Program-made: the position numbers and the translations under genes | In this document: positions 1 to 64,000 of the stretch, piece by piece | Layout of the letters: every line of letters starts with the position of its first letter | Position numbering within the stretch: the first letter of the stretch is position 1 | DNA from: Gammaproteobacteria bacterium | Lineage (GTDB): Bacteria; Pseudomonadota; Gammaproteobacteria; Pseudomonadales; Halieaceae | Direction: 5' to 3' | NCBI GenBank assembly: GCA_024742415.1 | Contig: JANSYN010000008.1 | Coordinates: 62,001 to 126,000, forward strand | DNA length: 64,000 nt | Notes under the pieces: generated by a model | Seen by the model: only the letters and a program-made list of their open reading frames with translations | Told to the model about the DNA's origin: nothing | The model's database searches: none

Positions 1-1
1 A

Positions 2-172
2 AACCTGCACCCCGTTGCGATCATCCTCGCGGTGCTGTTTTTCGGCGGGATCTGGGGCTTGTGGGGCGTATTTTTTGCGATTCCCCTGGCGACGCTGATA
101 AAAGCGATCCTCAATGCCTGGCCGCGTTCGCAGACGCAGGCAAACGAGCAGACGCAAGACAACGAATTGTAG
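2..172 (+). CDS. C-terminal end of AI-2E/PerM-family permease (partial)
   Basis: The reading frame is open from the window edge to a TAG at 170-172, giving the last 56 residues of a protein that begins outside. It contains the [20 protein letters not shown] segment followed by a second hydrophobic stretch, [14 protein letters not shown], and a polar tail rich in Gln, Asn and Glu. This His-Pro-Val plus Gly-rich helix is typical of the C-terminus of AI-2E transporter/PerM-type inner-membrane proteins, which often end in a short charged tail. The family includes autoinducer-2 exporters and Na+/H+ antiporters, so the substrate cannot be stated. The M16 protease gene starts 55 bases downstream on the same strand and may be co-transcribed. 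Confidence 0.7.
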
Positions 173-227
173 CCAGCGGCGCCGCAGCTCGACGCCCGAT
201 CTGATAATTCATGATGGAGAAAACACG

Positions 228-3086
228 TTGACGCGACTACGCCTGCGCTGTGTGCGCTTTTTGTTCGGAATGCTGCTGCTTGCAGGCCTGGTTGCCTGCG
301 CCTCGGTGCCCAAAAACAGTATTGCGCCTGTACAAAGTCCCAATGACGACTACGCCTACCGGCTGGTCACCCTTGATAACGGCCTGCAGGCGCTACTCAT
401 TTCAGACCCTGATGCTCCCAAAGCAGCCGCGTCACTGACAGTAATGGTCGGCAGTGGCGACAATCCCCCCGGTCGCGGTGGGCTGGCCCACTTTCTTGAA
501 CACATGTTGTTCCTGGGTACCGATAAGTACCCCGACGCTGCGGAGTACGAGCAGTACATTACAGAGCACGGCGGTACGCGCAACGCTTATACCAGCTTTG
601 ATCACACCAACTATTTCTTTGATATCAATGCTGAATTCCTGCCGGAAGCACTGGATCGCTTCGCCCAGTTTTTCATTGCCCCGCGCTTTGACGCCGAATA
701 CGTCGAACGTGAAAAGAATGCCGTACAGGCAGAGTACCAGATGGGGTTGAAAAGCGACGGTCGTCGCGGACTGGACGTGTTGCAGGAAGTGATGAACCCA
801 GAGCATCCCTACAGCCAGTTTGCGGTGGGCAGCCTGGATACCCTTGCGGATCGTCCCGGTGCGCCTATTCGCGATGATCTCCTGTCATTTTACGAGCAAT
901 ACTACTCCGCCAACCTGATGCGCCTGGTCGTTCTGGGCGCCCAGTCGTTGGATGAGTTGGAGGCACTGGTGGCGCCCATGTTCAGTGCGGTGCCCAACAA
1001 GGCCGCCGAGCAGGCGGTAATCGAGGCGCCGTTGTTCGAACCCGAGAGTCTGCCGATGCTCGTCCAGGTTCAACCACTGGCGACGCTGCGCCAGCTGGAA
1101 GTGTCGTTTCCTCTGGCCGATTACCGTGCGCATTATCGGGTGAACCCTGTTGTCTACTTTGGCAACCTTGTGGGCCATGAGGGCGAGGGCAGTTTGCTGT
1201 CACAACTGAAACAGGAAGGGTTGGCCGAAGGGCTCTCCGCCGGGGGCTCGCTTGCCTGGCGCGGTGGCTCGTTGTTCAGCGTGAGTGTGTCACTGACTGA
1301 GAAGGGCGTAGAACACAGGGATCGCGTACTACAGCTGTTGTTTGCCTATCTCGATATGTTGCGCAGCAACGGCCCGGAACAATGGCTGTATGCAGAACAG
1401 GCAAGCCTGGGCGAATTGAGCTTTCGCTTTCGTGAGCAGGGCACAGCGGTGCGCTATGTCACGGGGTTGTCCAGTGGTATGCACCATTATGATCCCGTTG
1501 ATATTCTGCGTGGCCCCTACATGATGGAAGACTACGACGCGCGCATGCTCGACGAGGTGCTCCAGGGCTTGCATCCGGACAACGCCGTTGTCGTTTTCAA
1601 TGACGCCTCTGTGCAGACCAGTAAGCAGTCAGAGCATTACGAAGTGCCGTATTCCGTGGCGCCCCTGGATAGGACGGCAGTCGATCTTCAGGCCGCACAG
1701 GACACTGTCTCGGCCTTTGCGTTGCCAGCACCGAACGAGTTTATTGCCGAGGACGTTGCCCTGGTGCCATTGCCCCGAACACTGCCCGACAAACCCGAAC
1801 GGGTGTACACCGGGCCGCGCAAGGCCGTGTGGTACATGCCCGACGACGAGTTTCGTGTGCCCAAGGGGGCAATTTACATCAACTTTCGTTCACCGGAGGT
1901 CGGCGCAACGGCACGCCAGGCTGCGATGGCCTCGCTCTATACCTCGGTACTGATGGACGATGTGAACGAGTTTTCGTATCCAGCGCGACTGGCGGGACTG
2001 AACTTCAGCTTCTACAAACATCAGGAAGGGCTCAGCCTGCGCATCCGCGGCTACAACGACAAGCAAACCCTGCTGTTGGAGCGGCTGCTCAATGTGGTTC
2101 AGGCCTCCGAGTTTGACCCGCAGCGGTTCGAAAACATTCGCAAGGACATGATTAGATCGCTAAGTAACAGCGCAGCAAAACGACCCAGTTCACAGGTGAT
2201 GGACGACCTGCGAGAAGCAGTCTGGTGGGGGCAGTGGGGCGAGCAGGCGTTGATTGCAGAACTGGAGGCTGCAACACCCGCCGACATGCAGCGCTTTATC
2301 GATAACTTCTGGTCAAACGCGACGGCCGAGGTTCTGGTGTACGGCAATTACAAAGAAACCACGGGCGAGCGTGTGGCCACGATGCTGCGCCGTATCATTC
2401 CCTCGGAAGGTGAGCCGTCGCTGCCCAGGATGCGCGTCCTCGCACTGGCGCCCGGTGAGTTCGCGCAGTATCAGGTGAACTTGCAACACGATGACTCAGT
2501 GCTGGCATGGTACCTGCAGGGTGCCGGTGATACCTGGCACGACAAAGCCGCCACGGCGCTGTCTGCGCAGATCATGAAGTCCGGATTTTTTCAGCAACTG
2601 CGCACTGAGCAGCAATTGGGGTATGTCGTCAGTGCGTTCAACTGGCCACAGAATGATGTGGCCGGTCTGGTGATGCTCATACAGTCACCGGTGGCAGATG
2701 CACAAGCCCTGGCACAGGCCATGGAAACCTTTATGGGCAGCGTGCTTGCTGATCTGGATGACGAACAGTTCGCCCGCCACAAGGCTGCGTTGCGCAACGA
2801 GGTACTGCGACCGCACAAGAATCAGGCCGAGCGTGCCGAGTTCTACTGGCAATCTCTGGCCCGCAAGCGCGTTGAATTTGACGGTCGCGAACGCTTCGCC
2901 CAGGCGCTGGATGCGCTTTCCATGGAGCAATGGAAGGCGTACTACACGCAGGAATTCCTGCAGCAGCGCAGAAGCCTGCAGGTCGTTGCGCCAGGTCGCT
3001 GGGGCCTGTTCCCCGAGGGTGAGCGCACGATTTTTACCTCGGCAGAGGATGTCAAAGCAGGGCACCCGGCGTATCTGTTACCGTAG
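228..3086 (+). CDS. M16-family zinc metalloprotease, insulinase/pitrilysin type, lipoprotein
   Basis: A 952-residue M16A-type peptidase. The inverted zinc motif HFLEH (His88, Glu91, His92) is present, followed by the downstream Glu-rich EKNAVQAEY helix that usually supplies the third ligand. The length and four-domain character match protease III/insulysin, which degrades peptides inside a closed chamber. I chose the TTG at 228 rather than the ATG at 114: it has a GGAG at 216-219 at good spacing and starts a lipoprotein signal peptide ending in LVAC with lipid-acceptor Cys24, whereas the upstream extension is very Arg-rich and overlaps the preceding gene. Family knowledge predicts peptide degradation; lipidation suggests attachment to a periplasm-facing membrane. 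E. coli protease III is soluble in the periplasm, so the anchor is a difference. Isolated from the aceE operon by 235 bases with palindromes. Confidence 0.88.
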   Translation: MTRLRLRCVRFLFGMLLLAGLVACASVPKNSIAPVQSPNDDYAYRLVTLDNGLQALLISDPDAPKAAASLTVMVGSGDNPPGRGGLAHFLEHMLFLGTDKYPDAAEYEQYITEHGGTRNAYTSFDHTNYFFDINAEFLPEALDRFAQFFIAPRFDAEYVEREKNAVQAEYQMGLKSDGRRGLDVLQEVMNPEHPYSQFAVGSLDTLADRPGAPIRDDLLSFYEQYYSANLMRLVVLGAQSLDELEALVAPMFSAVPNKAAEQAVIEAPLFEPESLPMLVQVQPLATLRQLEVSFPLADYRAHYRVNPVVYFGNLVGHEGEGSLLSQLKQEGLAEGLSAGGSLAWRGGSLFSVSVSLTEKGVEHRDRVLQLLFAYLDMLRSNGPEQWLYAEQASLGELSFRFREQGTAVRYVTGLSSGMHHYDPVDILRGPYMMEDYDARMLDEVLQGLHPDNAVVVFNDASVQTSKQSEHYEVPYSVAPLDRTAVDLQAAQDTVSAFALPAPNEFIAEDVALVPLPRTLPDKPERVYTGPRKAVWYMPDDEFRVPKGAIYINFRSPEVGATARQAAMASLYTSVLMDDVNEFSYPARLAGLNFSFYKHQEGLSLRIRGYNDKQTLLLERLLNVVQASEFDPQRFENIRKDMIRSLSNSAAKRPSSQVMDDLREAVWWGQWGEQALIAELEAATPADMQRFIDNFWSNATAEVLVYGNYKETTGERVATMLRRIIPSEGEPSLPRMRVLALAPGEFAQYQVNLQHDDSVLAWYLQGAGDTWHDKAATALSAQIMKSGFFQQLRTEQQLGYVVSAFNWPQNDVAGLVMLIQSPVADAQALAQAMETFMGSVLADLDDEQFARHKAALRNEVLRPHKNQAERAEFYWQSLARKRVEFDGRERFAQALDALSMEQWKAYYTQEFLQQRRSLQVVAPGRWGLFPEGERTIFTSAEDVKAGHPAYLLP

Positions 3087-3107
3087 GCAATCCTGCAATA
3101 AGTAATA

Positions 3108-3122
3108 GTTCTAAAATAGAAC
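3108..3122. promoter_or_regulatory. Candidate operator 1 upstream of aceE
   Basis: A 15-bp dyad, GTTCTAAAATAGAAC, with perfect 6-bp arms (GTTCTA/TAGAAC) around AAA. It lies 22 bases past the protease stop and matches, in inverted orientation, the site at 3257-3273 (16 of 17 positions over the extended motif). Two matching palindromes in one intergenic region suggest a cooperatively bound repressor or activator of aceE. The motif is not the E. coli PdhR half-site pattern I know, so no regulator is named. Confidence 0.5.
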
Positions 3123-3256
3123 CAAATGGATTTTGCCGCGTCAGGCGTTTATGATGGTGGCGTGTGGGCCAGTGTCAATGTAGTCTGTGAAAACATTGAA
3201 AAATCAGCAGGTTGCTGAAGCCTATGGCAGGCCTTTTCATACGCTGCGCTACTTAT

Positions 3257-3273
3257 GGTTCTATTTTAGAACC
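3257..3273. promoter_or_regulatory. Candidate operator 2 upstream of aceE
   Basis: A 17-bp dyad, GGTTCTATTTTAGAACC, with perfect 7-bp arms (GGTTCTA/TAGAACC) around TTT. Its centre is 150 bp downstream of operator 1 and about 57 bp upstream of the aceE start codon, a position suited to control of initiation. The A/T-run core is reversed relative to operator 1, so the pair is in opposite orientation. Together they bracket most of the 235-bp gap, which has no other gene. Confidence 0.5.
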
Positions 3274-3321
3274 TTAAACTGATGCGCAGTCCCATCGCAG
3301 CTTGGCAACGAGGTAGGGGCT

Positions 3322-5973
<2,652 letters not shown>

Positions 5974-5990
5974 CCGGCAGGAGACTTAGC

Positions 5991-7448
5991 ATGTCCATTG
6001 AGCTTGTAAAGGTGCCGGATATCGGCGGAGCCGAGGGTGCGGAGGTGATCGAACTGCTCGTGGCAGAGGGCGACACCATAGCGTTGGAACAGGGTCTGAT
6101 CGTACTGGAGTCCGACAAGGCCTCGATGGAGATTCCTTCTACGGTCGCAGGAACCATCGTCGAGGTGCTGGTTGCCGAGGGAGATGAGCTGGCAGAGGGC
6201 GCGCCGATCGTCAAGATTGAAGTCGCCGAGGGTGAGACTGCCGAAGCCGAAAGCGCGAGCGCAGCGTCGACAGAATCCGCGTCCGCAGAAGCCTCTTCAG
6301 AGCCTGCTGGTGAAGCCGCGGCAGAGGCGCCGCCGCAACCCGCGACGGCGTCATCGGCACAGCCACAGGACAAGGCCGGGAAGACACCGCGAGCAGAAGC
6401 TGACGCCGCGTCATCTGCAGGCGAAACCTCGCAGACCGCACTCGCGGATGCTGCTGGGGGTTCGCCCCCGTCCGCCACCGGGGGTTCGAAGCCGGCGTCT
6501 TCCGGTACATCATCCGCAGCCTCATCGGCTGCAACCGATTCGGCCGATTCCGCTTCGGGTGTTTATGCGGGCCCTGCCGTGCGCAAGCTGGCACGCGAGT
6601 TCGGCGTGCCGCTGGACCAGGTCAAAGGTTCAGGGCCCAATGGCCGGGTCGTGAAGGAGGACCTTCACGCGTTCGCGCAGAATGCAATGAGCGGCGACAC
6701 CCGCGGTGGTATGGGTATTCCTGAGGTAGCGGATGTGGATTTCAGCCGTTTTGGGGAAGTCGAGGTCATCCCACGCAGCAAGCTCGATCGCCTGACGGCC
6801 CAGAACATGCATCGCAGTTGGCTGAATGTGCCACACGTTACGCAGATTGATTCGGCAGACATCACTGAACTGGAGGCATTTCGGCAGGGTTTGAAGGCAC
6901 AGGCAGAATCGAAAGGCGTCAAGGTGTCGCCATTGCCCTTTGTGATCAAAGCCTGCGCGCTGGCGCTGCGCGATAATCCGCAGCTGAATGCGTCGTTGGC
7001 CGCCGAGGGTACGGAGTTGGTGTACAAACGCTATTTTCATATTGGTATGGCCGTCGACACGCCCGCCGGACTCATGGTGCCGGTGCTGCGTGATGTCGAT
7101 AAGAAGTCAATCTGGCAGTTGGCTGCTGAAATTGCCGAACTTGCCGAAAAAGCCCGCGATCGCAAGCTCAGCCCTGCTGACATGCAGGGCTGTTGTTTTA
7201 CCGTATCCAGCCTGGGAAACATTGGGGGTGATGGTTTCACCCCGATCGTCAACACGCCGGAGGTGGGCATTCTGGGTGTATCCAGGGCGGCCGTGAAACC
7301 CGTGTGGGATGGCGCCGATTTTGTGCCGCGCACGTTATTGCCGCTGTCTTTGTCCTACGACCACCGCGTGGTTAACGGTGCCCATGGGGGACGGTTCCTG
7401 TCGCGTGTGGTGACGTTGCTGAGCGATATTCGCCAGTTTATTCTTTAG
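5991..7448 (+). CDS. aceF: Dihydrolipoamide acetyltransferase, pyruvate dehydrogenase E2
   Basis: A 485-residue E2 core protein. One lipoyl domain occupies residues 1-80 with the lipoylated lysine in ESDKAS (Lys43); a long Ala/Glu/Ser/Pro linker spans about 80-185; the peripheral-subunit-binding domain ([10 protein letters not shown]...[11 protein letters not shown]) lies near 190-227; the acetyltransferase domain fills about 245-485 and contains SYDHRVVNG with catalytic His458. E. coli AceF has three lipoyl domains, so this single-domain form is shorter, as in many bacteria. Asn replaces Asp in the DHRxxDG motif, a variant known in Azotobacter vinelandii E2. The 3' end overlaps the convergent Fic gene by 11 bases. 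Confidence 0.96.
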
Positions 7449-8868
7449 CGGATTCCAACTCTGCCAGAAACTGCTCGGCAAACGCCTGCCCCCGTTGAAT
7501 GACCGAGATCAATGGGGCTAGATCGCCATCCTGGTTGCGCGCGATGCGGAGCGCCTTGCCCAGGTCACCCTTTAGGCTGATGTCGCGATGGAACAATGCG
7601 GGCATCAGGCCATTCCATTCCAGCTCGCGATTCAGCCAGATCATCAGCACGCGGCCGTTGCCATCAGCGAAACAGTGCAGGTCCAGCAGTGTGATGAATG
7701 AAACGGCCGCACGCACAATGCCCGGCCGCAGCTTCGGATACATCTCATTGATGAAGTGCTGTAGCGTAGCGCTGGACTGGTGTGGATTAACGCGCTTCAG
7801 GTCAGGATTCTTTGCCGCCCAGTTTTGCGTGTACTTGAAATGCCCCGGTGAGTAGTCAGGTACGTCGATGCCGGTTAACGCGTGCCAATAGCGTAACTGC
7901 GCCTCGGCCGCTACCGGGTCTGACATCTCGTGTCGTGCATCACGGGCTGCTTCAATGGCTGTGGCCACGTTAATGGATTCGCGCAGTTCACTGGACACTT
8001 CTGCACCAGAATCCAGCGCGTGCCTTATCTCGAGGTACTGCGAGACATTGTTGGCCAGGGGGATCATGAACAGGCCCTCGATCAGCGGCCATTCCTGCGG
8101 TAAGTCGATAATGCCCTGCGCGCTCTGCTTGCCCATGCCCTTGGCGCATTGCAAATAACCGCGGGCGTTTTCCAGTGCAGGGGAGTCGGGTGCGCGCAGG
8201 GGCTTTGGCAAGTTGGCGAGCAGGGTTTTCAGCTCAGCAAGGCCGTTGCCATCGGTCAACTGCTCGATAGCCGAACGCAGACGTTCATGCTCGCTCAGGC
8301 ACAGCTGTGCAGACTCAGCCTCACTGCGTTCAGCAGCAGGTAGTGCGGTTATGTCCAGTGCATCCAGATGTTGACGGGCCTGCGCGTACTCGCGTCGCTC
8401 GATCTGCAGTGTCGCCAGATTTACCTGCGCCAGCGTAAACGCGGGCGCCATGCGCAGGGCCTCCTCATACAGGGTTTGTGCTTCTTCTCTGTGGCGCTGC
8501 GAGCGCAGTGCGCAGGCCAGTTTGTTCAATGCCATGGGGGAGCGTTCCAGGCCCACTGCCGCACGGTAGCTGCGCAGGGCGGCGTCGGTGTTCCCTTGCA
8601 GTCGCTGCGCGTCGCCCAATAACATATGCGCCGCCATGAGCTTGGCATTGAGTGCGATCGCCGTCTTTAAGGTTTTTTCGGCATCTACAAACTGGCGGCC
8701 ATTGAGCAGGGTCGACCCCAGATTTACCCAGCCTTCAACGCGCGCAGGCTGTAGTTGGGTCGCCTTGCTGAAGGCACGGGCCGCCTTCGCGAGGTCACCG
8801 CGCTGGAAGTGTACCTGTCCCGCGCGCATGGCGTCTTTCCATGTCTGATCGGCGGCAGCGGTGTCCAT
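7438..8868 (-). CDS. TPR-repeat protein with C-terminal Fic domain
   Basis: A 476-residue protein. Residues about 10-190 form TPR helices (for example [20 protein letters not shown] and VNLGSTLL), and the C-terminal third is a Fic/DOC domain with [12 protein letters not shown] beginning at His398. Fic enzymes usually transfer AMP or another nucleotide phosphate to target proteins. The canonical motif is HxFx(D/E)GNGRxxR; the last Arg, which normally helps hold the nucleotide phosphates, is Met here, so activity may be altered. The sequence SSELRESI before the domain may be a degenerate inhibitory helix, but this is weak. I chose the ATG at 8868 because GGAGAG sits just upstream; a longer frame to 9021 has no Shine-Dalgarno. 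It is convergent with aceF and overlaps it by 11 bases. Confidence 0.8.
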
Positions 8869-8942
8869 GCATTCTCTCCAGTACAGTGTGGTTGCTACAA
8901 CGCGCAGGCAGTGTAACGGAATCGATGGCGGCGTTCGAGTCG

Positions 8943-10295
8943 CTACGGGGGCAACTGCCAGCCCCAGCGTTGCTGGACAAGGTTGCGCAGTTGCCCTGCA
9001 TTGCTTGATGAGGTTGGCCACAGTTGTGGCGCGTCCTGCGCCAGCTGCGCCAGTGATCGTAAGGGCAGGCCCTGCTCGCGCAGCAAGTGGAGCAACCGCA
9101 AGGTCCTGAAACCATCGAGCCAGACATGCACCTGTTTCATAAACTGTTGCTTGTCGCGCGCTTGCCGCACGCAGTGTTGCAAAGCGCCAGACCAGCCAAG
9201 CTGCTCCATCGCCTTCTGTGTTTTGCAGGCAAGTTCAGGATTAAGCCCCACGGCCTGCATGGCCGTGGCGAGTTCGATGTGCCCATCTGTGGTCTCTACG
9301 CCAACATCACAGGCAGGCGCGCTCGACGCACTTGGGTTGTAGAGCGCGGGCAGGGCCAGCAACAGGCAGCGCAAGGCCTCGAAGCCCAGGGGATGGTAGA
9401 AGTAGGGCATGTCGTCACCCATGTTTTCTGCCGCCACCAGTTGCTCAACCGCAGGCCCGGTGCCAAAGGGGACCCGTGTCGATCGGCGTGCGGTAATCCT
9501 GATGCATTCACCCTGCAACCGGGTAATCGCGCCGACCTTGGCCAGTTTGTTGAGCAGGTAGAAATCTTCTGCGCCCGCGCGCCTGGGAAAGCCGCGACAC
9601 TTGGCGTAAGCCCCGGCATTGATCGCCATGCAACTGCCCAGCGTGTGAAACGCATAAGGTGAACCGGCATACTCAAGCCCAAGCACGTAGTGGTGGATGC
9701 GCAGTTCATACAGTGCAGTGGCGGTGTCAATGTCAACCGCATCGCCCGCAACGTGGCAAAAGGGAAAGAGTGCAGCGGCACTGTCTTTGGGCAGACTTTC
9801 TACAGTGTCGAAATAGTCATTGGGCAGCCAGGTATCGGCATCGCTGCAACAAATCCAGTGGTTGGTAATGGCGCCTTGCATGATCCATGTGAACGCCAGG
9901 TCGCAGCCGCTCTTGCGGGCGAGTCCAACGCCCTCGTTGGCAGGGCTTGGGCCCTGGAGCGTTTCGATGTCGTGCAGGTAAACGTCCATGGACCTGGACA
10001 GCTGCAGAATTTCGACGCCAGTATCCGTCTTGCCGGAGAGTCCGTGCAGGGCCTGTCGCAGTGCGCTATTGCGTGTTGGGTCCTGCTCGGAATTCGGTCG
10101 GTTGAGAACAACGATCAGGAGGTTTTTGCCCTGCGGTGCGCGCAGCTTTGCCAGTGCAGCAAGAAAGTCCGGAGGCTCCGCGAAGGCCGGTACCACCAGT
10201 ACATTTTGCCAACGGTCCCGGCCAGTGCTGAGTTGCGGCAGGCCCGGTTCGATGTAGTGTTCCAGATAGCGTTGCGTTGCAACTGTCGATTGCAT
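8943..10295 (-). CDS. Glycosyltransferase-like protein, GT-A fold
   Basis: A 450-residue protein with features of a GT2/GT-A enzyme. The N-terminal strand NVLVVPAFAEPP resembles the nucleotide-sugar-binding start, WICCSDADTWLP carries a DAD metal/nucleotide motif at residues 152-154, and a GAEDFYLLNK segment resembles the catalytic ED motif. It lacks a signal peptide or clear membrane helix, so a cytoplasmic location is expected. The start codon overlaps the stop of miaE in a TGATG arrangement, implying translational coupling even though the two functions look unrelated. The acceptor is unknown. The nearest genes give no glycan pathway context; the main glycan locus lies more than 30 kb away. 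Confidence 0.68.
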   Translation of the reverse strand: MQSTVATQRYLEHYIEPGLPQLSTGRDRWQNVLVVPAFAEPPDFLAALAKLRAPQGKNLLIVVLNRPNSEQDPTRNSALRQALHGLSGKTDTGVEILQLSRSMDVYLHDIETLQGPSPANEGVGLARKSGCDLAFTWIMQGAITNHWICCSDADTWLPNDYFDTVESLPKDSAAALFPFCHVAGDAVDIDTATALYELRIHHYVLGLEYAGSPYAFHTLGSCMAINAGAYAKCRGFPRRAGAEDFYLLNKLAKVGAITRLQGECIRITARRSTRVPFGTGPAVEQLVAAENMGDDMPYFYHPLGFEALRCLLLALPALYNPSASSAPACDVGVETTDGHIELATAMQAVGLNPELACKTQKAMEQLGWSGALQHCVRQARDKQQFMKQVHVWLDGFRTLRLLHLLREQGLPLRSLAQLAQDAPQLWPTSSSNAGQLRNLVQQRWGWQLPP

Positions 10296-10873
10296 CAGTG
10301 CAGTGCGGCGCGCAGCGGCAGGGAAGCAACGATGCCTGCCTCGATATCCAGCAATTCGCTCCAGCGCGCGTCGATATCGCCGGCATCAAGATAGCGCCTG
10401 GCAAGATTCAGGAACAGCTCGAAATGCCGTTCCTCGGAGCGTGCAATCGATTGGTAAAACTGCTTCATTGGCCCGGCTTCCAGCGCATTGGCCACCAGTG
10501 CAAAACGTTCGGCGCCGCGCGCCTCGATGATACTGGCGGTTAACAGTCGATCCATCAGATAGGCTTCACTGCCCTGTCGGATCGACTTGCGAAACGCCAG
10601 CACATACGGATCCTTCTTGTCTGCCGCGGTAACGAGGCCGCGCCGGTGTATCCATTTAACGACTTCACGATAATGCGTCAGCTCTTCCACTGCCAATTCA
10701 GCCATCGCAGCCACCAGTTCGGTACGATCCGGATAGTGCGAAAGCATGGAAATCGCCATGCCGGAGGCTTTCTTCTCCGCAGCGGCGTGGTCTTGCAAAA
10801 ACGCGTCGAAGTTTTGCAGTACGTGATTGGTCCAGGCGTCGGGCGTCGCAAAGCGTAGTGGAGAATCAGACAT
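10295..10873 (-). CDS. miaE: tRNA-(ms2io6A)-hydroxylase
   Basis: A 192-residue ferritin-like diiron protein that hydroxylates the isopentenyl group of ms2i6A at tRNA position 37. The iron-ligand pattern is visible as EELTHYREV, EARGAERF and SEERHFELF, giving the expected Glu and ExxH ligands, and DRLLTASIIEARGAERF is a strong family signature. I chose the ATG at 10873 (MSDSPLRF), since the 39 residues encoded upstream in the same frame do not belong to the family. It is transcribed divergently from fabV across about 210 bases and its last base pair overlaps the start codon of a glycosyltransferase gene. The family identification is confident; the pairing with a glycosyltransferase is unusual. 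Confidence 0.9.
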   Translation of the reverse strand: MSDSPLRFATPDAWTNHVLQNFDAFLQDHAAAEKKASGMAISMLSHYPDRTELVAAMAELAVEELTHYREVVKWIHRRGLVTAADKKDPYVLAFRKSIRQGSEAYLMDRLLTASIIEARGAERFALVANALEAGPMKQFYQSIARSEERHFELFLNLARRYLDAGDIDARWSELLDIEAGIVASLPLRAALH

Positions 10874-11086
10874 AGTGTTCGAGGTTGGCGAGTTCAGGAC
10901 GCATTGAACGGCAAGTAAGCACTGAACACAAGTCAGGGGATTTTGCGTGCGCGTGTAGCGTACAAAGAGGGCTATGCTAAACTTCGCCATCGCGCGTTGC
11001 GCTGACCTTCAGTGCGCGACGATCAAGCCAGCCAAGACCAGGTTGGCGATACCCATACGCCATACACTGCACCAGGACCCCAGAAA

Positions 11087-12277
11087 ATGATCATAAAACC
11101 ACGTGTTCGCGGTTTCCTTTGCACCACGACGCACCCAATCGGATGCGAAGCCAATGTCAAACGACAGATCGACTATGTAACAGCGCGCGGGTCGATAGCG
11201 GGCGGTCCCAAGCGCGTCCTGGTGATTGGTGCCTCCACCGGGTATGGCCTGGCCTCTCGGATCACTGCCGCCTTCGGTAGCGGAGCGGCAACCCTGGGCA
11301 TTTTTTTCGAGAAAGAGGGGGGCGCAAAGAAGCCAGGCACGGCCGGCTGGTACAACTCGGCGGCATTTCACCAGTTCGCCGAGCAGGAAGGGATTTATGC
11401 GCGGAGCATCAACGGCGATGCCTTCTCGCATGAGGTCAAGCAGCAGGCGATTGATGTGATCAAGGCCGATATGGGTGAGGTGGACCTGGTGGTATATAGC
11501 CTTGCGTCGCCGCGGCGCCAACATCCCGACACGGGCGTCGTTCACACTTCTACCCTGAAGCCTATCGGCGCTGACACGGTGCAGAAGGGCGTCAATACTG
11601 ATAAGGAGATCGTGCAGGATTTTCACATCGAGGCGGCCAGTCAGGAAGAAATCGACAACACCGTGGCGGTGATGGGGGGCGAAGACTGGCAAATGTGGAT
11701 CGACGCACTGGCTGCGGCCGGTGTGCTGGCGCAGGGCGCCAGGACCACCGCGTACACCTACATTGGCGACAAACTTACCTGGGACATTTACTGGCACGGC
11801 ACTATTGGCGCGGCCAAGAAGGACCTGGACAAGCGCGTGGTCGCCATTCGCGAGCGTATGGCCGAGCGCGGTGGGGACGCCAGGGTATCGGTGCTTCAGG
11901 CCGTAGTCACGCAGGCCAGCGCGGCCATCCCCGCCATGCCAATTTACCTGGCGTTGCTCAAGAAGGTGATGACAGCGCGCGGCGAGTACGAAGGATGCAT
12001 TGAGCAAATAGACAGCCTGTTTCGCGATTCACTGTGTGTAGACCAGCCACAGTTGGACGAGGCCGGGCGGCTGCGTGCGGATGGCAAGGAACTGAACCCC
12101 GAAGTGCAAAGCGAGATTGCCCGCTTGTGGGAGCAGATTGAAACCGACAACTTGCGCCAGCTTTCCGACTTCGATGGCTATAAGCGGGAGTTTCTGCAGT
12201 TGTTCGGGTTTGAGGTGGAGGGTGTGGATTACGAAGCTGATGTGAACCCCGAAGTCGTCATTCGAGACATGGTGTAA
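11087..12277 (+). CDS. fabV: Trans-2-enoyl-ACP/CoA reductase, FabV type
   Basis: A 396-residue NADH-dependent enoyl reductase that completes each round of fatty-acid elongation. It has the dinucleotide motif GASTGYGLA near residues 48-56 and the FabV active site Y-x8-[11 protein letters not shown], with Tyr235 and Lys244. It begins [20 protein letters not shown], the typical FabV N-terminus, so the ATG at 11087 is preferred over an upstream start at 11012. FabV enzymes are known to be largely insensitive to triclosan, unlike FabI. The downstream metallo-beta-lactamase gene starts four bases after the stop and is probably co-transcribed. Whether a fabI also exists cannot be told from this window. 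Confidence 0.95.
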
Positions 12278-12281
12278 TTCG

Positions 12282-13109
12282 ATGCTGGATCACGGAATTC
12301 CCTTTGCGCTAACTGATCGTGTGCGTCGCATCGTAGCGCCCAATCCAGGTGTTATGACGGGCCCAGGCACCAACACCTATTTGCTGGGGAACAAGGACGT
12401 AGCGGTTGTTGACCCGGGTCCGGCAGAACCGTCGCATATCGACGCCATTCTCGATGCCGCCGGTGATGACATCCGCTGGATCGTCTGCACCCATACTCAT
12501 CCTGACCATTCGCCCGCGTGGCAAAAAATACATGAAGCGACGGGTGCGCAAACCCTGGGCGGCCCTGTTGTAGATGATCCTTTCCAGGACAAGACCTTTA
12601 CCGCGGATCGACTGCTGCAGCACGATGATGTGCTCAGCACGCCAGAGTTCACCCTGCGTGCGGTGTATACGCCCGGGCATGTGGGTAACCATTTCTGTTT
12701 CTTTCTCGAAGAGGACGGCATGATGTTTGCTGGTGACCATATTATGAATGGTTCCACGGTCGTCATTATTCCGCCTAGCGGAGATATGAAACTGTATATT
12801 GAGTCCCTGCAGCGCCTGCTCGACTACCCTTTGAAAAGTATAGCGCCAGGGCACGGTGAATTGATGGAGCAGCCCTCTGAGGTGGTGGAGTGGCTGGTGA
12901 ACCATCGTCTGCAGCGCGAAGCGAAAGTGCTGGCAGGGCTGCAGCAGCTTGGCAAGTCATCACTGGATGACCTGGTCAAGGTGGTCTATGCCGATGTAGA
13001 CACCAGCCTGCATAAGATGGCCCGACTATCGTTGAGCGCGCATTTGATCAAGCTGGCTCAGGAGTCGCGAGCAACCGATCACGGCCAAGACGTTTGGGAA
13101 GCGCGGTAA
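12282..13109 (+). CDS. Metallo-beta-lactamase-fold hydrolase, LACTB2-like
   Basis: A 275-residue protein with the zinc motif HTHPDHSP (His71, His73, Asp75, His76) and further candidate ligands in TPGHVGNH, FAGDHIM and APGHGE. The opening RVRRIVAPNPGVMTGPGTNT and the overall length match the LACTB2/glyoxalase-II-like branch, which includes endoribonucleases and thioester hydrolases. The C-terminal region (about 200-275) looks like the winged-helix extension found in LACTB2 relatives. It follows fabV by four bases, so expression is likely shared, but the substrate is unknown. A role in hydrolysing acyl thioesters would fit the fatty-acid context; that is inference only. Confidence 0.82.
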   Translation: MLDHGIPFALTDRVRRIVAPNPGVMTGPGTNTYLLGNKDVAVVDPGPAEPSHIDAILDAAGDDIRWIVCTHTHPDHSPAWQKIHEATGAQTLGGPVVDDPFQDKTFTADRLLQHDDVLSTPEFTLRAVYTPGHVGNHFCFFLEEDGMMFAGDHIMNGSTVVIIPPSGDMKLYIESLQRLLDYPLKSIAPGHGELMEQPSEVVEWLVNHRLQREAKVLAGLQQLGKSSLDDLVKVVYADVDTSLHKMARLSLSAHLIKLAQESRATDHGQDVWEAR

Positions 13110-13172
13110 TACCGGGCGTAGCACTGCGCGCACAAGTCTCTTCCAGTCAGCGCGGGTAATGGCAGATCGCAA

Positions 13173-13249
13173 CCCCGGTGAAGGCGGGGATCCAAGAAGG
13201 AGCGAGCCCCTTGCCGGCACTCTCGCGCACCGGCTTCTTGATCGCCTTC
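13173..13249. repeat. REP-like extragenic palindrome
   Basis: The 253-bp gap between the hydrolase and the acyl-CoA synthetase holds nested inverted repeats. A short hairpin pairs CCCCG (13173-13177) with CGGGG (13185-13189), and a longer imperfect dyad pairs 13180-13199 with CTTCTTGATCGCCTTC at 13234-13249. The CCCCGGTGAAGGCGGGGATCC core resembles the widespread REP family based on ATTCCCGC...GCGGGAATCC. Small frames across it are spurious. It may act as a transcript end or mRNA stabiliser. Confidence 0.55.
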
Positions 13250-13362
13250 AGGCTCGCGTCTATTCTGCAACATAGTCAACGCGATGCATCGGCATGGGCT
13301 GTTTTATCTGCCAACGCCGTGGCCTGGTGAAAACATAAAAATGTAATGGAGATTACCCCGGC

Positions 13363-14991
13363 ATGAATGGTTTGATTATGGATGTTCCGCTGACGATCAC
13401 GTCCATCCTGGAACACGCAGAAAAGGTCAACGGCGACGGCGAGATCGTCTCTATCACTGCCGACAACCCCCGTCATCGCTACACTTACAAAGAAGCCTTT
13501 GCGCGCGCCCGCAGGCTTGCCGCAACGATGTCGGAGTGGGGCTTGTCGCAGGGCGATCGCATCGCGACCCTGGCCTGGAACGATTATCGGCATCTTGAGA
13601 CTTACTATGCGTCGGCCTGCAGTGGCTACGTGTGCCATACGATTAATCCGCGCCTGTTCAAGGAACAACTGGTATACATTATTAATCATGCAGAGGATCG
13701 CTACGTCTTTGTCGATCCGGATTTTCTGCCGCTGGCAGAAACACTGGCGCCGGAGTGTCCGGGTGTGGAGGGCTGGGTAGTGCTAGCCAGCCAGGAGCAC
13801 ATGCCGCAATCAACGCTGGATAACCTGCTGTGTTTTGAGGCACTGGTGGCGGACGGCACGTCGGAATTTGGCTTCCCGTCGCTGGACGAAAACGCCGCCT
13901 GCGCCCTGTGCTACACCTCCGGGACCACGGGCAACCCAAAAGGTGTGCTGTATTCTCATCGCTCAACTATGTTGCACGCCTATGCCACGATGATGCCGGA
14001 TGCGCTGGGTATTGCGCGCCGTGATGTGGTGCTGCCCATTGTGCCGATGTTCCATGTCAACGCCTGGGGCAACCCGTATTCCTGCCCCATGGCTGGCGCC
14101 AAACTCGTATTGCCGGGAAACAAAATGGGCGACGGTGAAACACTCGCAAAGCTGATTAATGAAGAGCAAGTCACCTTGTCTGCGGGTGTGCCCACTGTCT
14201 GGTTGGGACTGCTGGCATACTTGAAGTCTACCGGCACAAGCATTGATTCACTCGAGCGCATTATTGTTGGCGGCGCTGCTTGTCCGCTATCGATCATGGA
14301 AGATATGGACGCGTATGGGGTGGATACCCGTGTGGGCTGGGGCATGACAGAGATGAGCCCACTGGGTACAGCCAATAACGCGGGAGCGAGCCGTGACAAA
14401 TATAGCGCAGAGGAATTTGCCAGGGTGCGGCTAAAAGCCGGACGCGCCATTTTTGGTGTGGAAATGAAAATTGTCGATGATGACAATAACGAACTGCCCT
14501 GGGATGGTGTAGCGTTCGGGTCGCTAAAGGTACGCGGCCCATGGATCTGTTCGAATTATTACAAATTGGAAGGCTCTGATGCGCACGCCGAAGATGGTTG
14601 GTTTGAAACCGGCGATGTGGCCACCATCGATGCCGATGGTTTTATGGCGATCACCGATCGCACCAAGGATGTCATCAAGTCCGGCGGGGAGTGGATTTCA
14701 TCAATTGAAGTTGAAAACGTCGCAACTGACCACCCGAAAGTGGCCGAGGCAGCGGTGATTGGACACTACCACCCGAAATGGAGCGAGCGACCCTTGCTGA
14801 TCGTGGTAAAGGGCGCGAATGGCGATGACCTGGACGCACAGGAAATGCTCGCCTGGTTCGATGGCAAAATCGCCAGGTGGTGGACGCCCGAGGCGGTCGA
14901 ATTTGTCGATGAATTGCCGCACACGGCAACCGGTAAAGTGCAGAAGGTGAAACTGCGTGAAATGTTCAAGGACTTCGAGTTTCCCGCTTGA
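13363..14991 (+). CDS. Fatty-acyl-CoA synthetase, AMP-forming, AlkK-like
   Basis: A 542-residue ANL-superfamily ligase that activates a carboxylic acid to its CoA thioester through an acyl-AMP intermediate. The phosphate-binding loop [12 protein letters not shown] is near residue 185, GWGMTEMSP is the adenine motif, [11 protein letters not shown] and the [17 protein letters not shown] hinge/A8 motif follow, and the C-terminal TATGKVQK carries the conserved catalytic Lys. Length and motifs fit medium/long-chain acyl-CoA ligases of the AlkK type. A GGAG Shine-Dalgarno lies in the loop of a small dyad, GTAATGGAGATTAC, at 13343-13356, 11 bases before the ATG. It is separated from the steroid operon by the VOC gene and may feed it with CoA thioesters, but its substrate is not known. 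Confidence 0.87.
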
Positions 14992-15046
14992 GTGGCATGC
15001 CCCAGTGCTGGCTTGATGTTGTTACTTTTAAACCGAGGATGAAGCG

Positions 15047-15418
15047 ATGATTGGATATGTCACATTAGGGAGTAACAACTTCGAGGCCGGGCTGGCATTT
15101 TACGATGAATTGCTGGCGGTCTATGGCGCAACCCGGCTGATGGAACTGGAAGAGGGGTTTGTGCTGTGGGGCAAGTCTTTCGATGAGGCAGGCCTGGCGT
15201 TGTCGCGGCCCTACAATCGCCAACCGGCGACTGTCGGAAACGGCGTGATGGCGGCTATTCGCGCGGATTCCAAGCCTATGGTCGACGCTATTTATGCCAA
15301 GGCGCTGGCATTGGGTGGCGCCGATGAGGGCGCCCCGGGTGACAGGGGTGACGGCTTCTACGCCGCCTACTTCCGCGACCTGGATGGCAACAAGCTGAAT
15401 GCTTTCTTTATTGGCTAG
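15047..15418 (+). CDS. VOC-superfamily protein (glyoxalase/dioxygenase fold)
   Basis: A 123-residue single-module vicinal oxygen chelate protein: MIGYVTLGSNNFEAGLAFYD at the start and YFRDLDGNKLNAFF at the end are the classic beta-alpha-beta-beta-beta signatures of this fold. Two such modules normally form one active site, so it should act as a dimer. The metal-ligand His near the start of typical enzymes is not evident (Thr-Leu-Gly instead), so it may be a binding protein or a divergent enzyme. It lies 55 bases downstream of the acyl-CoA synthetase on the same strand and is probably in that operon. Function cannot be assigned. Confidence 0.75.
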   Translation: MIGYVTLGSNNFEAGLAFYDELLAVYGATRLMELEEGFVLWGKSFDEAGLALSRPYNRQPATVGNGVMAAIRADSKPMVDAIYAKALALGGADEGAPGDRGDGFYAAYFRDLDGNKLNAFFIG

Positions 15419-15516
15419 GTGACAAGGTCAGCAAGGCGGGAAGTCGTGCTTATCAGAGCACAGGTGACACCTCAATCAGTGACCATTGTGATCAGTAAGT
15501 GAGTCTCCTGCGTAGA

Positions 15517-15550
15517 TATTCGTAAATTATCGATTAAATTTCTACGAATA
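15517..15550. promoter_or_regulatory. Candidate operator upstream of the HIP-catabolism operon
   Basis: The 200-bp gap before fadD3 holds an AT-rich dyad with perfect 8-bp arms, TATTCGTA at 15517-15524 and TACGAATA at 15543-15550, separated by 18 bases including ATCGAT and flanking AATT runs. Its centre is about 85 bp upstream of the fadD3 start. Long AT-rich, loosely palindromic sites suit Lrp/AsnC regulators, and two such genes lie inside this operon. It does not resemble the mycobacterial KstR2 site as I recall it. Confidence 0.45.
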
Positions 15551-15618
15551 GCGCTTCCACTGTAAAAAATTACCCGTTAGTATGGCGGTCCGTTTGTTGC
15601 CGTTGCGGTGATCCAGCC

Positions 15619-17211
15619 ATGTCCAATGCCCCTTACCAGGCCCGAACGCTGCCGCAGGTCGTTGCCGATGCAGCGGCGCTGTACGGCGAGCGCATCGCGA
15701 TTACTGATGGCGAGGTCAACCTCAGTTACACAGCCCTTGACGAGGCCCGTGTGCAGGCAGCGCAGGCGTTCCTTGCCGCTGGCCTTGAAGTGGGTGACCG
15801 CGTTGCCATCTGGGCGCCCAATATCTATCAATGGATCATCGCCGCAGTAGGCGCGCAGAGCGTCGGTGGCGTACTGGTGCCTATGAATACGCGCTACAAG
15901 GGCGCTGAAGCGGCCTATGTGTTGCAGTCGAGCGGGGCCCGCATGCTGTTTACTGTGGCTGAGTTTCTGGGAGTATCCTATCCCCAGATGCTTGCCGACC
16001 AGGCGATTCCCGATGTGAAGCGGGTTGTCACGCTTACCGGCGATGCGGCGGGCTGCGAAAACTGGGAGGCTTTCCTGGCCAGTGGCGCTGCGGTCTCCCA
16101 GGAGGCTGTCGCGACGCGCGCTGCGCAGCTCACCCCCGATTCCACGCTGGACATTCTGTTTACCTCGGGAACCACCGGTAACCCCAAGGGCGTGGTGACC
16201 TGTCACGGGCAGAACATCCGTACCTTCGAGATATGGAGTTCCACGATCGGCCTGCGTAGCGATGACAACTACCTGATTATCAGTCCCTTCTTTCACTCCT
16301 TTGGTTACAAGGCCGGTTGGCTGGCAGCGATTTTGTGTGGCGCACGGATATTGCCGGTGCTGAGTTTCGATCTTGATGCCGTGATGGCGCAGATTGAAAA
16401 AGAGCGTGTGTCCATGCTGCCAGGGCCGCCAACCATCTACCAGTCGCTGCTGGCCCACCCCCGGCGCAAGGACTACGACTTGTCCAGCTTGCGGCTGTCC
16501 TCCACCGGTGCCGCACCCGTACCGGTGGAGTTGGTGCGCCAGATGCGCGAAGACCTGGGCTTTGACGTGGTGGTAACAGCCTATGGACTGACCGAGTGCT
16601 GCGGTGTGATGACGATATGTCGTCCGGATGACAGCGCGGAAATCATCTCCCATTCGTCAGGTCGTGCCATGGACGGCATTGAAGTGAAACTGGTCGACCC
16701 CGAGGGCAATGAAGTTCCCCGCAACAGTGACGGCGAAATCTGGTGCCGCGGCTTCAACGTGATGCAGCACTATTTCAATCAGCCCGAAGCCACCGCCGAT
16801 ACGATCACGGCTGATGGCTGGCTGAAAACCGGCGATGTGGGCGTGATGGACGACGAGGGCTATGTACGCATTACCGGCCGCATCAAGGAAATGTTCATTG
16901 TGGGAGGCTTCAATTGCTATCCCGCAGAGATCGAGAACGCCCTGTGTGACATGCCCGGTGTGGCGCGCGCAGCGGTAATGGGCGTGCCTGATGAACGCAT
17001 GGGCGAGGTTGCGCGTGCCTATATCGTCAAGGCTGCCGATGCCCCCGGCACGGCGGGCGCCGATCTAACCGAGGAACAGGTGATTGCCTGGTCCAGGGAG
17101 CACATGGCGAACTACAAAGTACCGCGTTCAGTGGTCTTTCTCGATGAATTGCCCATGAACGCGGGTGGCAAGGTCGACAAGGCAGCCCTTGCCGCGCTGG
17201 GCGAAGAATGA
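15619..17211 (+). CDS. fadD3: HIP-CoA ligase (steroid C/D-ring catabolism)
   Basis: A 530-residue ANL ligase. FadD3 of Mycobacterium tuberculosis (Rv3561) activates HIP, the two-ring indanedione propionate left after rings A and B are removed. The protein shows [12 protein letters not shown] near residue 182, LPGPPTIYQSLL, TAYGLTECCGVMTICRPDD and the terminal AGGKVDK catalytic Lys; the LPGPPTIYQSLLxHPxRKDxDLSSLR segment is shared with FadD3 as I remember it. The ATG at 15619 begins the family domain at once. The stop overlaps the first Lrp gene in ATGA. The following genes encode the rest of the HIP pathway, which strongly supports the assignment. Confidence 0.88.
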   Translation: MSNAPYQARTLPQVVADAAALYGERIAITDGEVNLSYTALDEARVQAAQAFLAAGLEVGDRVAIWAPNIYQWIIAAVGAQSVGGVLVPMNTRYKGAEAAYVLQSSGARMLFTVAEFLGVSYPQMLADQAIPDVKRVVTLTGDAAGCENWEAFLASGAAVSQEAVATRAAQLTPDSTLDILFTSGTTGNPKGVVTCHGQNIRTFEIWSSTIGLRSDDNYLIISPFFHSFGYKAGWLAAILCGARILPVLSFDLDAVMAQIEKERVSMLPGPPTIYQSLLAHPRRKDYDLSSLRLSSTGAAPVPVELVRQMREDLGFDVVVTAYGLTECCGVMTICRPDDSAEIISHSSGRAMDGIEVKLVDPEGNEVPRNSDGEIWCRGFNVMQHYFNQPEATADTITADGWLKTGDVGVMDDEGYVRITGRIKEMFIVGGFNCYPAEIENALCDMPGVARAAVMGVPDERMGEVARAYIVKAADAPGTAGADLTEEQVIAWSREHMANYKVPRSVVFLDELPMNAGGKVDKAALAALGEE

Positions 17212-17702
17212 ACGATCTCTCGGCCCGGGCATCGATGCGTCATATTGATCTTGATGCCATCGATCAATCCATCATTGACCTGCTGCGTACCGACGGGCGT
17301 ATGGCCTATCGCGCTATCGCCAGGGAGTTGGATATTGCCGAGAACACCGTACGGGCAAGGGTGCGTCGTATGGAAGACTCCAACACCATGCGCGTAGTGG
17401 CAGTAACTGACATCGAAGCTGCGGGTTACGGCATGTTGTTGGCGATTGGTGTGCAGGTAGAGGGGCGCTCACCGGAAGAGGTGGCTCGCGAGCTGGCTGA
17501 CATCCCCGAGGTGTTTTCGGTGAATGTCGTGGTTGGGTCGCAGGACATAGAAATTCTCGTGGTGGCGCGCGACCAGCATGATCTGTCGCAATTGATTGGC
17601 GAACAGCTGTGTGCCATCACCGGCGTACGCCGCTTGACGCCGGCCCTGGCCGTCGATGTGCTGAAAAACCAGCCAGATTGGGTGCCCTTTGATGCGTCGT
17701 GA
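17208..17702 (+). CDS. Lrp/AsnC-family transcriptional regulator 1
   Basis: A 164-residue feast/famine regulator. Residues about 15-65 form the winged helix-turn-helix (LDAIDQSIIDLLRTDGRMAY then ENTVRARVRRMED), and about 70-155 form the RAM ligand-binding domain. The start ATG overlaps the fadD3 stop, and the 3' end overlaps the second Lrp gene by 11 bases, so the three genes are translationally coupled. Such regulators form dimers to octamers and respond to small carboxylates or amino acids. The position inside the HIP operon suggests local control by a steroid-derived acid or CoA ester, in the place held by the TetR regulator KstR2 in actinobacteria. That is inference. Confidence 0.9.
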   Translation: MNDLSARASMRHIDLDAIDQSIIDLLRTDGRMAYRAIARELDIAENTVRARVRRMEDSNTMRVVAVTDIEAAGYGMLLAIGVQVEGRSPEEVARELADIPEVFSVNVVVGSQDIEILVVARDQHDLSQLIGEQLCAITGVRRLTPALAVDVLKNQPDWVPFDAS

Positions 17703-18156
17703 ATTGGACAGCACCGATATCGCGATCGTCGAGCGGCTGTCGCATGACGCCAGGGTGAGTAATCGGGAGATTGCCGAAGCGCTGGGGGTAACCGAGGGAA
17801 CAGTGCGTGCCCGCGTCAAGCGCATGGAAGAGGAAAAACTGATCCGCATCACCGCGGTGACCAACATCGACCGTTTCCGCGATGCCGCACTGGCCTACAT
17901 TTGGGTAGAGGTAGAACGCAGTGGTCAAACACGGGAGGTTGCCAGGACGATGGCAACGATTCCCGAGCTGGGTTTTGTCGGGGTCATGTTGGGTCGATCG
18001 GATATCCTGGCCATTACGATGGTGCGTAACGCGGAACACCTGGCGGAGTTTGTACATCAACGCATCTCGGCGATAGCAGGGGTGCGCGGCACTCAGAGCA
18101 CGCTGGGCGCAAATTTTTTGAAGCACGATTACCGCATGGCGCGAATTGTTAACTGA
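17692..18156 (+). CDS. Lrp/AsnC-family transcriptional regulator 2
   Basis: A 154-residue paralogue of the preceding gene, with the helix-turn-helix at about residues 5-55 (LDSTDIAIVERLSHDARVSN, then EGTVRARVKRMEE) and a RAM domain after it. Both proteins share the recognition-helix pattern TVRARVxRMEx, so they may read the same DNA and assemble into mixed oligomers. I chose the ATG at 17692; a TTG one codon upstream is possible. The gene overlaps the first regulator by 11 bases and is followed 39 bases later by ipdA, which has a strong GGAAGGA site. Tandem regulators of this type within a catabolic operon are unusual. Confidence 0.9.
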   Translation: MRRELDSTDIAIVERLSHDARVSNREIAEALGVTEGTVRARVKRMEEEKLIRITAVTNIDRFRDAALAYIWVEVERSGQTREVARTMATIPELGFVGVMLGRSDILAITMVRNAEHLAEFVHQRISAIAGVRGTQSTLGANFLKHDYRMARIVN

Positions 18157-18195
18157 ACGCCTGAAATTTTTTGAGACTAGCCGGAAGGAAAACAC

Positions 18196-19071
18196 ATGGA
18201 TAAGCGAATGACAGCGGCAGACGTCGTTGCACAGCTCGAAGACGGTATGACCATTGGCATAGGAGGCTGGGGCCCGCGCCGCAAGCCGATGGCACTGGTG
18301 CGCGAAATACTGCGCTCTGACCTGAAAGACCTTACGCTGGTGTCCTATGGCGGTGCCGACGTGGGCATGCTGTGTGCAGCCGGTAAAGTGCGCAAAGTTG
18401 TCTTCGCGTTTGTGTCGCTGGATTTTATTCCGCTGGAGCCGTACTTTCGAATCGCCCGCCAAAGCGGTGCCATCGAGGTGATGGAGATTGACGAGGGCAT
18501 GATGTTACTGGGCCTGCGCGCAGCGGCCTGGGGGCTTCCCTTCATACCGACGCAAGTCGGGTTGGGTACAGACATCATCAAGCGCAATCCTGACATCAAG
18601 GTCATTGACAGTCCCTACGACGACAAGGAGTGGGTCGCTATGCCCGCCCTTCATCTTGATGCATCGCTGATTCATGCCGATCGCGCCGATGCGCGCGGAG
18701 TGTGCCAGATTGCCGGTCCGGATCATTACATGGATGACTGGTTTGCACGTGCCGCGAAGCAGACTTTTGTGTCTTGTGACGAGCTGGTAGAAACCGAATA
18801 CTTCCATGATCCGGCCCAGGCAAGGCTGGTGCACTGGGAGCGCTCCGCAACGACGGGTGTGGTACCCATTCCCGGCGGTGCTCATCCTACCTCTTGTGCG
18901 CCCTTGTATGGCTTCGATGTGCCGCATTTCAAAGCCTACACGGGTTCTGCGAAAGACGAGGCCGGTTTTCAGGGGTACGTCGAGACGTATCTGGGCGCAT
19001 CCGAAGCGGACTACCAAGCGAATGTGGGTGGCCTTGAGGCTATCCGCACTATCGAATTGCCAACCTACTGA
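18196..19071 (+). CDS. ipdA: COCHEA-CoA hydrolase, alpha subunit
   Basis: A 291-residue class I CoA-transferase-fold protein. IpdAB hydrolytically opens the last steroid ring (ring C) of the COCHEA-CoA intermediate in M. tuberculosis, despite belonging to a transferase family. The N-terminus here (AQLEDGMTIGIGGWGPRRKP, then VREILRSDLKDLTLVSYGG) and the C-terminal TYLGASEADYQANVGG match Rv3551 closely as I recall it. ipdB follows after 18 bases, as expected for a heteromeric enzyme. The Shine-Dalgarno GGAAGGA is strong. Confidence is high because both subunits and the rest of the HIP pathway are co-located. Confidence 0.93.
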   Translation: MDKRMTAADVVAQLEDGMTIGIGGWGPRRKPMALVREILRSDLKDLTLVSYGGADVGMLCAAGKVRKVVFAFVSLDFIPLEPYFRIARQSGAIEVMEIDEGMMLLGLRAAAWGLPFIPTQVGLGTDIIKRNPDIKVIDSPYDDKEWVAMPALHLDASLIHADRADARGVCQIAGPDHYMDDWFARAAKQTFVSCDELVETEYFHDPAQARLVHWERSATTGVVPIPGGAHPTSCAPLYGFDVPHFKAYTGSAKDEAGFQGYVETYLGASEADYQANVGGLEAIRTIELPTY

Positions 19072-19089
19072 TCGGCCGGGAGAGACACA

Positions 19090-19890
19090 ATGACAACTGC
19101 AACTGATTACACGCTGGCCGAACTCTGCATCGTGGCAGCAAGCCAGGCCTTTGCCGATGAGGGCGAGGTCCTGGCCACGGGTATTGGCGTTATTCCGCGC
19201 CTTGCTGCCAGCCTCGCCATGAAGACCACCAATCCTGACCTGATGATGACCGACTCTGAGGCCTGGATGCTCAGTGAGCCCAATCCTGTGGGGAAACGTC
19301 CCGCAGATTTTGTGCCTGCCACCGAGTCTTGGATGGGTTTTTCCCAAATCTTTGACAACGTCTGGAGCGGTAAGCGTCACGCGATGCTCGGCCCTACGCA
19401 GATTGACAGATGGGGGCAATCCAATACGTCGGCCCTGGGCGGTACGTATGAACAGCCCAAGGTGATGATGCTGGGCGCGCGTGGTTTCCCGGGTAACTCT
19501 ATTTCGCATCCCAACAGTTTTTTTGTGCCATCGCATAACACGCGCGTTTTTATGGAAGGTGAATGCGATTTCGTGTCTTCGATCGGTTACAACCCCGCGC
19601 GCCTGCCGAAAGGTCATAGTCTGGATGATATCGATATCCGATATGTGATCACGGATCTGTGCGTCATGGATTTTGGCGGTCCCGACCACCAGATCAGGCT
19701 GGTTTCAGTGCATCCTGGTATCAGCGCGGCGCAGGTTCAGGAAAATACCGGGTACCCCGTTTTTGTGCCCGACGTAGTGCCGACAACTGCGGCGCCAACG
19801 CAGGCTCAACTGGCTGTGATCGCCCAAATGGACCCACACAATCAGCGGGCGGCACAGATCAAGGACAACCCGCCTGGCGATCGGAGCTGA
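19090..19890 (+). CDS. ipdB: COCHEA-CoA hydrolase, beta subunit
   Basis: A 266-residue partner of IpdA in the CoA-transferase beta-subunit fold. It carries LATGIGVIPRLAASLAMKTT near the start and GPTQIDRWGQSNTS and MLGARGFPGNSISHPN in the middle, as in the Rv3552 family. The catalytic centre of the enzyme lies at the IpdA/IpdB interface. Spacing to ipdC is five bases, so it is in the same transcript. No sign of truncation. It could not act as a generic succinyl/3-oxoacid CoA transferase with equal likelihood, because the surrounding genes are the specific IpdAB partners. Confidence 0.92.
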   Translation: MTTATDYTLAELCIVAASQAFADEGEVLATGIGVIPRLAASLAMKTTNPDLMMTDSEAWMLSEPNPVGKRPADFVPATESWMGFSQIFDNVWSGKRHAMLGPTQIDRWGQSNTSALGGTYEQPKVMMLGARGFPGNSISHPNSFFVPSHNTRVFMEGECDFVSSIGYNPARLPKGHSLDDIDIRYVITDLCVMDFGGPDHQIRLVSVHPGISAAQVQENTGYPVFVPDVVPTTAAPTQAQLAVIAQMDPHNQRAAQIKDNPPGDRS

Positions 19891-19895
19891 TCCGT

Positions 19896-20978
19896 ATGCT
19901 TGAAACACGATTGACAGCGCTGCTTGGCTGCAAGTATCCGATCGTTCAGACAGCGATGGGCTGGGTCGCCGACCCACGTCTTGTTGCGGGCTCCTGCAAC
20001 GCCGGTGGCTTTGGTTTTCTAGCGGGCGCAACTATTCCGGGCGACGAAATAGAGCGCGATATCCTCAGGGTGAAAGAACTGACCGATAAACCCTTCGGCG
20101 TGAACTTTCACATGTACCAGCCCAATGCGGCAGACATTGTCGATCTTGTCATCAAGCACGGTGTTCGCGCGGTCAGTTACTCGCGCTCCCCCGGGCCTGA
20201 CATGATCCAGAAGCTCAAGGGCGCTGGCGTTATCTGCATGCCGACGGTGGGCTTGCCCAAGCATGCGTTAAAAGCCGTTGAGCTAGGAGCTGATGTGGTG
20301 ACGGTGCAGGGCGGAGAGGGCGGGGGTCATACAGGGTCCGTGCCCACGTCATTGCTGATATCACAGGTGGTGGATGCGGTCGGCGCAAACGTGCCAGTAG
20401 TTGCAGCGGGCGGTTTTAAGGATGGTCGCGGATTGGTGGCGGCGCTGGCCTGGGGTGCAGACGGTATTGCCATGGGTACACGTTTTTTGATGACACAGGA
20501 GAGCCCTGTGCCCCGACAAACGCTGCAGCGTTACGTCGATTGCACTGACCCGGGCCAGATCATCGTGTCCAGGGCGATGGACGGTTTGCCGCAGCGTATG
20601 ATTATGAATGAACTGCTGACCGAACTGGAAAGCGCTGGCCCATTGAAGAAGCTGCTGATTGCCGTGCGCAATGGCCTGGCCTTTCGCAAGTACACTGGTG
20701 CCTCTGTGTTGGGCTTGCTGAGCTCGGCCATTGCGATGGGTAAAGACGACGACATGACTGCCGCGCAAGCCATCATGTCGGCGAATGCGCCAATGATCAT
20801 TCAGAAAGCCATGGTCGATGGGCAGCCATCAAGAGGTGTGCTTCCATCCGGACAGGTCGCCGGTGTGATCGATGAACTGCTGACCTGCCAAGACCTGATC
20901 GATTCCATCGTGCGCGAAGCCGAGCAGCAGTTGACACTGCTGGCGGCACGCGTGACTGAACAACCAAGGGAAGCCTGA
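19896..20978 (+). CDS. ipdC: Flavin-dependent oxidoreductase of HIP catabolism, IpdC-like
   Basis: A 360-residue TIM-barrel protein of the nitronate monooxygenase/2-nitropropane dioxygenase fold. It has the opening LLGCKYPIVQTAMGWV, the AGGFGFLAG segment and the FMN-phosphate motif QGGEGGGHTG. In M. tuberculosis, IpdC (Rv3553) is required for steroid-ring degradation and is thought to act with IpdF on the 5-hydroxy bicyclic CoA ester before ring opening. I chose the ATG at 19896 rather than the upstream 19659 start, which runs inside ipdB. The echA20 start codon follows the stop by one base. The exact redox step is taken from published work, not from this sequence. Confidence 0.88.
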   Translation: MLETRLTALLGCKYPIVQTAMGWVADPRLVAGSCNAGGFGFLAGATIPGDEIERDILRVKELTDKPFGVNFHMYQPNAADIVDLVIKHGVRAVSYSRSPGPDMIQKLKGAGVICMPTVGLPKHALKAVELGADVVTVQGGEGGGHTGSVPTSLLISQVVDAVGANVPVVAAGGFKDGRGLVAALAWGADGIAMGTRFLMTQESPVPRQTLQRYVDCTDPGQIIVSRAMDGLPQRMIMNELLTELESAGPLKKLLIAVRNGLAFRKYTGASVLGLLSSAIAMGKDDDMTAAQAIMSANAPMIIQKAMVDGQPSRGVLPSGQVAGVIDELLTCQDLIDSIVREAEQQLTLLAARVTEQPREA

Positions 20979-20979
20979 T

Positions 20980-21738
20980 ATGTCGACACCATTTACAACA
21001 ACAATCGCCAACGGTATCGCGCAGATGATTCTGGATCATCCGCCGGTAAACGCTTTTGACAGTGCTGGCTGGTTTGCCATTGCCGCCGAAATCGACGCAC
21101 TCGGCGCTAATGAAGATGTGCGTGTGATCGTGATTGCGGCAAATGGCAAGGGATTCTGTGCCGGCGTGGATATCAAGGAGCTGGCGGCAGATGCCTCAAA
21201 GATTGTTGACGTGAACAAAGGCAACTATGAAACCTTTCGTGCGATCCATCGCAATCCCAAACCCGTGATTGTTGCCTTGCACAGTTTTGTGCTCGGCGGT
21301 GGCATTGGTATGGCCGGTGCCGCGGATATTATTGTGTGCTCAGAGTGCGCACGCTTTGGTGTGCCGGAGATCGATCGCGGTGCCATGGGCGGTGGTGCTC
21401 ATTTGCAGCGTATGTTTCCGGTTCAGAAAGTGCGCTACATGTACTTTACCGGTGAGTTCATCGACGCTGCCGAGGCCTATCGCCTCGGAGCAGTGGAGCG
21501 GGTTGTGCCGCGCGATGAACTGCTGTCTGCTGCGTTGGAGATAGCCGAGAAAATTGCTGAGAAATCGCCAGCGATGGTGAAGCTTGCCAAGGAAGCACTG
21601 ACCGGCATTGAAGACGGCAATCTGGAAGACAAGTACCGCTGGGAGCAGGGTTTTACGCTGGAGGCCTACACCATGGGGGATTCGCAGGAGTCGCGCGATG
21701 CCTTTGTGCAAAAGCGTGAAGCGAGTTTCAAGGAGTAG
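20980..21738 (+). CDS. echA20: Enoyl-CoA hydratase-family ring-D hydrolase, EchA20-like
   Basis: A 252-residue crotonase-fold protein. EchA20 (Rv3550) hydrolytically opens steroid ring D in the HIP pathway. The protein has the DHPPVNAFDSAGWF start, the oxyanion-hole segments GFCAGVDIKE and FVLGGGIGMAG, and the C-terminal RWEQGFTLE found in the EchA20 subgroup. The acidic residues of ordinary hydratases are replaced by EIDRGAMGGG, in line with a different reaction. It lies between ipdC and the FadE31-like gene with gaps of one and three bases, so co-transcription is nearly certain. Confidence 0.9.
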   Translation: MSTPFTTTIANGIAQMILDHPPVNAFDSAGWFAIAAEIDALGANEDVRVIVIAANGKGFCAGVDIKELAADASKIVDVNKGNYETFRAIHRNPKPVIVALHSFVLGGGIGMAGAADIIVCSECARFGVPEIDRGAMGGGAHLQRMFPVQKVRYMYFTGEFIDAAEAYRLGAVERVVPRDELLSAALEIAEKIAEKSPAMVKLAKEALTGIEDGNLEDKYRWEQGFTLEAYTMGDSQESRDAFVQKREASFKE

Positions 21739-21741
21739 ATC

Positions 21742-22905
21742 ATGGATTTGTCATACACCAACGAACAAAAGGCGTTCCGCGAGGAGGTGCGCGCCTGGCT
21801 TGCAGACAACGTACCGACTGAGCCTTTGAGCAGTTTTGATACGGAAGAGGGCTTCAGGCAACACCGGCAGTGGGAGGCGCAACTCAACGCGGGCCGTTGG
21901 GGAATGGTGACCTGGCCCGAGGAACTCGGTGGTCGGGGCTGTGACCTGATTGAGTGGCTGATTTTTGAGGAGGAGTATTACAAGGCGCGCGCACCGTTGC
22001 GCGTGAACCAGAATGGAATTTTCCTGCTCGGTCCTACCTTGATGGAATACGGCACTGAAGAACAAAAAGCGCGCATCTTGCCGAAGATGGCCACCGGCGA
22101 CGAAGTGTGGGCGCAGGGCTGGTCGGAACCTAATGCAGGGTCTGATATGGCGGCGATCCGCTCCACCGCACGCCTTGATGGCGACAAGTACATTATCAAC
22201 GGACAAAAGACATGGTCGACGCGTGCTGTGTGGGCCGATTGGTGTTTTGGTATGTTCCGCACGGATCCGGATTCCGAGCGTCATCGTGGCTTGACATTTA
22301 TTCTGGTGCCGTTGAACTCCCCCGGAATTACCGTGCGTCCTATCCCGCAGTTGGATGGGCTCCCCGGGTTTGCCGAAATCTTCTTTGACAACGTCGAGGT
22401 TGCCGTGGATAACCGCCTTGGCGATGAGGGCGCAGGGTGGAGTGTTGCCATGGCAACCGCAGGTTTCGAACGCGGCCTTATGTTGCGTTCACCGGCCCGC
22501 TTTCAGGAAACGGCGCGTCGCCTCGTCGAGTTGTATACCGCCAACTGTGAGTCTGCAGACAGCGATCCCGCAGTCAGGGACGCTGTCATACGGGCCTATC
22601 TCAATGCCGAAAGCTATTGCCTGACGACTTATCAAACAGCGTGTCGGTTGAACAAGGGCGGCAAGATTGGTGCCGAGTCCTCGACCAATAAAATATTCTG
22701 GTCAGAGTTGGACTACAACATGCACGCCACGGCAATGAGTATCCTGGCGGCTCGTGCGGAGCTATTGCCCCATGCCCCGGACGCTCACGGTGTGGGCGCA
22801 TGGCTGGACGGCTGGTTGTTTTCCCAGTCTGGCCCAATTTATGCCGGTACCAATGAAGTGCAGCGCAACATCATTGCCGAGCGCATGCTCGGAATGCCGC
22901 GGTAA
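21742..22905 (+). CDS. Acyl-CoA dehydrogenase alpha-type subunit, FadE31-like
   Basis: A 387-residue flavoprotein of the acyl-CoA dehydrogenase family: QGWSEPNAGSDMA and NGQKTWSTRA are the FAD/substrate motifs, and TNEVQRNIIAERMLGMPR the C-terminal FAD-contact helix. The canonical medium-chain catalytic Glu position reads IYAGT rather than IYEGT. Steroid-type dehydrogenases work as alpha2-beta2 heterotetramers, and a shorter partner lies 108 bases downstream. By order and size the pair resembles FadE31/FadE32 of M. tuberculosis, which act late in HIP degradation. Assignment to a particular step is inference. Confidence 0.82.
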   Translation: MDLSYTNEQKAFREEVRAWLADNVPTEPLSSFDTEEGFRQHRQWEAQLNAGRWGMVTWPEELGGRGCDLIEWLIFEEEYYKARAPLRVNQNGIFLLGPTLMEYGTEEQKARILPKMATGDEVWAQGWSEPNAGSDMAAIRSTARLDGDKYIINGQKTWSTRAVWADWCFGMFRTDPDSERHRGLTFILVPLNSPGITVRPIPQLDGLPGFAEIFFDNVEVAVDNRLGDEGAGWSVAMATAGFERGLMLRSPARFQETARRLVELYTANCESADSDPAVRDAVIRAYLNAESYCLTTYQTACRLNKGGKIGAESSTNKIFWSELDYNMHATAMSILAARAELLPHAPDAHGVGAWLDGWLFSQSGPIYAGTNEVQRNIIAERMLGMPR

Positions 22906-23013
22906 TGCAGGTGCCGCGGTCAGGTGTGAGTTGCCGCGGGCATCAGACGAAGACTTTGCCGCTGGCTCCACAGCGCGCGGCGCAAGGCGTGTGTAAATCA
23001 AGAGAATGCAGTT

Positions 23014-24060
23014 ATGGATTTTACGTTTACTGAAGATCAGCTCCTTTTCCAGGAATCCGTTCGTGATTTTCTGGTGAATGAGATAACGCCGGAACGTATT
23101 CGCCGCAGTTGGGAGTCAGACTCGGGGCGCGATCCTGAGCTGTGGTCGCAGCTTGCCGAGCTGGGCCTCACCGGCATGACGGTCCCGGAAGCGTGCGGCG
23201 GCCTGGGGATGAGCGAAGTCGACTTCGTGCTGCTTGCACAGGAGTGTGGCTACGTGGCGTTGCCAGAGCCCCTGGTACATAGCACATTGGTTTCTGTACC
23301 TTTGCTGCTTGAATTGGGTGGTGAGTTGGCGGCTCAGTGGTTGCCCCTGATTGCAAGTGGTGAGGCAAAAGTGGTGGTCGGTCTTGAACAAAACCACTGG
23401 GTCGAGGACGCGCACATAGCGGATCTTCTCCTTCTGCAGCGCGGCGGCAATCTCGTTGCGGCAACGCCCGGGGAAGTGAACCTGCGCCATAACGAGTCAG
23501 TCGACCCTTCACGCAAACTCTTTTTTGTTGAAGTCGGTGCCAACGCACAGGTGGTTGCCAGTGGCGCAACTGCGAGCAAGCTCATCGAGAGCGCCATGAA
23601 TCGCGGCGCACTGGGTGCCGCTGCGCAGGCATTGGGCCTTGCTCAGCGCATGGTTGATCTGTCGGTGCAGTACACCAGTGAACGACACCAGTTTGGTAAG
23701 GCCATCGGGAGCTTTCAGGCGGTCAAACACCATATGGCCAATGTGGCAGTGAGCCTGGAGTATGCCAAGGCGCCGGTATACCGCGCTGCTTATGCCATCG
23801 CTCATGCGCAGGATATTGCGTGGCATGCAGTTTCCCATGGCAAGTTTGCCGCCTGTGAAGCGGCGAACCTGGCAGCGAAGAACTGCATTCAGGTGCATGG
23901 CGCGATGGGTTACACCTGGGAGGTCGACCTACACATATTCATGAAAAAGGCGTGGGCGCTAGCCAATACCTGGGGTGATGCAGGTTTTCACAAGGCGCGT
24001 ATTGCCCAGCGTATATTTGCGCCCGGTGCCGCCCTGGGTGCGGATGCCACTTTTGCCTGA
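23014..24060 (+). CDS. Acyl-CoA dehydrogenase beta-type subunit, FadE32-like
   Basis: A 348-residue acyl-CoA dehydrogenase relative. It opens with MDFTFTEDQLLFQESVRDFL and has RHQFGKAIGSFQAVKHHMA and IQVHGAMGYTWEVDLHIFMK, typical of the C-terminal four-helix domain. It is about 40 residues shorter than its upstream partner and its central beta domain lacks the clear GSD motif, as is common for the beta subunits of steroid-type heterotetramers. The pair should bind only one or two FAD per tetramer half. A separate house-keeping dehydrogenase would normally be longer and complete. Confidence 0.8.
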   Translation: MDFTFTEDQLLFQESVRDFLVNEITPERIRRSWESDSGRDPELWSQLAELGLTGMTVPEACGGLGMSEVDFVLLAQECGYVALPEPLVHSTLVSVPLLLELGGELAAQWLPLIASGEAKVVVGLEQNHWVEDAHIADLLLLQRGGNLVAATPGEVNLRHNESVDPSRKLFFVEVGANAQVVASGATASKLIESAMNRGALGAAAQALGLAQRMVDLSVQYTSERHQFGKAIGSFQAVKHHMANVAVSLEYAKAPVYRAAYAIAHAQDIAWHAVSHGKFAACEAANLAAKNCIQVHGAMGYTWEVDLHIFMKKAWALANTWGDAGFHKARIAQRIFAPGAALGADATFA

Positions 24061-24109
24061 GCCGCTTCGACCAGCGTAATTCAAACTTGAGAACAAGAGG
24101 AACCACACC

Positions 24110-25258
24110 ATGCCAGAAGCCTTTATTGTAGATGCAGTGCGCTCACCCACAGGACGTCGTAAGGGTGGCTTGGCGGATGTGCATGCAGCCGATCTTGGTG
24201 CGCATGTGCTCAAGACCCTGGTGGACCGCAACAATATCCCCGACGACGAATACGATGATGTGATGTTCGGCTGCGTGGACACCATTGGCCCACTGGCCGG
24301 TGACATCGCACGCACCTGTTGGCTGGCAGCAGGGTTGTCCGACCTGGTTCCCGGTACCACGATTGATCGTCAATGCGGTTCTTCTCAGCAGTCTGTGCAC
24401 TTTGCCGCGCAGGCGATCATGGCGGGTGTCAATGACGTTGTGATTGCCGGTGGCGTGCAGACCATGACACAAATCCCGATTTCCTCTGCCATGATTGCGG
24501 CGCAGCCGATGGGCTTCCCTGATCCATTCTCCGGCAGCCAGGGTTGGGTCGCCCGCTATGGCGCTACGCCACCTTCACAGTTTACGTCTGCGCAAATGAT
24601 TGCGGACAAGTGGAATCTCTCGCGCGAGGACATGGAGGCGTTTGCGCTGCAGTCCCATTCACGTGCGCTTGCGGCGATTGCAGAGGGTCGCTTCGACAGG
24701 GAAATTGCCCCGTTGAATGGCGTTGAGATGGATGAAACCCCGCGCAACACCTCAATGGAGAAAATGGCAGAACTCGAGCCCCTTGCTGAAGGCGGTACGA
24801 TCACGGCCGCCGTGTCCAGCCAGACCTGCGACGGATCATCTGCCATGTTGATCGTCTCCGAGGAAGCATTGAAACGCTATAACCTGACGCCACGGGCGAG
24901 GATCGTGCACATGAGTGTACGTGCAGATGACCCGATATGGATGCTGACCGCGCCCATTCCTGCAACGGAATACGCGATGAAAAGGTCCGGTATGACGCTG
25001 CAGGATATAGACCTGGTCGAAATCAACGAAGCATTTGCCTCGGTGCCCATGGCCTGGTTGGCAGAAACCGGCTACCCGATCGAGAAAACCAATGTGAACG
25101 GCGGCGCTATCGCATTGGGTCATCCCCTGGGCGCTACCGGTACCAAGCTGATGACGACATTACTGCATGAGCTGGAACGCAGTGGTGGCAAGTATGGCTT
25201 GCAAACCATGTGTGAGGGCGGCGGTCAGGCTAACGTGACGATTATCGAGCGCCTGTAG
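24110..25258 (+). CDS. fadA6: Steroid-catabolic thiolase, FadA6-like
   Basis: A 382-residue thiolase that cleaves a beta-ketoacyl-CoA with free CoA. The catalytic residues are visible: nucleophile Cys89 in DRQCGSS, His338 in GHPLGATG and Cys368 in MCEGGG. Segments such as GDIARTCWLAAG, ISSAMIAAQPMGF, KWNLSREDMEAF and YGLQTMCEGGGQANVTIIER match FadA6 (Rv3556c) as I recall it. It lies between the FadE31/32-like genes and an SDR on the same strand. A second thiolase ends the operon, so the two probably serve different chain-shortening steps. Confidence 0.88.
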   Translation: MPEAFIVDAVRSPTGRRKGGLADVHAADLGAHVLKTLVDRNNIPDDEYDDVMFGCVDTIGPLAGDIARTCWLAAGLSDLVPGTTIDRQCGSSQQSVHFAAQAIMAGVNDVVIAGGVQTMTQIPISSAMIAAQPMGFPDPFSGSQGWVARYGATPPSQFTSAQMIADKWNLSREDMEAFALQSHSRALAAIAEGRFDREIAPLNGVEMDETPRNTSMEKMAELEPLAEGGTITAAVSSQTCDGSSAMLIVSEEALKRYNLTPRARIVHMSVRADDPIWMLTAPIPATEYAMKRSGMTLQDIDLVEINEAFASVPMAWLAETGYPIEKTNVNGGAIALGHPLGATGTKLMTTLLHELERSGGKYGLQTMCEGGGQANVTIIERL

Positions 25259-25306
25259 TTCGGGCGTCAGTAACCACGCAACGCAGACAATAGAGGTGCA
25301 TAACTA

Positions 25307-26194
25307 ATGAGTGGAATTCTTGAAGGGCGAGTAGCGATTATCACCGGCGCCGGCGGCGGACTGGGTGCGGCCCATGCACGCGTGTTTGCCAGCGAAGGCT
25401 GCGCCGTCGTGGTCAATGATATCAACACTGATGCGGCACAATCGGTGGTCGATGAGATCACAGCGGCAGGCGGCAGGGCGGTAGTCAACAGCTCGGACAT
25501 CACTAATTATGATGACAGCCTCAATGCGGTGAAGCAGGCGATTGATGCGTTCGGCGATTTACACATTGTGTTGAACAATGCCGGTATCAATCGTGACCGC
25601 ATGTTCGCCTCAATGACCGAGCAGGAATGGGATGCGATCATGGCGGTTCATCTCAAGGGACACTTCTGTATCTCGTCACATGCAGTTCACTACTGGCGCG
25701 GTCGTTCCAAGGAGGGGCTGGCGGTTGACGCACGTATTCTCAACACCACCTCAGGCGCTGGTTTACAGGGTTCGATCGGGCAGTCCAACTATGCGGCTGC
25801 CAAGGCTGGCATCGCAGCACTGACGCTAAACCAGGCGGCGGAGCTTGCGCGCTATGGCATTACAGCAAACGCCATGGCGCCATCTGCGCGCACCGGCATG
25901 ACCACAGCGGTACCAGAGATGGCGGAGCGAATGAAAAAACCTGAGGATGGGAGTTTTGACCATTTCGCGCCTGAAAACGTGTCCAATGTTATGGCCTGGC
26001 TTGCATCTGCAGCCGCCGCGCACGTGACCGGCCGCGTCCTTGAAACTGAAGGTGGACGCATCTGTATATGTGACGGTTGGCGTACCACTGACGGTGTCGA
26101 TCGCGGCGCTGCCTGGGCGCCAGCGGAGGTTGGCGAGGCGATGCAGCAGTTACTGGATAAAGAGGTCCCCGCGCAAAAGGTCTGGGGCACATAG
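25307..26194 (+). CDS. Short-chain dehydrogenase/reductase, Rv3548c-like
   Basis: A 295-residue SDR with the cofactor motif TGAGGGLG near residue 15, LNNAGINRDRM, and the catalytic YAAAK preceded by NTTSGAGLQGS. The C-terminal extension (after about residue 235: GRVLETEGGRICICDGW...) is long for a classical SDR and is shared with the actinobacterial steroid-cluster protein Rv3548c, as is VDARILNTTSGAGLQGS. It may act as a hydroxyacyl-CoA dehydrogenase for a beta-oxidation step on the steroid side chain or HIP ring. The substrate is not certain. It sits between fadA6 and the IpdE pair with gaps of about 45 bases. Confidence 0.83.
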   Translation: MSGILEGRVAIITGAGGGLGAAHARVFASEGCAVVVNDINTDAAQSVVDEITAAGGRAVVNSSDITNYDDSLNAVKQAIDAFGDLHIVLNNAGINRDRMFASMTEQEWDAIMAVHLKGHFCISSHAVHYWRGRSKEGLAVDARILNTTSGAGLQGSIGQSNYAAAKAGIAALTLNQAAELARYGITANAMAPSARTGMTTAVPEMAERMKKPEDGSFDHFAPENVSNVMAWLASAAAAHVTGRVLETEGGRICICDGWRTTDGVDRGAAWAPAEVGEAMQQLLDKEVPAQKVWGT

Positions 26195-26235
26195 TCGATG
26201 CAGGTATATAGCTCAACCAGCTGACCGGAGAAATC

Positions 26236-27387
26236 ATGGAGTTCGCGTTTACCCAGGAGCAGGAAATGATCCGCGACACAGCGGCATCCTTCCTCGCACA
26301 AGTGTCGGACAGCGCCGCCGTGCGCGCTGCAATGGCAACTGAAACAGGTTATGACCCCGCGCTGTGGTCACGCATTTGCACGCAGATGTACTGGCAGGCA
26401 ATCCACGTACCAGAGGCCTATGGCGGCATGGGGCTGGGTTACGTTGAAGTCGTGGCGATGATGGAGCAGATGGGTAAACACTTATTGTGCTCCCCCTTCT
26501 TCTCCACCGTGTGCATGGGTGTCAACGCGCTGCTCATTGCTGCAAATGATGAGCAGAAGGCACAGTGGTTACCGACGATTTGCGAGGGCAATACAACGGC
26601 CACGTTGGCATTTAACGGTGGCGTGAATCGTTGGGACACCACCGCAGTGACGGCGACCTGGCGCAAAGAGGGCGACAATATTGTGCTCAATGGCAGTTAT
26701 CGCTACGTGATCGATGGGCACACTGCTGATTTGCTCATCGTGGCAGCTCGGCAAGAGGGCGAGAGTTCAGACATTGCGCTGTTTGTCTTGCCCGCCCAAA
26801 CGCCCGGCGTAACCCGCGCATGGCTGCCGACTATGGATCAGGCGCGCAGGCAGGCTTCCATAGCATTACAGGAAGTCACTGTAGAAACGGCCGCGATGCT
26901 CTCAGGAGCAGATTCTGGCAACGCGGCTTTGACGCGTATCGTGGATCTGGCGGCTATCGCGCTGGCTGCTGAGCAAGTTGGCGGCAGCCAGCAGATGCTC
27001 GATGCCACGGTCGCCTACACCTCCGAGCGGGTGCAGTTTAATCGTACGATTGCCAGCTATCAGGCGGTCAAACACAAAGCTGCCGACATGATGCTGCAGG
27101 TTGAAGTGGCGCGCTCGGCCGTCTATTACGCAGCCTGTGTTGCGCAGGAGGCTCTGAGCGGCTCGACACTGGGTGCGGAACTGCCCGAAGCCGCCAGCGT
27201 GGCAAAATCCTATTGTTCTGACGCCTACTTTGCAGTTGCCGGCGATGCCCTGCAGCTGTTCGGTGGCGTTGGTTTTACCTGGGAGTACGACGTTCACCTG
27301 TATTTCAAGCGTGCCAAGTCGTCGGAACACATGCTCGGCAATGGCGCGTACCATCGTGAGCGTCTCGCTGCGATGTTGTTGGATTAG
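26236..27387 (+). CDS. Acyl-CoA dehydrogenase beta subunit, IpdE2-like
   Basis: A 383-residue acyl-CoA dehydrogenase with the usual three domains (MEFAFTQEQEMIRDTAASFL at the start; RVQFNRTIASYQAVKHKAAD and GGVGFTWEYDVHLYFKRAK near the end). Its active-site regions are poorly conserved, fitting the beta subunit of a heterotetramer. The IpdE1-like gene starts 21 bases downstream. In mycobacteria IpdE1/IpdE2 (FadE30/FadE33) dehydrogenate 5-hydroxy-HIP-CoA, and published work notes that in proteobacteria the two genes are adjacent, as here. The specific name is therefore based on neighbour plus subunit type. Confidence 0.8.
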   Translation: MEFAFTQEQEMIRDTAASFLAQVSDSAAVRAAMATETGYDPALWSRICTQMYWQAIHVPEAYGGMGLGYVEVVAMMEQMGKHLLCSPFFSTVCMGVNALLIAANDEQKAQWLPTICEGNTTATLAFNGGVNRWDTTAVTATWRKEGDNIVLNGSYRYVIDGHTADLLIVAARQEGESSDIALFVLPAQTPGVTRAWLPTMDQARRQASIALQEVTVETAAMLSGADSGNAALTRIVDLAAIALAAEQVGGSQQMLDATVAYTSERVQFNRTIASYQAVKHKAADMMLQVEVARSAVYYAACVAQEALSGSTLGAELPEAASVAKSYCSDAYFAVAGDALQLFGGVGFTWEYDVHLYFKRAKSSEHMLGNGAYHRERLAAMLLD

Positions 27388-27408
27388 CAAGCCGGGCGGG
27401 AGTCAGCT

Positions 27409-28608
27409 ATGAAGTTAAGTTTTAGCGCGGAAGATGAGCAGTTTCGGCAGGAAGTGGCCTCCTGGCTGCGCGATAACCTGAGCGGGGAATTCGAGAAGCT
27501 CAAGGGGCGCGGTGGCCCCGGCGATGAGCATAGTTTTCCACAGGAGCGCAAAGTTTGGGAGCAGAAGCTCGCGCAAGGCAAGTGGACCTGCGTGGGTTGG
27601 CCACAGGCTTATGGTGGCCGTGGCTGCAGCATTGAGCAGCAAGTCATCTTTTTTGAGGAGTACGCCCGGGCGCGCGCGCCCGGCCGTATGGGCCATATTG
27701 GTGAAGGGCTGACCGGCCCCACGCTGATCGCCTACGGTACCCAGGCTCAGCGCGACAAATACCTGCCTGGCATACTCGATGGAACGCAGTTCTGGTGTCA
27801 GGGGTATTCGGAGCCCGGTGCCGGTTCTGACCTGGCAAACGTAAAAACCAGGGCCGCGTTTGACCAAGCCAGTGGCAAGTGGCGAATCAACGGTCAAAAG
27901 GTGTGGACGTCACTGGCTCATGAGTCGGACTATTGCTTTGTGATAGCTCGCACTGACCCTGGATCTGTCGGCCATAAGGGCCTGGGTTTCTTTCTGGTCG
28001 AGATGGACCAGCCCGGTATCCAGGTGAGGCCCATTGAGCAGATTACTGGAACGTCGGAATTCAATGAGGTGTTCTTTGATGACGCAGAGTGTTCGTCAGA
28101 GGATATCGTAGGCGAGCCCGGTGAAGGCTGGAAAGTCGCCATGGGCTTACTCGGTTTCGAGCGCGGTGTTTCGACTCTTGGCCAGCAGATGCTTTTCCAG
28201 AATGAATTTGACGAGGTGGTACGTCTGGCAAGAAGTAACGGTGCGGCGTCTGATCCGGTCATTCGCCAGCGTATCGCCAGGGCACACACTGAGCTGAAGA
28301 TCATGCGCTACAACTCCATGCGTATGCTCTCGGGCCAGAGCACCGGCGACGGTTCCTTGCAAAAGGAAGCGCTTATATACAAGCTGTTCTGGGCGACATG
28401 GCACCGCAGTCTGGGTGAGTTGGCGATGGACGTGATGGGTCCAGAGTGTGAAATTCTCGACGCCCCGCCTTATGCATTGAATCGCTTGCAGTCGATGTAC
28501 CTGTTCGTGCGCGCTGACACTATCTACGGCGGCACCAACCAGATTCAGCGCAATATTATTGCCGAGCGCGGTCTGGGCATGCCGAAGGAACCGCGTGGCA
28601 CGCTGTAA
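27409..28608 (+). CDS. Acyl-CoA dehydrogenase alpha subunit, IpdE1 (FadE30)-like
   Basis: A 399-residue flavoprotein. It has GGPGDEHSFPQERKVWEQ, WCQGYSEPGAGSDLA, NGQKVWTSLAHES, QITGTSEFNEVFFDD and RADTIYGGTNQIQRNII, a pattern I recall closely from M. tuberculosis FadE30 (Rv3560c), now IpdE1. With IpdE2 it should introduce the first double bond into the propionyl side chain of 5-hydroxy-HIP-CoA. The canonical catalytic-Glu site reads IYGGT. It is followed after 104 bases by ipdF, matching the neighbourhood of Rv3559c-Rv3560c in mycobacteria. Confidence 0.88.
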   Translation: MKLSFSAEDEQFRQEVASWLRDNLSGEFEKLKGRGGPGDEHSFPQERKVWEQKLAQGKWTCVGWPQAYGGRGCSIEQQVIFFEEYARARAPGRMGHIGEGLTGPTLIAYGTQAQRDKYLPGILDGTQFWCQGYSEPGAGSDLANVKTRAAFDQASGKWRINGQKVWTSLAHESDYCFVIARTDPGSVGHKGLGFFLVEMDQPGIQVRPIEQITGTSEFNEVFFDDAECSSEDIVGEPGEGWKVAMGLLGFERGVSTLGQQMLFQNEFDEVVRLARSNGAASDPVIRQRIARAHTELKIMRYNSMRMLSGQSTGDGSLQKEALIYKLFWATWHRSLGELAMDVMGPECEILDAPPYALNRLQSMYLFVRADTIYGGTNQIQRNIIAERGLGMPKEPRGTL

Positions 28609-28712
28609 GACCGTTACCTTAGCGTAAGTGCGCCCGCGCACTTGCAGTAGGGTAGACGCCAAAACGCAAACCTGCTGTGAAACCCTGAAGAATCATCTTG
28701 AGTGAAGGAACT

Positions 28713-29504
28713 ATGGATCTGAAAAACCCTGAGTATGTGAAAAGCCATGGCTTGATGGAAGGCCGGTCGGTGTTGGTGACAGCAGCGGCAGGTGCGGGCA
28801 TCGGCTTTGCCGCGGCAACGCGCGCCGCTGAAGAGGGTGCGCGCGCTATTGTCATCAGCGACATTCATGAGGGTCGGCTCGACAGCGCCGTGCAGAAGCT
28901 CAAGCACGAAACTGGACTAGAGCAGGTTTTCGGGAAAATCGCTAACGTGGCAGAAGAGCCCGACGTGCAGGCGCTAATCGACTTTGCACAGGAAAAAATC
29001 GGTGGTGTCGACGTGCTGATCAACAACGCGGGTCTTGGAACATCAAAACTGCTGATTGAGATGGAGGACGACGAATGGCATCGCGTCATTGACGTTACCC
29101 TCAATGGTACGATGCGGATGACCCGCTACATGATGAAGGTCATGAAAGCCCGCGGACAGGGCGGAGTCATCGTTAACAATGCCTCGGTGCTCGGTTGGCG
29201 GGCGCAAAAGGAACAGGCGCATTATGCTGCGGCCAAAGCCGGTGTTATGGCACTAACGCGCTGTGCTGCGCTTGAGGCGGCCGAGTTTAACGTGCGCATC
29301 AATGCGGTATCGCCGTCAATTGTTTTGCATCCCATGCTGAGGAAGTCTGCCTCACAGGAGCTGCTCGAAGAGTTGGAGTCCAGGGAAGCCTATGGGCGTG
29401 CAGCGGAGGCTTGGGAAGTCGCCAACGTCATGATGTTTCTGGCCTCGGATTATGCCAGCTACATGACAGGTGAAAGCCTGTCGGTTTCCAGTCAGCGCGG
29501 TTAG
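28713..29504 (+). CDS. ipdF: Short-chain dehydrogenase IpdF
   Basis: A 263-residue SDR. It shows a TAAAGAGIG cofactor motif, INNAGLG, and NNASVLGWRAQKEQAHYAAAK with the catalytic Tyr and Lys; the ending FLASDYASYMTGESLSVSSQ is shared with Rv3559c (IpdF) as I recall it. In mycobacteria this enzyme acts on the 5-hydroxy/5-keto group of the HIP-derived bicyclic CoA ester, together with IpdC. I chose the ATG at 28713 because GAAGGA precedes it at ideal spacing; a TTG five codons upstream is possible. About 150 bases separate it from the final thiolase. Confidence 0.9.
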   Translation: MDLKNPEYVKSHGLMEGRSVLVTAAAGAGIGFAAATRAAEEGARAIVISDIHEGRLDSAVQKLKHETGLEQVFGKIANVAEEPDVQALIDFAQEKIGGVDVLINNAGLGTSKLLIEMEDDEWHRVIDVTLNGTMRMTRYMMKVMKARGQGGVIVNNASVLGWRAQKEQAHYAAAKAGVMALTRCAALEAAEFNVRINAVSPSIVLHPMLRKSASQELLEELESREAYGRAAEAWEVANVMMFLASDYASYMTGESLSVSSQRG

Positions 29505-29652
29505 CACGATCAGTCCAGTGGAGTGATGACAGTTGCCATAACGCTGAGCATGAAGAGCCATTAAACGCAGCGCTTTGTCATTTCGATGTAGAGGCGATTC
29601 GCACTGTCCACCCATGGATGTGGCAGGCAACACAGGATAAAGGAGAGAGACT

Positions 29653-30855
29653 ATGAGAGACGCAGTAATCGTATCAACGGCGCGCACCGGCCTGGCGAAG
29701 TCGTTTCGGGGCGGATTCAACAATACGGAAGCCCCCGCGATGGCAGGGCATGCCGTACGTGCCGCAGTTGCGCGCGCAGGTATTGATCCGGGGGAGGTCG
29801 ACGATTGCATTTTTGGTGCGGCGGCGCAGCAGGGCACTCAGGCTTACAACATTGGGCGGCTAGCAGGCATTGCCGGCGGCTTGCCAGATACGGTTGCCGG
29901 AATGTCCATTGAACGTCAGTGTTCATCGGGACTTATGTCAATTGCGACCGCGGCCAAGAGCATTATGTGTAATGAGTATGATATCGCCGTTGCCGGAGGA
30001 GTGGAGTCAATCTCATTGGTGCAGACAAAGCACAAGAACAGCTACCGCAATGTCTCCGAAACAGTGACTGCGATTGATCCAACGGCTTATATGGCAATGA
30101 TTGAGACTGCCGAGATTGTATCAGACCGCTATGGCATCAGTCGCGAAGATCAGGACCAGTACAGCTTGCTGAGTCAGCAAAGAACTGCCGCGGCACAGCA
30201 AGCAGGGGTGTTCGATGACGAAATAGTGCCGATGCAGACCACCAAGTCAGTGTTTAACAAGGAAACCAAAGAAACAACCTACGAGGAAGCGCTGGTCGAT
30301 CGCGACGACTGTAACCGTCCATCGACCACCTTGGCAGACCTGGCAAAGCTGGAGCCCGTGTTCAAGGACGGGCAGGTGGTAAAAGCGGGCCGATTTATCA
30401 CCGCAGGCAATGCGTCACAACTGTCAGATGGTGCTGCCGCTTGTGTGGTTATGGATGCAAAAACCGCTGCTCAGAAAGGCCTCGATCCGTTGGGTGTCTA
30501 TCGAGGTCTGGCCGTTGCGGGCTGCAGATCCGATGAAATGGGCATTGGGCCTGTGTTTGCTGTGCCCAAGCTGCTGCAACGTAATGGTTTGTCCGTGCAG
30601 GATATTGGCTTGTGGGAGCTCAACGAGGCGTTCGCCTGCCAGGTTATCTATAGCCGTGACAAGCTGGGCATTGATAACGACAAACTGAACGTCAACGGCG
30701 GTTCCATTGCCATAGGGCACCCTTTTGGCATGAGTGGTGCGCGCATGGTGGGTCATGCCTTGCTGGAGGGCAGGCGACGCGGGGTACAGTATGTCGTTGT
30801 GACAATGTGTATTGGTGGCGGCATGGGAGCCGCAGGGCTTTTCGAAATCATGTAA
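29653..30855 (+). CDS. Acetyl-CoA acyltransferase (thiolase)
   Basis: A 400-residue degradative thiolase. Catalytic residues are Cys90 in ERQCSSG, His356 in GHPFGMSG and Cys386 in MCIGGG. It is more like general 3-ketoacyl-CoA thiolases than FadA6, and has a longer loop domain ([19 protein letters not shown]). It ends the steroid-type operon and has its own strong Shine-Dalgarno (GGAGAGAG), with a 148-bp gap upstream that could hold an internal promoter though I found no convincing one. A role in removing acetyl- or propionyl-CoA during HIP or side-chain degradation is likely. Confidence 0.88.
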
Positions 30856-31038
30856 GCGCATCGTTTACACTCCTTCGCTTGGCTGCGTGGTTAGCGAAAT
30901 CCTGCACGTGATTAATGCCGTAAACTCGCTCACAATTTTACGGAACTCTGGTAGTGTATCGGCGACCAAGAGTCTGTGCGTCACAGAAAGTGGGGCACAG
31001 GCTCGCATTGATACCTGACAGGATGCTACCCCCGCATT

Positions 31039-31446
31039 GTGAAAAATCCTCCGCGATCAACACGCAGAAGTAGCGGTTTCAGCTTGCTGGAAATGGTGGT
31101 GGCGATGGCCATATTGGCAATCTCGCTGTCTGTGCTATACCGCGTCGCCGGCGGTGCAACGCGCACCGTCAGCGTCGATGAAAAAATGACCTACGCCGTG
31201 GAACTTGCCCGCTCTCTACTGACTTTGCATAAAATGGTGCCACCCGCAGGCGTAGAAAGCGCTGGAGAGACCTCTGGCGGCTTTTCCTGGCAGGTCCTTA
31301 GCGCGCCATTGGAGCTCGAAGAAGATTCGCCCTTTGCCGAGGGTCAGTTGCAGGCGGTGCGTGTCGACGTGATGTGGCCTGACGGTGAGAGACAACGTTC
31401 CTTTACCCTGCATTCGGTGGTGGCCGGCGTGGAGGAGCCGGAGTGA
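31039..31446 (+). CDS. gspI: Type II secretion minor pseudopilin GspI
   Basis: A 135-residue pseudopilin. The prepilin-peptidase site is SSG|FSLLEMVVAM with cleavage after Gly13 and the conserved Glu at +5, followed by a hydrophobic helix. In Gsp systems GspI, J and K form the tip of the pseudopilus that pushes substrates through the secretin. The start is a GTG at 31039, and the next gene overlaps the stop as GTGA. The 183 bases upstream hold no gene and no clear terminator. It opens a gene run I-J-K-L-M-C-D that is a rotation of the usual order. Confidence 0.88.
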   Translation: MKNPPRSTRRSSGFSLLEMVVAMAILAISLSVLYRVAGGATRTVSVDEKMTYAVELARSLLTLHKMVPPAGVESAGETSGGFSWQVLSAPLELEEDSPFAEGQLQAVRVDVMWPDGERQRSFTLHSVVAGVEEPE

Positions 31447-32057
31447 GGCATTCCCGTGGTTTTACGCTGTTGGAGGTTATGGTCGCCGTAACTCTGCTTT
31501 CCATGATGGTGTTATCTACCGCTGCTGCTATCCGTACCTTGGGCAACACCAAGTCGACCCTAGATGGCGTGACAAACCGTATTGATGAAGTGCGCTCGGT
31601 GAGCGACTTTCTCCGCAACAGCCTCAACGCGGCGATGCCCGTGGTTCGGGTAGGTGCCCCCGAAATCAGCGACGACCTTAACGATGGATACGGTACCTAT
31701 TTTTATGGCGATCAATCGCAGCTGTTATGGGTCGCCCCCTTTGTGGCGGGCGCAAATTTGGGTGGGGTTTACGTTATGCACCTGGCTCATAGGGAAGATC
31801 GGCTGGAATTGCGCTGGCATCCTTATCAGCGTGACGCACTGGCGATAGACTGGGTGTCCATCGAACCAAGAGTGCTGGCCGGCTCGGTAACGGCATTTGA
31901 TGCGAGTTACCTGCCGCGTCTGGGTGCCGAATGGGAGGATGTCTGGCTTGGCGGGCACAGCCTGCCACTGGCCGTCCGACTGAACGTACAGGCGGGTGAT
32001 CGCTATTGGCCAGAGCTGATAATGAACATGGGTGGCGCCAGGATGAACCTGCGTTGA
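31443..32057 (+). CDS. gspJ: Type II secretion minor pseudopilin GspJ
   Basis: A 204-residue pseudopilin with a very short leader, MRHSRG|FTLLEVMVAV, cleaved after Gly6 with Glu at +5. The length (longer than GspG/H/I) and position between I and K fit GspJ, a tip subunit that binds GspI and GspK. Translation probably starts at the GTG at 31443, which overlaps the gspI stop codon. The C-terminal part (LAHREDRLELRWHPYQRD) is typical of the globular domain. gspK begins four bases after the stop. Confidence 0.87.
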   Translation: MRHSRGFTLLEVMVAVTLLSMMVLSTAAAIRTLGNTKSTLDGVTNRIDEVRSVSDFLRNSLNAAMPVVRVGAPEISDDLNDGYGTYFYGDQSQLLWVAPFVAGANLGGVYVMHLAHREDRLELRWHPYQRDALAIDWVSIEPRVLAGSVTAFDASYLPRLGAEWEDVWLGGHSLPLAVRLNVQAGDRYWPELIMNMGGARMNLR

Positions 32058-32061
32058 TCCT

Positions 32062-33066
32062 ATGAATACTGTGCGCTGTACGTTGGCCGTGCCGCAATGT
32101 GGCTCCAGCCTGGCTGCTGTTTCTTGCGTCGCTGACAGAGAACCTTCCAGGCAGGCAGGGGTGGCCCTTGCAATGCTGGTTTGGTTTATCGCCGCCATGT
32201 CGCTGCTTGTTGGCACGATCGTTATGCAGGCCCGCGTTGACGTAAAGCTGACGCAGTTGCACAGTAGCCGTGCGATTGCCGAGGCGGCCGGGGACGGGGC
32301 AATTCAGTTGGGGCTGGCGCAGTGGTTGAGTTTTGAGGGCGAAGAAGCATTGCTGGCCGAACGCGGCTGGTCAGGTAGCCACAGGGTTGGAGCAGTGGAC
32401 GTGACCGTTCGCTTCCAGCCTGTAACAGGCCTTATCGATCTTAACCTGGCGACAGTGGAACTGCTGTCGCTGTTGTTTTCGCGTGTCGCTACTATGCAGG
32501 AAAATGAGGCGCTGGCATTGGCCGAGGCTGTGGTAGAGTGGCGCACACGTGAGAAAGCCGACGACGACATGGCCCTGGATGCTTTAGCGCAGGGCAGTGC
32601 AGATCCCAGGATTCGGCACGGGCGATTTGAAGCAGTAGAAGACTTATTGTTTGTTCCCGGGGTGGATAGACGATTGTACGAAGCAGTACGAGATGCAGTG
32701 TATGTTAGCCAGCGTGGGCAGCCGGGGGTGGATTGGTTGACTGCTTCGCCTGAAATACTTGCTGCTATCGGCCAGGAGCTTGGAGAGGATCGCATTGCGC
32801 AGCTGATCGCGGTGAGGTCTGAAGATACCTCGGGCGTACTGGGGCCTCCCGCTGAGCTCGATCTGGGATTTCAGGAGCGGCGAAAGCTGCCGCTGTACCG
32901 GGCAGACGCGGTAATGAGCGTTGGTCAGGAACAATTTCTGCGCAGACGCTGGGTAGACCGGCGCCAGAGCGGCCCTGACGGCCTGCCGTGGACTTATTAT
33001 CGAACTGAAGCAGTTCGCGCAGCGACGGCTGCAGTGAGTAAAGAGGCCGAGAATGCTGGATTCTAG
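32062..33066 (+). CDS. gspK: Type II secretion minor pseudopilin GspK
   Basis: A 334-residue protein. After a long leader the processing site is RQAG|VALAMLVWFI, cleaved after about Gly33, with no Glu at +5, as usual for GspK. The soluble part has GLIDLNLATVELL and YEAVRDAVYV, resembling the alpha-helical insert and helix-hairpin-helix-like region of GspK. The leader is unusually long, so the true start may lie a little downstream of the ATG at 32062. It overlaps the next gene by 14 bases. Confidence 0.83.
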   Translation: MNTVRCTLAVPQCGSSLAAVSCVADREPSRQAGVALAMLVWFIAAMSLLVGTIVMQARVDVKLTQLHSSRAIAEAAGDGAIQLGLAQWLSFEGEEALLAERGWSGSHRVGAVDVTVRFQPVTGLIDLNLATVELLSLLFSRVATMQENEALALAEAVVEWRTREKADDDMALDALAQGSADPRIRHGRFEAVEDLLFVPGVDRRLYEAVRDAVYVSQRGQPGVDWLTASPEILAAIGQELGEDRIAQLIAVRSEDTSGVLGPPAELDLGFQERRKLPLYRADAVMSVGQEQFLRRRWVDRRQSGPDGLPWTYYRTEAVRAATAAVSKEAENAGF

Positions 33067-34081
33067 CCAGGCGTGGACGCTCTTTGGCTACGACCTCAAA
33101 GGCGCGGTTCACTACGTCAGCGCCGGCTGGAGCGACTTCCTCTGGGGCGACAACTCGCCGGTATTGGCCGCGCTGGACGAGGTGGTTCTGGCGCGTACGG
33201 AAGATGGTCAGGAGCGTTACTTCAAGGCGGGAAAACCTTGTCCTGCGCCTCTGTCGGATGCTCCAGTGGCTACTGCAATCGTTGTTCCCGAGAGACTGGC
33301 GCTGGCGAAAAAGTTGCAGCTACCGCTCGCGGTAGAGTCAAATCTGGACGCGGTGCTCGCCTTGGAGGTCAGTGCCAGTTCACCATTTCCCTCCCAGGAC
33401 ACGTGCTCCGGCTGGCGAATATCCAAACGCGACGACGCCTCACTGTGGATAGAACTGGTAATCAGCTCTGCAAGCGCCGTGATGGAGTATGTTGCCAGGA
33501 TGACGGGTTCGCATGATGTAGGCGAGCACGAGGTCTGGTCAATCGTCGACGATCATGTGGTTGTTCTGGGCGGGTTTGGGGAGCAAGCGCGGCACCAGAG
33601 AAACCGCAGCCGGCTGTTCAGGGTCGCTTCCATTGCAGGCTACTGCGCTGCGCTGCTCGTTTGTGCGGCGGCGATTGCAGCGGGAGCCAAGTACTTTGAG
33701 CTGCAGAAGGTCAAGGAGATGCAGGCCAATGTTGAAATGGCTGCGGAAGACGCGCTCGGAATGCGGGAGGGTTTGTCCTCCGCCCGCTCGATGATTGACG
33801 CAGCTTCCGGGTTCCTTGTGGAGTATCCATCGCCTCGCAGGGAGTTAAACCGACTGGCAGCTATATTGAAGAACGACACCTGGGTCTCCTCATTTGAGAT
33901 GCGCGGGAATAACCTTCGCGTCGAGGGGCAATCGCAGGATGCCTCTGCCGTGATGGAGCTGTTTCTCGCCAATCCCGGCTACTTGAAAGTCGAGGCGCCG
34001 GTGGCATTCAAGAAATTGCGCTCTGGCGAAGAGCGTTTTGTGCTGGATCTAACACTCAATACGCAAGAGAGCGCCGAATGA
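33053..34081 (+). CDS. gspL: Type II secretion assembly protein GspL (divergent)
   Basis: A 342-residue inner-membrane protein with an actin-like/PilM-type cytoplasmic part (about 1-185), one membrane helix at about 190-211 (VASIAGYCAALLVCAAAIAAG), a short coiled-coil and a ferredoxin-like periplasmic domain. This is the architecture of GspL/PilN proteins that link GspE to the pseudopilus platform. Identity is low enough that the call rests mainly on architecture and its place between gspK and a GspM-like gene. It overlaps gspK by 14 bases and the next gene by four (ATGA). Confidence 0.7.
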   Translation: MLDSSQAWTLFGYDLKGAVHYVSAGWSDFLWGDNSPVLAALDEVVLARTEDGQERYFKAGKPCPAPLSDAPVATAIVVPERLALAKKLQLPLAVESNLDAVLALEVSASSPFPSQDTCSGWRISKRDDASLWIELVISSASAVMEYVARMTGSHDVGEHEVWSIVDDHVVVLGGFGEQARHQRNRSRLFRVASIAGYCAALLVCAAAIAAGAKYFELQKVKEMQANVEMAAEDALGMREGLSSARSMIDAASGFLVEYPSPRRELNRLAAILKNDTWVSSFEMRGNNLRVEGQSQDASAVMELFLANPGYLKVEAPVAFKKLRSGEERFVLDLTLNTQESAE

Positions 34082-34662
34082 AGCTCGATTTTCGTCGTGA
34101 TCGCTCGCGCATCGTGGTTGCTACGACACTAGGGCTCGTTGCCTTGGGGTTTGCTTACATTGTTTTGCACTTTCTGATGTTGCGTTCCGGTTTCGTCGAT
34201 GAGATCGACAACATACAACCCAGAACTGCACGGCTTTTGGGTATGTTGGAAAGCGCGGACCAACTAGGCGCGGCAAGTGGGGCGGCCAGGGAGCTGCTTG
34301 GCGATATAGCCTACGCGCCGGGTCGCGATGCAGCCACGGCCGCGGCTGCCTTGCAAAGTGATGTGCGCGAACTGATGGCGGATGCAGGCCTTTCCGTGAC
34401 GGGTAGCCAGATACTCGATACTCGCGCCGGCGAAGGCTACGACAGGCTGCAACTGGATGTCACTGCCGAGGGGAATGTAGATGCCCTGGATGAAGCCTTG
34501 TCAGGTTTGGAGGAACTGCGCCCCCTGGTCTTTGTAGAATCAGTCAAGGTGAAGCCAATTCGAACCCGTCGACGTCGTGGCGACGAGGTTGATACGTCAA
34601 TCGCTGATCCGCGCAACGTGAATGCCCGTTTCACCCTGTTCGCATTAAGGTTGCAAAACTGA
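34078..34662 (+). CDS. gspM: Type II secretion assembly protein GspM-like
   Basis: A 194-residue protein with one N-terminal membrane helix (about 12-35, IVVATTLGLVALGFAYIVLH) and a small periplasmic domain with a QSDVRELMADAGLSV pattern like the GspM/PilO ferredoxin-like fold. It follows the GspL-like gene with an ATGA overlap, the usual gspL-gspM order. GspM stabilises GspL and the pseudopilin platform. An alternative reading as PilO is possible, but no other pilus gene is nearby and the neighbours are Gsp. Confidence 0.68.
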   Translation: MKLDFRRDRSRIVVATTLGLVALGFAYIVLHFLMLRSGFVDEIDNIQPRTARLLGMLESADQLGAASGAARELLGDIAYAPGRDAATAAAALQSDVRELMADAGLSVTGSQILDTRAGEGYDRLQLDVTAEGNVDALDEALSGLEELRPLVFVESVKVKPIRTRRRRGDEVDTSIADPRNVNARFTLFALRLQN

Positions 34663-34702
34663 TGGGGTATACTGCTGCCGCCGTCGGCCATAGGGTTTTC
34701 TG

Positions 34703-35275
34703 ATGAGCAATGCACTGGAATTGCAATTGCGCAAAGTCGCTACTGCCCTTACGGTAGCGCTGGTGGTGATCGTGCTTTGGAGTGTCGTAAGGTTGACGCT
34801 GCTTTCCGAACCAGAGGCCATAGCACCGGCGTCCTCATCGTTACTGGTAGCAAACGTGGGTTATAACGCGGATGACGCAGGGGCAGCGAGCGATGAACTT
34901 ACCGCGCGTCCGCTCTTTTGGCAGGGGAGGCAGCGGCATAGTCCGGTTGTCGGGAATGACAAGCCCGCGGTTGTTGACACCAAGCCGGATAAATCCGGCA
35001 TTAAGGATGTCCAACTCGTGGGTGTTTATCGTGCCGGGAAGCAGTCCGGCATTATCGTGCTGAATAAGGGCAAGCGTCAGCGCTTACGTTTAAATGAAAG
35101 CCTGGGCAATTGGACATTCAGCATGATGAGTGCAGATGGAGCGATTTTTGAGTCTGGTGATGACACGCGTGTGCTTGATTTGCAGCATGCGATGCCAGCA
35201 GGGCAAAAGGCTGTGAAACCCAGGGTAGTGGAACGCGCGGAAGTATCTGACAATTCTGATAATAAAGGCGAATAG
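34703..35275 (+). CDS. gspC: Type II secretion protein GspC-like
   Basis: A 190-residue bitopic protein: membrane helix at about 10-34, a low-complexity periplasmic linker, then a small HR-type domain (DVQLVGVYRAGKQSGIIVLN to LNESL). GspC proteins use this domain to bind the secretin N0 domain and pick substrates. There is no PDZ or obvious C-terminal coiled coil, so it is a short form. It lies three bases upstream of gspD, the standard C-D order, which supports the call. Sequence similarity alone would be weak evidence. Confidence 0.65.
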   Translation: MSNALELQLRKVATALTVALVVIVLWSVVRLTLLSEPEAIAPASSSLLVANVGYNADDAGAASDELTARPLFWQGRQRHSPVVGNDKPAVVDTKPDKSGIKDVQLVGVYRAGKQSGIIVLNKGKRQRLRLNESLGNWTFSMMSADGAIFESGDDTRVLDLQHAMPAGQKAVKPRVVERAEVSDNSDNKGE

Positions 35276-35277
35276 AC

Positions 35278-37488
35278 TTGCGTAAAATTGTAGAACTAGC
35301 GGTGCTGGCCTGCGCCATGGCGCTGGCAAGTTGCACCACTATGGAGCAGACCTCTCCCGTGCCGGGTATCGAGGAGTCCGCCGCAGCGGTGCTGGCGGCT
35401 GAGTCTGCAGCGCCCGACCCGCAGCTTGTGGAGCCTTTGCAGGCTGGTGCCGCGGCGACTGTTAGCCAGGAAGAGGATCTGTCCTCGATCGAAAAGGGGG
35501 AGCCAACAATTTACCGGGGAACTGGCGAGGTCTATCGCGCCCCCGACGCCATTAACCCCATTCGCCTCTATGGCGACGCGGTCAGTCTTAACTTCGAGCA
35601 AGCACCCCTGACCGAGGTGGTGCACGCGATTTTGGGGGATATTCTGGAGCTGGACTACATCGTCGAGCATCCTATCAATGGCCAGGTGACGTTACGTACA
35701 CGCACGCCCATCGAGCGCGACCAGTTGCTTGACGTTCTTGAGTCCCTTCTCAAAGCCAACAACGCACTGATGATCCGCGACAATGACGGCCGGCTTTTTG
35801 TCAGTGCATCGGGTCAAATGAAGAAGCTGAAACCCTCGATGATCAGTTCCACAGATGGCGCAGCAGGCTACAGCACCTTGATTGTGCCGCTGCAATACAT
35901 CAGTGCTGGCAATATGGCCGAGATACTCACCCCTGTGGCTGAAGAGGGCGCTTTCTTGCGCGTAGACAACATGCGCAATCTGCTGATGTTGTCTGGAACC
36001 CAATCCCAGTTGCAGGGCTGGCAGGAAATGATCGAGACCTTCGACGTGGATATTCTCAAGGGCATGTCCGTTGGCATTTTCCCGATTGAGAACGCTCCAC
36101 TGGAAGATATTGATAGCGCGCTGTCTGCCATGCTTGGAAAGGACGGCGCGGATAACACGGCTGAGAGCCTGTCAGGGGTTGGCAGTGTCATCAGGATTAT
36201 CCCTGTCCATCGTCTCAACAGTTTGATGGTAGTTACCCCCAGGGCACATTACCTGGATCGCGTCAGGACGTGGATCGATCGCCTGGACATCAAGCCAGAC
36301 GCTAATTTTGAACCCCAGTTGTATGTCTATCCGGTGCAAAATACCAGCGCCAGTCATCTGGCAGGTTTGCTCAGCACCATCTTTGGTGGGTCCGGCGGTG
36401 GTGGGTCCAGCACTGCAGGCGGTACCGGCGTGGCGCCGGGTCTCACGCCTGAGGCGGTTTCATCGGGTGGCGATATGGGCATCGCGGGTAGCGGAGTTGG
36501 GTCGTCCTCACCCAAGGGCGGGATGAAAGCAAAAAGCGTTAAAGTTGGGGCGGTAGGCATTGTGGCGGACGAGCAGAACAACGCCCTGCTGATTTACGCG
36601 ACCGGTAAAGAGTATCAGAAGATCAAACCCGCAATAGAGCGGCTGGATATCGCGGCTACCCAGGTCATTATCGAGGCCAGTATCATTGAGGTGACGCTGA
36701 ATGACTCGCTGCGGTACGGACTGGAGTGGACGTTCAACTCTAATCTTGGCAACGACTATCGGGGCACCGCACTCTGGGATGGTAACAGCGGTACCGGGAT
36801 TGCGTCCCAGATTCCCGGCTTTTCCTACTCTGTGGTCAACTCCATGGGTGATATTCAGGCAGTGCTGAATGCACTTGCGCAGGAAGACCTGGTGAATATT
36901 ATTTCATCGCCGTCGGTAATGGTGCTCGACAACCAGACAGCGACGATTGAGGTGGGTGATCGTGTGCCAGTGCAAACGTCCTTTGAGTCCCTGGACAACG
37001 ACAGGACGATCGCCAGTATCGAGTATGTCGATACCGGCGTCAGGCTCCAGGTCGTGCCGTCAGTGAATGCTGGTGGAATGGTCACCATGAAGATAGACCA
37101 GTCGGTCACGGATGCGATCACCAACGAGGGAATCACGCAGCCCACCTTTTTGGAACGCAGTATCACCAGTCAGGTCGCGGTTCGCTCCACCGAGTCGGTT
37201 GTTTTGGGGGGTCTGATCCGTGAGAACAAGTCCAGCGGTAGTAGCGGTCTGCCAATCCTTCACAATATACCGGTCATTGGTCCATTATTCGGTGTTAAGA
37301 GCCAGTCGGGCTCGCGGACTGAACTTCTGGTAGTGATAACGCCCAGGGTCATATATAGCGACGCCGACCTGCGGGCTGTGAGTAAGGAGATGCGGCGCCA
37401 GATGCGTGGCCTGGATCTCATTGACCTGTCGGAGTCCTCATCTTTTCTGGGTGAGAGAGAATCCGCCGACCCTTCCCCAGAGCAGTAG
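35278..37488 (+). CDS. gspD: Type II secretion secretin GspD, lipoprotein form
   Basis: A 736-residue outer-membrane secretin. The N-terminus, starting at a TTG, is a lipoprotein signal ending ALASC with lipidated Cys19; an N0 domain (LNFEQAPLTEVVHAILGDIL), N1-N3 repeats with a glycine-rich loop near 368-400, and the C-terminal secretin domain (IIEASIIEVTLNDSLRYGLEW; SPSVMVLDNQTATIEVGDRV) follow. A lipidated secretin, like HxcQ of Pseudomonas aeruginosa, can reach the outer membrane without a separate pilotin; none is seen here. The next gene begins on the last base of its stop. It ends the I-J-K-L-M-C-D run. Confidence 0.92.
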   Translation: MRKIVELAVLACAMALASCTTMEQTSPVPGIEESAAAVLAAESAAPDPQLVEPLQAGAAATVSQEEDLSSIEKGEPTIYRGTGEVYRAPDAINPIRLYGDAVSLNFEQAPLTEVVHAILGDILELDYIVEHPINGQVTLRTRTPIERDQLLDVLESLLKANNALMIRDNDGRLFVSASGQMKKLKPSMISSTDGAAGYSTLIVPLQYISAGNMAEILTPVAEEGAFLRVDNMRNLLMLSGTQSQLQGWQEMIETFDVDILKGMSVGIFPIENAPLEDIDSALSAMLGKDGADNTAESLSGVGSVIRIIPVHRLNSLMVVTPRAHYLDRVRTWIDRLDIKPDANFEPQLYVYPVQNTSASHLAGLLSTIFGGSGGGGSSTAGGTGVAPGLTPEAVSSGGDMGIAGSGVGSSSPKGGMKAKSVKVGAVGIVADEQNNALLIYATGKEYQKIKPAIERLDIAATQVIIEASIIEVTLNDSLRYGLEWTFNSNLGNDYRGTALWDGNSGTGIASQIPGFSYSVVNSMGDIQAVLNALAQEDLVNIISSPSVMVLDNQTATIEVGDRVPVQTSFESLDNDRTIASIEYVDTGVRLQVVPSVNAGGMVTMKIDQSVTDAITNEGITQPTFLERSITSQVAVRSTESVVLGGLIRENKSSGSSGLPILHNIPVIGPLFGVKSQSGSRTELLVVITPRVIYSDADLRAVSKEMRRQMRGLDLIDLSESSSFLGERESADPSPEQ

Positions 37489-37508
37489 TGTCAGGAGTGG
37501 TGGCAAAA

Positions 37509-37925
37509 ATGAAATCTCCACGATTAGGGCGTGGCTTGGCCTCGATGATGCTGGCGATGCAACTGGTACTGACCGGTTGTGCAGGGCTGGGTCAGCCCTC
37601 TGCCCCCGAGGAAATCGTCCGTGAGCGCGCATCCGCCTGGGCCACTGCGTTGATTGATGGGGATATCAAAACTGCGTTTAGTTATACCTCCCCCGGTTAT
37701 CGGATGTTCTCTGACTGGGGCAGGTATCACGCGCGGGTCCAGGGCGCCTCAAGCTGGAAAACAGCCACATTACGGGATGTGATCTGTACGACGGAAACCG
37801 CGTGCGAAGTGACGTTTATTCTGGAGTATTCCGTCGCGAAAATGGGCGTGGACATCCGCCGTCCAAGAACCTACACATGGGTGTTGTCGGACGGTCAATG
37901 GTGGTTGTATGTGCCACCGTCCTGA
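37509..37925 (+). CDS. Small putative lipoprotein, NTF2-like
   Basis: A 138-residue protein with a lipoprotein signal ending in LTGC (Cys24 by this start) and a mixed alpha/beta domain with SAWATALIDGDIKTAFSYTS at the start and TYTWVLSDGQWWLYVP at the end, a pattern seen in NTF2/SnoaL-like small domains. I chose the ATG at 37509; a GTG overlapping the gspD stop would add seven residues. It directly follows the liposecretin, so it could be a secretin-associated factor, although it is not recognisable as a known pilotin. It is followed by 392 bases without a gene. Confidence 0.6.
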   Translation: MKSPRLGRGLASMMLAMQLVLTGCAGLGQPSAPEEIVRERASAWATALIDGDIKTAFSYTSPGYRMFSDWGRYHARVQGASSWKTATLRDVICTTETACEVTFILEYSVAKMGVDIRRPRTYTWVLSDGQWWLYVPPS

Positions 37926-38134
37926 TGCCTGTGTGGCGGCCACTACCGCCGCCCGAAACAAGTGGGATTTTGCCCTGTTTTTGTGCTTGCCACGCGGGCT
38001 CCACCCGGTGCAAATTTGGCCTCGTGACTCGTTGCAAAAAGAGCCGGTTTTTACTTGAATTTTATGGACTTATGGAATCAGTAGCCACGTTGGCCGAACG
38101 CTTGCCAGAACGCAATTATTTGGCATTTATAAAG

Positions 38135-38163
38135 TTGACGGGTTATAGGCACTGTGCTAATTT
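38135..38163 (+). promoter_or_regulatory. Predicted promoter of the 485-residue exported protein
   Basis: The 392-bp gap 37926-38317 holds TTGACG at 38135-38140, a 17-bp spacer and TAATTT at 38158-38163 preceded by TGC (extended -10). It lies about 150 bp upstream of the start codon at 38318, leaving a long leader. No gene or clear terminator was seen in the rest of the gap. Confidence 0.45.
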
Positions 38164-38317
38164 TCGCCTCGTACGTATGTGTTAGACACCTCCCTAGCCA
38201 CGTTTTTGCAGGCGGATGGTAGACAGGGGTAAGGTTTGGGGGCATACTTACGCCTTACTGTATGCAGCTTTAATTAACTTGCAACAACGACATATTGTTA
38301 ACCTAGGAGTAACAAAC

Positions 38318-39775
38318 ATGAAGAAAATACTTCCCGTGGCAGTCCTCGCTGCAATGGCCGGTGTTAACGGGGCGCAAGCCGTTTACGTTGACTCGGACGG
38401 GCTGGGTCAGGTGCTGTTGTATCCTTACTACACGACTACTGAAGGTCAGGACACATACATCAACCTGGTTAATACCACCGATCGGTACAAGGCGGTCAAG
38501 GTTCGTATTCTTGAGTCTATGAACAGCCGTGAAGTACTCGACTTTAACCTCTACCTGTCACCGTGGGATCACTGGTCAGCAGTTATCACAGCTGACACTG
38601 ACGGCCCCGGCGCGACAATCACTTCAGCAGATACAAGCTGTACGGTTCCAAACCAGATCTCTGATGGTGTCACAGTTCCTTTCCGTAACTTCGAATACGA
38701 CGATGATTCAGTGAATGGTCTCGAGCGTACCAAGGAAGGTTACGTTGAAGTGATCGAGATGGCGACTATCGTCCCTGGAGCTGAGAACTGGCCTGCTGAT
38801 ATCAAGCACGTTGCAGGTACGCCTCCTGGCTGTGGAGATCTGCAGGATTCCTGGATCGCCGGTGGCGTATGGTCTACCGACCCTAACGACGGCACCAGTG
38901 CTCCCTCAGGCGGTCTCTATGGCTACGGCGTTCTGATTAACGTTGACGAAGGCACAAACGCAACTTACGACGCAATTGCCCTCGGCGACTTCTTTGACGA
39001 TATCGCTGGTGTTCTGCACACTGAGCCAGGCAGCCTTGATCCTTCGCTGAACAACTCAAGTGCCAGCTACGCCGTGATCAACGGTAGTGAAGTGATTCTC
39101 GGTCAGGCCGACGACGGTCTGGACGCTGTTAGCGCAATCATGATGCACGACACTCTGTCGAACGACTTTGTTATGGAGCCCACAATTGCTGCTGGCACCG
39201 ACTGGGTTGTAACTTTCCCAACCAAGCGTGACTATGTTGCGGTTGACCCTGCGATTGCACCGTTCACTGATCCCTGGGATCCCACAACTTCTAACTCATG
39301 CGAAGAGTTCACTATCCGCTACTGGGATCGTGAAGAAGGCGAGCCTACAGATCCTCCCGGTTCAATTGACTTCTCTCCGAAGCCTGATCCGGACGATCCC
39401 GATGTGCTGGCTCTCTGTGCGGAAGCTAACGTGGTGAGCTTCGCTGGTTCCGCTGGCGATGTTGATCTCGGAAGCAGTGTTCTGGCCGCTGACCCAGGCC
39501 GTAATGGCTTGACGTTCACTCTGGAAGACGGCTTCGCGAATGGCTGGGCCCGTATGGACTTCACCCTGATCAACAATGCTACTGACCCGCGTCCTGTATT
39601 GGAAGCTGGTGATAATAGCTTCGAAGGTTTGCCTGCAGTTGGTTTCGCAGTTCAGAAGTACGTTAACTCTACTCTTGAAGTAGACGGCGTAACTGTACTG
39701 TCTAACTACGCTGGCGCGGTGACTCATAAGTCTTCACGCTCTGCATCAAGCTCAAGCAGTGCTAGCATGCCTTAA
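38318..39775 (+). CDS. Exported protein of unknown function, Ser-rich C-terminus
   Basis: A 485-residue protein not assigned to a known family. It has a Sec signal peptide (MKKILPVAVLAAMAGVNGAQA, cleaved near residue 21), then a beta-rich secreted domain beginning VYVDSDGLGQVLLYPYYTTT, with four cysteines that could form two disulfides. The C-terminus is a short Ser-rich tail (SSRSASSSSSAS). Codon choice appears biased toward abundant-tRNA codons, and the gene has an AGGAG site and a strong terminator, suggesting high expression. It lies between the T2SS halves and next to a second exported protein, so it is a candidate secretion substrate; nothing in the sequence proves that. Confidence 0.75.
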   Translation: MKKILPVAVLAAMAGVNGAQAVYVDSDGLGQVLLYPYYTTTEGQDTYINLVNTTDRYKAVKVRILESMNSREVLDFNLYLSPWDHWSAVITADTDGPGATITSADTSCTVPNQISDGVTVPFRNFEYDDDSVNGLERTKEGYVEVIEMATIVPGAENWPADIKHVAGTPPGCGDLQDSWIAGGVWSTDPNDGTSAPSGGLYGYGVLINVDEGTNATYDAIALGDFFDDIAGVLHTEPGSLDPSLNNSSASYAVINGSEVILGQADDGLDAVSAIMMHDTLSNDFVMEPTIAAGTDWVVTFPTKRDYVAVDPAIAPFTDPWDPTTSNSCEEFTIRYWDREEGEPTDPPGSIDFSPKPDPDDPDVLALCAEANVVSFAGSAGDVDLGSSVLAADPGRNGLTFTLEDGFANGWARMDFTLINNATDPRPVLEAGDNSFEGLPAVGFAVQKYVNSTLEVDGVTVLSNYAGAVTHKSSRSASSSSSASMP

Positions 39776-39811
39776 TGCAGGCTGAGCTTTAAGCTCATCT
39801 GTTCAGGTAAG

Positions 39812-39842
39812 AAAAAACGCGGCGAAAGCCGCGTTTTTTTTT
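39812..39842 (+). terminator. Rho-independent terminator after the exported-protein gene
   Basis: A GC-rich stem GCCGCG/CGCGGC with a GAAA tetraloop and a following run of nine T, 37 bases after the stop codon. It is one of the strongest terminators in the window. Confidence 0.9.
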
Positions 39843-39995
39843 GCCAGTCACCGTGGCAACCTAGTTACTGAATAGAGAGTCCGCAGCCAGGTTTTTATAA
39901 TTATAAGGAACGACTGTAACTGGGAACCCTGTCACAGTTTTAAGGTCGAACGGGTTGGAAGACACCTCAAAATTATGAAAGTGACATATTACCAA

Positions 39996-40024
39996 TAGCA
40001 AAAGATTTCACTGCACCATATAAT
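39996..40024 (+). promoter_or_regulatory. Predicted promoter of the DPT-repeat protein
   Basis: A TATAAT box at 40019-40024 with a weak -35 element, TAGCAA at 39996-40001, and a 17-bp spacer, about 55 bases upstream of the start codon at 40078. The -35 matches only three of six consensus bases, so the call is tentative. Confidence 0.4.
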
Positions 40025-40077
40025 TTGGTTATATCTTCCAAGACCAAGCAGTTCTTATAAATTAGGAGTAAGCAACA

Positions 40078-40818
40078 ATGTTGAAGAAGCTTTTTGTGCC
40101 AGCCGTTGCCGCATTGGCCCTCGCCCCTTCTACCGTGCTCGCCGATATTATTCTCAATGGTGATCCAGTGAGTGAGTACACTGTGACCAGCGTGGGTAGT
40201 GACATCATCATCACTGCGGTGTTTCAGGACCCTACTGATCCGACGGACCCTACCGATCCTACCGATCCTACCGACCCGACTGATCCTACGGATCCTACAG
40301 ACCCAACCGACCCAACAGATCCTACTGATCCGACCGACCCAACTGATCCTACAGACCCGACAGACCCAACAGACCCAACCGATGCTTGTGGTGAATTGCC
40401 CTCGAACGTTACGGTCACTGGTCCAGTGGATTGGGCGAACCCTCCAGGACAAACACGTATCGGTCTGAACAGGAACCAGATCAAGGCAACGCCTTTCACT
40501 ACAACAGATAGTTCAGACTACGGCGGCCAGATATCAATCGCCGCCACTACGGGAACGTCAGGCATCCAGCGACGTGTTTGGCTGTCTGAGTGTCCTGGTG
40601 GTGAGCCAATCCCGTTCAACCCGTTCGTCTCACAGAGCGAACCGTGTGAGGACTTTGGCACCAGCTCTACCGTCGTGCGATGGTTCCAGGGGCCGCCAAC
40701 GTCTGGCTACTGTAAGTTGAGGAAGAACTACAATTACTACTTGAACATCAAGAACACCAACTGTTCATCAGGTAATTGTGATGTGTTCAGGAACCTCTAC
40801 AACAATGGGGAATCCTGA
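40078..40818 (+). CDS. Exported protein with 17 Asp-Pro-Thr repeats, unknown function
   Basis: A 246-residue protein, not recognised. A signal peptide (MLKKLFVPAVAALALAPSTV, cleaved near 22) is followed by a short linker, then 17 perfect DPT triplets (residues 51-101), then a C-terminal domain of about 145 residues with six cysteines (C-GELP, ECPGG, EPCED, YCKL, NCSSGNC), enough for three disulfides. The DPT stretch would be an extended acidic spacer, and each repeat offers a Thr that could be O-glycosylated; both are inferences. The repeat codons vary (gat/gac, cct/ccg/cca, act/acc/aca/acg), so it is not a recent simple expansion. An AGGAG-like site precedes the ATG. Probable surface or secreted protein. 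Confidence 0.75.
   Translation: MLKKLFVPAVAALALAPSTVLADIILNGDPVSEYTVTSVGSDIIITAVFQDPTDPTDPTDPTDPTDPTDPTDPTDPTDPTDPTDPTDPTDPTDPTDPTDPTDACGELPSNVTVTGPVDWANPPGQTRIGLNRNQIKATPFTTTDSSDYGGQISIAATTGTSGIQRRVWLSECPGGEPIPFNPFVSQSEPCEDFGTSSTVVRWFQGPPTSGYCKLRKNYNYYLNIKNTNCSSGNCDVFRNLYNNGES
40228..40380 (+). repeat. 17-copy 9-bp repeat encoding Asp-Pro-Thr
   Basis: Seventeen consecutive 9-bp units each encode Asp-Pro-Thr without any substitution at protein level, while third codon positions vary among the copies. The pattern shows selection on the peptide rather than on the DNA. The tract ends with Asp before a Cys-containing domain. Confidence 0.95.
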
Positions 40819-40852
40819 GTCCGGTTCAGTCTACTTCTAGACTAAGCCTATG

Positions 40853-40858
40853 TATAAT
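40853..40858 (+). promoter_or_regulatory. -10 element (TATAAT) overlapping the terminator
   Basis: A perfect TATAAT lies seven bases before the terminator stem at 40860. A start of transcription about seven bases downstream (near 40865) would fall within the hairpin's 5' arm, so an RNA begun here would lack most of that arm and could not form the terminator, while the upstream transcript would. The -35 match (TCTACT near 40830) is weak. It could drive the downstream parvulin gene. Confidence 0.4.
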
Positions 40859-40859
40859 G

Positions 40860-40889
40860 GCGCCAAACTTCGGTTTGGCGCTTTTTTTT
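40860..40889 (+). terminator. Rho-independent terminator after the DPT-repeat gene
   Basis: The stem GCGCCAAAC/GTTTGGCGC with loop TTCG is followed by eight T. It ends 11 bases before the start codon of the parvulin gene, whose GGGGTGA site directly follows the T-run, so the next gene must use its own promoter or readthrough. Confidence 0.92.
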
Positions 40890-40900
40890 GGGGTGAATAA

Positions 40901-41806
40901 ATGCAACATAAACTGAAACCGCTACTGTTGGGTTGTGCAATATGGGCCTTGAGCTCCGCAGGTGTCGCGCAACAAAATACGTCCGACCGATTGGTTCTGG
41001 ATTCGCCCAGGGCCACTGTCAGCGTGGAGGACATAGAACGGTATATGCAGGAAAACCTGCCTAAAGACGAAAATCAGCGCGCGTCAGTGCTCAACCGTCC
41101 TGATGTTTTTAAGGAGATGGCCGAGTCGCTGTACGTCGTTCGCGCGCTCGCCGCCGAGGCGGAGTCTGTACCTGGGTTTGATGAGAAGCAGGCCCGATGG
41201 GCGGCCAATATGGCCTATCAGCGGAAGCTGGTTCACGATTACAAACGCATCTACATCGCGGGATTATTCAAGGATGTGAATTGGGATGTCGCCGCCCTCG
41301 AGCACTATAACGCGTCTCCAGAGAAGTACATGCAGCAAGAAACCGTATCGGCATCACATATACTGATAAGGGTCAAGGACAGAACAGATGAGGAAGCCAG
41401 GAAACTCATCGAGGGACTGTACACACAGATAGCAAACGGAAGTGACTTTGCAGAATTGGCAAAGGAGTTTTCGGAAGATGGAACCGCCTCCAGAGGGGGA
41501 ACCTTAGGTTACTTCCAACGCGGAAAAATGACACCAGAGTTTGAAAAAGTCGCCTTTGAACTTGAGAAGGCTGGCGAGGTTAGCAGGCCGGTCAAAACTC
41601 CCTTTGGCTACCATCTGATTAAGTTGGACGATAAAAAGCCTGAGCAGCGTATACCTTTCAGTGAAGTGAAGCCGCGAATCATAAAGAGCTTGAGGGCTGC
41701 CAAGGGCGACCAGGCATGGCAGGACAAAGTTATTCGTTTACGATCTGCACAAGACGTTAAGCTTGATGAGAAAGTGTTGAAGCGACTCGAGACGACACTT
41801 AAGTAA
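40901..41806 (+). CDS. Periplasmic peptidyl-prolyl isomerase, parvulin type
   Basis: A 301-residue exported parvulin. It begins with a signal peptide (MQHKLKPLLLGCAIWALSSA) and has a helical N-terminal chaperone-like part (about 30-145) and one parvulin domain (about 150-245) with SASHILIRV, GGTLGYFQRGKM and VKTPFGYHLIKL. SurA and PpiD-type enzymes assist folding of secreted or outer-membrane proteins. It directly follows the gene for the Pro-rich DPT-repeat protein, so it may help that protein or the neighbouring exported protein fold. The start ATG at 40901 lies just past a terminator. Confidence 0.86.
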   Translation: MQHKLKPLLLGCAIWALSSAGVAQQNTSDRLVLDSPRATVSVEDIERYMQENLPKDENQRASVLNRPDVFKEMAESLYVVRALAAEAESVPGFDEKQARWAANMAYQRKLVHDYKRIYIAGLFKDVNWDVAALEHYNASPEKYMQQETVSASHILIRVKDRTDEEARKLIEGLYTQIANGSDFAELAKEFSEDGTASRGGTLGYFQRGKMTPEFEKVAFELEKAGEVSRPVKTPFGYHLIKLDDKKPEQRIPFSEVKPRIIKSLRAAKGDQAWQDKVIRLRSAQDVKLDEKVLKRLETTLK

Positions 41807-41893
41807 GTTCAGGTCTGCCCGGAAACTGCCAGGTTCGGAAAAGGCCAGCAGGAGTCGACCTACCATGATGCTGCTTGCTACTGGACTCTCCAC

Positions 41894-43321
41894 ATGAACC
41901 TGTCGCTCGATAAAGCGACGCGCAGGCCGTCTTTGGTCATTGTGCGTGAACAAGATGCCGTGCCCCATTGCGATAACGTCAGCGCAGGCGCGGCATACCT
42001 TGTTGTCTATCGCTTTGTGGAGACATGGCCCAATGACGGCTTTGCATCCTGGGTGATAGAAGAGTCAGTGCAGACCCTGCTCGTGGACGTAACAAGCGAT
42101 TGCCGCGAGCTGTCAGGTTCTTTCAAACACCAGGCGCTAAATCGCATCGTAGCGCAGGCCCTGATACGTCAGCAGGCAGACTGTCTGGTCGTAGAGGGTC
42201 TCTGGGGTTGTACACAGGATCTGCCCAGAGTCGCTGATTTACTGGGTATCCCAGTTATTGCCGTTATCGGCCCCGAACAGCCTAACAGGCAAGACGGCCT
42301 GCCAACTCGGGCAGAACGTAGTCTTGTGGAGTCTTTCAGGCGTTGTTCCGCCGTTTTGCTTCCCGAGGGCGTAAGTGCCGCAAGGGAGGCTTTAAAGGAC
42401 TTGCCCGGTGGTGTTGTCGCCGGATACGGAGCGCTACCCCAAAAGCTCAATGAGATAGCTTCCCTAGCTAAGGGTGCGCGCGCCTTCAGTTACAGTATCT
42501 ATGAGTTCCTGCAACGTGACCCTGCGTTGCTTGCAGCTATGCAGGCGCCTGATGTGCGACATTTCGTTGACTGCAGGCAGATTCTGGACGTTGCTTGTGG
42601 TGCGGGAATATTTTTGGACTGCCTTCGCGCAAGCAACCTGCAGGCAGTAGGTGTAGAACGAGACCCGCTGATCGCAGAATACGCCAGGGGAATGGGTTTG
42701 ACGGTGGTTGAACAGGATGCGATTGAGTTTCTGGCGACGACGCAGGAGACCTATGATGGCGTTTACTGCTCGCATTTTGTAGAGCATCTCCCCATGGACG
42801 TGTTGCAGGACTTCATCACCGCCCTACACGGGGTGATAGAGGTCAATGGCATCCTGGTGCTCTCGTTTCCGGATCCCGAATCGATACGTTCGCAGTTGCT
42901 TGGATTCTGGCGAGACCCGGAGCATGTGCGCTTTTATCATCCCGAACTGATTACCTCTCTTGCTATTGCGGCGGGATTTGAAGTGGAGTGGAGTAGCTAC
43001 CATGACCAGCCGCATGCGATAGCACCATTTAGTATTGAACCCGAGCCATTGCCGGATGTAGCAGATATGCCGTTGCCAAATATTGACCCCGAACAATTGT
43101 CTTTCAGAGACCGTTTGCTCATCGCCCTGGGTATACAGCCTGTCAGCAGACAGCAGCTCGCAGAGTCGGCCTTGTTGCAGTGGTCCCAGGAGGTAAGGCG
43201 CACGGTTCGCCAGCACCAGTCGTATCTCGAGCAACTGGCACAGCGAACAGAATCACTTTGGGCCGTGAATCGTACCTGGGCATGGAATGATAATGTTACG
43301 CTGCGGCTGCGACGACGTTGA
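41894..43321 (+). CDS. Two-domain protein with C-terminal SAM methyltransferase
   Basis: A 475-residue protein. The N-terminal half (about 1-200) resembles an N-terminal glycosyltransferase-B half (VVEGLWGCTQDLPRVADLLGIP), without the nucleotide-binding half. From about 215 it is a class I methyltransferase: SAM motif ILDVACGAGIF near residue 230, then VEQDAIEF and YDGVYCSHFVEHL. The C-terminus ends in a basic Trp-containing stretch (WAWNDNVTLRLRRR). Likely role: methylating a sugar or peptide group of the exported glycan. The acceptor is not known. It begins the glycan-gene group between the two T2SS halves. Confidence 0.72.
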   Translation: MNLSLDKATRRPSLVIVREQDAVPHCDNVSAGAAYLVVYRFVETWPNDGFASWVIEESVQTLLVDVTSDCRELSGSFKHQALNRIVAQALIRQQADCLVVEGLWGCTQDLPRVADLLGIPVIAVIGPEQPNRQDGLPTRAERSLVESFRRCSAVLLPEGVSAAREALKDLPGGVVAGYGALPQKLNEIASLAKGARAFSYSIYEFLQRDPALLAAMQAPDVRHFVDCRQILDVACGAGIFLDCLRASNLQAVGVERDPLIAEYARGMGLTVVEQDAIEFLATTQETYDGVYCSHFVEHLPMDVLQDFITALHGVIEVNGILVLSFPDPESIRSQLLGFWRDPEHVRFYHPELITSLAIAAGFEVEWSSYHDQPHAIAPFSIEPEPLPDVADMPLPNIDPEQLSFRDRLLIALGIQPVSRQQLAESALLQWSQEVRRTVRQHQSYLEQLAQRTESLWAVNRTWAWNDNVTLRLRRR

Positions 43322-43373
43322 TCACCTGTAGGCGACCTTTCTGGACCCCGAACTTTCGTTATTAGAGACAAGA

Positions 43374-44588
43374 ATGACACTGAACCGACACGTCTACACC
43401 AGCATTACTTCGAACTACCTGCCCAAGGCGCGTGTGCTGGCCGAATCAGTGAAGCGGGCCGACCCCAATACGATGTTCCACCTGGTTTTATCAGACAGCT
43501 TGCCTGTTGGCTGGGAGGCGACGTCAGAGCCATTTGACTCAGTCATTTATGCGCACGATCTGGTCACGGAGCGTTTTCATAGCTGGGCATTCGGCCACTC
43601 TGTGGTAGAGATGTGTACGGCGGTCAAAGGGGTCGCCCTTGAGTACATTTTTAGCGAGCACTCGGCCGACCAGGTATTTTACTTTGATCCTGACATGGTC
43701 GTGTTCTCGCGTCTTGATGATCTCAGTGAACAGCTTGCTATGTGTAGCATCGTACTGACGCCTCACTTGACGGACCCAGACCCTACTGACATGGGCATTC
43801 AAGATAACGAACTTGCAAGCCTGATACACGGGGTCTTCAACCTTGGTTTTCTTGGAGTGCGTAATGTGCCCGAAGGCAGGCGCTTCTCGCGGTGGTGGGC
43901 GAGCCGCTTGCTTGACTACTGCCACGACGATATTCCCCGCGGCTTATTCACTGATCAGAAGTGGGTTAATCTTGCGCCCTGTTTTTTTGACGACGTAGGC
44001 GTTCTGAGGTCGCCGGCATTTAATGTTGCCACCTGGAACCTGGCCACCCGTAAAGCCACGGGTAGTCTTGAGGATGGTATCTGCATTAATGGCGAGCCGT
44101 TAGGCTTCTATCACTTCTCGGGTTTTGACAGTGGTGATCAAATCACCATGTTGGAGCGCTACGGTAAAGATAGCCCCGTGCTCTATGCACTGCGGCAGTG
44201 GTACATTGCAGAGTGTGAACGCCATGGCCAATCCGCACTTGGTAAACTTCCGTCGCGTTATGCTGCTTTTGACAATGGCGAGACCATTAAAAATGAGCAG
44301 CGTATTTTGTATCGCCAACGCATAGATCTGCAACGTGCTTTCCCCAATCCGTATCAGGCGCAGGGCACAGGATCCTACAAGGCATGGTATGACGCTCATC
44401 CCGAAGAGCACCCTGCCAGCGGCTCCGTGGCCGTCCAGCCGGGAGTCCCTATGGCGGCTGTACTCGAAGATCTGGCAAGATATTTCAATAGCCAGTTAGT
44501 AACTGGTGTCGCCAGAACGAGAGTCAAAAGAGCGGTGCTCCGACTCTGGATCAAGTTTCTGATGCTGGCTGCGGCCGTTGCCAGGTGA
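43374..44588 (+). CDS. GT-A-type glycosyltransferase (paralogue 1)
   Basis: A 404-residue protein with a DxD-type metal motif FYFDPDMVVF (Asp105, Asp107). It resembles GT8-like or related enzymes that transfer hexoses using UDP-sugars, but its family number is not certain. It is a close paralogue of the gene at 46962: both share TSITSNY, PKARVLA, VVE(M/L)CTAVKG, GLFTDQKW and FYHFSG. No signal peptide was seen. Translation is followed directly by a GT4 gene with a strong GGGGGAGG site. Likely works in the same glycan pathway as its neighbours. Confidence 0.78.
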   Translation: MTLNRHVYTSITSNYLPKARVLAESVKRADPNTMFHLVLSDSLPVGWEATSEPFDSVIYAHDLVTERFHSWAFGHSVVEMCTAVKGVALEYIFSEHSADQVFYFDPDMVVFSRLDDLSEQLAMCSIVLTPHLTDPDPTDMGIQDNELASLIHGVFNLGFLGVRNVPEGRRFSRWWASRLLDYCHDDIPRGLFTDQKWVNLAPCFFDDVGVLRSPAFNVATWNLATRKATGSLEDGICINGEPLGFYHFSGFDSGDQITMLERYGKDSPVLYALRQWYIAECERHGQSALGKLPSRYAAFDNGETIKNEQRILYRQRIDLQRAFPNPYQAQGTGSYKAWYDAHPEEHPASGSVAVQPGVPMAAVLEDLARYFNSQLVTGVARTRVKRAVLRLWIKFLMLAAAVAR

Positions 44589-44628
44589 GCATTCGATTGC
44601 CGCGCGATCCGCTCAGGGGGAGGCCCCA

Positions 44629-46860
44629 GTGATTGCAGACAGGCGCCTGGCGAGCGAGTGGAGGGTCGTGCTTGTAGTGCCGGCGCATAATGCCTTGCCA
44701 TCGACCGCGCAGCTCGATGCGCTTATCGGCACCACGCTTACCCGTCATATTTCCATTGTGCTCCCTGACACCGGGCAAGCCCATGATTGGGCGCAGGGGC
44801 TTGTTTCTGATGTTGAACTGGATGTTCAGTGTGTGCTTCCAGCAGAAATTCATGATGGCGGTTTATGGTCACAGGTCCTGCGCTGTCAAACATTTAGTGA
44901 TGAGCTTCTGATCTATGTGCTTGCTGGCAGCCGCGTGCCGATTCATTGGGATGCCAGGTTAGTGGCGGCGCATCAGCGCAGTGGCAAGCAAGCGGTGGTA
45001 TCGCCGATGGGTGTCAGGCACCCGTTCCTAAGTGCCTTTACTACTGCGTCACATACACCGGGCCTTACAGCTGACGCAGTTGACCAATGGTTGAATGATT
45101 ACTCCGATGGTCGCGAGCTGCCAGTGCCTGTGGTTTCGCCTAGTTGCTTTCTCATATCAACTGCCCTGGCCGAATTGTTGTATGTAGACAGTGACGAGCT
45201 GCTAGCGGCGGCTGTTCGTGCTGTAGGCGGCGAGACGGTGATGTCGACACAGCTTTATGTTGATGATTCGCGAGCGGTTCCGCAGGTTGTTGTCGAGCAA
45301 ACGCCCGTGGCCTATCGCGAGGCGTTTCAGGAACAGTCCATGTTGGGCGGCCTGCGACATGCGCTCACGGAGTTATCATCACGCGGCGAAATACCGGGGC
45401 AGCTTCGAGGCTGCCTGCCCGTGCAGTTACATGTTGGTCACAGCTGGGGGGGTGGGCTTGCCCGGTGGATGGAAGACTACACCGTCGCCGATAATGCTCA
45501 CCATCACCTGATACTTCGATCAATCGGCGATCTTGGCGGCTTTGGCCGATCGATAGGATTGTACGCTGGCGCGCAAAGCCCAAACCCCATACGCGTGTGG
45601 AAGTTCAGTGAGCCTGTGCTCTCCATTCATGGTGGTAATCTGGAATACCGGGCGATTCTTGGCGATATCATTGCGCAATACCGTGTAGAGTCGATAGTTG
45701 TTTCCTCCCTGATTGGCCATTCACTGGACTTGCTGCGCACCGGGCTACCCACGACACTTGTGCTGCATGAGTTTTTCCCTTTTTGCCCTGCTCTGTATGC
45801 GACCTTTGATTCGCCGTGTCGCTCCTGTGATGCAGAGCGACTGACACAATGCATGCAGCACAATCCGAAAAACGAATTCTTCAAACACGAACCGGTTGCG
45901 CACTGGCTGAACATACGTGAGGCGTTCTTGAACTTGCTTTTGGAGCGAAAGCCAACACTGGTGGCGCCAAACCAGTCAGTGGTCGATCGTTACACCGAGT
46001 TGGAACCTCGCCTCAAGAGCCTTCCATTGCACGTGGTGCCGCATGGGCTCGACCCAGTCCTGTCACGGGCATTGTCTGCGGTGAGATCCGGCAGGGTAGA
46101 TCGCGTTCGTGATCGATTGCAACTGGTGATGTTGGGCCGGTTGACCCGGGAAAAGGGCGGTGAGTTGCTGCTGTCCATGTTGCCGGCGCTGCGCGATATT
46201 GCAGATATCTATTTGCTGGGCACAGGTGAAAGTGGCGGCGCGTTTGAGGGTGTGCCCGGTGTCGAGGTCGTGCGGTCGTACAGCCGCGAAGAACTGCCAG
46301 GCCTGCTAGCGCGAGTCCAGCCAGATGTCGGCCTGCTCCTATCAACCGTGCCGGAAACGTTCAGCTACACGCTCAGCGAGCTTTGGGCCGCCGGCATCCC
46401 GGTGGTGGCGACCCGACTCGGTGCGTTTGAGGAGCGCGTAGAAGAGGGCGTGACAGGGTGGTTGGCAGACCCTGTCGCCGAACAGTTGCTCGCCCGCTTG
46501 CAGCAGTTGCAAGTCGACAGGTCAGTGCTGCGACGCGCTTCACAGGCCCTGCAGCAAGTGTTGCCTGCCTCTGCCGCAGACATGGTTGAGAGCTACCACC
46601 AAATTTTGCCGCAAAGCGAAGGTATTCCATTGCAACGCTACTATCGTCCCCGAGCCAGCTACATGAACCCCTATGCAATGGACTCCGCTGCGACCGCCCC
46701 GCAATTGATAGTAGACCCGCAAATGAGTTACCGCATGGCACTTGCGGATTTTCTTCAATACTCTGCAACCAAAGTGGGTAACTCCCCCAAAGTTAATCGC
46801 TCTCTGGGCGACTATTGCGCACGCGTGCTGCGCTATGTCGCCCGCGCAATGAGAGCATAA
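44629..46860 (+). CDS. Large GT4-type glycosyltransferase
   Basis: A 743-residue protein. The N-terminal ~330 residues resemble a GT2-like, partly degenerate domain, and residues about 330-680 a GT-B glycosyltransferase (GT4): VVMLGRLTREKGGELL near 497 and the retaining-enzyme pattern PETFSYTLSELWAAGIPVVA near 574, which holds the E-x7-E catalytic pair. I chose the GTG at 44629, preceded by GGGGGAGG at ideal spacing, instead of the TTG at 44578. It lies between two paralogous GT-A genes, suggesting a small assembly line. The sugar and acceptor are unknown. Confidence 0.75.
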   Translation: MIADRRLASEWRVVLVVPAHNALPSTAQLDALIGTTLTRHISIVLPDTGQAHDWAQGLVSDVELDVQCVLPAEIHDGGLWSQVLRCQTFSDELLIYVLAGSRVPIHWDARLVAAHQRSGKQAVVSPMGVRHPFLSAFTTASHTPGLTADAVDQWLNDYSDGRELPVPVVSPSCFLISTALAELLYVDSDELLAAAVRAVGGETVMSTQLYVDDSRAVPQVVVEQTPVAYREAFQEQSMLGGLRHALTELSSRGEIPGQLRGCLPVQLHVGHSWGGGLARWMEDYTVADNAHHHLILRSIGDLGGFGRSIGLYAGAQSPNPIRVWKFSEPVLSIHGGNLEYRAILGDIIAQYRVESIVVSSLIGHSLDLLRTGLPTTLVLHEFFPFCPALYATFDSPCRSCDAERLTQCMQHNPKNEFFKHEPVAHWLNIREAFLNLLLERKPTLVAPNQSVVDRYTELEPRLKSLPLHVVPHGLDPVLSRALSAVRSGRVDRVRDRLQLVMLGRLTREKGGELLLSMLPALRDIADIYLLGTGESGGAFEGVPGVEVVRSYSREELPGLLARVQPDVGLLLSTVPETFSYTLSELWAAGIPVVATRLGAFEERVEEGVTGWLADPVAEQLLARLQQLQVDRSVLRRASQALQQVLPASAADMVESYHQILPQSEGIPLQRYYRPRASYMNPYAMDSAATAPQLIVDPQMSYRMALADFLQYSATKVGNSPKVNRSLGDYCARVLRYVARAMRA

Positions 46861-46961
46861 TCGATGATCACCGATGATGCGTTACTGCAGGTTGGGCCCG
46901 TAGAGGAAATAGCCCACGGCTTTTGGTATTCTTCAGCGCCGCTTTTCGGCTTGAGTCCAGT

Positions 46962-48167
46962 ATGCATATCTTTACCAGCATAACGAGTAACTATATTCCC
47001 AAGGCCAGGGTCCTGGCGCGCTCGGTAAAGACACACGCGCCACATGCTGTATTTCATCTGTTGCTGTGTGATCTGCCGCCCCCAGGCTTTTCCATAGACG
47101 AGGAGGAGTTTGACCATCTTATTCGATTGGACGAACTTGACATACCCAAGCGTGCCGCGTGGGTCTTTCAGCACAATGTCGTGGAGCTGTGCACAGCGGT
47201 CAAGGGCTTGGGTTTTGAGCGCATCTTCGCGCTGCACCAGGCCGACAAGGTCGTCTTTCTGGATCCTGACATTGTACTTTTTTCAGATTTGGGGCTGATT
47301 GAGTCTGCCCTTGATGAGCACAGCGTGCTGCTGACGCCGCATCAGACAGAGCCCGAAAAAAGCTACAACGCTATTCTCGACAACGAAGTCAGCAGCCTGA
47401 AGTATGGGGCGTTTAACCTGGGATTTCTTGCCGTAAGGAATTCCGACGAAGGCTTGCGGTTTGTAAACTGGTGGTCCCGCCGATTGCATAGCTTCTGCTT
47501 TGACGATCGCGAGAACGGGCTCTTCACCGATCAAAAGTGGATAGACCTCGCCCCTGCGTTTTTTGCAGACCTGGCTATCATGCGCCAGGCGCAGTTGAAC
47601 GTATCCACCTGGAATATCAATCAGAGAAAGCTTACGGGCGACCCGGAAACCGGTTTTTTCGTGAACGGTAAAGCGCTGTGCTTTTATCACTTTTCAGGTC
47701 TGGATAGTGGCGCCATGAAGGTCATGATGGAAGTCTACGGTGATTCCAGCCCCGCCCTGCAGGCGCTGCGACACTGGTATATGGCGCAATGCGAACAGCA
47801 CGGCCAGCGCGAGTTGGGCAATGCTGCCTGTCGTTACGATTACTACAGTAATGGGGCGCGCATAAGGCCAGCGGAACGCTTGCTGTATCGGTATCGGGAG
47901 TCGCTTCAGGAGCAGTTTCCGGATCCTTTTGATTGCTCAGGAAAGGGAGGGTATCGTGCCTGGTACAAGGCGCATGCTGCCACTGCTCCCGAGCTCTCCG
48001 AGGAAGAGGAAGTCGTGAGCATCTTGCGTCAGGAACTGGATGCGATTCAGCACTCGATCAGCTGGCGCGTCTTTCGCAAGCTCACAACGGCTTACCGTCG
48101 TTTTGGATTACGCCTTGGTCTACGGCGATTGTTGGGCAAACTTGGCAAGAGCGCCAAGCCGACATAG
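46962..48167 (+). CDS. GT-A-type glycosyltransferase (paralogue 2)
   Basis: A 401-residue protein with the metal motif FLDPDIVLFS (Asp101, Asp103), nearly parallel to the gene at 43374 over most of its length. The start is the ATG at 46962 (MHIFTSITSNYIPKAR); a longer frame from 46923 has no Shine-Dalgarno. The C-terminal extension, after about 340, ends in an amphipathic basic segment (QHSISWRVFRKLTTAYRRFG) seen in similar form in other proteins of this locus. A 101-bp spacer separates it from the upstream GT4 gene. Confidence 0.77.
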   Translation: MHIFTSITSNYIPKARVLARSVKTHAPHAVFHLLLCDLPPPGFSIDEEEFDHLIRLDELDIPKRAAWVFQHNVVELCTAVKGLGFERIFALHQADKVVFLDPDIVLFSDLGLIESALDEHSVLLTPHQTEPEKSYNAILDNEVSSLKYGAFNLGFLAVRNSDEGLRFVNWWSRRLHSFCFDDRENGLFTDQKWIDLAPAFFADLAIMRQAQLNVSTWNINQRKLTGDPETGFFVNGKALCFYHFSGLDSGAMKVMMEVYGDSSPALQALRHWYMAQCEQHGQRELGNAACRYDYYSNGARIRPAERLLYRYRESLQEQFPDPFDCSGKGGYRAWYKAHAATAPELSEEEEVVSILRQELDAIQHSISWRVFRKLTTAYRRFGLRLGLRRLLGKLGKSAKPT

Positions 48168-48206
48168 GCCCTGCCAATCTCTCCGGAAAAACTGAAATGG
48201 AAGAAG

Positions 48207-48851
48207 ATGCATAACTACGATCCCAGGGTGGAATACCATAAATGGTACTACGACACTGAAGTGTGGGAGGGGGTGCGTTTCCACGGCGTGGTGACGAACA
48301 AGTCAGTCTCCGACATGTGGAACTACCAGGAAATCCTGTTTGAACTGAAACCCGCTTTGATTGTCGAATTCGGCACACGCTTTGGGGGTTCAGCCCTGTA
48401 TTTCAGTGTTATAGGTCGCAGTATTAACCCGCAACTGGCTGTGCTGTCGGTGGATGTCAGCCATGCGGAGGTGGACCCTCGGGTGGGTGAGGATCCAGCG
48501 ATTGAGCTGATGAGTTGTTCGTCATCAGCGCCTGAAGTGGCCGCCCGCATTCGTAAGTTGAGGGCGTCGAAACCCGGTAGCGTATTTTTTATACTGGACA
48601 GCGACCACCGCAAGGCCCATGTCCTGGCGGAGTTAACGCTGCTGCGCGACGTCGTGCACAGTGGCGACTACGTAGTAGTCGAAGACGGCAATATCAACGG
48701 GCACCCCGTTCTTCCCCAATGGGGCGAAGGGCCAACCGAGGCGCTGGAGGAGTACTTCAGGATGTACCCCCAGGACTATGAGCGCGACACCGTTCGTGAG
48801 CAAAAATTTGGTTTTACCTTCGCCCCTGGGGGGTTTCTGAGAAAGCGTTAA
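48207..48851 (+). CDS. CmcI-family methyltransferase/hydroxylase
   Basis: A 214-residue protein of the CmcI (cephalosporin hydroxylase) family. It opens with YHKWYYDTEVWEG and has VEFGTRFGGSALYFS, a SAM-binding-like motif, followed by LDSDHRKAHVLAEL and VVVEDGNINGHPVLP. In streptomycetes CmcI works with CmcJ in cephamycin 7-alpha-methoxylation; in polysaccharide loci such genes are thought to be O-methyltransferases for sugars. That reading fits the neighbours here. The ATG at 48207 has a GGAAGAAG site. It is the last gene before the second T2SS block. Confidence 0.75.
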   Translation: MHNYDPRVEYHKWYYDTEVWEGVRFHGVVTNKSVSDMWNYQEILFELKPALIVEFGTRFGGSALYFSVIGRSINPQLAVLSVDVSHAEVDPRVGEDPAIELMSCSSSAPEVAARIRKLRASKPGSVFFILDSDHRKAHVLAELTLLRDVVHSGDYVVVEDGNINGHPVLPQWGEGPTEALEEYFRMYPQDYERDTVREQKFGFTFAPGGFLRKR

Positions 48852-48970
48852 CGCGCAACAATGTCATCTTTGTCGCGGTTGGATTAGTGGTAGACTCGTC
48901 GTGGCAGGGGCAGTGCTAGAACGAACACAAAGACGCCGGCCGTCACTTGGGCCGGTATTCAAGCTGAAGA

Positions 48971-50707
48971 GTGATTGGTAGCGGCGTGAAACTGGGCGAA
49001 TACTTAGTTGAAAGCGGTAAAATAACCACCCGCGATGTAGAGCGGGCGCTGGTGGCGCGCGCTGAAATGGGTGGCCTGTTTGGCCAGACTCTGGTCAAGC
49101 TGGGTCTGGTGTCCGAGGCTGATGTCGCCAATGCACTCTCGCAGACGCTACAGATACCATTGGTTGCCACCACCGATTATCCGGAAGAGCCGCTGATAAT
49201 TTCAGGGCTGTCGCTGGATTTTATGCTGAGTAACTCGGTTGTCCCCGTCGCTGCCGACGGGGACGCGGCGCTCTTTGCGGCCGTCAAACCCCAGGACGAA
49301 TTCCTGATCAAGGCGCTGGGGCTTGCCCTGGATAAGAAGGTTGAGCTTCACCTGGGGCTGGAGTCCGAGATTCTCAATGCGTTGGCCAAACACTCACAAA
49401 GTAACGATGAACAGGAAAACGACGAAGCGGCCCTGGATTATTATGCCGACGATCAGGAGTTTATCGAGCATCTCAAGGATCTGGCTTCCGAGGCGCCCAT
49501 CATTCGACTGGTTAACCAGATTATCCACCGTGCGGTAGATTTGGGTGCATCGGATATTCACATAGAGCCTTTTGATGATGGCCTGCACTTGCGCTATCGG
49601 GTGGACGGCGTGATACAGGATTCAGACCCACCGCCGGCAAGCTATTCGCCGGCGATCGCCTCACGTATCAAACTGCTGGCCAACCTGAATATCGCCGAGC
49701 AACGCCTGCCACAGGATGGTCGCATTATGATTCGCGTCAAGGGTCATGAGCTTGACCTGCGGGTATCGACGATACCCACAGTGCACGGCGAGAGCATTGT
49801 CATGCGGGTGCTTGATCGCGAGAGCATTCGCCTGAGCCTGTCTGACATGGGGTTCCACGAGGAGACGCTGGCACGCTTTAAGGATTTGCTCGGGCGCCCG
49901 CACGGCGTGCTGTTGCTGACCGGGCCAACAGGATCAGGCAAGACAACAACCCTTTATGCGGCCCTGTCCTCCATGGACGCCGAGGCTCTGAAGATTATTA
50001 CTGTAGAGGATCCGGTTGAATACCAGCTTCGAGGCATTAACCAGATACAGGTCAAACCACAGATCGATCTGGATTTTGCGCGCGCCCTGCGCTCTATTTT
50101 GCGGCAGGATCCAGACATTATCATGATCGGCGAGATGCGTGATGGCGAAACTGCACAGATCGGCGTGCAGTCGGCGCTAACCGGTCACCTGGTGCTTTCC
50201 ACCTTGCATACCAACACGGCCGCGGCTGCCATAACTCGACTGGAAGACATGGGTATTGAGCGTTACCTGATCACCTCGGCGGTCAATGGGGTTCTGGCGC
50301 AACGCCTGTTGCGCACGTTGTGCAAAGTTTGCCGCGCCCCTTCGGAATTGTCCGATGAAATCATTGCTGAGCACGGCCTGCGCCGATATATGACGGCTGC
50401 CGATCAGGTGATCTACAAACCCACGGGCTGCCCCGAGTGCAAGAATACCGGTTATCGCGGGCGCACCGGAATTCATGAATTGTTTACCCTGGATCACACC
50501 ATGCACGAAGCCATTGTCAGTGGTGCTGATGCAACCGCGCTGCATTCGCTGGCGCGCCGGAACGGCATGTACACCCTGTTTGAAGATGGCCTGCGCAAGG
50601 TCGCCCAGGGTGTAACATCGATGGAAGAGTTGCTGCGCGTTACGCTGGACCAGCAGGATGAGAGCTCCGGTTCGTTATCTGAGACCGTGATCGAAGCAAC
50701 AGCGTGA
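48971..50707 (+). CDS. gspE: Type II secretion ATPase GspE
   Basis: A 578-residue secretion ATPase. Walker A GPTGSGKTTT begins at residue 318, followed by the Asp box and Walker B (RQDPDIIMIGEMRD), a His box, and the tetracysteine zinc motif CKVC (451, 454) ... CPEC (487, 490). The N-terminal MshEN-like part (VKLGEYLVESGKITTRDVER) would bind GspL. The GTG at 48971 is the annotated start; a second GTG at 48986 is also reasonable. It begins the second T2SS block after the gene-rich interruption. Confidence 0.95.
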   Translation: MIGSGVKLGEYLVESGKITTRDVERALVARAEMGGLFGQTLVKLGLVSEADVANALSQTLQIPLVATTDYPEEPLIISGLSLDFMLSNSVVPVAADGDAALFAAVKPQDEFLIKALGLALDKKVELHLGLESEILNALAKHSQSNDEQENDEAALDYYADDQEFIEHLKDLASEAPIIRLVNQIIHRAVDLGASDIHIEPFDDGLHLRYRVDGVIQDSDPPPASYSPAIASRIKLLANLNIAEQRLPQDGRIMIRVKGHELDLRVSTIPTVHGESIVMRVLDRESIRLSLSDMGFHEETLARFKDLLGRPHGVLLLTGPTGSGKTTTLYAALSSMDAEALKIITVEDPVEYQLRGINQIQVKPQIDLDFARALRSILRQDPDIIMIGEMRDGETAQIGVQSALTGHLVLSTLHTNTAAAAITRLEDMGIERYLITSAVNGVLAQRLLRTLCKVCRAPSELSDEIIAEHGLRRYMTAADQVIYKPTGCPECKNTGYRGRTGIHELFTLDHTMHEAIVSGADATALHSLARRNGMYTLFEDGLRKVAQGVTSMEELLRVTLDQQDESSGSLSETVIEATA

Positions 50708-50724
50708 GGCCATAAGGCAGACCT

Positions 50725-51933
50725 ATGCCGCAGTTCAGCTACAGGGCAGTGACGACCCAGGGTAAAACGGTGGACGGCTCAGTCACCGCAGAGCGCATCG
50801 AACACGCCTCCAGGGAACTGCGTGCCCAGGGGATGACCTTGCTCAGCCTGGAGCCCGCCAGGGAAGGAACTGTTGCAAATCTGCAGGACTCAGGCAGCGG
50901 TGTTAGCAGGGACGACGTGCTGGCAATGACGCGTGAATTGTCGGTTCTGCTGCGTGCCGGACTGCCGATTGATCGGGCGCTCAAGGTAATGATCGATATG
51001 GCCGCCAACGACAGCGTGCGAGGGCTGCTTGGCGAGTTGCTCAGCTCGGTAAAGTCGGGCAAGGGTTTGAGTCAGGCGCTGGTTGCCTATCCGCGTATTT
51101 TTGACGGTTTTTACATCAACATGGTGCGCTCTGGTGAGGCCAGTGGTCATCTTGCTGAAGTGCTGACGCGGCTTTCCGAATACCTCACTAATGCCAAAGC
51201 TGTGCGGTCCAGCGTGGTATCAGCACTGATTTATCCCGCGATTCTTGTGGTTGTGGCGGTGATTTCCATTGGGGCAATGCTGGGCTTTGTGGTGCCGCAG
51301 TTCGAAACCCTGTTTGATGATATGGGCGACGCCCTACCGGTCATGACGCGCTTCGTCATTGCCGCAGGCGAATGGTTAAAGAGCTATGCCTGGTTGTTGT
51401 TCATACTGGTAGCGCTCGCGGCGTTCCTGGCACGCAACTGGTATCGCAGCGAGGCGGGCAGGGCGCTGTTTGACGAGAAGCTCCTGAACATGCCGGTGGC
51501 CGGCGCGATCGTGTTCAAGTACGAGTTGGCCAAGTTTTCGCGTACCGTAGGTACTTTATTGGGCAACGGTGTTTCGCTGCTGCAGGCGATATCCATTGCG
51601 GTGGATACCGTGGATAATCGGCACCTCAAGAGCGCACTGGGGATACTGGAGCCCGCCGTGAAGCGCGGACAACGCATCTCGGTGGCGCTGGACGAGGCGG
51701 CGGTTTTTTCGCCATTGATGGTCCAGATGGCACGCGTCGGGGAGGAATCTGGCAGTCTCGACCAGATGATGACAGAATTATCCCAAGTGTATGATGAAGA
51801 GGTTGAAGCGGGCGTAAAGCGTATACTGGGGCTGTTGGAGCCAGTGTTGATTCTTTCCATGGCGGCCGTGATCGCAGCTATTATCATCGCAATCCTGATG
51901 GGCATTATGTCTGTCAACAATCTGGCTATTTAG
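50725..51933 (+). CDS. gspF: Type II secretion inner-membrane platform protein GspF
   Basis: A 402-residue polytopic protein with two T2SS-F domains. It has the N-terminal MPQFSYRAVTTQGKTVDGSV start, a first repeat at about 70-195, a membrane segment at about 165-190, a second repeat at 270-395 and a final helix near the C-terminus. GspF is the platform that GspE drives to assemble pseudopilins. It follows gspE by 17 bases, as expected. Domains are complete. Confidence 0.95.
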   Translation: MPQFSYRAVTTQGKTVDGSVTAERIEHASRELRAQGMTLLSLEPAREGTVANLQDSGSGVSRDDVLAMTRELSVLLRAGLPIDRALKVMIDMAANDSVRGLLGELLSSVKSGKGLSQALVAYPRIFDGFYINMVRSGEASGHLAEVLTRLSEYLTNAKAVRSSVVSALIYPAILVVVAVISIGAMLGFVVPQFETLFDDMGDALPVMTRFVIAAGEWLKSYAWLLFILVALAAFLARNWYRSEAGRALFDEKLLNMPVAGAIVFKYELAKFSRTVGTLLGNGVSLLQAISIAVDTVDNRHLKSALGILEPAVKRGQRISVALDEAAVFSPLMVQMARVGEESGSLDQMMTELSQVYDEEVEAGVKRILGLLEPVLILSMAAVIAAIIIAILMGIMSVNNLAI

Positions 51934-52020
51934 CGGTCTAATGGGCCAGTGGCGGCGAGCCTCGACAACCCCCGATTGGCTGTCGTCTTTGCCGCAAGGT
52001 CTTGTACAAGGGAATTTACA

Positions 52021-52458
52021 ATGCACAAGCTAACTTCAAAACGCGCACTTCCTGGCCGGCAGGCCGGGTTTACGCTGATCGAACTATTGGTCGTTCTGGT
52101 AATACTGGGCCTATTGGCTGGTCTGGTTGGCCCCAACGTTCTCAATGCGCTGGGCGGCGCCAAAACGAAAACGGCGCGCGTGCAAATCAAGGAGCTCGAG
52201 CAGGCGCTTGAGATGTACAAGCTCGATGTCGGTAGTTACCCCTCCAGCAGTCAGGGGCTTGAGGCGCTGGTTGACAGGCCCGGCGATGCCGACGGCTGGA
52301 ATGGCCCGTATCTCAAGTCAGGTGTTCCCAAAGATCCCTGGAAGCAGGAATTTCAGTACGTCTATCCGGGAACGCGCGCTGATGTAGACATTTTTTCACT
52401 TGGTCAGGATGGTTCCGAAGGCGGAGAAGGTGAAGACTCTGACGTCGGTAACTGGTAG
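52021..52458 (+). CDS. gspG: Type II secretion major pseudopilin GspG
   Basis: A 145-residue major pseudopilin. The processing site is RQAG|FTLIELLVVL (cut after Gly16, Glu at +5), followed by the long helix and the C-terminal calcium-loop region (LKSGVPKDPWKQEFQYVYPG). I chose the ATG at 52021, preceded by AAGGGAA, rather than the upstream frame at 51949. The protein ends in an acidic tail, EGGEGEDSDVGNW, typical of GspG. It overlaps the next gene. Confidence 0.95.
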   Translation: MHKLTSKRALPGRQAGFTLIELLVVLVILGLLAGLVGPNVLNALGGAKTKTARVQIKELEQALEMYKLDVGSYPSSSQGLEALVDRPGDADGWNGPYLKSGVPKDPWKQEFQYVYPGTRADVDIFSLGQDGSEGGEGEDSDVGNW

Positions 52459-52933
52459 GGCTGCGCTGCCATCACGCTACTGCAGCGGGTTTACGCTGCT
52501 GGAATTAGTCGCCGTGCTGACCATCGCTGCGCTCATGGTAGCGGTCAGTGCACCGAACATGCAGAAGATGTACCAGTCCATGCAGTATCGCGGAGCCGTT
52601 GGCGATGTGGTTGGGGCTCTCAATGGCGGGCGCTATGCGGCAATCCGCACCGGCGTGCAGCAAGATATTCTGGTGAACCCACGCACACGCGAGGTGACCC
52701 ACGGGGACGCAGTGAAAACCTTGCCTTCGAGCATCGAATTGGACGTGCTGGGTAGTCGTGAGCTGAACCGGGATGGTGCCGGTGTGATTCGCTTTTATCC
52801 CGATGGCGGTTCCAGCGGCGGGTATGTCAGTCTCGCCCTGGAAGGCGGACAAGCCGTCCAGGTGCAAGTTGATTGGTTGCTGGGCCGGGTCAGTTTATGT
52901 AAGTCAGATTGCGGCGAGCCGACTGCGTTATGA
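52430..52933 (+). CDS. gspH: Type II secretion minor pseudopilin GspH
   Basis: A 167-residue pseudopilin with leader MKTLTSVTGRAALPSRYCSG and the site G|FTLLELVAVL (cut after Gly20, Glu at +5). Length and position after gspG fit GspH, a minor pseudopilin of the pseudopilus. The start is uncertain: I favour a GTG at 52430 that lies inside the gspG end; a TTG at 52400 is the next choice. It overlaps gspG by 29 bases and, tail to tail, the following opposite-strand gene by six. It is the last gene of the rotated T2SS. Confidence 0.82.
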   Translation: MKTLTSVTGRAALPSRYCSGFTLLELVAVLTIAALMVAVSAPNMQKMYQSMQYRGAVGDVVGALNGGRYAAIRTGVQQDILVNPRTREVTHGDAVKTLPSSIELDVLGSRELNRDGAGVIRFYPDGGSSGGYVSLALEGGQAVQVQVDWLLGRVSLCKSDCGEPTAL

Positions 52934-54160
52934 TCCGCTGCGACGCAGCCAGGCCGTGTAGCGCCACGAACGGCTGTTCTCCATGTCGGCAAGCTTTGCC
53001 TCCAGTGCACTCAGGTGGGCTTGCAGGTAACCCAGTTCTTCGTTCCGGGCATGTACAGTGTTGCTCGCCTCCTGCAGGCGCTGGGTAACCTCAACAATTT
53101 CATCACGCAGATTTACGATCATCTGCTGCGCATCCTTGAGTGCTGTATCGGTAGCGGCGAATGCTTGCCTGCACTCGTGTAAGTGCGTCTCCAGCGCCGC
53201 TTTCTGTCGCAGCTCCTCTTGAATGTCCTGCTGTGCGATCTCCAGGCGGCGACTCAGTTCCGCCCCCATGCGGGCATGGTGGCGCTCTTGCTCGACGAGC
53301 ACCTCGCCACCGGCCTGTGGTTTTGCCTGCAGCCTTGCCACATCCAGGGCCCTGCGTATTCCTGCCAGCGGGTCCGCCTCAATAAACGCCAGTACGTCGG
53401 CTTGATAGCTTGGATGTAACTCCGCGAGCACAGCCTCAGCGTGTAGTTTTCGCGGCTCGGCCTGTTCTGCGAAACTGACGCCGCCTTCATGAAAGACGAA
53501 AACGTCCGCTGCCGCAACGTTTCTCCATCCTTTCTCTGCTGCTCGCAGTGAAAAGTCGCATTCCTCCCCATAACCGTGACCAAAGCGCTCGGCATTGAAT
53601 TCACCCACCTCGATCAGGCACTCACGCTTGATATAGAGGCAAAATCCCACGCCGGTAGGAATGTTCACAACCCGGCCTGCGTTTACGCGCGCTGCCAGTT
53701 CATCCAACTCTGGCTGGCTCCATGAGACCGGCAGGGGGCTTGTTTGCAGGAATACAGGGTACGAGCAGATCGTGCCGTTATTGGACAGCGGGGTAACCGT
53801 ACCAATATCAGGAGCGCTACCGGCACTGGCCCGCAGCCGTTCGATCCAGTTGCCCGCAACGACTGTATCACTGTTGAGCAGTATGACATCGGCATCATGC
53901 TGGTAGGCAAAGCCGCGATTGACAGTTTTCACAAACCCGAGATTTTCGCTGTTTGTCCACAGCTCAAAACCAGCGCCTGCTGCGGCCTGGTCACAATACC
54001 TGGCGATCTGTGGGTCGGGTGAAGCATCGTTGATCAACAGGACGCTGGCCCAATCCGGCAAGTCACTAGCTTGCAGTGACTCAAGACAGTTCTTGGTCGC
54101 CTGCAAGCCGAGGTAGACAGGAACGATAATGACTACGGGGCGGTGTGGTTGGTCAGGCAT
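52928..54160 (-). CDS. GT2 glycosyltransferase with C-terminal coiled coil
   Basis: A 410-residue protein. The N-terminal ~270 residues are a GT2 (GT-A) catalytic domain: VIIVPVYLGLQATKNCLESL, the NSD motif at 96-98, and GHGYGEECDF. Residues about 290-400 are heptad-rich and predicted coiled coil, and the C-terminus (NSRSWRYTAWLRRSGS) is basic and Trp-containing. The ATG at 54160 has an AGGAG site; the frame could extend to 54196 without one. Its 3' end overlaps gspH by six bases. It is a paralogue of the N-terminal domain of the gene at 55464, so the two probably share a pathway. Confidence 0.82.
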   Translation of the reverse strand: MPDQPHRPVVIIVPVYLGLQATKNCLESLQASDLPDWASVLLINDASPDPQIARYCDQAAAGAGFELWTNSENLGFVKTVNRGFAYQHDADVILLNSDTVVAGNWIERLRASAGSAPDIGTVTPLSNNGTICSYPVFLQTSPLPVSWSQPELDELAARVNAGRVVNIPTGVGFCLYIKRECLIEVGEFNAERFGHGYGEECDFSLRAAEKGWRNVAAADVFVFHEGGVSFAEQAEPRKLHAEAVLAELHPSYQADVLAFIEADPLAGIRRALDVARLQAKPQAGGEVLVEQERHHARMGAELSRRLEIAQQDIQEELRQKAALETHLHECRQAFAATDTALKDAQQMIVNLRDEIVEVTQRLQEASNTVHARNEELGYLQAHLSALEAKLADMENSRSWRYTAWLRRSGS

Positions 54161-54384
54161 GGCCAGACTCCTGGTGTCGCAGTAAGTGCGGTTCAATCAG
54201 TCCTGGAAACCTCAGCGTTGTCGACTGGCGACCGGTACGTTGATTGAGGGGTGTTGATATCAGCCAGTGTGCAACGCCAGGCTACTATGGGCCGTCATTT
54301 AAGCACAGCCCCATGCCGGGGTGAACACGTACCGGGGCGGTGTGCTGCGGGCCGCGGGCTTCGCTCGGTCAATGACGGACTCCA

Positions 54385-54393
54385 TGCTATGAT
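54385..54393 (+). promoter_or_regulatory. Extended -10 promoter candidate
   Basis: TGCTATGAT, an extended -10 (TGn-TATGAT), 34 bp upstream of the sulfotransferase start at 54427. The -35 hexamer 17 bp upstream (TCGGTC) is poor, as often in extended -10 promoters. It lies in a 266-bp divergent gap; nothing else supported was seen there apart from a small GC-rich hairpin near 54310-54330. Confidence 0.4.
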
Positions 54394-54426
54394 TCGCGCA
54401 GGTTATCTTATAAGAATCAAGCAGTA

Positions 54427-55467
54427 ATGGAACAAGCGAAATCCAGTCGCCTCGTGTTTGTAGTGGGTATGCATCGCTCGGGCACATCGGCTGCCTGTGC
54501 CGCGCTCGACGCCTGTGGCGTCAGCTTTGGCCAGGAGTTACTGGACCCAATGCAGGGTGTCAACGAGGCCGGATTTTGGGAGGCCAGTGAGGTTGTCGCC
54601 ATCAATGAAGCGTTGCTGGACGCTGCCGGCACCTGTTGGTATGCGGCGGGCGCGCCAGCGGAGCGCTTCGATTGGACAGCCGCGGCATTTGCCCCGCAGC
54701 GAGCAAGAATAGAGCGGTTTCTGCAGACGCTCACAGCTAGCGCTGCGATTGTTGCGGTGAAGGATCCGCGCCTGTGTCTCACGCTGCCGCTGTGGTTGCG
54801 TTGTGCAGCAGACCTGGACCTTGAGGTGGGAGCCTGTGTGGTGCTGCGCAGTCCACTGGCGGTAGCCCGTTCCCTGCAGTCGCGCGACAACTTTCCCCTG
54901 GGGTATGGGCTGCGGTTGCTGACGTACTACCTGCGGTCACTCGTGCCGCACTTGCCCGCGCATACAGCTTATGTTCATTACGAGGCGCTGCTCAAGGAGC
55001 CTGTAGTACAGATGACGGCGTTGGCCCAGACGCTCGCACTGCCGCTTGCCTGTGAGCGCGGGGCAAGTGCACTCAATACCCGGTTGCAGCACCAGTGTGT
55101 TGAAGACCAGACACTGAGCCTGCAAGGTTGGCGCGGTGAGCCAGCGCTTGTCGAGGCACTGCAGGAGTCCATCGAGCAGCGTTATCCAGTTGCGGGTGTG
55201 CTGGCCTCGCTGGCGGATAATCTTGTGCTGCGTGGGCAGGAGTTACAGCGTATTGGCGATGCGCACTCTCATGCCTTGGAAACCGTTGCACAGAAGGATG
55301 CAGATATTGCCAGAGTGGGTGATGAACTCAGCGAACTGCATGGGCTGTACGCGCAGTCGTTGGCCGAGATTGCCCGAAGGGACCGCTGGAAACGGCCTTT
55401 CAGAGCGCTGCGCAGGCTGCTAGCTGGCGCTAAAGCCCCGGAACACGTCGAGACGATGAAAAGATGA
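54427..55467 (+). CDS. Sulfotransferase-family protein 1
   Basis: A 346-residue PAPS-dependent sulfotransferase-like protein. The 5'-phosphosulfate loop is VGMHRSGTSA (residues 13-22), and VVLRSPLAVARSL near 140 holds the Arg-Ser pair typical of the 3'-phosphate loop. The C-terminus has a possible coiled coil (about 260-320) and a basic Trp end, RDRWKRPFRALRRLLAG. Sulfation of a surface glycan is the likely role. The ATG at 54427 is 34 bases after an extended -10 element, and the stop overlaps the next gene (ATGA), indicating coupling. A second sulfotransferase lies at 59116. Confidence 0.8.
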   Translation: MEQAKSSRLVFVVGMHRSGTSAACAALDACGVSFGQELLDPMQGVNEAGFWEASEVVAINEALLDAAGTCWYAAGAPAERFDWTAAAFAPQRARIERFLQTLTASAAIVAVKDPRLCLTLPLWLRCAADLDLEVGACVVLRSPLAVARSLQSRDNFPLGYGLRLLTYYLRSLVPHLPAHTAYVHYEALLKEPVVQMTALAQTLALPLACERGASALNTRLQHQCVEDQTLSLQGWRGEPALVEALQESIEQRYPVAGVLASLADNLVLRGQELQRIGDAHSHALETVAQKDADIARVGDELSELHGLYAQSLAEIARRDRWKRPFRALRRLLAGAKAPEHVETMKR

Positions 55468-57680
55468 GAGCAGTAGATGTAGTAATACCCGTTTACGACG
55501 GTCTGCAGGAAACTATCGCCTGCCTGGAGTCAGTTTTGCGGACGGTGAACTACCCCTGGGCGCGAATCATTATCATCAATGACGGCTCGCCCAACCCTGA
55601 AATATGCGCTCACCTTGTTGCGGTGGCCGAGCGCAACCCCGGCGTCGTACTGCTTGAGAACGAGTCAAATCTCGGCTTTGTGGCAACCGTGAACAGGGGT
55701 ATGGCCTACGACCCCAATCGTGATGTTTTGCTGCTCAATAGTGACGTAGAAGTGGCCGGAGACTGGCTACACAGGATGCGCACGGCGGCCTATCATCATG
55801 AAAAAGTGGCTTCTGTCACCCCCTTTTCCAACAACGCCACGGTCTGCAGCTTTCCCGATATCTGTGAAAACAACCCCTTGATTTTTGGGCTGGGGCCCGA
55901 GGAAATCGACAGCGCATTCAACGCGGAGTTTGATGTCGATGATGTCTTCCAACTGCCCACGGGTGTGGGTTGTTGCATGTACCTGATGCGCGATTGCCTT
56001 GATGTGATCGGCTTCTTTGACGTCGAGTCGTTTGGCCGCGGCTACGGCGAAGAAAACGACTGGTGCCAACGTGCTGAAAGTGTTGGCAGGCGCAATCTCC
56101 ACCTGGCTAACTGTTTCGTGTTTCATCATGGCGGTGTCAGTTTTCGGGAAGAGCACAGCCCACGGCTGGCCGATGCTCTGGACGTGCTGGATAAGAAGTA
56201 TCCGCGCTATCACGGCGAAATACAGAGCTTTATTGCCCGCGACCCCGCAAGGGAGGCAAGGGTGCGCGGCTGGTTGCATTTGTTTGCAACGCAGGACAAG
56301 CCGAAGATACTCCTGGTGTGCCACAAGCTTGGCGGTGGCGCGCAGCAGCATGTAGATGAACTGGCGCGCGTGTTGGGCGACAGTGGGCTGTTCCTGCTCT
56401 TGGTGCCGGACAAGGACGGGCACTCGATCAGGTTATCCTGCTTTGACGGCAGGCATCGATTGCGCGATGGATTGTTCTTTGATGCCGGGGGCGCAGAGTA
56501 CGATAAACTCGTGACCTTGCTGCGCGGCCTTGGTCTTGGTCGAATTCACTACCATCATACTTTGGGCTTGCCTGACAAATTACTTTACCTGGCAGAAGAC
56601 GTTGGCTGTGAGTTCGACGTTACTATCCATGATTATTACCTGGTCAACGCAAACGCGACCCTGACCGATTCCCAGGCCAGGTTTGTCGACGAGGGCGCAG
56701 CTGACTTCGAAGAGCGCTGTGCACAGAATATCAAGCTGCCCGAACCTGTTGATCTTGAAAATTGGCGGTCGGCGCAAGCACAGTGGATAGCTGCCGCGGC
56801 GCGCACGATATTCCCGTCCGTGGATTGCAAAAACAGGTTCCTGAAGTTCTATGACGTGCAGAACCCGGTGGTAGCATGGCACCCGGATTTCAGCGAGGCG
56901 AAGGCGTACCCCCTGCCAGGCTGGCGTTTCCCCAGTCATCGCCCCTTGCGCGTGGTGGTCATAGGTGCTTTAAGTCGGGAGAAAGGCGCAGACGTTCTCG
57001 AGGCGGCTGCCAACGCTCTGGTCGCTGAGCCCATAGAATTTCACCTGCTGGGCTATGCCTACCGTCGTCTTGGCAATAACGTCGTTTTCCATGGCCCGTA
57101 CGATAGTCATGACGTGCACGCCTTGATCGATAGAATCAACCCGGATGTTGCCTGGTATCCGGCCCAGTGGCCGGAAACCTACAGTTATACGCTAAGCGTT
57201 GCCTTGGAAAAGGCATTGCCCGTGGTGGTGCCGGACATCGGCGCGTTTGTCGAGCGTGTGCAGGGTCGACCCTTCAGTAGCATTGTCCCCTGGGATTTCA
57301 GTGCGGCGCAGTGGAAAGACTACTGGCTTGGAGTATTGCATGCACAGCAGCTGCCGGCACAGAACGCGTTGGCATCGGCGCGTACAAGCGCGCCCGATCT
57401 GGCGGCGGAGGTGGACCGGGATTTTTACGCGGCAGCGTATGTACAGGCCGTGCCGCTGCGACCTGCAGCGCCAAGTGCAGAGTTGCTGGGTAACCTGCAA
57501 AGTAATCTGGTGGCCGACAGCCAGAATCTATCGCGCTCGGAGCGCTTGTTGCGTGCCATATGGCGCTTGTCCTTGCGGCCGTCCGCGGCGCGGCTGATCG
57601 CAATGGTGCCGTTCCGCATTCAGCGCACGATAAAGCGCTCCCTGTCACAGCGACCAATGCATGACATTGTCGGGGAGTAA
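55464..57680 (+). CDS. GT2-GT4 fused glycosyltransferase
   Basis: A 738-residue bifunctional protein. Residues 1-270 are a GT2 domain (VVIPVYDGLQETIACLESVL, NSD at 92-94, GRGYGEENDW), a paralogue of the gene at 52928. Residues about 278-640 are a GT4 domain, starting LLVCHKLGGGAQQHVDELAR, with GALSREKGADVLE near 498 and PETYSYTLSVALEKALPVVV near 570. The C-terminal tail is basic with WRLSLRP. Such fusions let two consecutive sugar transfers occur on one polypeptide. The start ATG overlaps the sulfotransferase stop. The acceptor is unknown. Confidence 0.82.
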   Translation: MRAVDVVIPVYDGLQETIACLESVLRTVNYPWARIIIINDGSPNPEICAHLVAVAERNPGVVLLENESNLGFVATVNRGMAYDPNRDVLLLNSDVEVAGDWLHRMRTAAYHHEKVASVTPFSNNATVCSFPDICENNPLIFGLGPEEIDSAFNAEFDVDDVFQLPTGVGCCMYLMRDCLDVIGFFDVESFGRGYGEENDWCQRAESVGRRNLHLANCFVFHHGGVSFREEHSPRLADALDVLDKKYPRYHGEIQSFIARDPAREARVRGWLHLFATQDKPKILLVCHKLGGGAQQHVDELARVLGDSGLFLLLVPDKDGHSIRLSCFDGRHRLRDGLFFDAGGAEYDKLVTLLRGLGLGRIHYHHTLGLPDKLLYLAEDVGCEFDVTIHDYYLVNANATLTDSQARFVDEGAADFEERCAQNIKLPEPVDLENWRSAQAQWIAAAARTIFPSVDCKNRFLKFYDVQNPVVAWHPDFSEAKAYPLPGWRFPSHRPLRVVVIGALSREKGADVLEAAANALVAEPIEFHLLGYAYRRLGNNVVFHGPYDSHDVHALIDRINPDVAWYPAQWPETYSYTLSVALEKALPVVVPDIGAFVERVQGRPFSSIVPWDFSAAQWKDYWLGVLHAQQLPAQNALASARTSAPDLAAEVDRDFYAAAYVQAVPLRPAAPSAELLGNLQSNLVADSQNLSRSERLLRAIWRLSLRPSAARLIAMVPFRIQRTIKRSLSQRPMHDIVGE

Positions 57681-57743
57681 GGTAGTGAACAAGCCGTTGA
57701 ATATTCTCGCCTGTCAGTGCGTTGCTCACTCGAGCGACAGCGC

Positions 57744-58994
57744 ATGACGCAGGTCAGTAATCCGGGCTTTGCTGCCTATCTGAACAGACGCATAGTGATT
57801 TGCGTATTCACCGGCTTTGCCTCGGGCATGCCCCTTTATGTGCTTTTTCAGCTCATGCCTGCCTGGCTCAGTGATGGTGGAGTATCGATTAAGGAGATCG
57901 GCCTGTTTTCACTGGCGACCATACCGTATACGTGGAAGTTCATCTGGGCGCCAGTGATGGATCGGTGGGTTCCGCCGTTTTTGGGCCGACGCAGGGGTTG
58001 GATGATCCTCATGCAGGTTCCCTTGTTACTGTTTATTGGCGCGCTTGGCATGTTTGAGCCGGCAAAGTCTATCTGGTTGATCGCCTGGCTGGCATTGGGT
58101 ATCGCGTTCTTCAGCGCCAGCCAGGATGTCGTGCTCGATGCCTATCGGCGCGAGATTCTCCCGGACCGTGAACTGGGCCTGGGTAATTCGGTGCACATTA
58201 CCGCATACCGTGTATCGAGCCTGGTTCCCGGTTCGCTGTCGTTGATCCTGGCAGACGGCATCTTGCCGTGGAGTGTCGTGTTCTGGATTACGGCGGCCTT
58301 CATGTTGGTGGGGGTTGGCTTGAGTCTTGCTGTAAAGGAGCCTGATACAGAAATTCCACCGCCAAAACACTTTGGGGAGTTTGCGGTAGCGCCTTTTCTG
58401 GAGTACCTCGAACGCCGTGGTTGGAGCAAACTACTGCTGATTCTGTGCTTCATGTTCCTGTATAAGCTCGGCGATAACATGGCAACTGCTCTGGCTGTAC
58501 CGTTTTATCTGGATATCGGGTTCACCAAGACTGAAGTTGGCCTGGTGGCCAAGCATGCTGCGCTGTGGCCGGCGATCTTCGGTGGCATCCTCGGCGGTGT
58601 CCTGATGATCCGCATTGGCATCAACAAGGCGCTGTGGTTTTTTGGCGTGGTGCAGGTTGTCAGTATTCTCGGGTTTGCGGTGCTCGCTGATACCGGCCCG
58701 GTGCTCTGGCTTCTGGCTGCTGTGATCAGTTTCGAGTATCTCGGGGTGGGGCTTGGCACGGCAGCCTTTACGGCGTTTATAGCGCGTGAAACCAGCAAAG
58801 TGTATGCCGCCACGCAGTTCGCCCTGTTTACCGCACTGGCGGCGGTGCCGCGCACTCTTGCTAACGCAAGCACCGGGTTTTTTGTGGAGGCAATGGGTTG
58901 GTATTCGTTTTTCCTGCTGTGCGCATTGTTGGCCCTGCCTGGCATGTTGCTATTGTTTTGGGTGGCACCCTTTCGCGCCGGAAATCAGGAATGA
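57744..58994 (+). CDS. AmpG-like MFS permease
   Basis: A 416-residue polytopic membrane protein with about 12 hydrophobic helices. It has the AmpG-like opening FASGMPLYVLFQLMPAWLSD, KFIWAPVMDRWVPPFLGRRR and SASQDVVLDAYRREILP, which are signatures of muropeptide permeases. AmpG imports anhydro-muropeptides during peptidoglycan recycling. Its place among glycan-modification genes could mean a different substrate, but the family match is good. I chose the ATG at 57744; an in-frame GTG at 57717 would add nine residues. It lies 63 bases after the GT2-GT4 gene. Confidence 0.83.
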   Translation: MTQVSNPGFAAYLNRRIVICVFTGFASGMPLYVLFQLMPAWLSDGGVSIKEIGLFSLATIPYTWKFIWAPVMDRWVPPFLGRRRGWMILMQVPLLLFIGALGMFEPAKSIWLIAWLALGIAFFSASQDVVLDAYRREILPDRELGLGNSVHITAYRVSSLVPGSLSLILADGILPWSVVFWITAAFMLVGVGLSLAVKEPDTEIPPPKHFGEFAVAPFLEYLERRGWSKLLLILCFMFLYKLGDNMATALAVPFYLDIGFTKTEVGLVAKHAALWPAIFGGILGGVLMIRIGINKALWFFGVVQVVSILGFAVLADTGPVLWLLAAVISFEYLGVGLGTAAFTAFIARETSKVYAATQFALFTALAAVPRTLANASTGFFVEAMGWYSFFLLCALLALPGMLLLFWVAPFRAGNQE

Positions 58995-59115
58995 GAAGAT
59001 GCTCTAAAACACTGGCGGCGGTTGCGTGGTTGGGCGTAAATCGGGATGATGTGCGGCGCCGGCGCCGCTGTGGCGCCGCGTGGGATTCGCCAGGGCGATA
59101 ACTTGGGCGCAAGGC

Positions 59116-59859
59116 ATGGGAGTGGATGTGAGTTCTGAGGAAGGTGCGCAAGGCGTACAGTTGGCTGCACTACCTGAGCATGTGATAGGCGTGCTGGGCA
59201 TGCATCGAAGCGGCACCAGCTGTCTTACGGGAACCTTGCAATCTGCGGGCCTGTTTCTTGGTGAGCACCACACGTGGAACCACCACAATCACAAGGGTAA
59301 TCGCGAAAACCAGAGTATTGTCGACATTCACGAAGCAGTGCTGGCAGCCAATGGCGGTGCATGGGACAAGCCTCCCTCCACTGCGCGATGGAGCGCGCAG
59401 CAGTTGGAGATGATTCGCCATTTGCTGCAGCAGCACAGCCAGGAAAAATATTTCGGTTTCAAGGATCCGCGTGCATTGCTCTTGCTCGACGGGTGGAAGT
59501 CCGTCTGTCCGGACATCTCCTTCGTGGGAATTTACCGACACCCGAATGCGGTGGCGGCTTCTTTGCGACAGCGCAATGACAAAAGCAAACGCGAGTGCCT
59601 GGCGTTGTGGTACGCGTATAATCGTGCGCTGCTGGATGAGTATGAGAAATCCCCGTTCCCGATTCTGAGCTTTGATGAAGACGAGTCAGTGCTCGATGCG
59701 AAAATTCTTGAGGTGGCACAGGAGCTGGGTCTACCCGGGCGTGCCGCTGATGACAAGTTCTACAGCCCGGAGTTGCGCCACAATGCTGGCCGTGGCGCAA
59801 TCTTGTTGCCAGCTAAGTATCGCAATCTGTATAAGCATCTCAAGTCACTGAGTCGTTGA
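59116..59859 (+). CDS. Sulfotransferase-family protein 2
   Basis: A 247-residue protein with the phosphosulfate loop VLGMHRSGTSC near residues 26-36 and GIYRHPNAVAASLRQR for the 3'-phosphate region. It is shorter than sulfotransferase 1 and ends just after the core fold (NAGRGAILLPAKYRNLYKHLKSLS). The start is not clear: a GTG at 59080 is possible, but the ATG at 59116 is nearer the domain. The spacer before it contains a 16-bp perfect palindrome. Likely role: sulfating a glycan or other surface polymer together with the first enzyme. Confidence 0.78.
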   Translation: MGVDVSSEEGAQGVQLAALPEHVIGVLGMHRSGTSCLTGTLQSAGLFLGEHHTWNHHNHKGNRENQSIVDIHEAVLAANGGAWDKPPSTARWSAQQLEMIRHLLQQHSQEKYFGFKDPRALLLLDGWKSVCPDISFVGIYRHPNAVAASLRQRNDKSKRECLALWYAYNRALLDEYEKSPFPILSFDEDESVLDAKILEVAQELGLPGRAADDKFYSPELRHNAGRGAILLPAKYRNLYKHLKSLSR

Positions 59860-59868
59860 TGGACGATC

Positions 59869-60861
59869 ATGTTGAGTAAGAAAAGGCAGGGCAGGCAGCG
59901 CCTTTTTGCGCGCAGGGCAAGGCTTTCCGGGCCTGCGCTGAGTATCATTTTGATTGTCTATGACATGCCAGCCCAGGCCCAGAGAACTGTGCGTTCCCTG
60001 CTGCATGGTTATCAACGCGACGTTGCCTCCTGGGATTATGAGCTGTTGATTATCGAGAACGCGTCGGCCAATACGCTGCCGCGCTCCTTCGTTGACTCAC
60101 TGCCTCCCTATTGTTCCTACTTTTTGCGCGATGAAAGCAGGCCAACCCCCGTGCCCGCCATCAACGAAGGTCTGCGCCTGGCCAGGGGCCGAAACCTGTG
60201 TGTAATGATCGACGGCGCGCGACTGGTGACTCCCGGTGTGGTCAAGAACCTCATCAGAGGCCACCAGATTTCCGACCAGGCCGTCGTTACGGTGCCCGGA
60301 TACCACCTGGGCAAGGAACTGCAGCAAGTCGCCGTGGGCAGCGGTTATTCCAGCGAGTTTGAAGATGAACTGGTCGCCTCCATCAACTGGCCTGAAGACG
60401 GCTATCGTCTGTTTGAGATTGCCTGTTTTAGTGGGTCCTGCGCCCACGGCTTTTTTCTACCCCACAGCGAGAGTAACTGTATCAGCCTGCCCAGAAAGAT
60501 GTGGCACGAGTTGGGCGGTTTCGACGAACGTTTCGACCTGCGAGGCGGCGGCCTGGTCAACCTGGACACGTACAAGCGGGCCTGCGAGCATCCTGGCGCC
60601 CAGCATGTTTTCCTGCACGGCGAGGGAACCTTCCACCAGTTTCATGGTGGGGTGACAACCGGCGGCGAGGACTCACACGTCCGCCAGCGCTACATTGACG
60701 AGAGTATGCAGCAGTATGCTGACCTGCGCGGAGCCAGTTATGAAAGCCCACAGACAGACCCTGTCTACCTTGGAGAATTGTCCGACTATGTGCAGCAGTT
60801 TGTCTTTCTTTCCACACAGAAAAAGCTCGATCGAATGCGTATGATGGAAAGCAACCGCTAA
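59869..60861 (+). CDS. GT2-like glycosyltransferase
   Basis: A 330-residue protein in the GT-A/GT2 class. It has LSIILIVYDMPAQAQRTVRS, the nucleotide-binding start ELLIIENASAN, and CVMIDGARLV (around residue 112) in the place of the metal motif, then GGFDERFDLRGGG for the acceptor-side loop. The first DxD Asp is replaced (MIDGAR), so catalysis may differ. It starts nine bases after the sulfotransferase stop on the same strand, so it is in the same operon. A methyltransferase follows. Confidence 0.7.
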   Translation: MLSKKRQGRQRLFARRARLSGPALSIILIVYDMPAQAQRTVRSLLHGYQRDVASWDYELLIIENASANTLPRSFVDSLPPYCSYFLRDESRPTPVPAINEGLRLARGRNLCVMIDGARLVTPGVVKNLIRGHQISDQAVVTVPGYHLGKELQQVAVGSGYSSEFEDELVASINWPEDGYRLFEIACFSGSCAHGFFLPHSESNCISLPRKMWHELGGFDERFDLRGGGLVNLDTYKRACEHPGAQHVFLHGEGTFHQFHGGVTTGGEDSHVRQRYIDESMQQYADLRGASYESPQTDPVYLGELSDYVQQFVFLSTQKKLDRMRMMESNR

Positions 60862-60914
60862 TGCAGGCAAATCGCTATTGCGCCAGAAACCTTTGACCCA
60901 GGAAGCACTGACCC

Positions 60915-61703
60915 ATGCAGAACTCGATTTATTTCCCGCCCTCGCTCCAACGCTTTGAGCCCAAGCGCATGGTGTTTAGTACCTGGGTCGACCACCTGTG
61001 CTTCGCCTACGATTTGATCGAGACCCTGCGCCCGCAGATCACCGTGGAGCTGGGGGTTTACAATGGCTTGTCTTTCTTCACCTTTTGTCAGTCGATGGTT
61101 GAGAACGACGTCGAGGGTGTTGCTTATGGCATCGATTGCTGGGAAGGAGATGAGCATACCGATTCCTATGACGACTCCATCTACCAGGACGTGGCAGAAC
61201 ACGCGCGCGCCAATTACCGCGGTATGACCTATCTGCTGCGTATGTTCTTTAACGAAGCGCTGCAGCACTTCGAGACGGACTCCATCGACCTTCTGCATAT
61301 CGACGGGCTGCACACGTACGAAGCGGTACAGGAAGATTTCACCAACTGGTATCCCAAGGTGAAGCCAGGTGGGATAGTGCTGTTTCACGACGTCATGGCG
61401 CGTATCAAGGATTTTGGCGCCTGGAAGTTCTTCGAGGAGCTGGAGGCCTCGCATGATGAGGTCTTCAGGTTCAATCATGGATTTGGCCTTGGCGTCTTGC
61501 GCAAGCCAGGTGGTGAGCGCCGACCAAGCCAGTTGATGGACTTGATGTTCTCCAAGGATCCTGAAATTGAACATCGCCTGCGTCAGTTGTATGTTCATGC
61601 CGGCCTGTTTATTGAATCACGGCACAAAGCTGACCTGGTTCGCCAGGGGCGTAAAGGTATCAGGCTCGGTGGTGTCGGCAAGAAACAACCTGCGGCCGGG
61701 TAA
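60915..61703 (+). CDS. Class I SAM methyltransferase
   Basis: A 262-residue protein of the Methyltransf_24 type. The SAM-binding motif is VELGVYNGLSFF near residues 43-54, with IDCWEGDEH and LLHIDGLHTYEAVQEDF near 128-144 and WYPKVKPGGIVLFHDV following. Such enzymes methylate hydroxyl or amino groups on sugars and on small metabolites in polysaccharide loci. It lies 53 bases after the GT2-like gene and seven before a dioxygenase. The acceptor is not known. Confidence 0.82.
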   Translation: MQNSIYFPPSLQRFEPKRMVFSTWVDHLCFAYDLIETLRPQITVELGVYNGLSFFTFCQSMVENDVEGVAYGIDCWEGDEHTDSYDDSIYQDVAEHARANYRGMTYLLRMFFNEALQHFETDSIDLLHIDGLHTYEAVQEDFTNWYPKVKPGGIVLFHDVMARIKDFGAWKFFEELEASHDEVFRFNHGFGLGVLRKPGGERRPSQLMDLMFSKDPEIEHRLRQLYVHAGLFIESRHKADLVRQGRKGIRLGGVGKKQPAAG

Positions 61704-61709
61704 CGGCCA

Positions 61710-62897
61710 GTGAACCACGGCAGTTCAATCAAGGATGCGGACGCCCCGGTGAATCTGGCAAACCTGCCGCAGGAATTGCGCGCCCCGGCGCAGGAGATTG
61801 AAGCGCTGATTGCACAGGGTCAGTTCGAGGCCGGTATTGCAAGCATGCAAAAACTGGCCCGCTCCAGTGGTGACCCCGTGTTGATGTTACGCCTGATAGC
61901 GCTGCGCGCGCAGGGTCTGAAACAGGCGATGCAACCGCTCGAACTGCAACCCATGTACGATGCGAGTGCGCACCTGGACGACCCCGATGCGCTGCAGGCC
62001 CGCCTTTCACGCGACGGTTACCTGTTCCTGCGCGACGTCATTCCAGCGCAGGCCCTGCGTCAACTGCGCAAGCAGATCACCACGATACTCGCGGACGAAG
62101 GCTGGATTGAAGGCGGTGACAAGCAGGATGAAGCCCTCGCTGTCAGCCGTCCGCGCCGGGAGGGGCAGCGCAGGTATTTTCAGGCCCATGATCGTATTAT
62201 CCGGCTCGAGGCGCTGCACAGCCTTGCACACAACAATGCGCTGATGGCCCTGATGCGCAATGTACTTGGCCCAAGTGTATTTCCTCATCCCCTCAGTATT
62301 GTGCGGTTGGTCTTCCCGCAAAGTCCGGAGCTGGCCACGCCGCCGCATCAGGATTATCCCAACAACCAGGGCACCGCAGACCTCACGGCGGCCTGGATTC
62401 CGCTTGCTGATTGCCCGATACAGCAGGGTTCGCTGGCGGTTCTTGAAGGCTCACACAAGTTTGGCGTGCTGCCGCTGAAGTTTCATTTGGGTGCCGGTAA
62501 CCGGCGCGCTGTGCTTGGCGAGCAACTGGCTGGCCTGCGCTGGGTGGGTGCAGACTTCAAGCTTGGGGATGTCTTGCTGTTCCCTTCATTGACCGTGCAC
62601 AAAGCCATGGAAAACCTCAGCAAGAGGAATATGCGGCTGTCGGTGGATTTTCGCTTTCAGCGCGAAGGCGAAGCGCTCACGAGCGGCTGCTTGCAACCGC
62701 ACTTTGAGCGCATCAGTTGGGAAGACATTTACCGCGGTTGGGAATCCACGCGTTACCAGTACTACTGGCAGAACAAGAACTACGTTGAAGTGCCGTGGAA
62801 CGCCGCCTTGCATGAGCTGCCGCCGGATCACTATGACGAGGCATATGAGCAGGAGATGGCGTTTAACCTGCTATTCAATGCGCGCAGTGAAGCCTAG
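61710..62897 (+). CDS. Phytanoyl-CoA-dioxygenase-family protein 1
   Basis: A 395-residue Fe(II)/2-oxoglutarate-dependent dioxygenase of the PhyH family. The metal motif PHQDYPNNQGTAD has His212 and Asp214, the distal His is in SLTVHKAME near 297, and NMRLSVDFRFQ carries the Arg that binds 2-oxoglutarate. The N-terminal ~90 residues are an extra helical part. The start is likely the GTG at 61710. Family members hydroxylate fatty acids, sugars or amino-acid side chains; in this glycan locus hydroxylation of a lipid or sugar is plausible. It starts seven bases after the methyltransferase. Confidence 0.8.
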   Translation: MNHGSSIKDADAPVNLANLPQELRAPAQEIEALIAQGQFEAGIASMQKLARSSGDPVLMLRLIALRAQGLKQAMQPLELQPMYDASAHLDDPDALQARLSRDGYLFLRDVIPAQALRQLRKQITTILADEGWIEGGDKQDEALAVSRPRREGQRRYFQAHDRIIRLEALHSLAHNNALMALMRNVLGPSVFPHPLSIVRLVFPQSPELATPPHQDYPNNQGTADLTAAWIPLADCPIQQGSLAVLEGSHKFGVLPLKFHLGAGNRRAVLGEQLAGLRWVGADFKLGDVLLFPSLTVHKAMENLSKRNMRLSVDFRFQREGEALTSGCLQPHFERISWEDIYRGWESTRYQYYWQNKNYVEVPWNAALHELPPDHYDEAYEQEMAFNLLFNARSEA

Positions 62898-62961
62898 GCG
62901 CATCGGCTGGTGCGCTGCGGCTCACGCGGCACTGGGGAATGGTTAGCGTGAGGTGCCTACA

Positions 62962-63936
62962 CTACCAAGCCAGTGGTATCTGATTTTTGGGAAAGCGGTC
63001 GGCGGCAAAAAACCAGGTTTCTATGGCGTATCTGGGGGTGTGGAAATGCTTGCCGAATTGCGTTCGGTGCAATAGGAAGTGGTCAAAAAAATAGGCATCC
63101 CCCGCATTGAATTGCGGGCTGGTGATGGCCGTTTCTCCCCTGTCGCGCGTGACTTGCGCCGTGCTTACCGACCAGTCAAATTGAGCGCCCTCGGCGCTGA
63201 CTATGGTTGCCAGGCGCTGGGGCAGCACGTCCAGTCCGGGTGAGCCGGTGCTACCTCCGCAGCTATTGAGGGGCAGCCACAGGTTGACGCTGTTGATATC
63301 AGTGCCCATGAACGCCCCGTCCTGATGCCAGCCCGCCTCAGCGACGGGCAGCCTGGAGCGTCGCAGCACCCACTTTTTGGCGCTCAGGCACGCCGGTTGC
63401 CCGAAGTAGTGCGTCAGCAGGGATTTCAGCCCCCGTGATTCGTACAGTTCCAGCAGGCATTCAGCAACAGAAGGCGCCTCTATGCACATCGCCGAGCCTG
63501 ACTCGCGATGAAAGCTGCGCGTATTTCCCAGTTCTCTTTCCCCTCGGGGCAAGATCTCTACGAGATTCTCCGGTGGGTCAAAATAGGTACGGTTTTCGGG
63601 CGGACGGCCCGCTTTAAAGTCATTGCAGCTTGCTAGCACATGATCAATCACCGGCAGCAGTGGTGCCAGTGCATCGGGTTGAAACAGTCCGCGCACGATG
63701 AGTGAACCATGGGCGAGCAGCGCCGTTTGCAACGTGGATGCGCTCAGTGCTTCCGCGGGAATCTCCGGGATTATGAGATCTGTCGGCTGCAAGCTTTGCT
63801 GCGGCTGTACCAGCAGCCTGGCCGCGCTATCGGGCATTCGCGCCCTGAACGCGTCCAGGCGTTGCTCGATAGCGCGCTTGTCCCTGTCGCTTGCTCTTGC
63901 TTCAAGTTGGCGGAAGGTGGTCGTTACTGGATTCAT
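62962..63936 (-). CDS. Phytanoyl-CoA-dioxygenase-family protein 2
   Basis: A 324-residue PhyH-type dioxygenase. The metal motif is WHQDGAF (His204, Asp206), with the distal FFDHFLLHRTQ region and a C-terminal Arg in TPRYAIETWF. It is convergent with the first PhyH gene and only distantly like it. The ATG at 63936 is the chosen start, but the frame stays open upstream to the window edge (Ser/Asn-rich), and there is no clear Shine-Dalgarno, so the true start may lie outside. Substrate unknown; likely the same general pathway. Confidence 0.72.
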   Translation of the reverse strand: MNPVTTTFRQLEARASDRDKRAIEQRLDAFRARMPDSAARLLVQPQQSLQPTDLIIPEIPAEALSASTLQTALLAHGSLIVRGLFQPDALAPLLPVIDHVLASCNDFKAGRPPENRTYFDPPENLVEILPRGERELGNTRSFHRESGSAMCIEAPSVAECLLELYESRGLKSLLTHYFGQPACLSAKKWVLRRSRLPVAEAGWHQDGAFMGTDINSVNLWLPLNSCGGSTGSPGLDVLPQRLATIVSAEGAQFDWSVSTAQVTRDRGETAITSPQFNAGDAYFFDHFLLHRTQFGKHFHTPRYAIETWFFAADRFPKNQIPLAW

Positions 63937-64000
63937 GATCTTTGCGCTGTTGTAGCCGTTGCTGCTGTTTTTGTTGTTGGAGCTGTCGTTAATGGTGCTG

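Follow-up and report, generated by a model that had tools for sequence, protein, structure and literature searches.

A probable NpdA-type S-layer locus beside its putative type II secretion system in a marine member of the Halieaceae

Two halves of a type II secretion system (T2SS) flank exported proteins and glycosyltransferase genes in a 64,000-nucleotide stretch of a Halieaceae genome (referred to here as the window), which raises the question of whether these genes make and export a single surface layer. The first-pass annotation had proposed a dedicated system for a secreted, sulfated, and methylated glycoprotein layer, linked to the T2SS by proximity only. The genes that it listed are present, i.e., the T2SS halves at 31039 to 37488 and 48971 to 52933 (supported by Pfam and NCBIfam), the exported proteins, a PpiC protein, glycosyltransferases, sulfotransferase-like proteins, methyltransferases, and PhyH. 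In outline, its central proposal of a secreted surface layer served by a dedicated T2SS is correct, but such a system has already been published. We compared the locus across 57 genomes, including the source genome, and across a set of named loci comprising the best 80 of 386 NpdA relatives, calling domains with Pfam and NCBIfam profiles against their own cut-offs.

The acidic 485-residue protein (38318 to 39775, forward strand, with an ATG at 38318 and a signal peptide recognized by eye) is, on homology, most readily assigned to NpdA, a family of S-layer proteins published since 2011 (PMC3110197). This assignment was made via homologs from listed npdA carrier species and not by alignment to published sequences (e.g., WP_011797163). 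Among these relatives, Nitrincola alkalilacustris, Gilvimarinus agarilyticus, Gilvimarinus chinensis, Pseudoteredinibacter isoporae, Wenzhouxiangella limi, and Rudaea cellulosilytica also appear in Table 3 of PMC10765051, and the homolog from R. cellulosilytica DSM 22992 (L182), a strain imaged in that paper, matches at 39% in its best segment. The precursor has a mass of 51.4 kDa and a pI of 4.05, the size of the exported protein of about 52 kDa known from such loci. No Pfam or NCBIfam family matched it above the cut-off, no convincing relative was found among solved structures (best E = 1.2), and the phage records searched gave no match. Codon bias in npdA was the strongest among the 38 genes of the window (ENC of 42.8 versus 60.3 expected), and the gene is followed by a strong intrinsic terminator hairpin (39806 to 39845, forward strand; −29.4 kcal/mol, z = −7.06) that a pattern scan had missed; npdA therefore resembles the gene of an abundant protein. 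Promoter and terminator pattern counts between 37400 and 41000 showed no excess over shuffles. NpdA is widespread but patchy in its distribution, since 15 of 369 genomes in a class-wide sample have it.

Upstream of npdA, the left T2SS half comprises gspI, gspJ, gspK, gspL, gspM (T2SSM_b), and a gspC-like gene (31039 to 35275, forward strand, Pfam/NCBIfam), followed by the secretin gene gspD (35278 to 37488, forward strand; TIGR02517, 427.8 bits against a cut-off of 351.35). The right half, downstream of npdA, comprises gspE, gspF, gspG, and gspH (48971 to 52933, forward strand, Pfam and NCBIfam). Components D, E, F, G, H, J, K, L, and M were matched by Pfam or NCBIfam, some of them weakly. The gspK match (E = 0.00045) fell under the cut-off, gspL was recognized via PilN, and the name gspI rests on a pseudopilin motif and on the position of the gene in the cluster. 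The secretin, ATPase, platform, pseudopilins, and GspC/L/M are thus all represented, GspC by a match under the Pfam cut-off (E = 0.0027). Between gspD and npdA lies a gene for a small lipoprotein (37488 to 37925, forward strand, lipobox recognized by eye) that weakly resembles DUF4440 (E = 0.0086, under the cut-off); a homolog stands upstream of NpdA in 38 of the 80 named loci (the best of 386 relatives), and no relative was found among solved structures. In the clade of the window, gspEFGH lie downstream of inserted sugar genes. Nitrincola and most other Halieaceae have an uninterrupted gsp cluster, which makes the split state look derived.

The association of NpdA with this T2SS goes beyond proximity, as the two share genomes and a conserved close neighborhood. 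Close GspD orthologs (E < 1e-100) and NpdA occur in the identical 24 of the 57 genomes, the source genome among them, and the next best GspD match outside these was 6.6e-71. In 23 of the 24, gspD and npdA are close together on one strand, 678 to 2181 bases apart, while in the remaining one (G008) they lie on separate contigs. A gsp gene was found at 73 of the 80 named loci (again the best of 386 relatives), as it is beside npdA in the window; three named loci (L131, L155, and L159), each with 10 kb of upstream DNA, had no gsp homolog. Homologs of gspD, E, F, and G also occur together at another locus of the source genome, which makes a separate, dedicated T2SS plausible. On this comparison of gene content, family membership, strict GspD co-occurrence, and conserved neighbors, all read from sequence, the T2SS next to NpdA is probably its own, and the earlier statement that proximity is the only link is superseded.

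Downstream of npdA, the 246-residue exported protein (40078 to 40818, forward strand) consists of a short N-terminal part, a (DPT)n linker, and a six-cysteine C-terminal domain, and its gene is followed by a terminator (40859 to 40889, forward strand; z = −3.58) and by a gene for a PpiC-type periplasmic prolyl isomerase (40901 to 41806, forward strand, Pfam). PpiC was found downstream of NpdA in 66 of the 70 named loci whose downstream DNA reached 2.5 kb or more. The six-cysteine family was located between the two in 60 of 66 loci. At strong E-values the companion was restricted to six genomes with the window type of NpdA, and both it and the glycosyltransferase GT404 (see below) were absent from seven genomes of the same genus with another NpdA type. 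It had no convincing relative among solved structures; the best match (E = 0.0039) lay within its variable part. This companion appears to be the new element of the locus, the arrangement of NpdA and an adjacent T2SS having been published before. We found no publication on the companion or on sugar genes next to npdA in a search that covered few subscription journals and not the supplements of PMC10765051. The main text of that paper does not contain "glycos", "isomerase", or "LPS", and its supplementary figure S5, likewise outside that scope, may show the companion or PpiC.

Between PpiC and the right T2SS half lie five sugar-related genes on the forward strand, encoding the methyltransferase MT475 (41894 to 43321, Pfam, with homologs in NpdA loci), the GT8-like glycosyltransferase GT404 (43374 to 44588, recognized by homology to GT8_414 with no Pfam match), the group 1 glycosyltransferase GT760 (44578 to 46860, Pfam), the GT8-family protein GT8_414, a paralog of GT404 (46923 to 48167, Pfam), and a CmcI-type O-methyltransferase (48207 to 48851, Pfam). 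Glycan genes were found downstream of NpdA in 47 of the 57 named loci with 6 kb of downstream DNA and in 19 of 21 family regions, with queries that were themselves drawn from NpdA loci; two of the loci that supplied queries (L104 and L136) are also among the 57 scored. Wzm was present in 38 and Wzt in 39 of the same 57 loci, and in two relatives (G013 and G016) the locus itself carries homologs of Wzm/Wzt. We favor a role of the linked sugar genes in building a polysaccharide that anchors NpdA during assembly, as part of the LPS, over one in glycosylating a protein, because many of these loci encode Wzm/Wzt O-antigen exporters, as do the surroundings of the Aeromonas S-layer genes, and PMC3110197 reports that NpdA assembly needed LPS. 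The source genome had no Wzt_C and its cluster lacked a Wzm/Wzt exporter; the route by which the relatives would export O-antigen is therefore absent here in that form.

Taken together, one locus probably makes and exports an NpdA-type S-layer, with the linked sugar genes most likely making its anchoring glycan. NpdA and the six-cysteine companion would enter the periplasm through Sec and fold there, assisted by PpiC. The adjacent T2SS, with GspD as the secretin and a GspGHIJK pseudopilus powered by GspE, would then carry both across the outer membrane, and the two would assemble into a lattice outside the cell. The linked glycosyl- and methyltransferases would most likely make an LPS O-chain or a related surface glycan under that lattice. 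The secretion route, the folding help, the lattice, and the anchor role are what we infer from the conserved locus.

With the same S-layer and T2SS, and in line with the glycoprotein idea of the first-pass annotation, the linked glycosyl- and methyltransferases might instead modify NpdA itself or the threonine-rich linker in the companion with sugars, which we consider unlikely. A 2014 paper from the group behind the 2011 work describes NpdA as glycosylated, and PMC10765051 reports migration at more than 150 kDa against about 52 kDa expected, which its authors read as an oligomer. In several species, the linker of the companion has a high content of Thr/Pro or Ser, and GT404 tracks the window type of NpdA, being found at E < 1e-170 in only the six genomes that have it. 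Wzm/Wzt exporters are also used for some Gram-positive S-layer glycans. Against protein glycosylation, no oligosaccharyltransferase-like gene was recognized within the window, the three Wzy_C proteins of the genome are all encoded on other contigs, and the Aeromonas parallel, as far as it is described, is an O-antigen cluster. The linkers of other species are Ig-like or thrombospondin-3-like, so there is no conserved glycosylation site in the companion.

It is similarly doubtful that the sugar genes are mere neighbors of npdA, surface-structure genes that cluster and swap as a block with no functional tie to it. The surface-glycan block to the right of the T2SS (see below) is an actual example of such clustering, and 10 of the 57 named loci had no glycan match within the DNA compared; however, none of 20 other secretin loci, taken as a control, had one, and strong matches to GT404 and to the companion occur in no genomes but the six with the window type of NpdA. 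T2SSs often serve many substrates, and this one could be a general system with NpdA as one substrate among many, a reading compatible with the T2SS need of NpdA having gone without a test in the 2023 paper (PMC10765051). We regard a general system as improbable, given that none of the 57 genomes has a close GspD ortholog without also having NpdA and that the genome has the second gspD, E, F, G locus.

To the right of gspH, a GT2 gene (52928 to 54196, reverse strand, Pfam) neighbors gspH in the window-type relatives G012, G013, G014, and G016, and whether it belongs with the NpdA system is uncertain. Beyond it, the surface-glycan block at 54427 to 63936 (Pfam) encodes two sulfotransferase-like proteins, one under the cut-off, GT738, an MFS protein, a weak GT2, a methyltransferase, and PhyH, with a second PhyH-like protein under the cut-off. 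This block is not specific to the NpdA system. Its MFS, sulfotransferase, and methyltransferase genes are found in NpdA-negative relatives and, in G016, on a contig separate from the NpdA system. MFS425 had matches at E ≤ 1e-3 in 51 of the 57 genomes, MT24_262 had strong matches (E < 1e-90) in 12 of 24 NpdA-positive and 5 of 33 NpdA-negative genomes, and a strong homolog of ST346 is present in the NpdA-negative G026. On these distributions, we rejected the whole interval as one system. Of the dedicated system first proposed, the secreted S-layer protein beside a probable T2SS of its own is retained and the inclusion of the whole interval is dropped; the description of the layer as sulfated is unsupported, because the sulfotransferase block occurs without NpdA.

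The closest known systems are the NpdA loci of Delftia, Paracidovorax, and other Beta- and Gammaproteobacteria, which, according to PMC3110197 and PMC10765051, share an acidic, exported, domainless protein of about 52 kDa beside a gsp cluster; unlike the Delftia and Paracidovorax locus, the cluster in the window is split by sugar genes. The 2023 paper (PMC10765051) places npdA orthologs beside T2SS genes in Halieaceae, including Halioglobus, and its carrier list covers this family and several of the relatives retrieved here. The Aeromonas precedent cited in the first-pass annotation proved apt: as described in PMC4483657 and PMC4413209, the VapA A-layer/S-layer gene directly follows the secretin gene, and the dedicated Sps T2SS lies within an O-antigen cluster with Wzm/Wzt. 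That likeness between the VapA and NpdA loci is one of gene arrangement; a difference is that our source genome has no Wzt_C. In Pseudoalteromonas tunicata, the S-layer gene slr4 is also downstream of a T2SS cluster, a comparison again of gene arrangement; companion or sugar genes go unmentioned in the available text of PMC7821379.

An uncharacterized window of a marine bacterium is thus assigned to a known crystalline-coat (S-layer) family, whose loci in many proteobacteria pair the T2SS with a PpiC helper, genes of an O-antigen-like kind, and an exported companion that is conserved. Should the lattice turn out to depend on the companion or on the sugars, that would account for the retention of a Gram-negative S-layer with no known anchor and would tie NpdA to what is seen in Aeromonas. 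More tentatively, the coat may consist of two proteins, with the companion, likewise secreted by the T2SS, holding the NpdA lattice on one specific O-chain, and with the NpdA type, the companion, and the glycosyltransferase set swapping as a cassette within the genus. In such a two-protein coat, the linker of the companion varies freely in length and kind.

The type II secretion system (T2SS) genes fall into two pieces (31039-37488 and 48971-52933), and according to Pfam and NCBIfam assignments, an exported 485-aa protein (38318-39775), an exported 246-aa protein (40078-40818; the companion), PpiC (40901-41806), and glycosyl- and methyltransferases are encoded between them, with a second sugar-related block extending to the right of the T2SS up to 63936. 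The start of the 485-aa protein was set at 38318 rather than at the longer frame from 38216, because its closest relative has the same first residues. This protein is best assigned to the S-layer protein NpdA, on the basis of size, neighbors, homology, and species overlap with the 2023 NpdA paper (PMC10765051). In that paper, npdA orthologs are listed for Halieaceae, including Halioglobus, as well as for Nitrincola alkalilacustris, two Gilvimarinus species, Pseudoteredinibacter isoporae, Wenzhouxiangella limi, and Rudaea cellulosilytica, the latter species all being among the NpdA loci of our named-genome scan. The paper also describes gsp clusters adjoining npdA and cryo-EM S-layers in all but one of 16 further cultures, Rudaea being among those examined; that those S-layers are made of NpdA is the authors' own hypothesis, and they left its need for the T2SS as untested.

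The first-pass annotation had proposed, from proximity, a secreted, sulfated, methylated glycoprotein layer with its own T2SS. Its core, a secreted layer with what is probably a dedicated T2SS, is largely right, although this idea is already known. NpdA was encoded in 24 of 57 genomes (own genome included), and GspD was found in exactly the same 24 at E<1e-100 (next best match, 6.6e-71), a co-occurrence that hinges on this threshold, as secretin matches of some kind occurred in all 57, and that does not amount to 57 independent trials, since the genomes are akin to one another. In 23 of the 24, gspD and npdA were neighbors on one strand, 678 to 2181 bases apart, the exception (G008) having them on separate contigs. 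The window's own genome has two other secretins, one with gspE, F, and G homologs nearby and one without. In the same-genus genome G014, one of the 24, the 485-aa protein matches at 71042, the match position also seen for Halioglobus sp. NAT121 contig PABK01000012.1 in the named-genome scan, which places the window within Halieaceae, close to Halioglobus. Separately, G012 carries five clustered NpdA-like matches on contig C77 (5729-12421; L028, L031, and L033), one with an internal stop, in addition to its T2SS-adjoining copy.

The named-genome scan gave 386 relatives from 434 candidate stretches, of which the 80 most similar were retained, a sample biased toward the window's kind. Among these best 80, a gsp homolog was present in 73, gspD in 61, at least five gsp genes in 49, a lipoprotein homolog upstream of NpdA in 38, and PpiC downstream in 66 (66 of the 70 with at least 2.5 kb downstream). 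Four of the seven loci lacking a gsp match have <800 bases upstream; L131, L155, and L159, with no gsp homolog at E<=1e-6 despite about 10 kb upstream, are real exceptions at the sensitivity used. Six Gilvimarinus loci (L115, L118, L119, L121, L133, and L134) show the order NpdA, companion, PpiC, and then gspE to gspM, with no gspD within the stretch examined.

Among 38 window genes tested, npdA had the largest codon-bias deficit (ENC 42.8 versus 60.3 expected), followed by the companion gene (45.7 versus 59.8), whose value is distorted by its repeats. Downstream of npdA lies a strong hairpin terminator (-29.4 kcal/mol, z -7.06), with another one behind the companion gene.

The repeat of the companion gene, a multiple of 9 bases, encodes DPT, and the C-terminal domain of the protein has six conserved cysteines, three invariant and three at >=90% (n=20 sequences). 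A profile built from 45 loci was searched against all plus-strand frames >=60 aa long from the 80 named loci and the window. It matched the window protein at 1.2e-32. In 60 of 66 loci, the companion was found to lie between NpdA and PpiC (missing L127, L132, L173, L175, L177, and L182), and in four more, without a PpiC call, just after NpdA; no other such frame was matched. The linkers differ between loci (DPT, PT, Ser, Ig-like, and thrombospondin-3-like). Among the 57 genomes, strong matches (E<=1.5e-13) were restricted to the six that carry window-type NpdA; a further four were weak, three of them with stops. In Halieaceae whose NpdA is of the other type, PpiC lies immediately 3' of NpdA. 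The GT8-like glycosyltransferase GT404 (43374-44588) was restricted to the same six genomes at E<1e-170, with weaker relatives in G001 (45%) and, lower still, in three other-family genomes, and with no match in seven same-genus genomes of the other NpdA type. What is apparently undescribed is the companion, together with the way it is inherited jointly with the NpdA type and the glycosyltransferases. A second companion-like domain (G012:C21:6049-6507; E=1.7e-43) lies apart from the NpdA locus.

At many loci, PpiC is followed by an ABC-2 permease, an ATPase with a Wzt_C domain, a GT2, and a methyltransferase. Of the named loci, 57 extend 6 kb or more downstream of NpdA, and 47 of these had glycan matches at E<=1e-8 (GT, 45; Wzm, 38; Wzt, 39; methyltransferase, 40; sulfotransferase, 0), counts that include the loci from which the queries derive (window, L104, and L136); nine of the ten loci without a match are Gilvimarinus or Pseudoteredinibacter. 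Within Halieaceae, 19 of the 21 regions with at least 4 kb had a glycan match within 12 kb (misses, G028 and G008c), and none was found in 20 control loci around other secretins, all from Halieaceae (17 with gspD, E, F, and G homologs and 3 with gspD only).

Such genes may serve an LPS anchor for the NpdA layer or glycosylation of the protein itself. The anchor appears favored, because a 2011 paper (PMC3110197) states that earlier studies had found LPS to be required for NpdA assembly, and the S-layer T2SS and vapA of Aeromonas lie inside the O-antigen cluster, adjoining wzm/wzt (PMC4483657 and PMC4413209). However, NpdA is termed glycosylated in a 2014 paper, and no Wzt_C was found in the window's genome, both of which count against an LPS anchor. 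That genome has three Wzy_C proteins, all on other contigs; Wzt_C and ABC-2 genes lie within the NpdA locus of G016, with homologs there in G013.

The right-hand block, which runs from about 57717 up to the window edge, was rejected as part of the NpdA system. The MFS protein MFS425 matched in 51 of 57 genomes, on a contig other than that of NpdA in G005, G013, and G016, and the methyltransferase MT24_262 adjoins it, with a sulfotransferase in between, in the NpdA-negative G001 and G009; the block is therefore a general Halieaceae cassette, to which it is uncertain whether the sulfotransferase-like ST346 and the glycosyltransferase GT738 belong. With this block present in NpdA-negative genomes, the proposed sulfated glycoprotein is unsupported. 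A 1190-aa sulfotransferase-GT2-GT4 fusion is encoded after PpiC in one Halieaceae genome whose NpdA is of the other type (L073:1963-5532).

Past the window edge, two further GT2 genes are followed by housekeeping genes, such as those for fumarase, MurJ, and a class I tRNA synthetase, in this genome of 4.14 Mb. To the left of the T2SS, a run of acyl-CoA ligases, a CoA transferase, acyl-CoA dehydrogenases, a nitronate-monooxygenase-like protein, and a thiolase (13363-30855) resembles a lipid or possibly steroid breakdown cluster.
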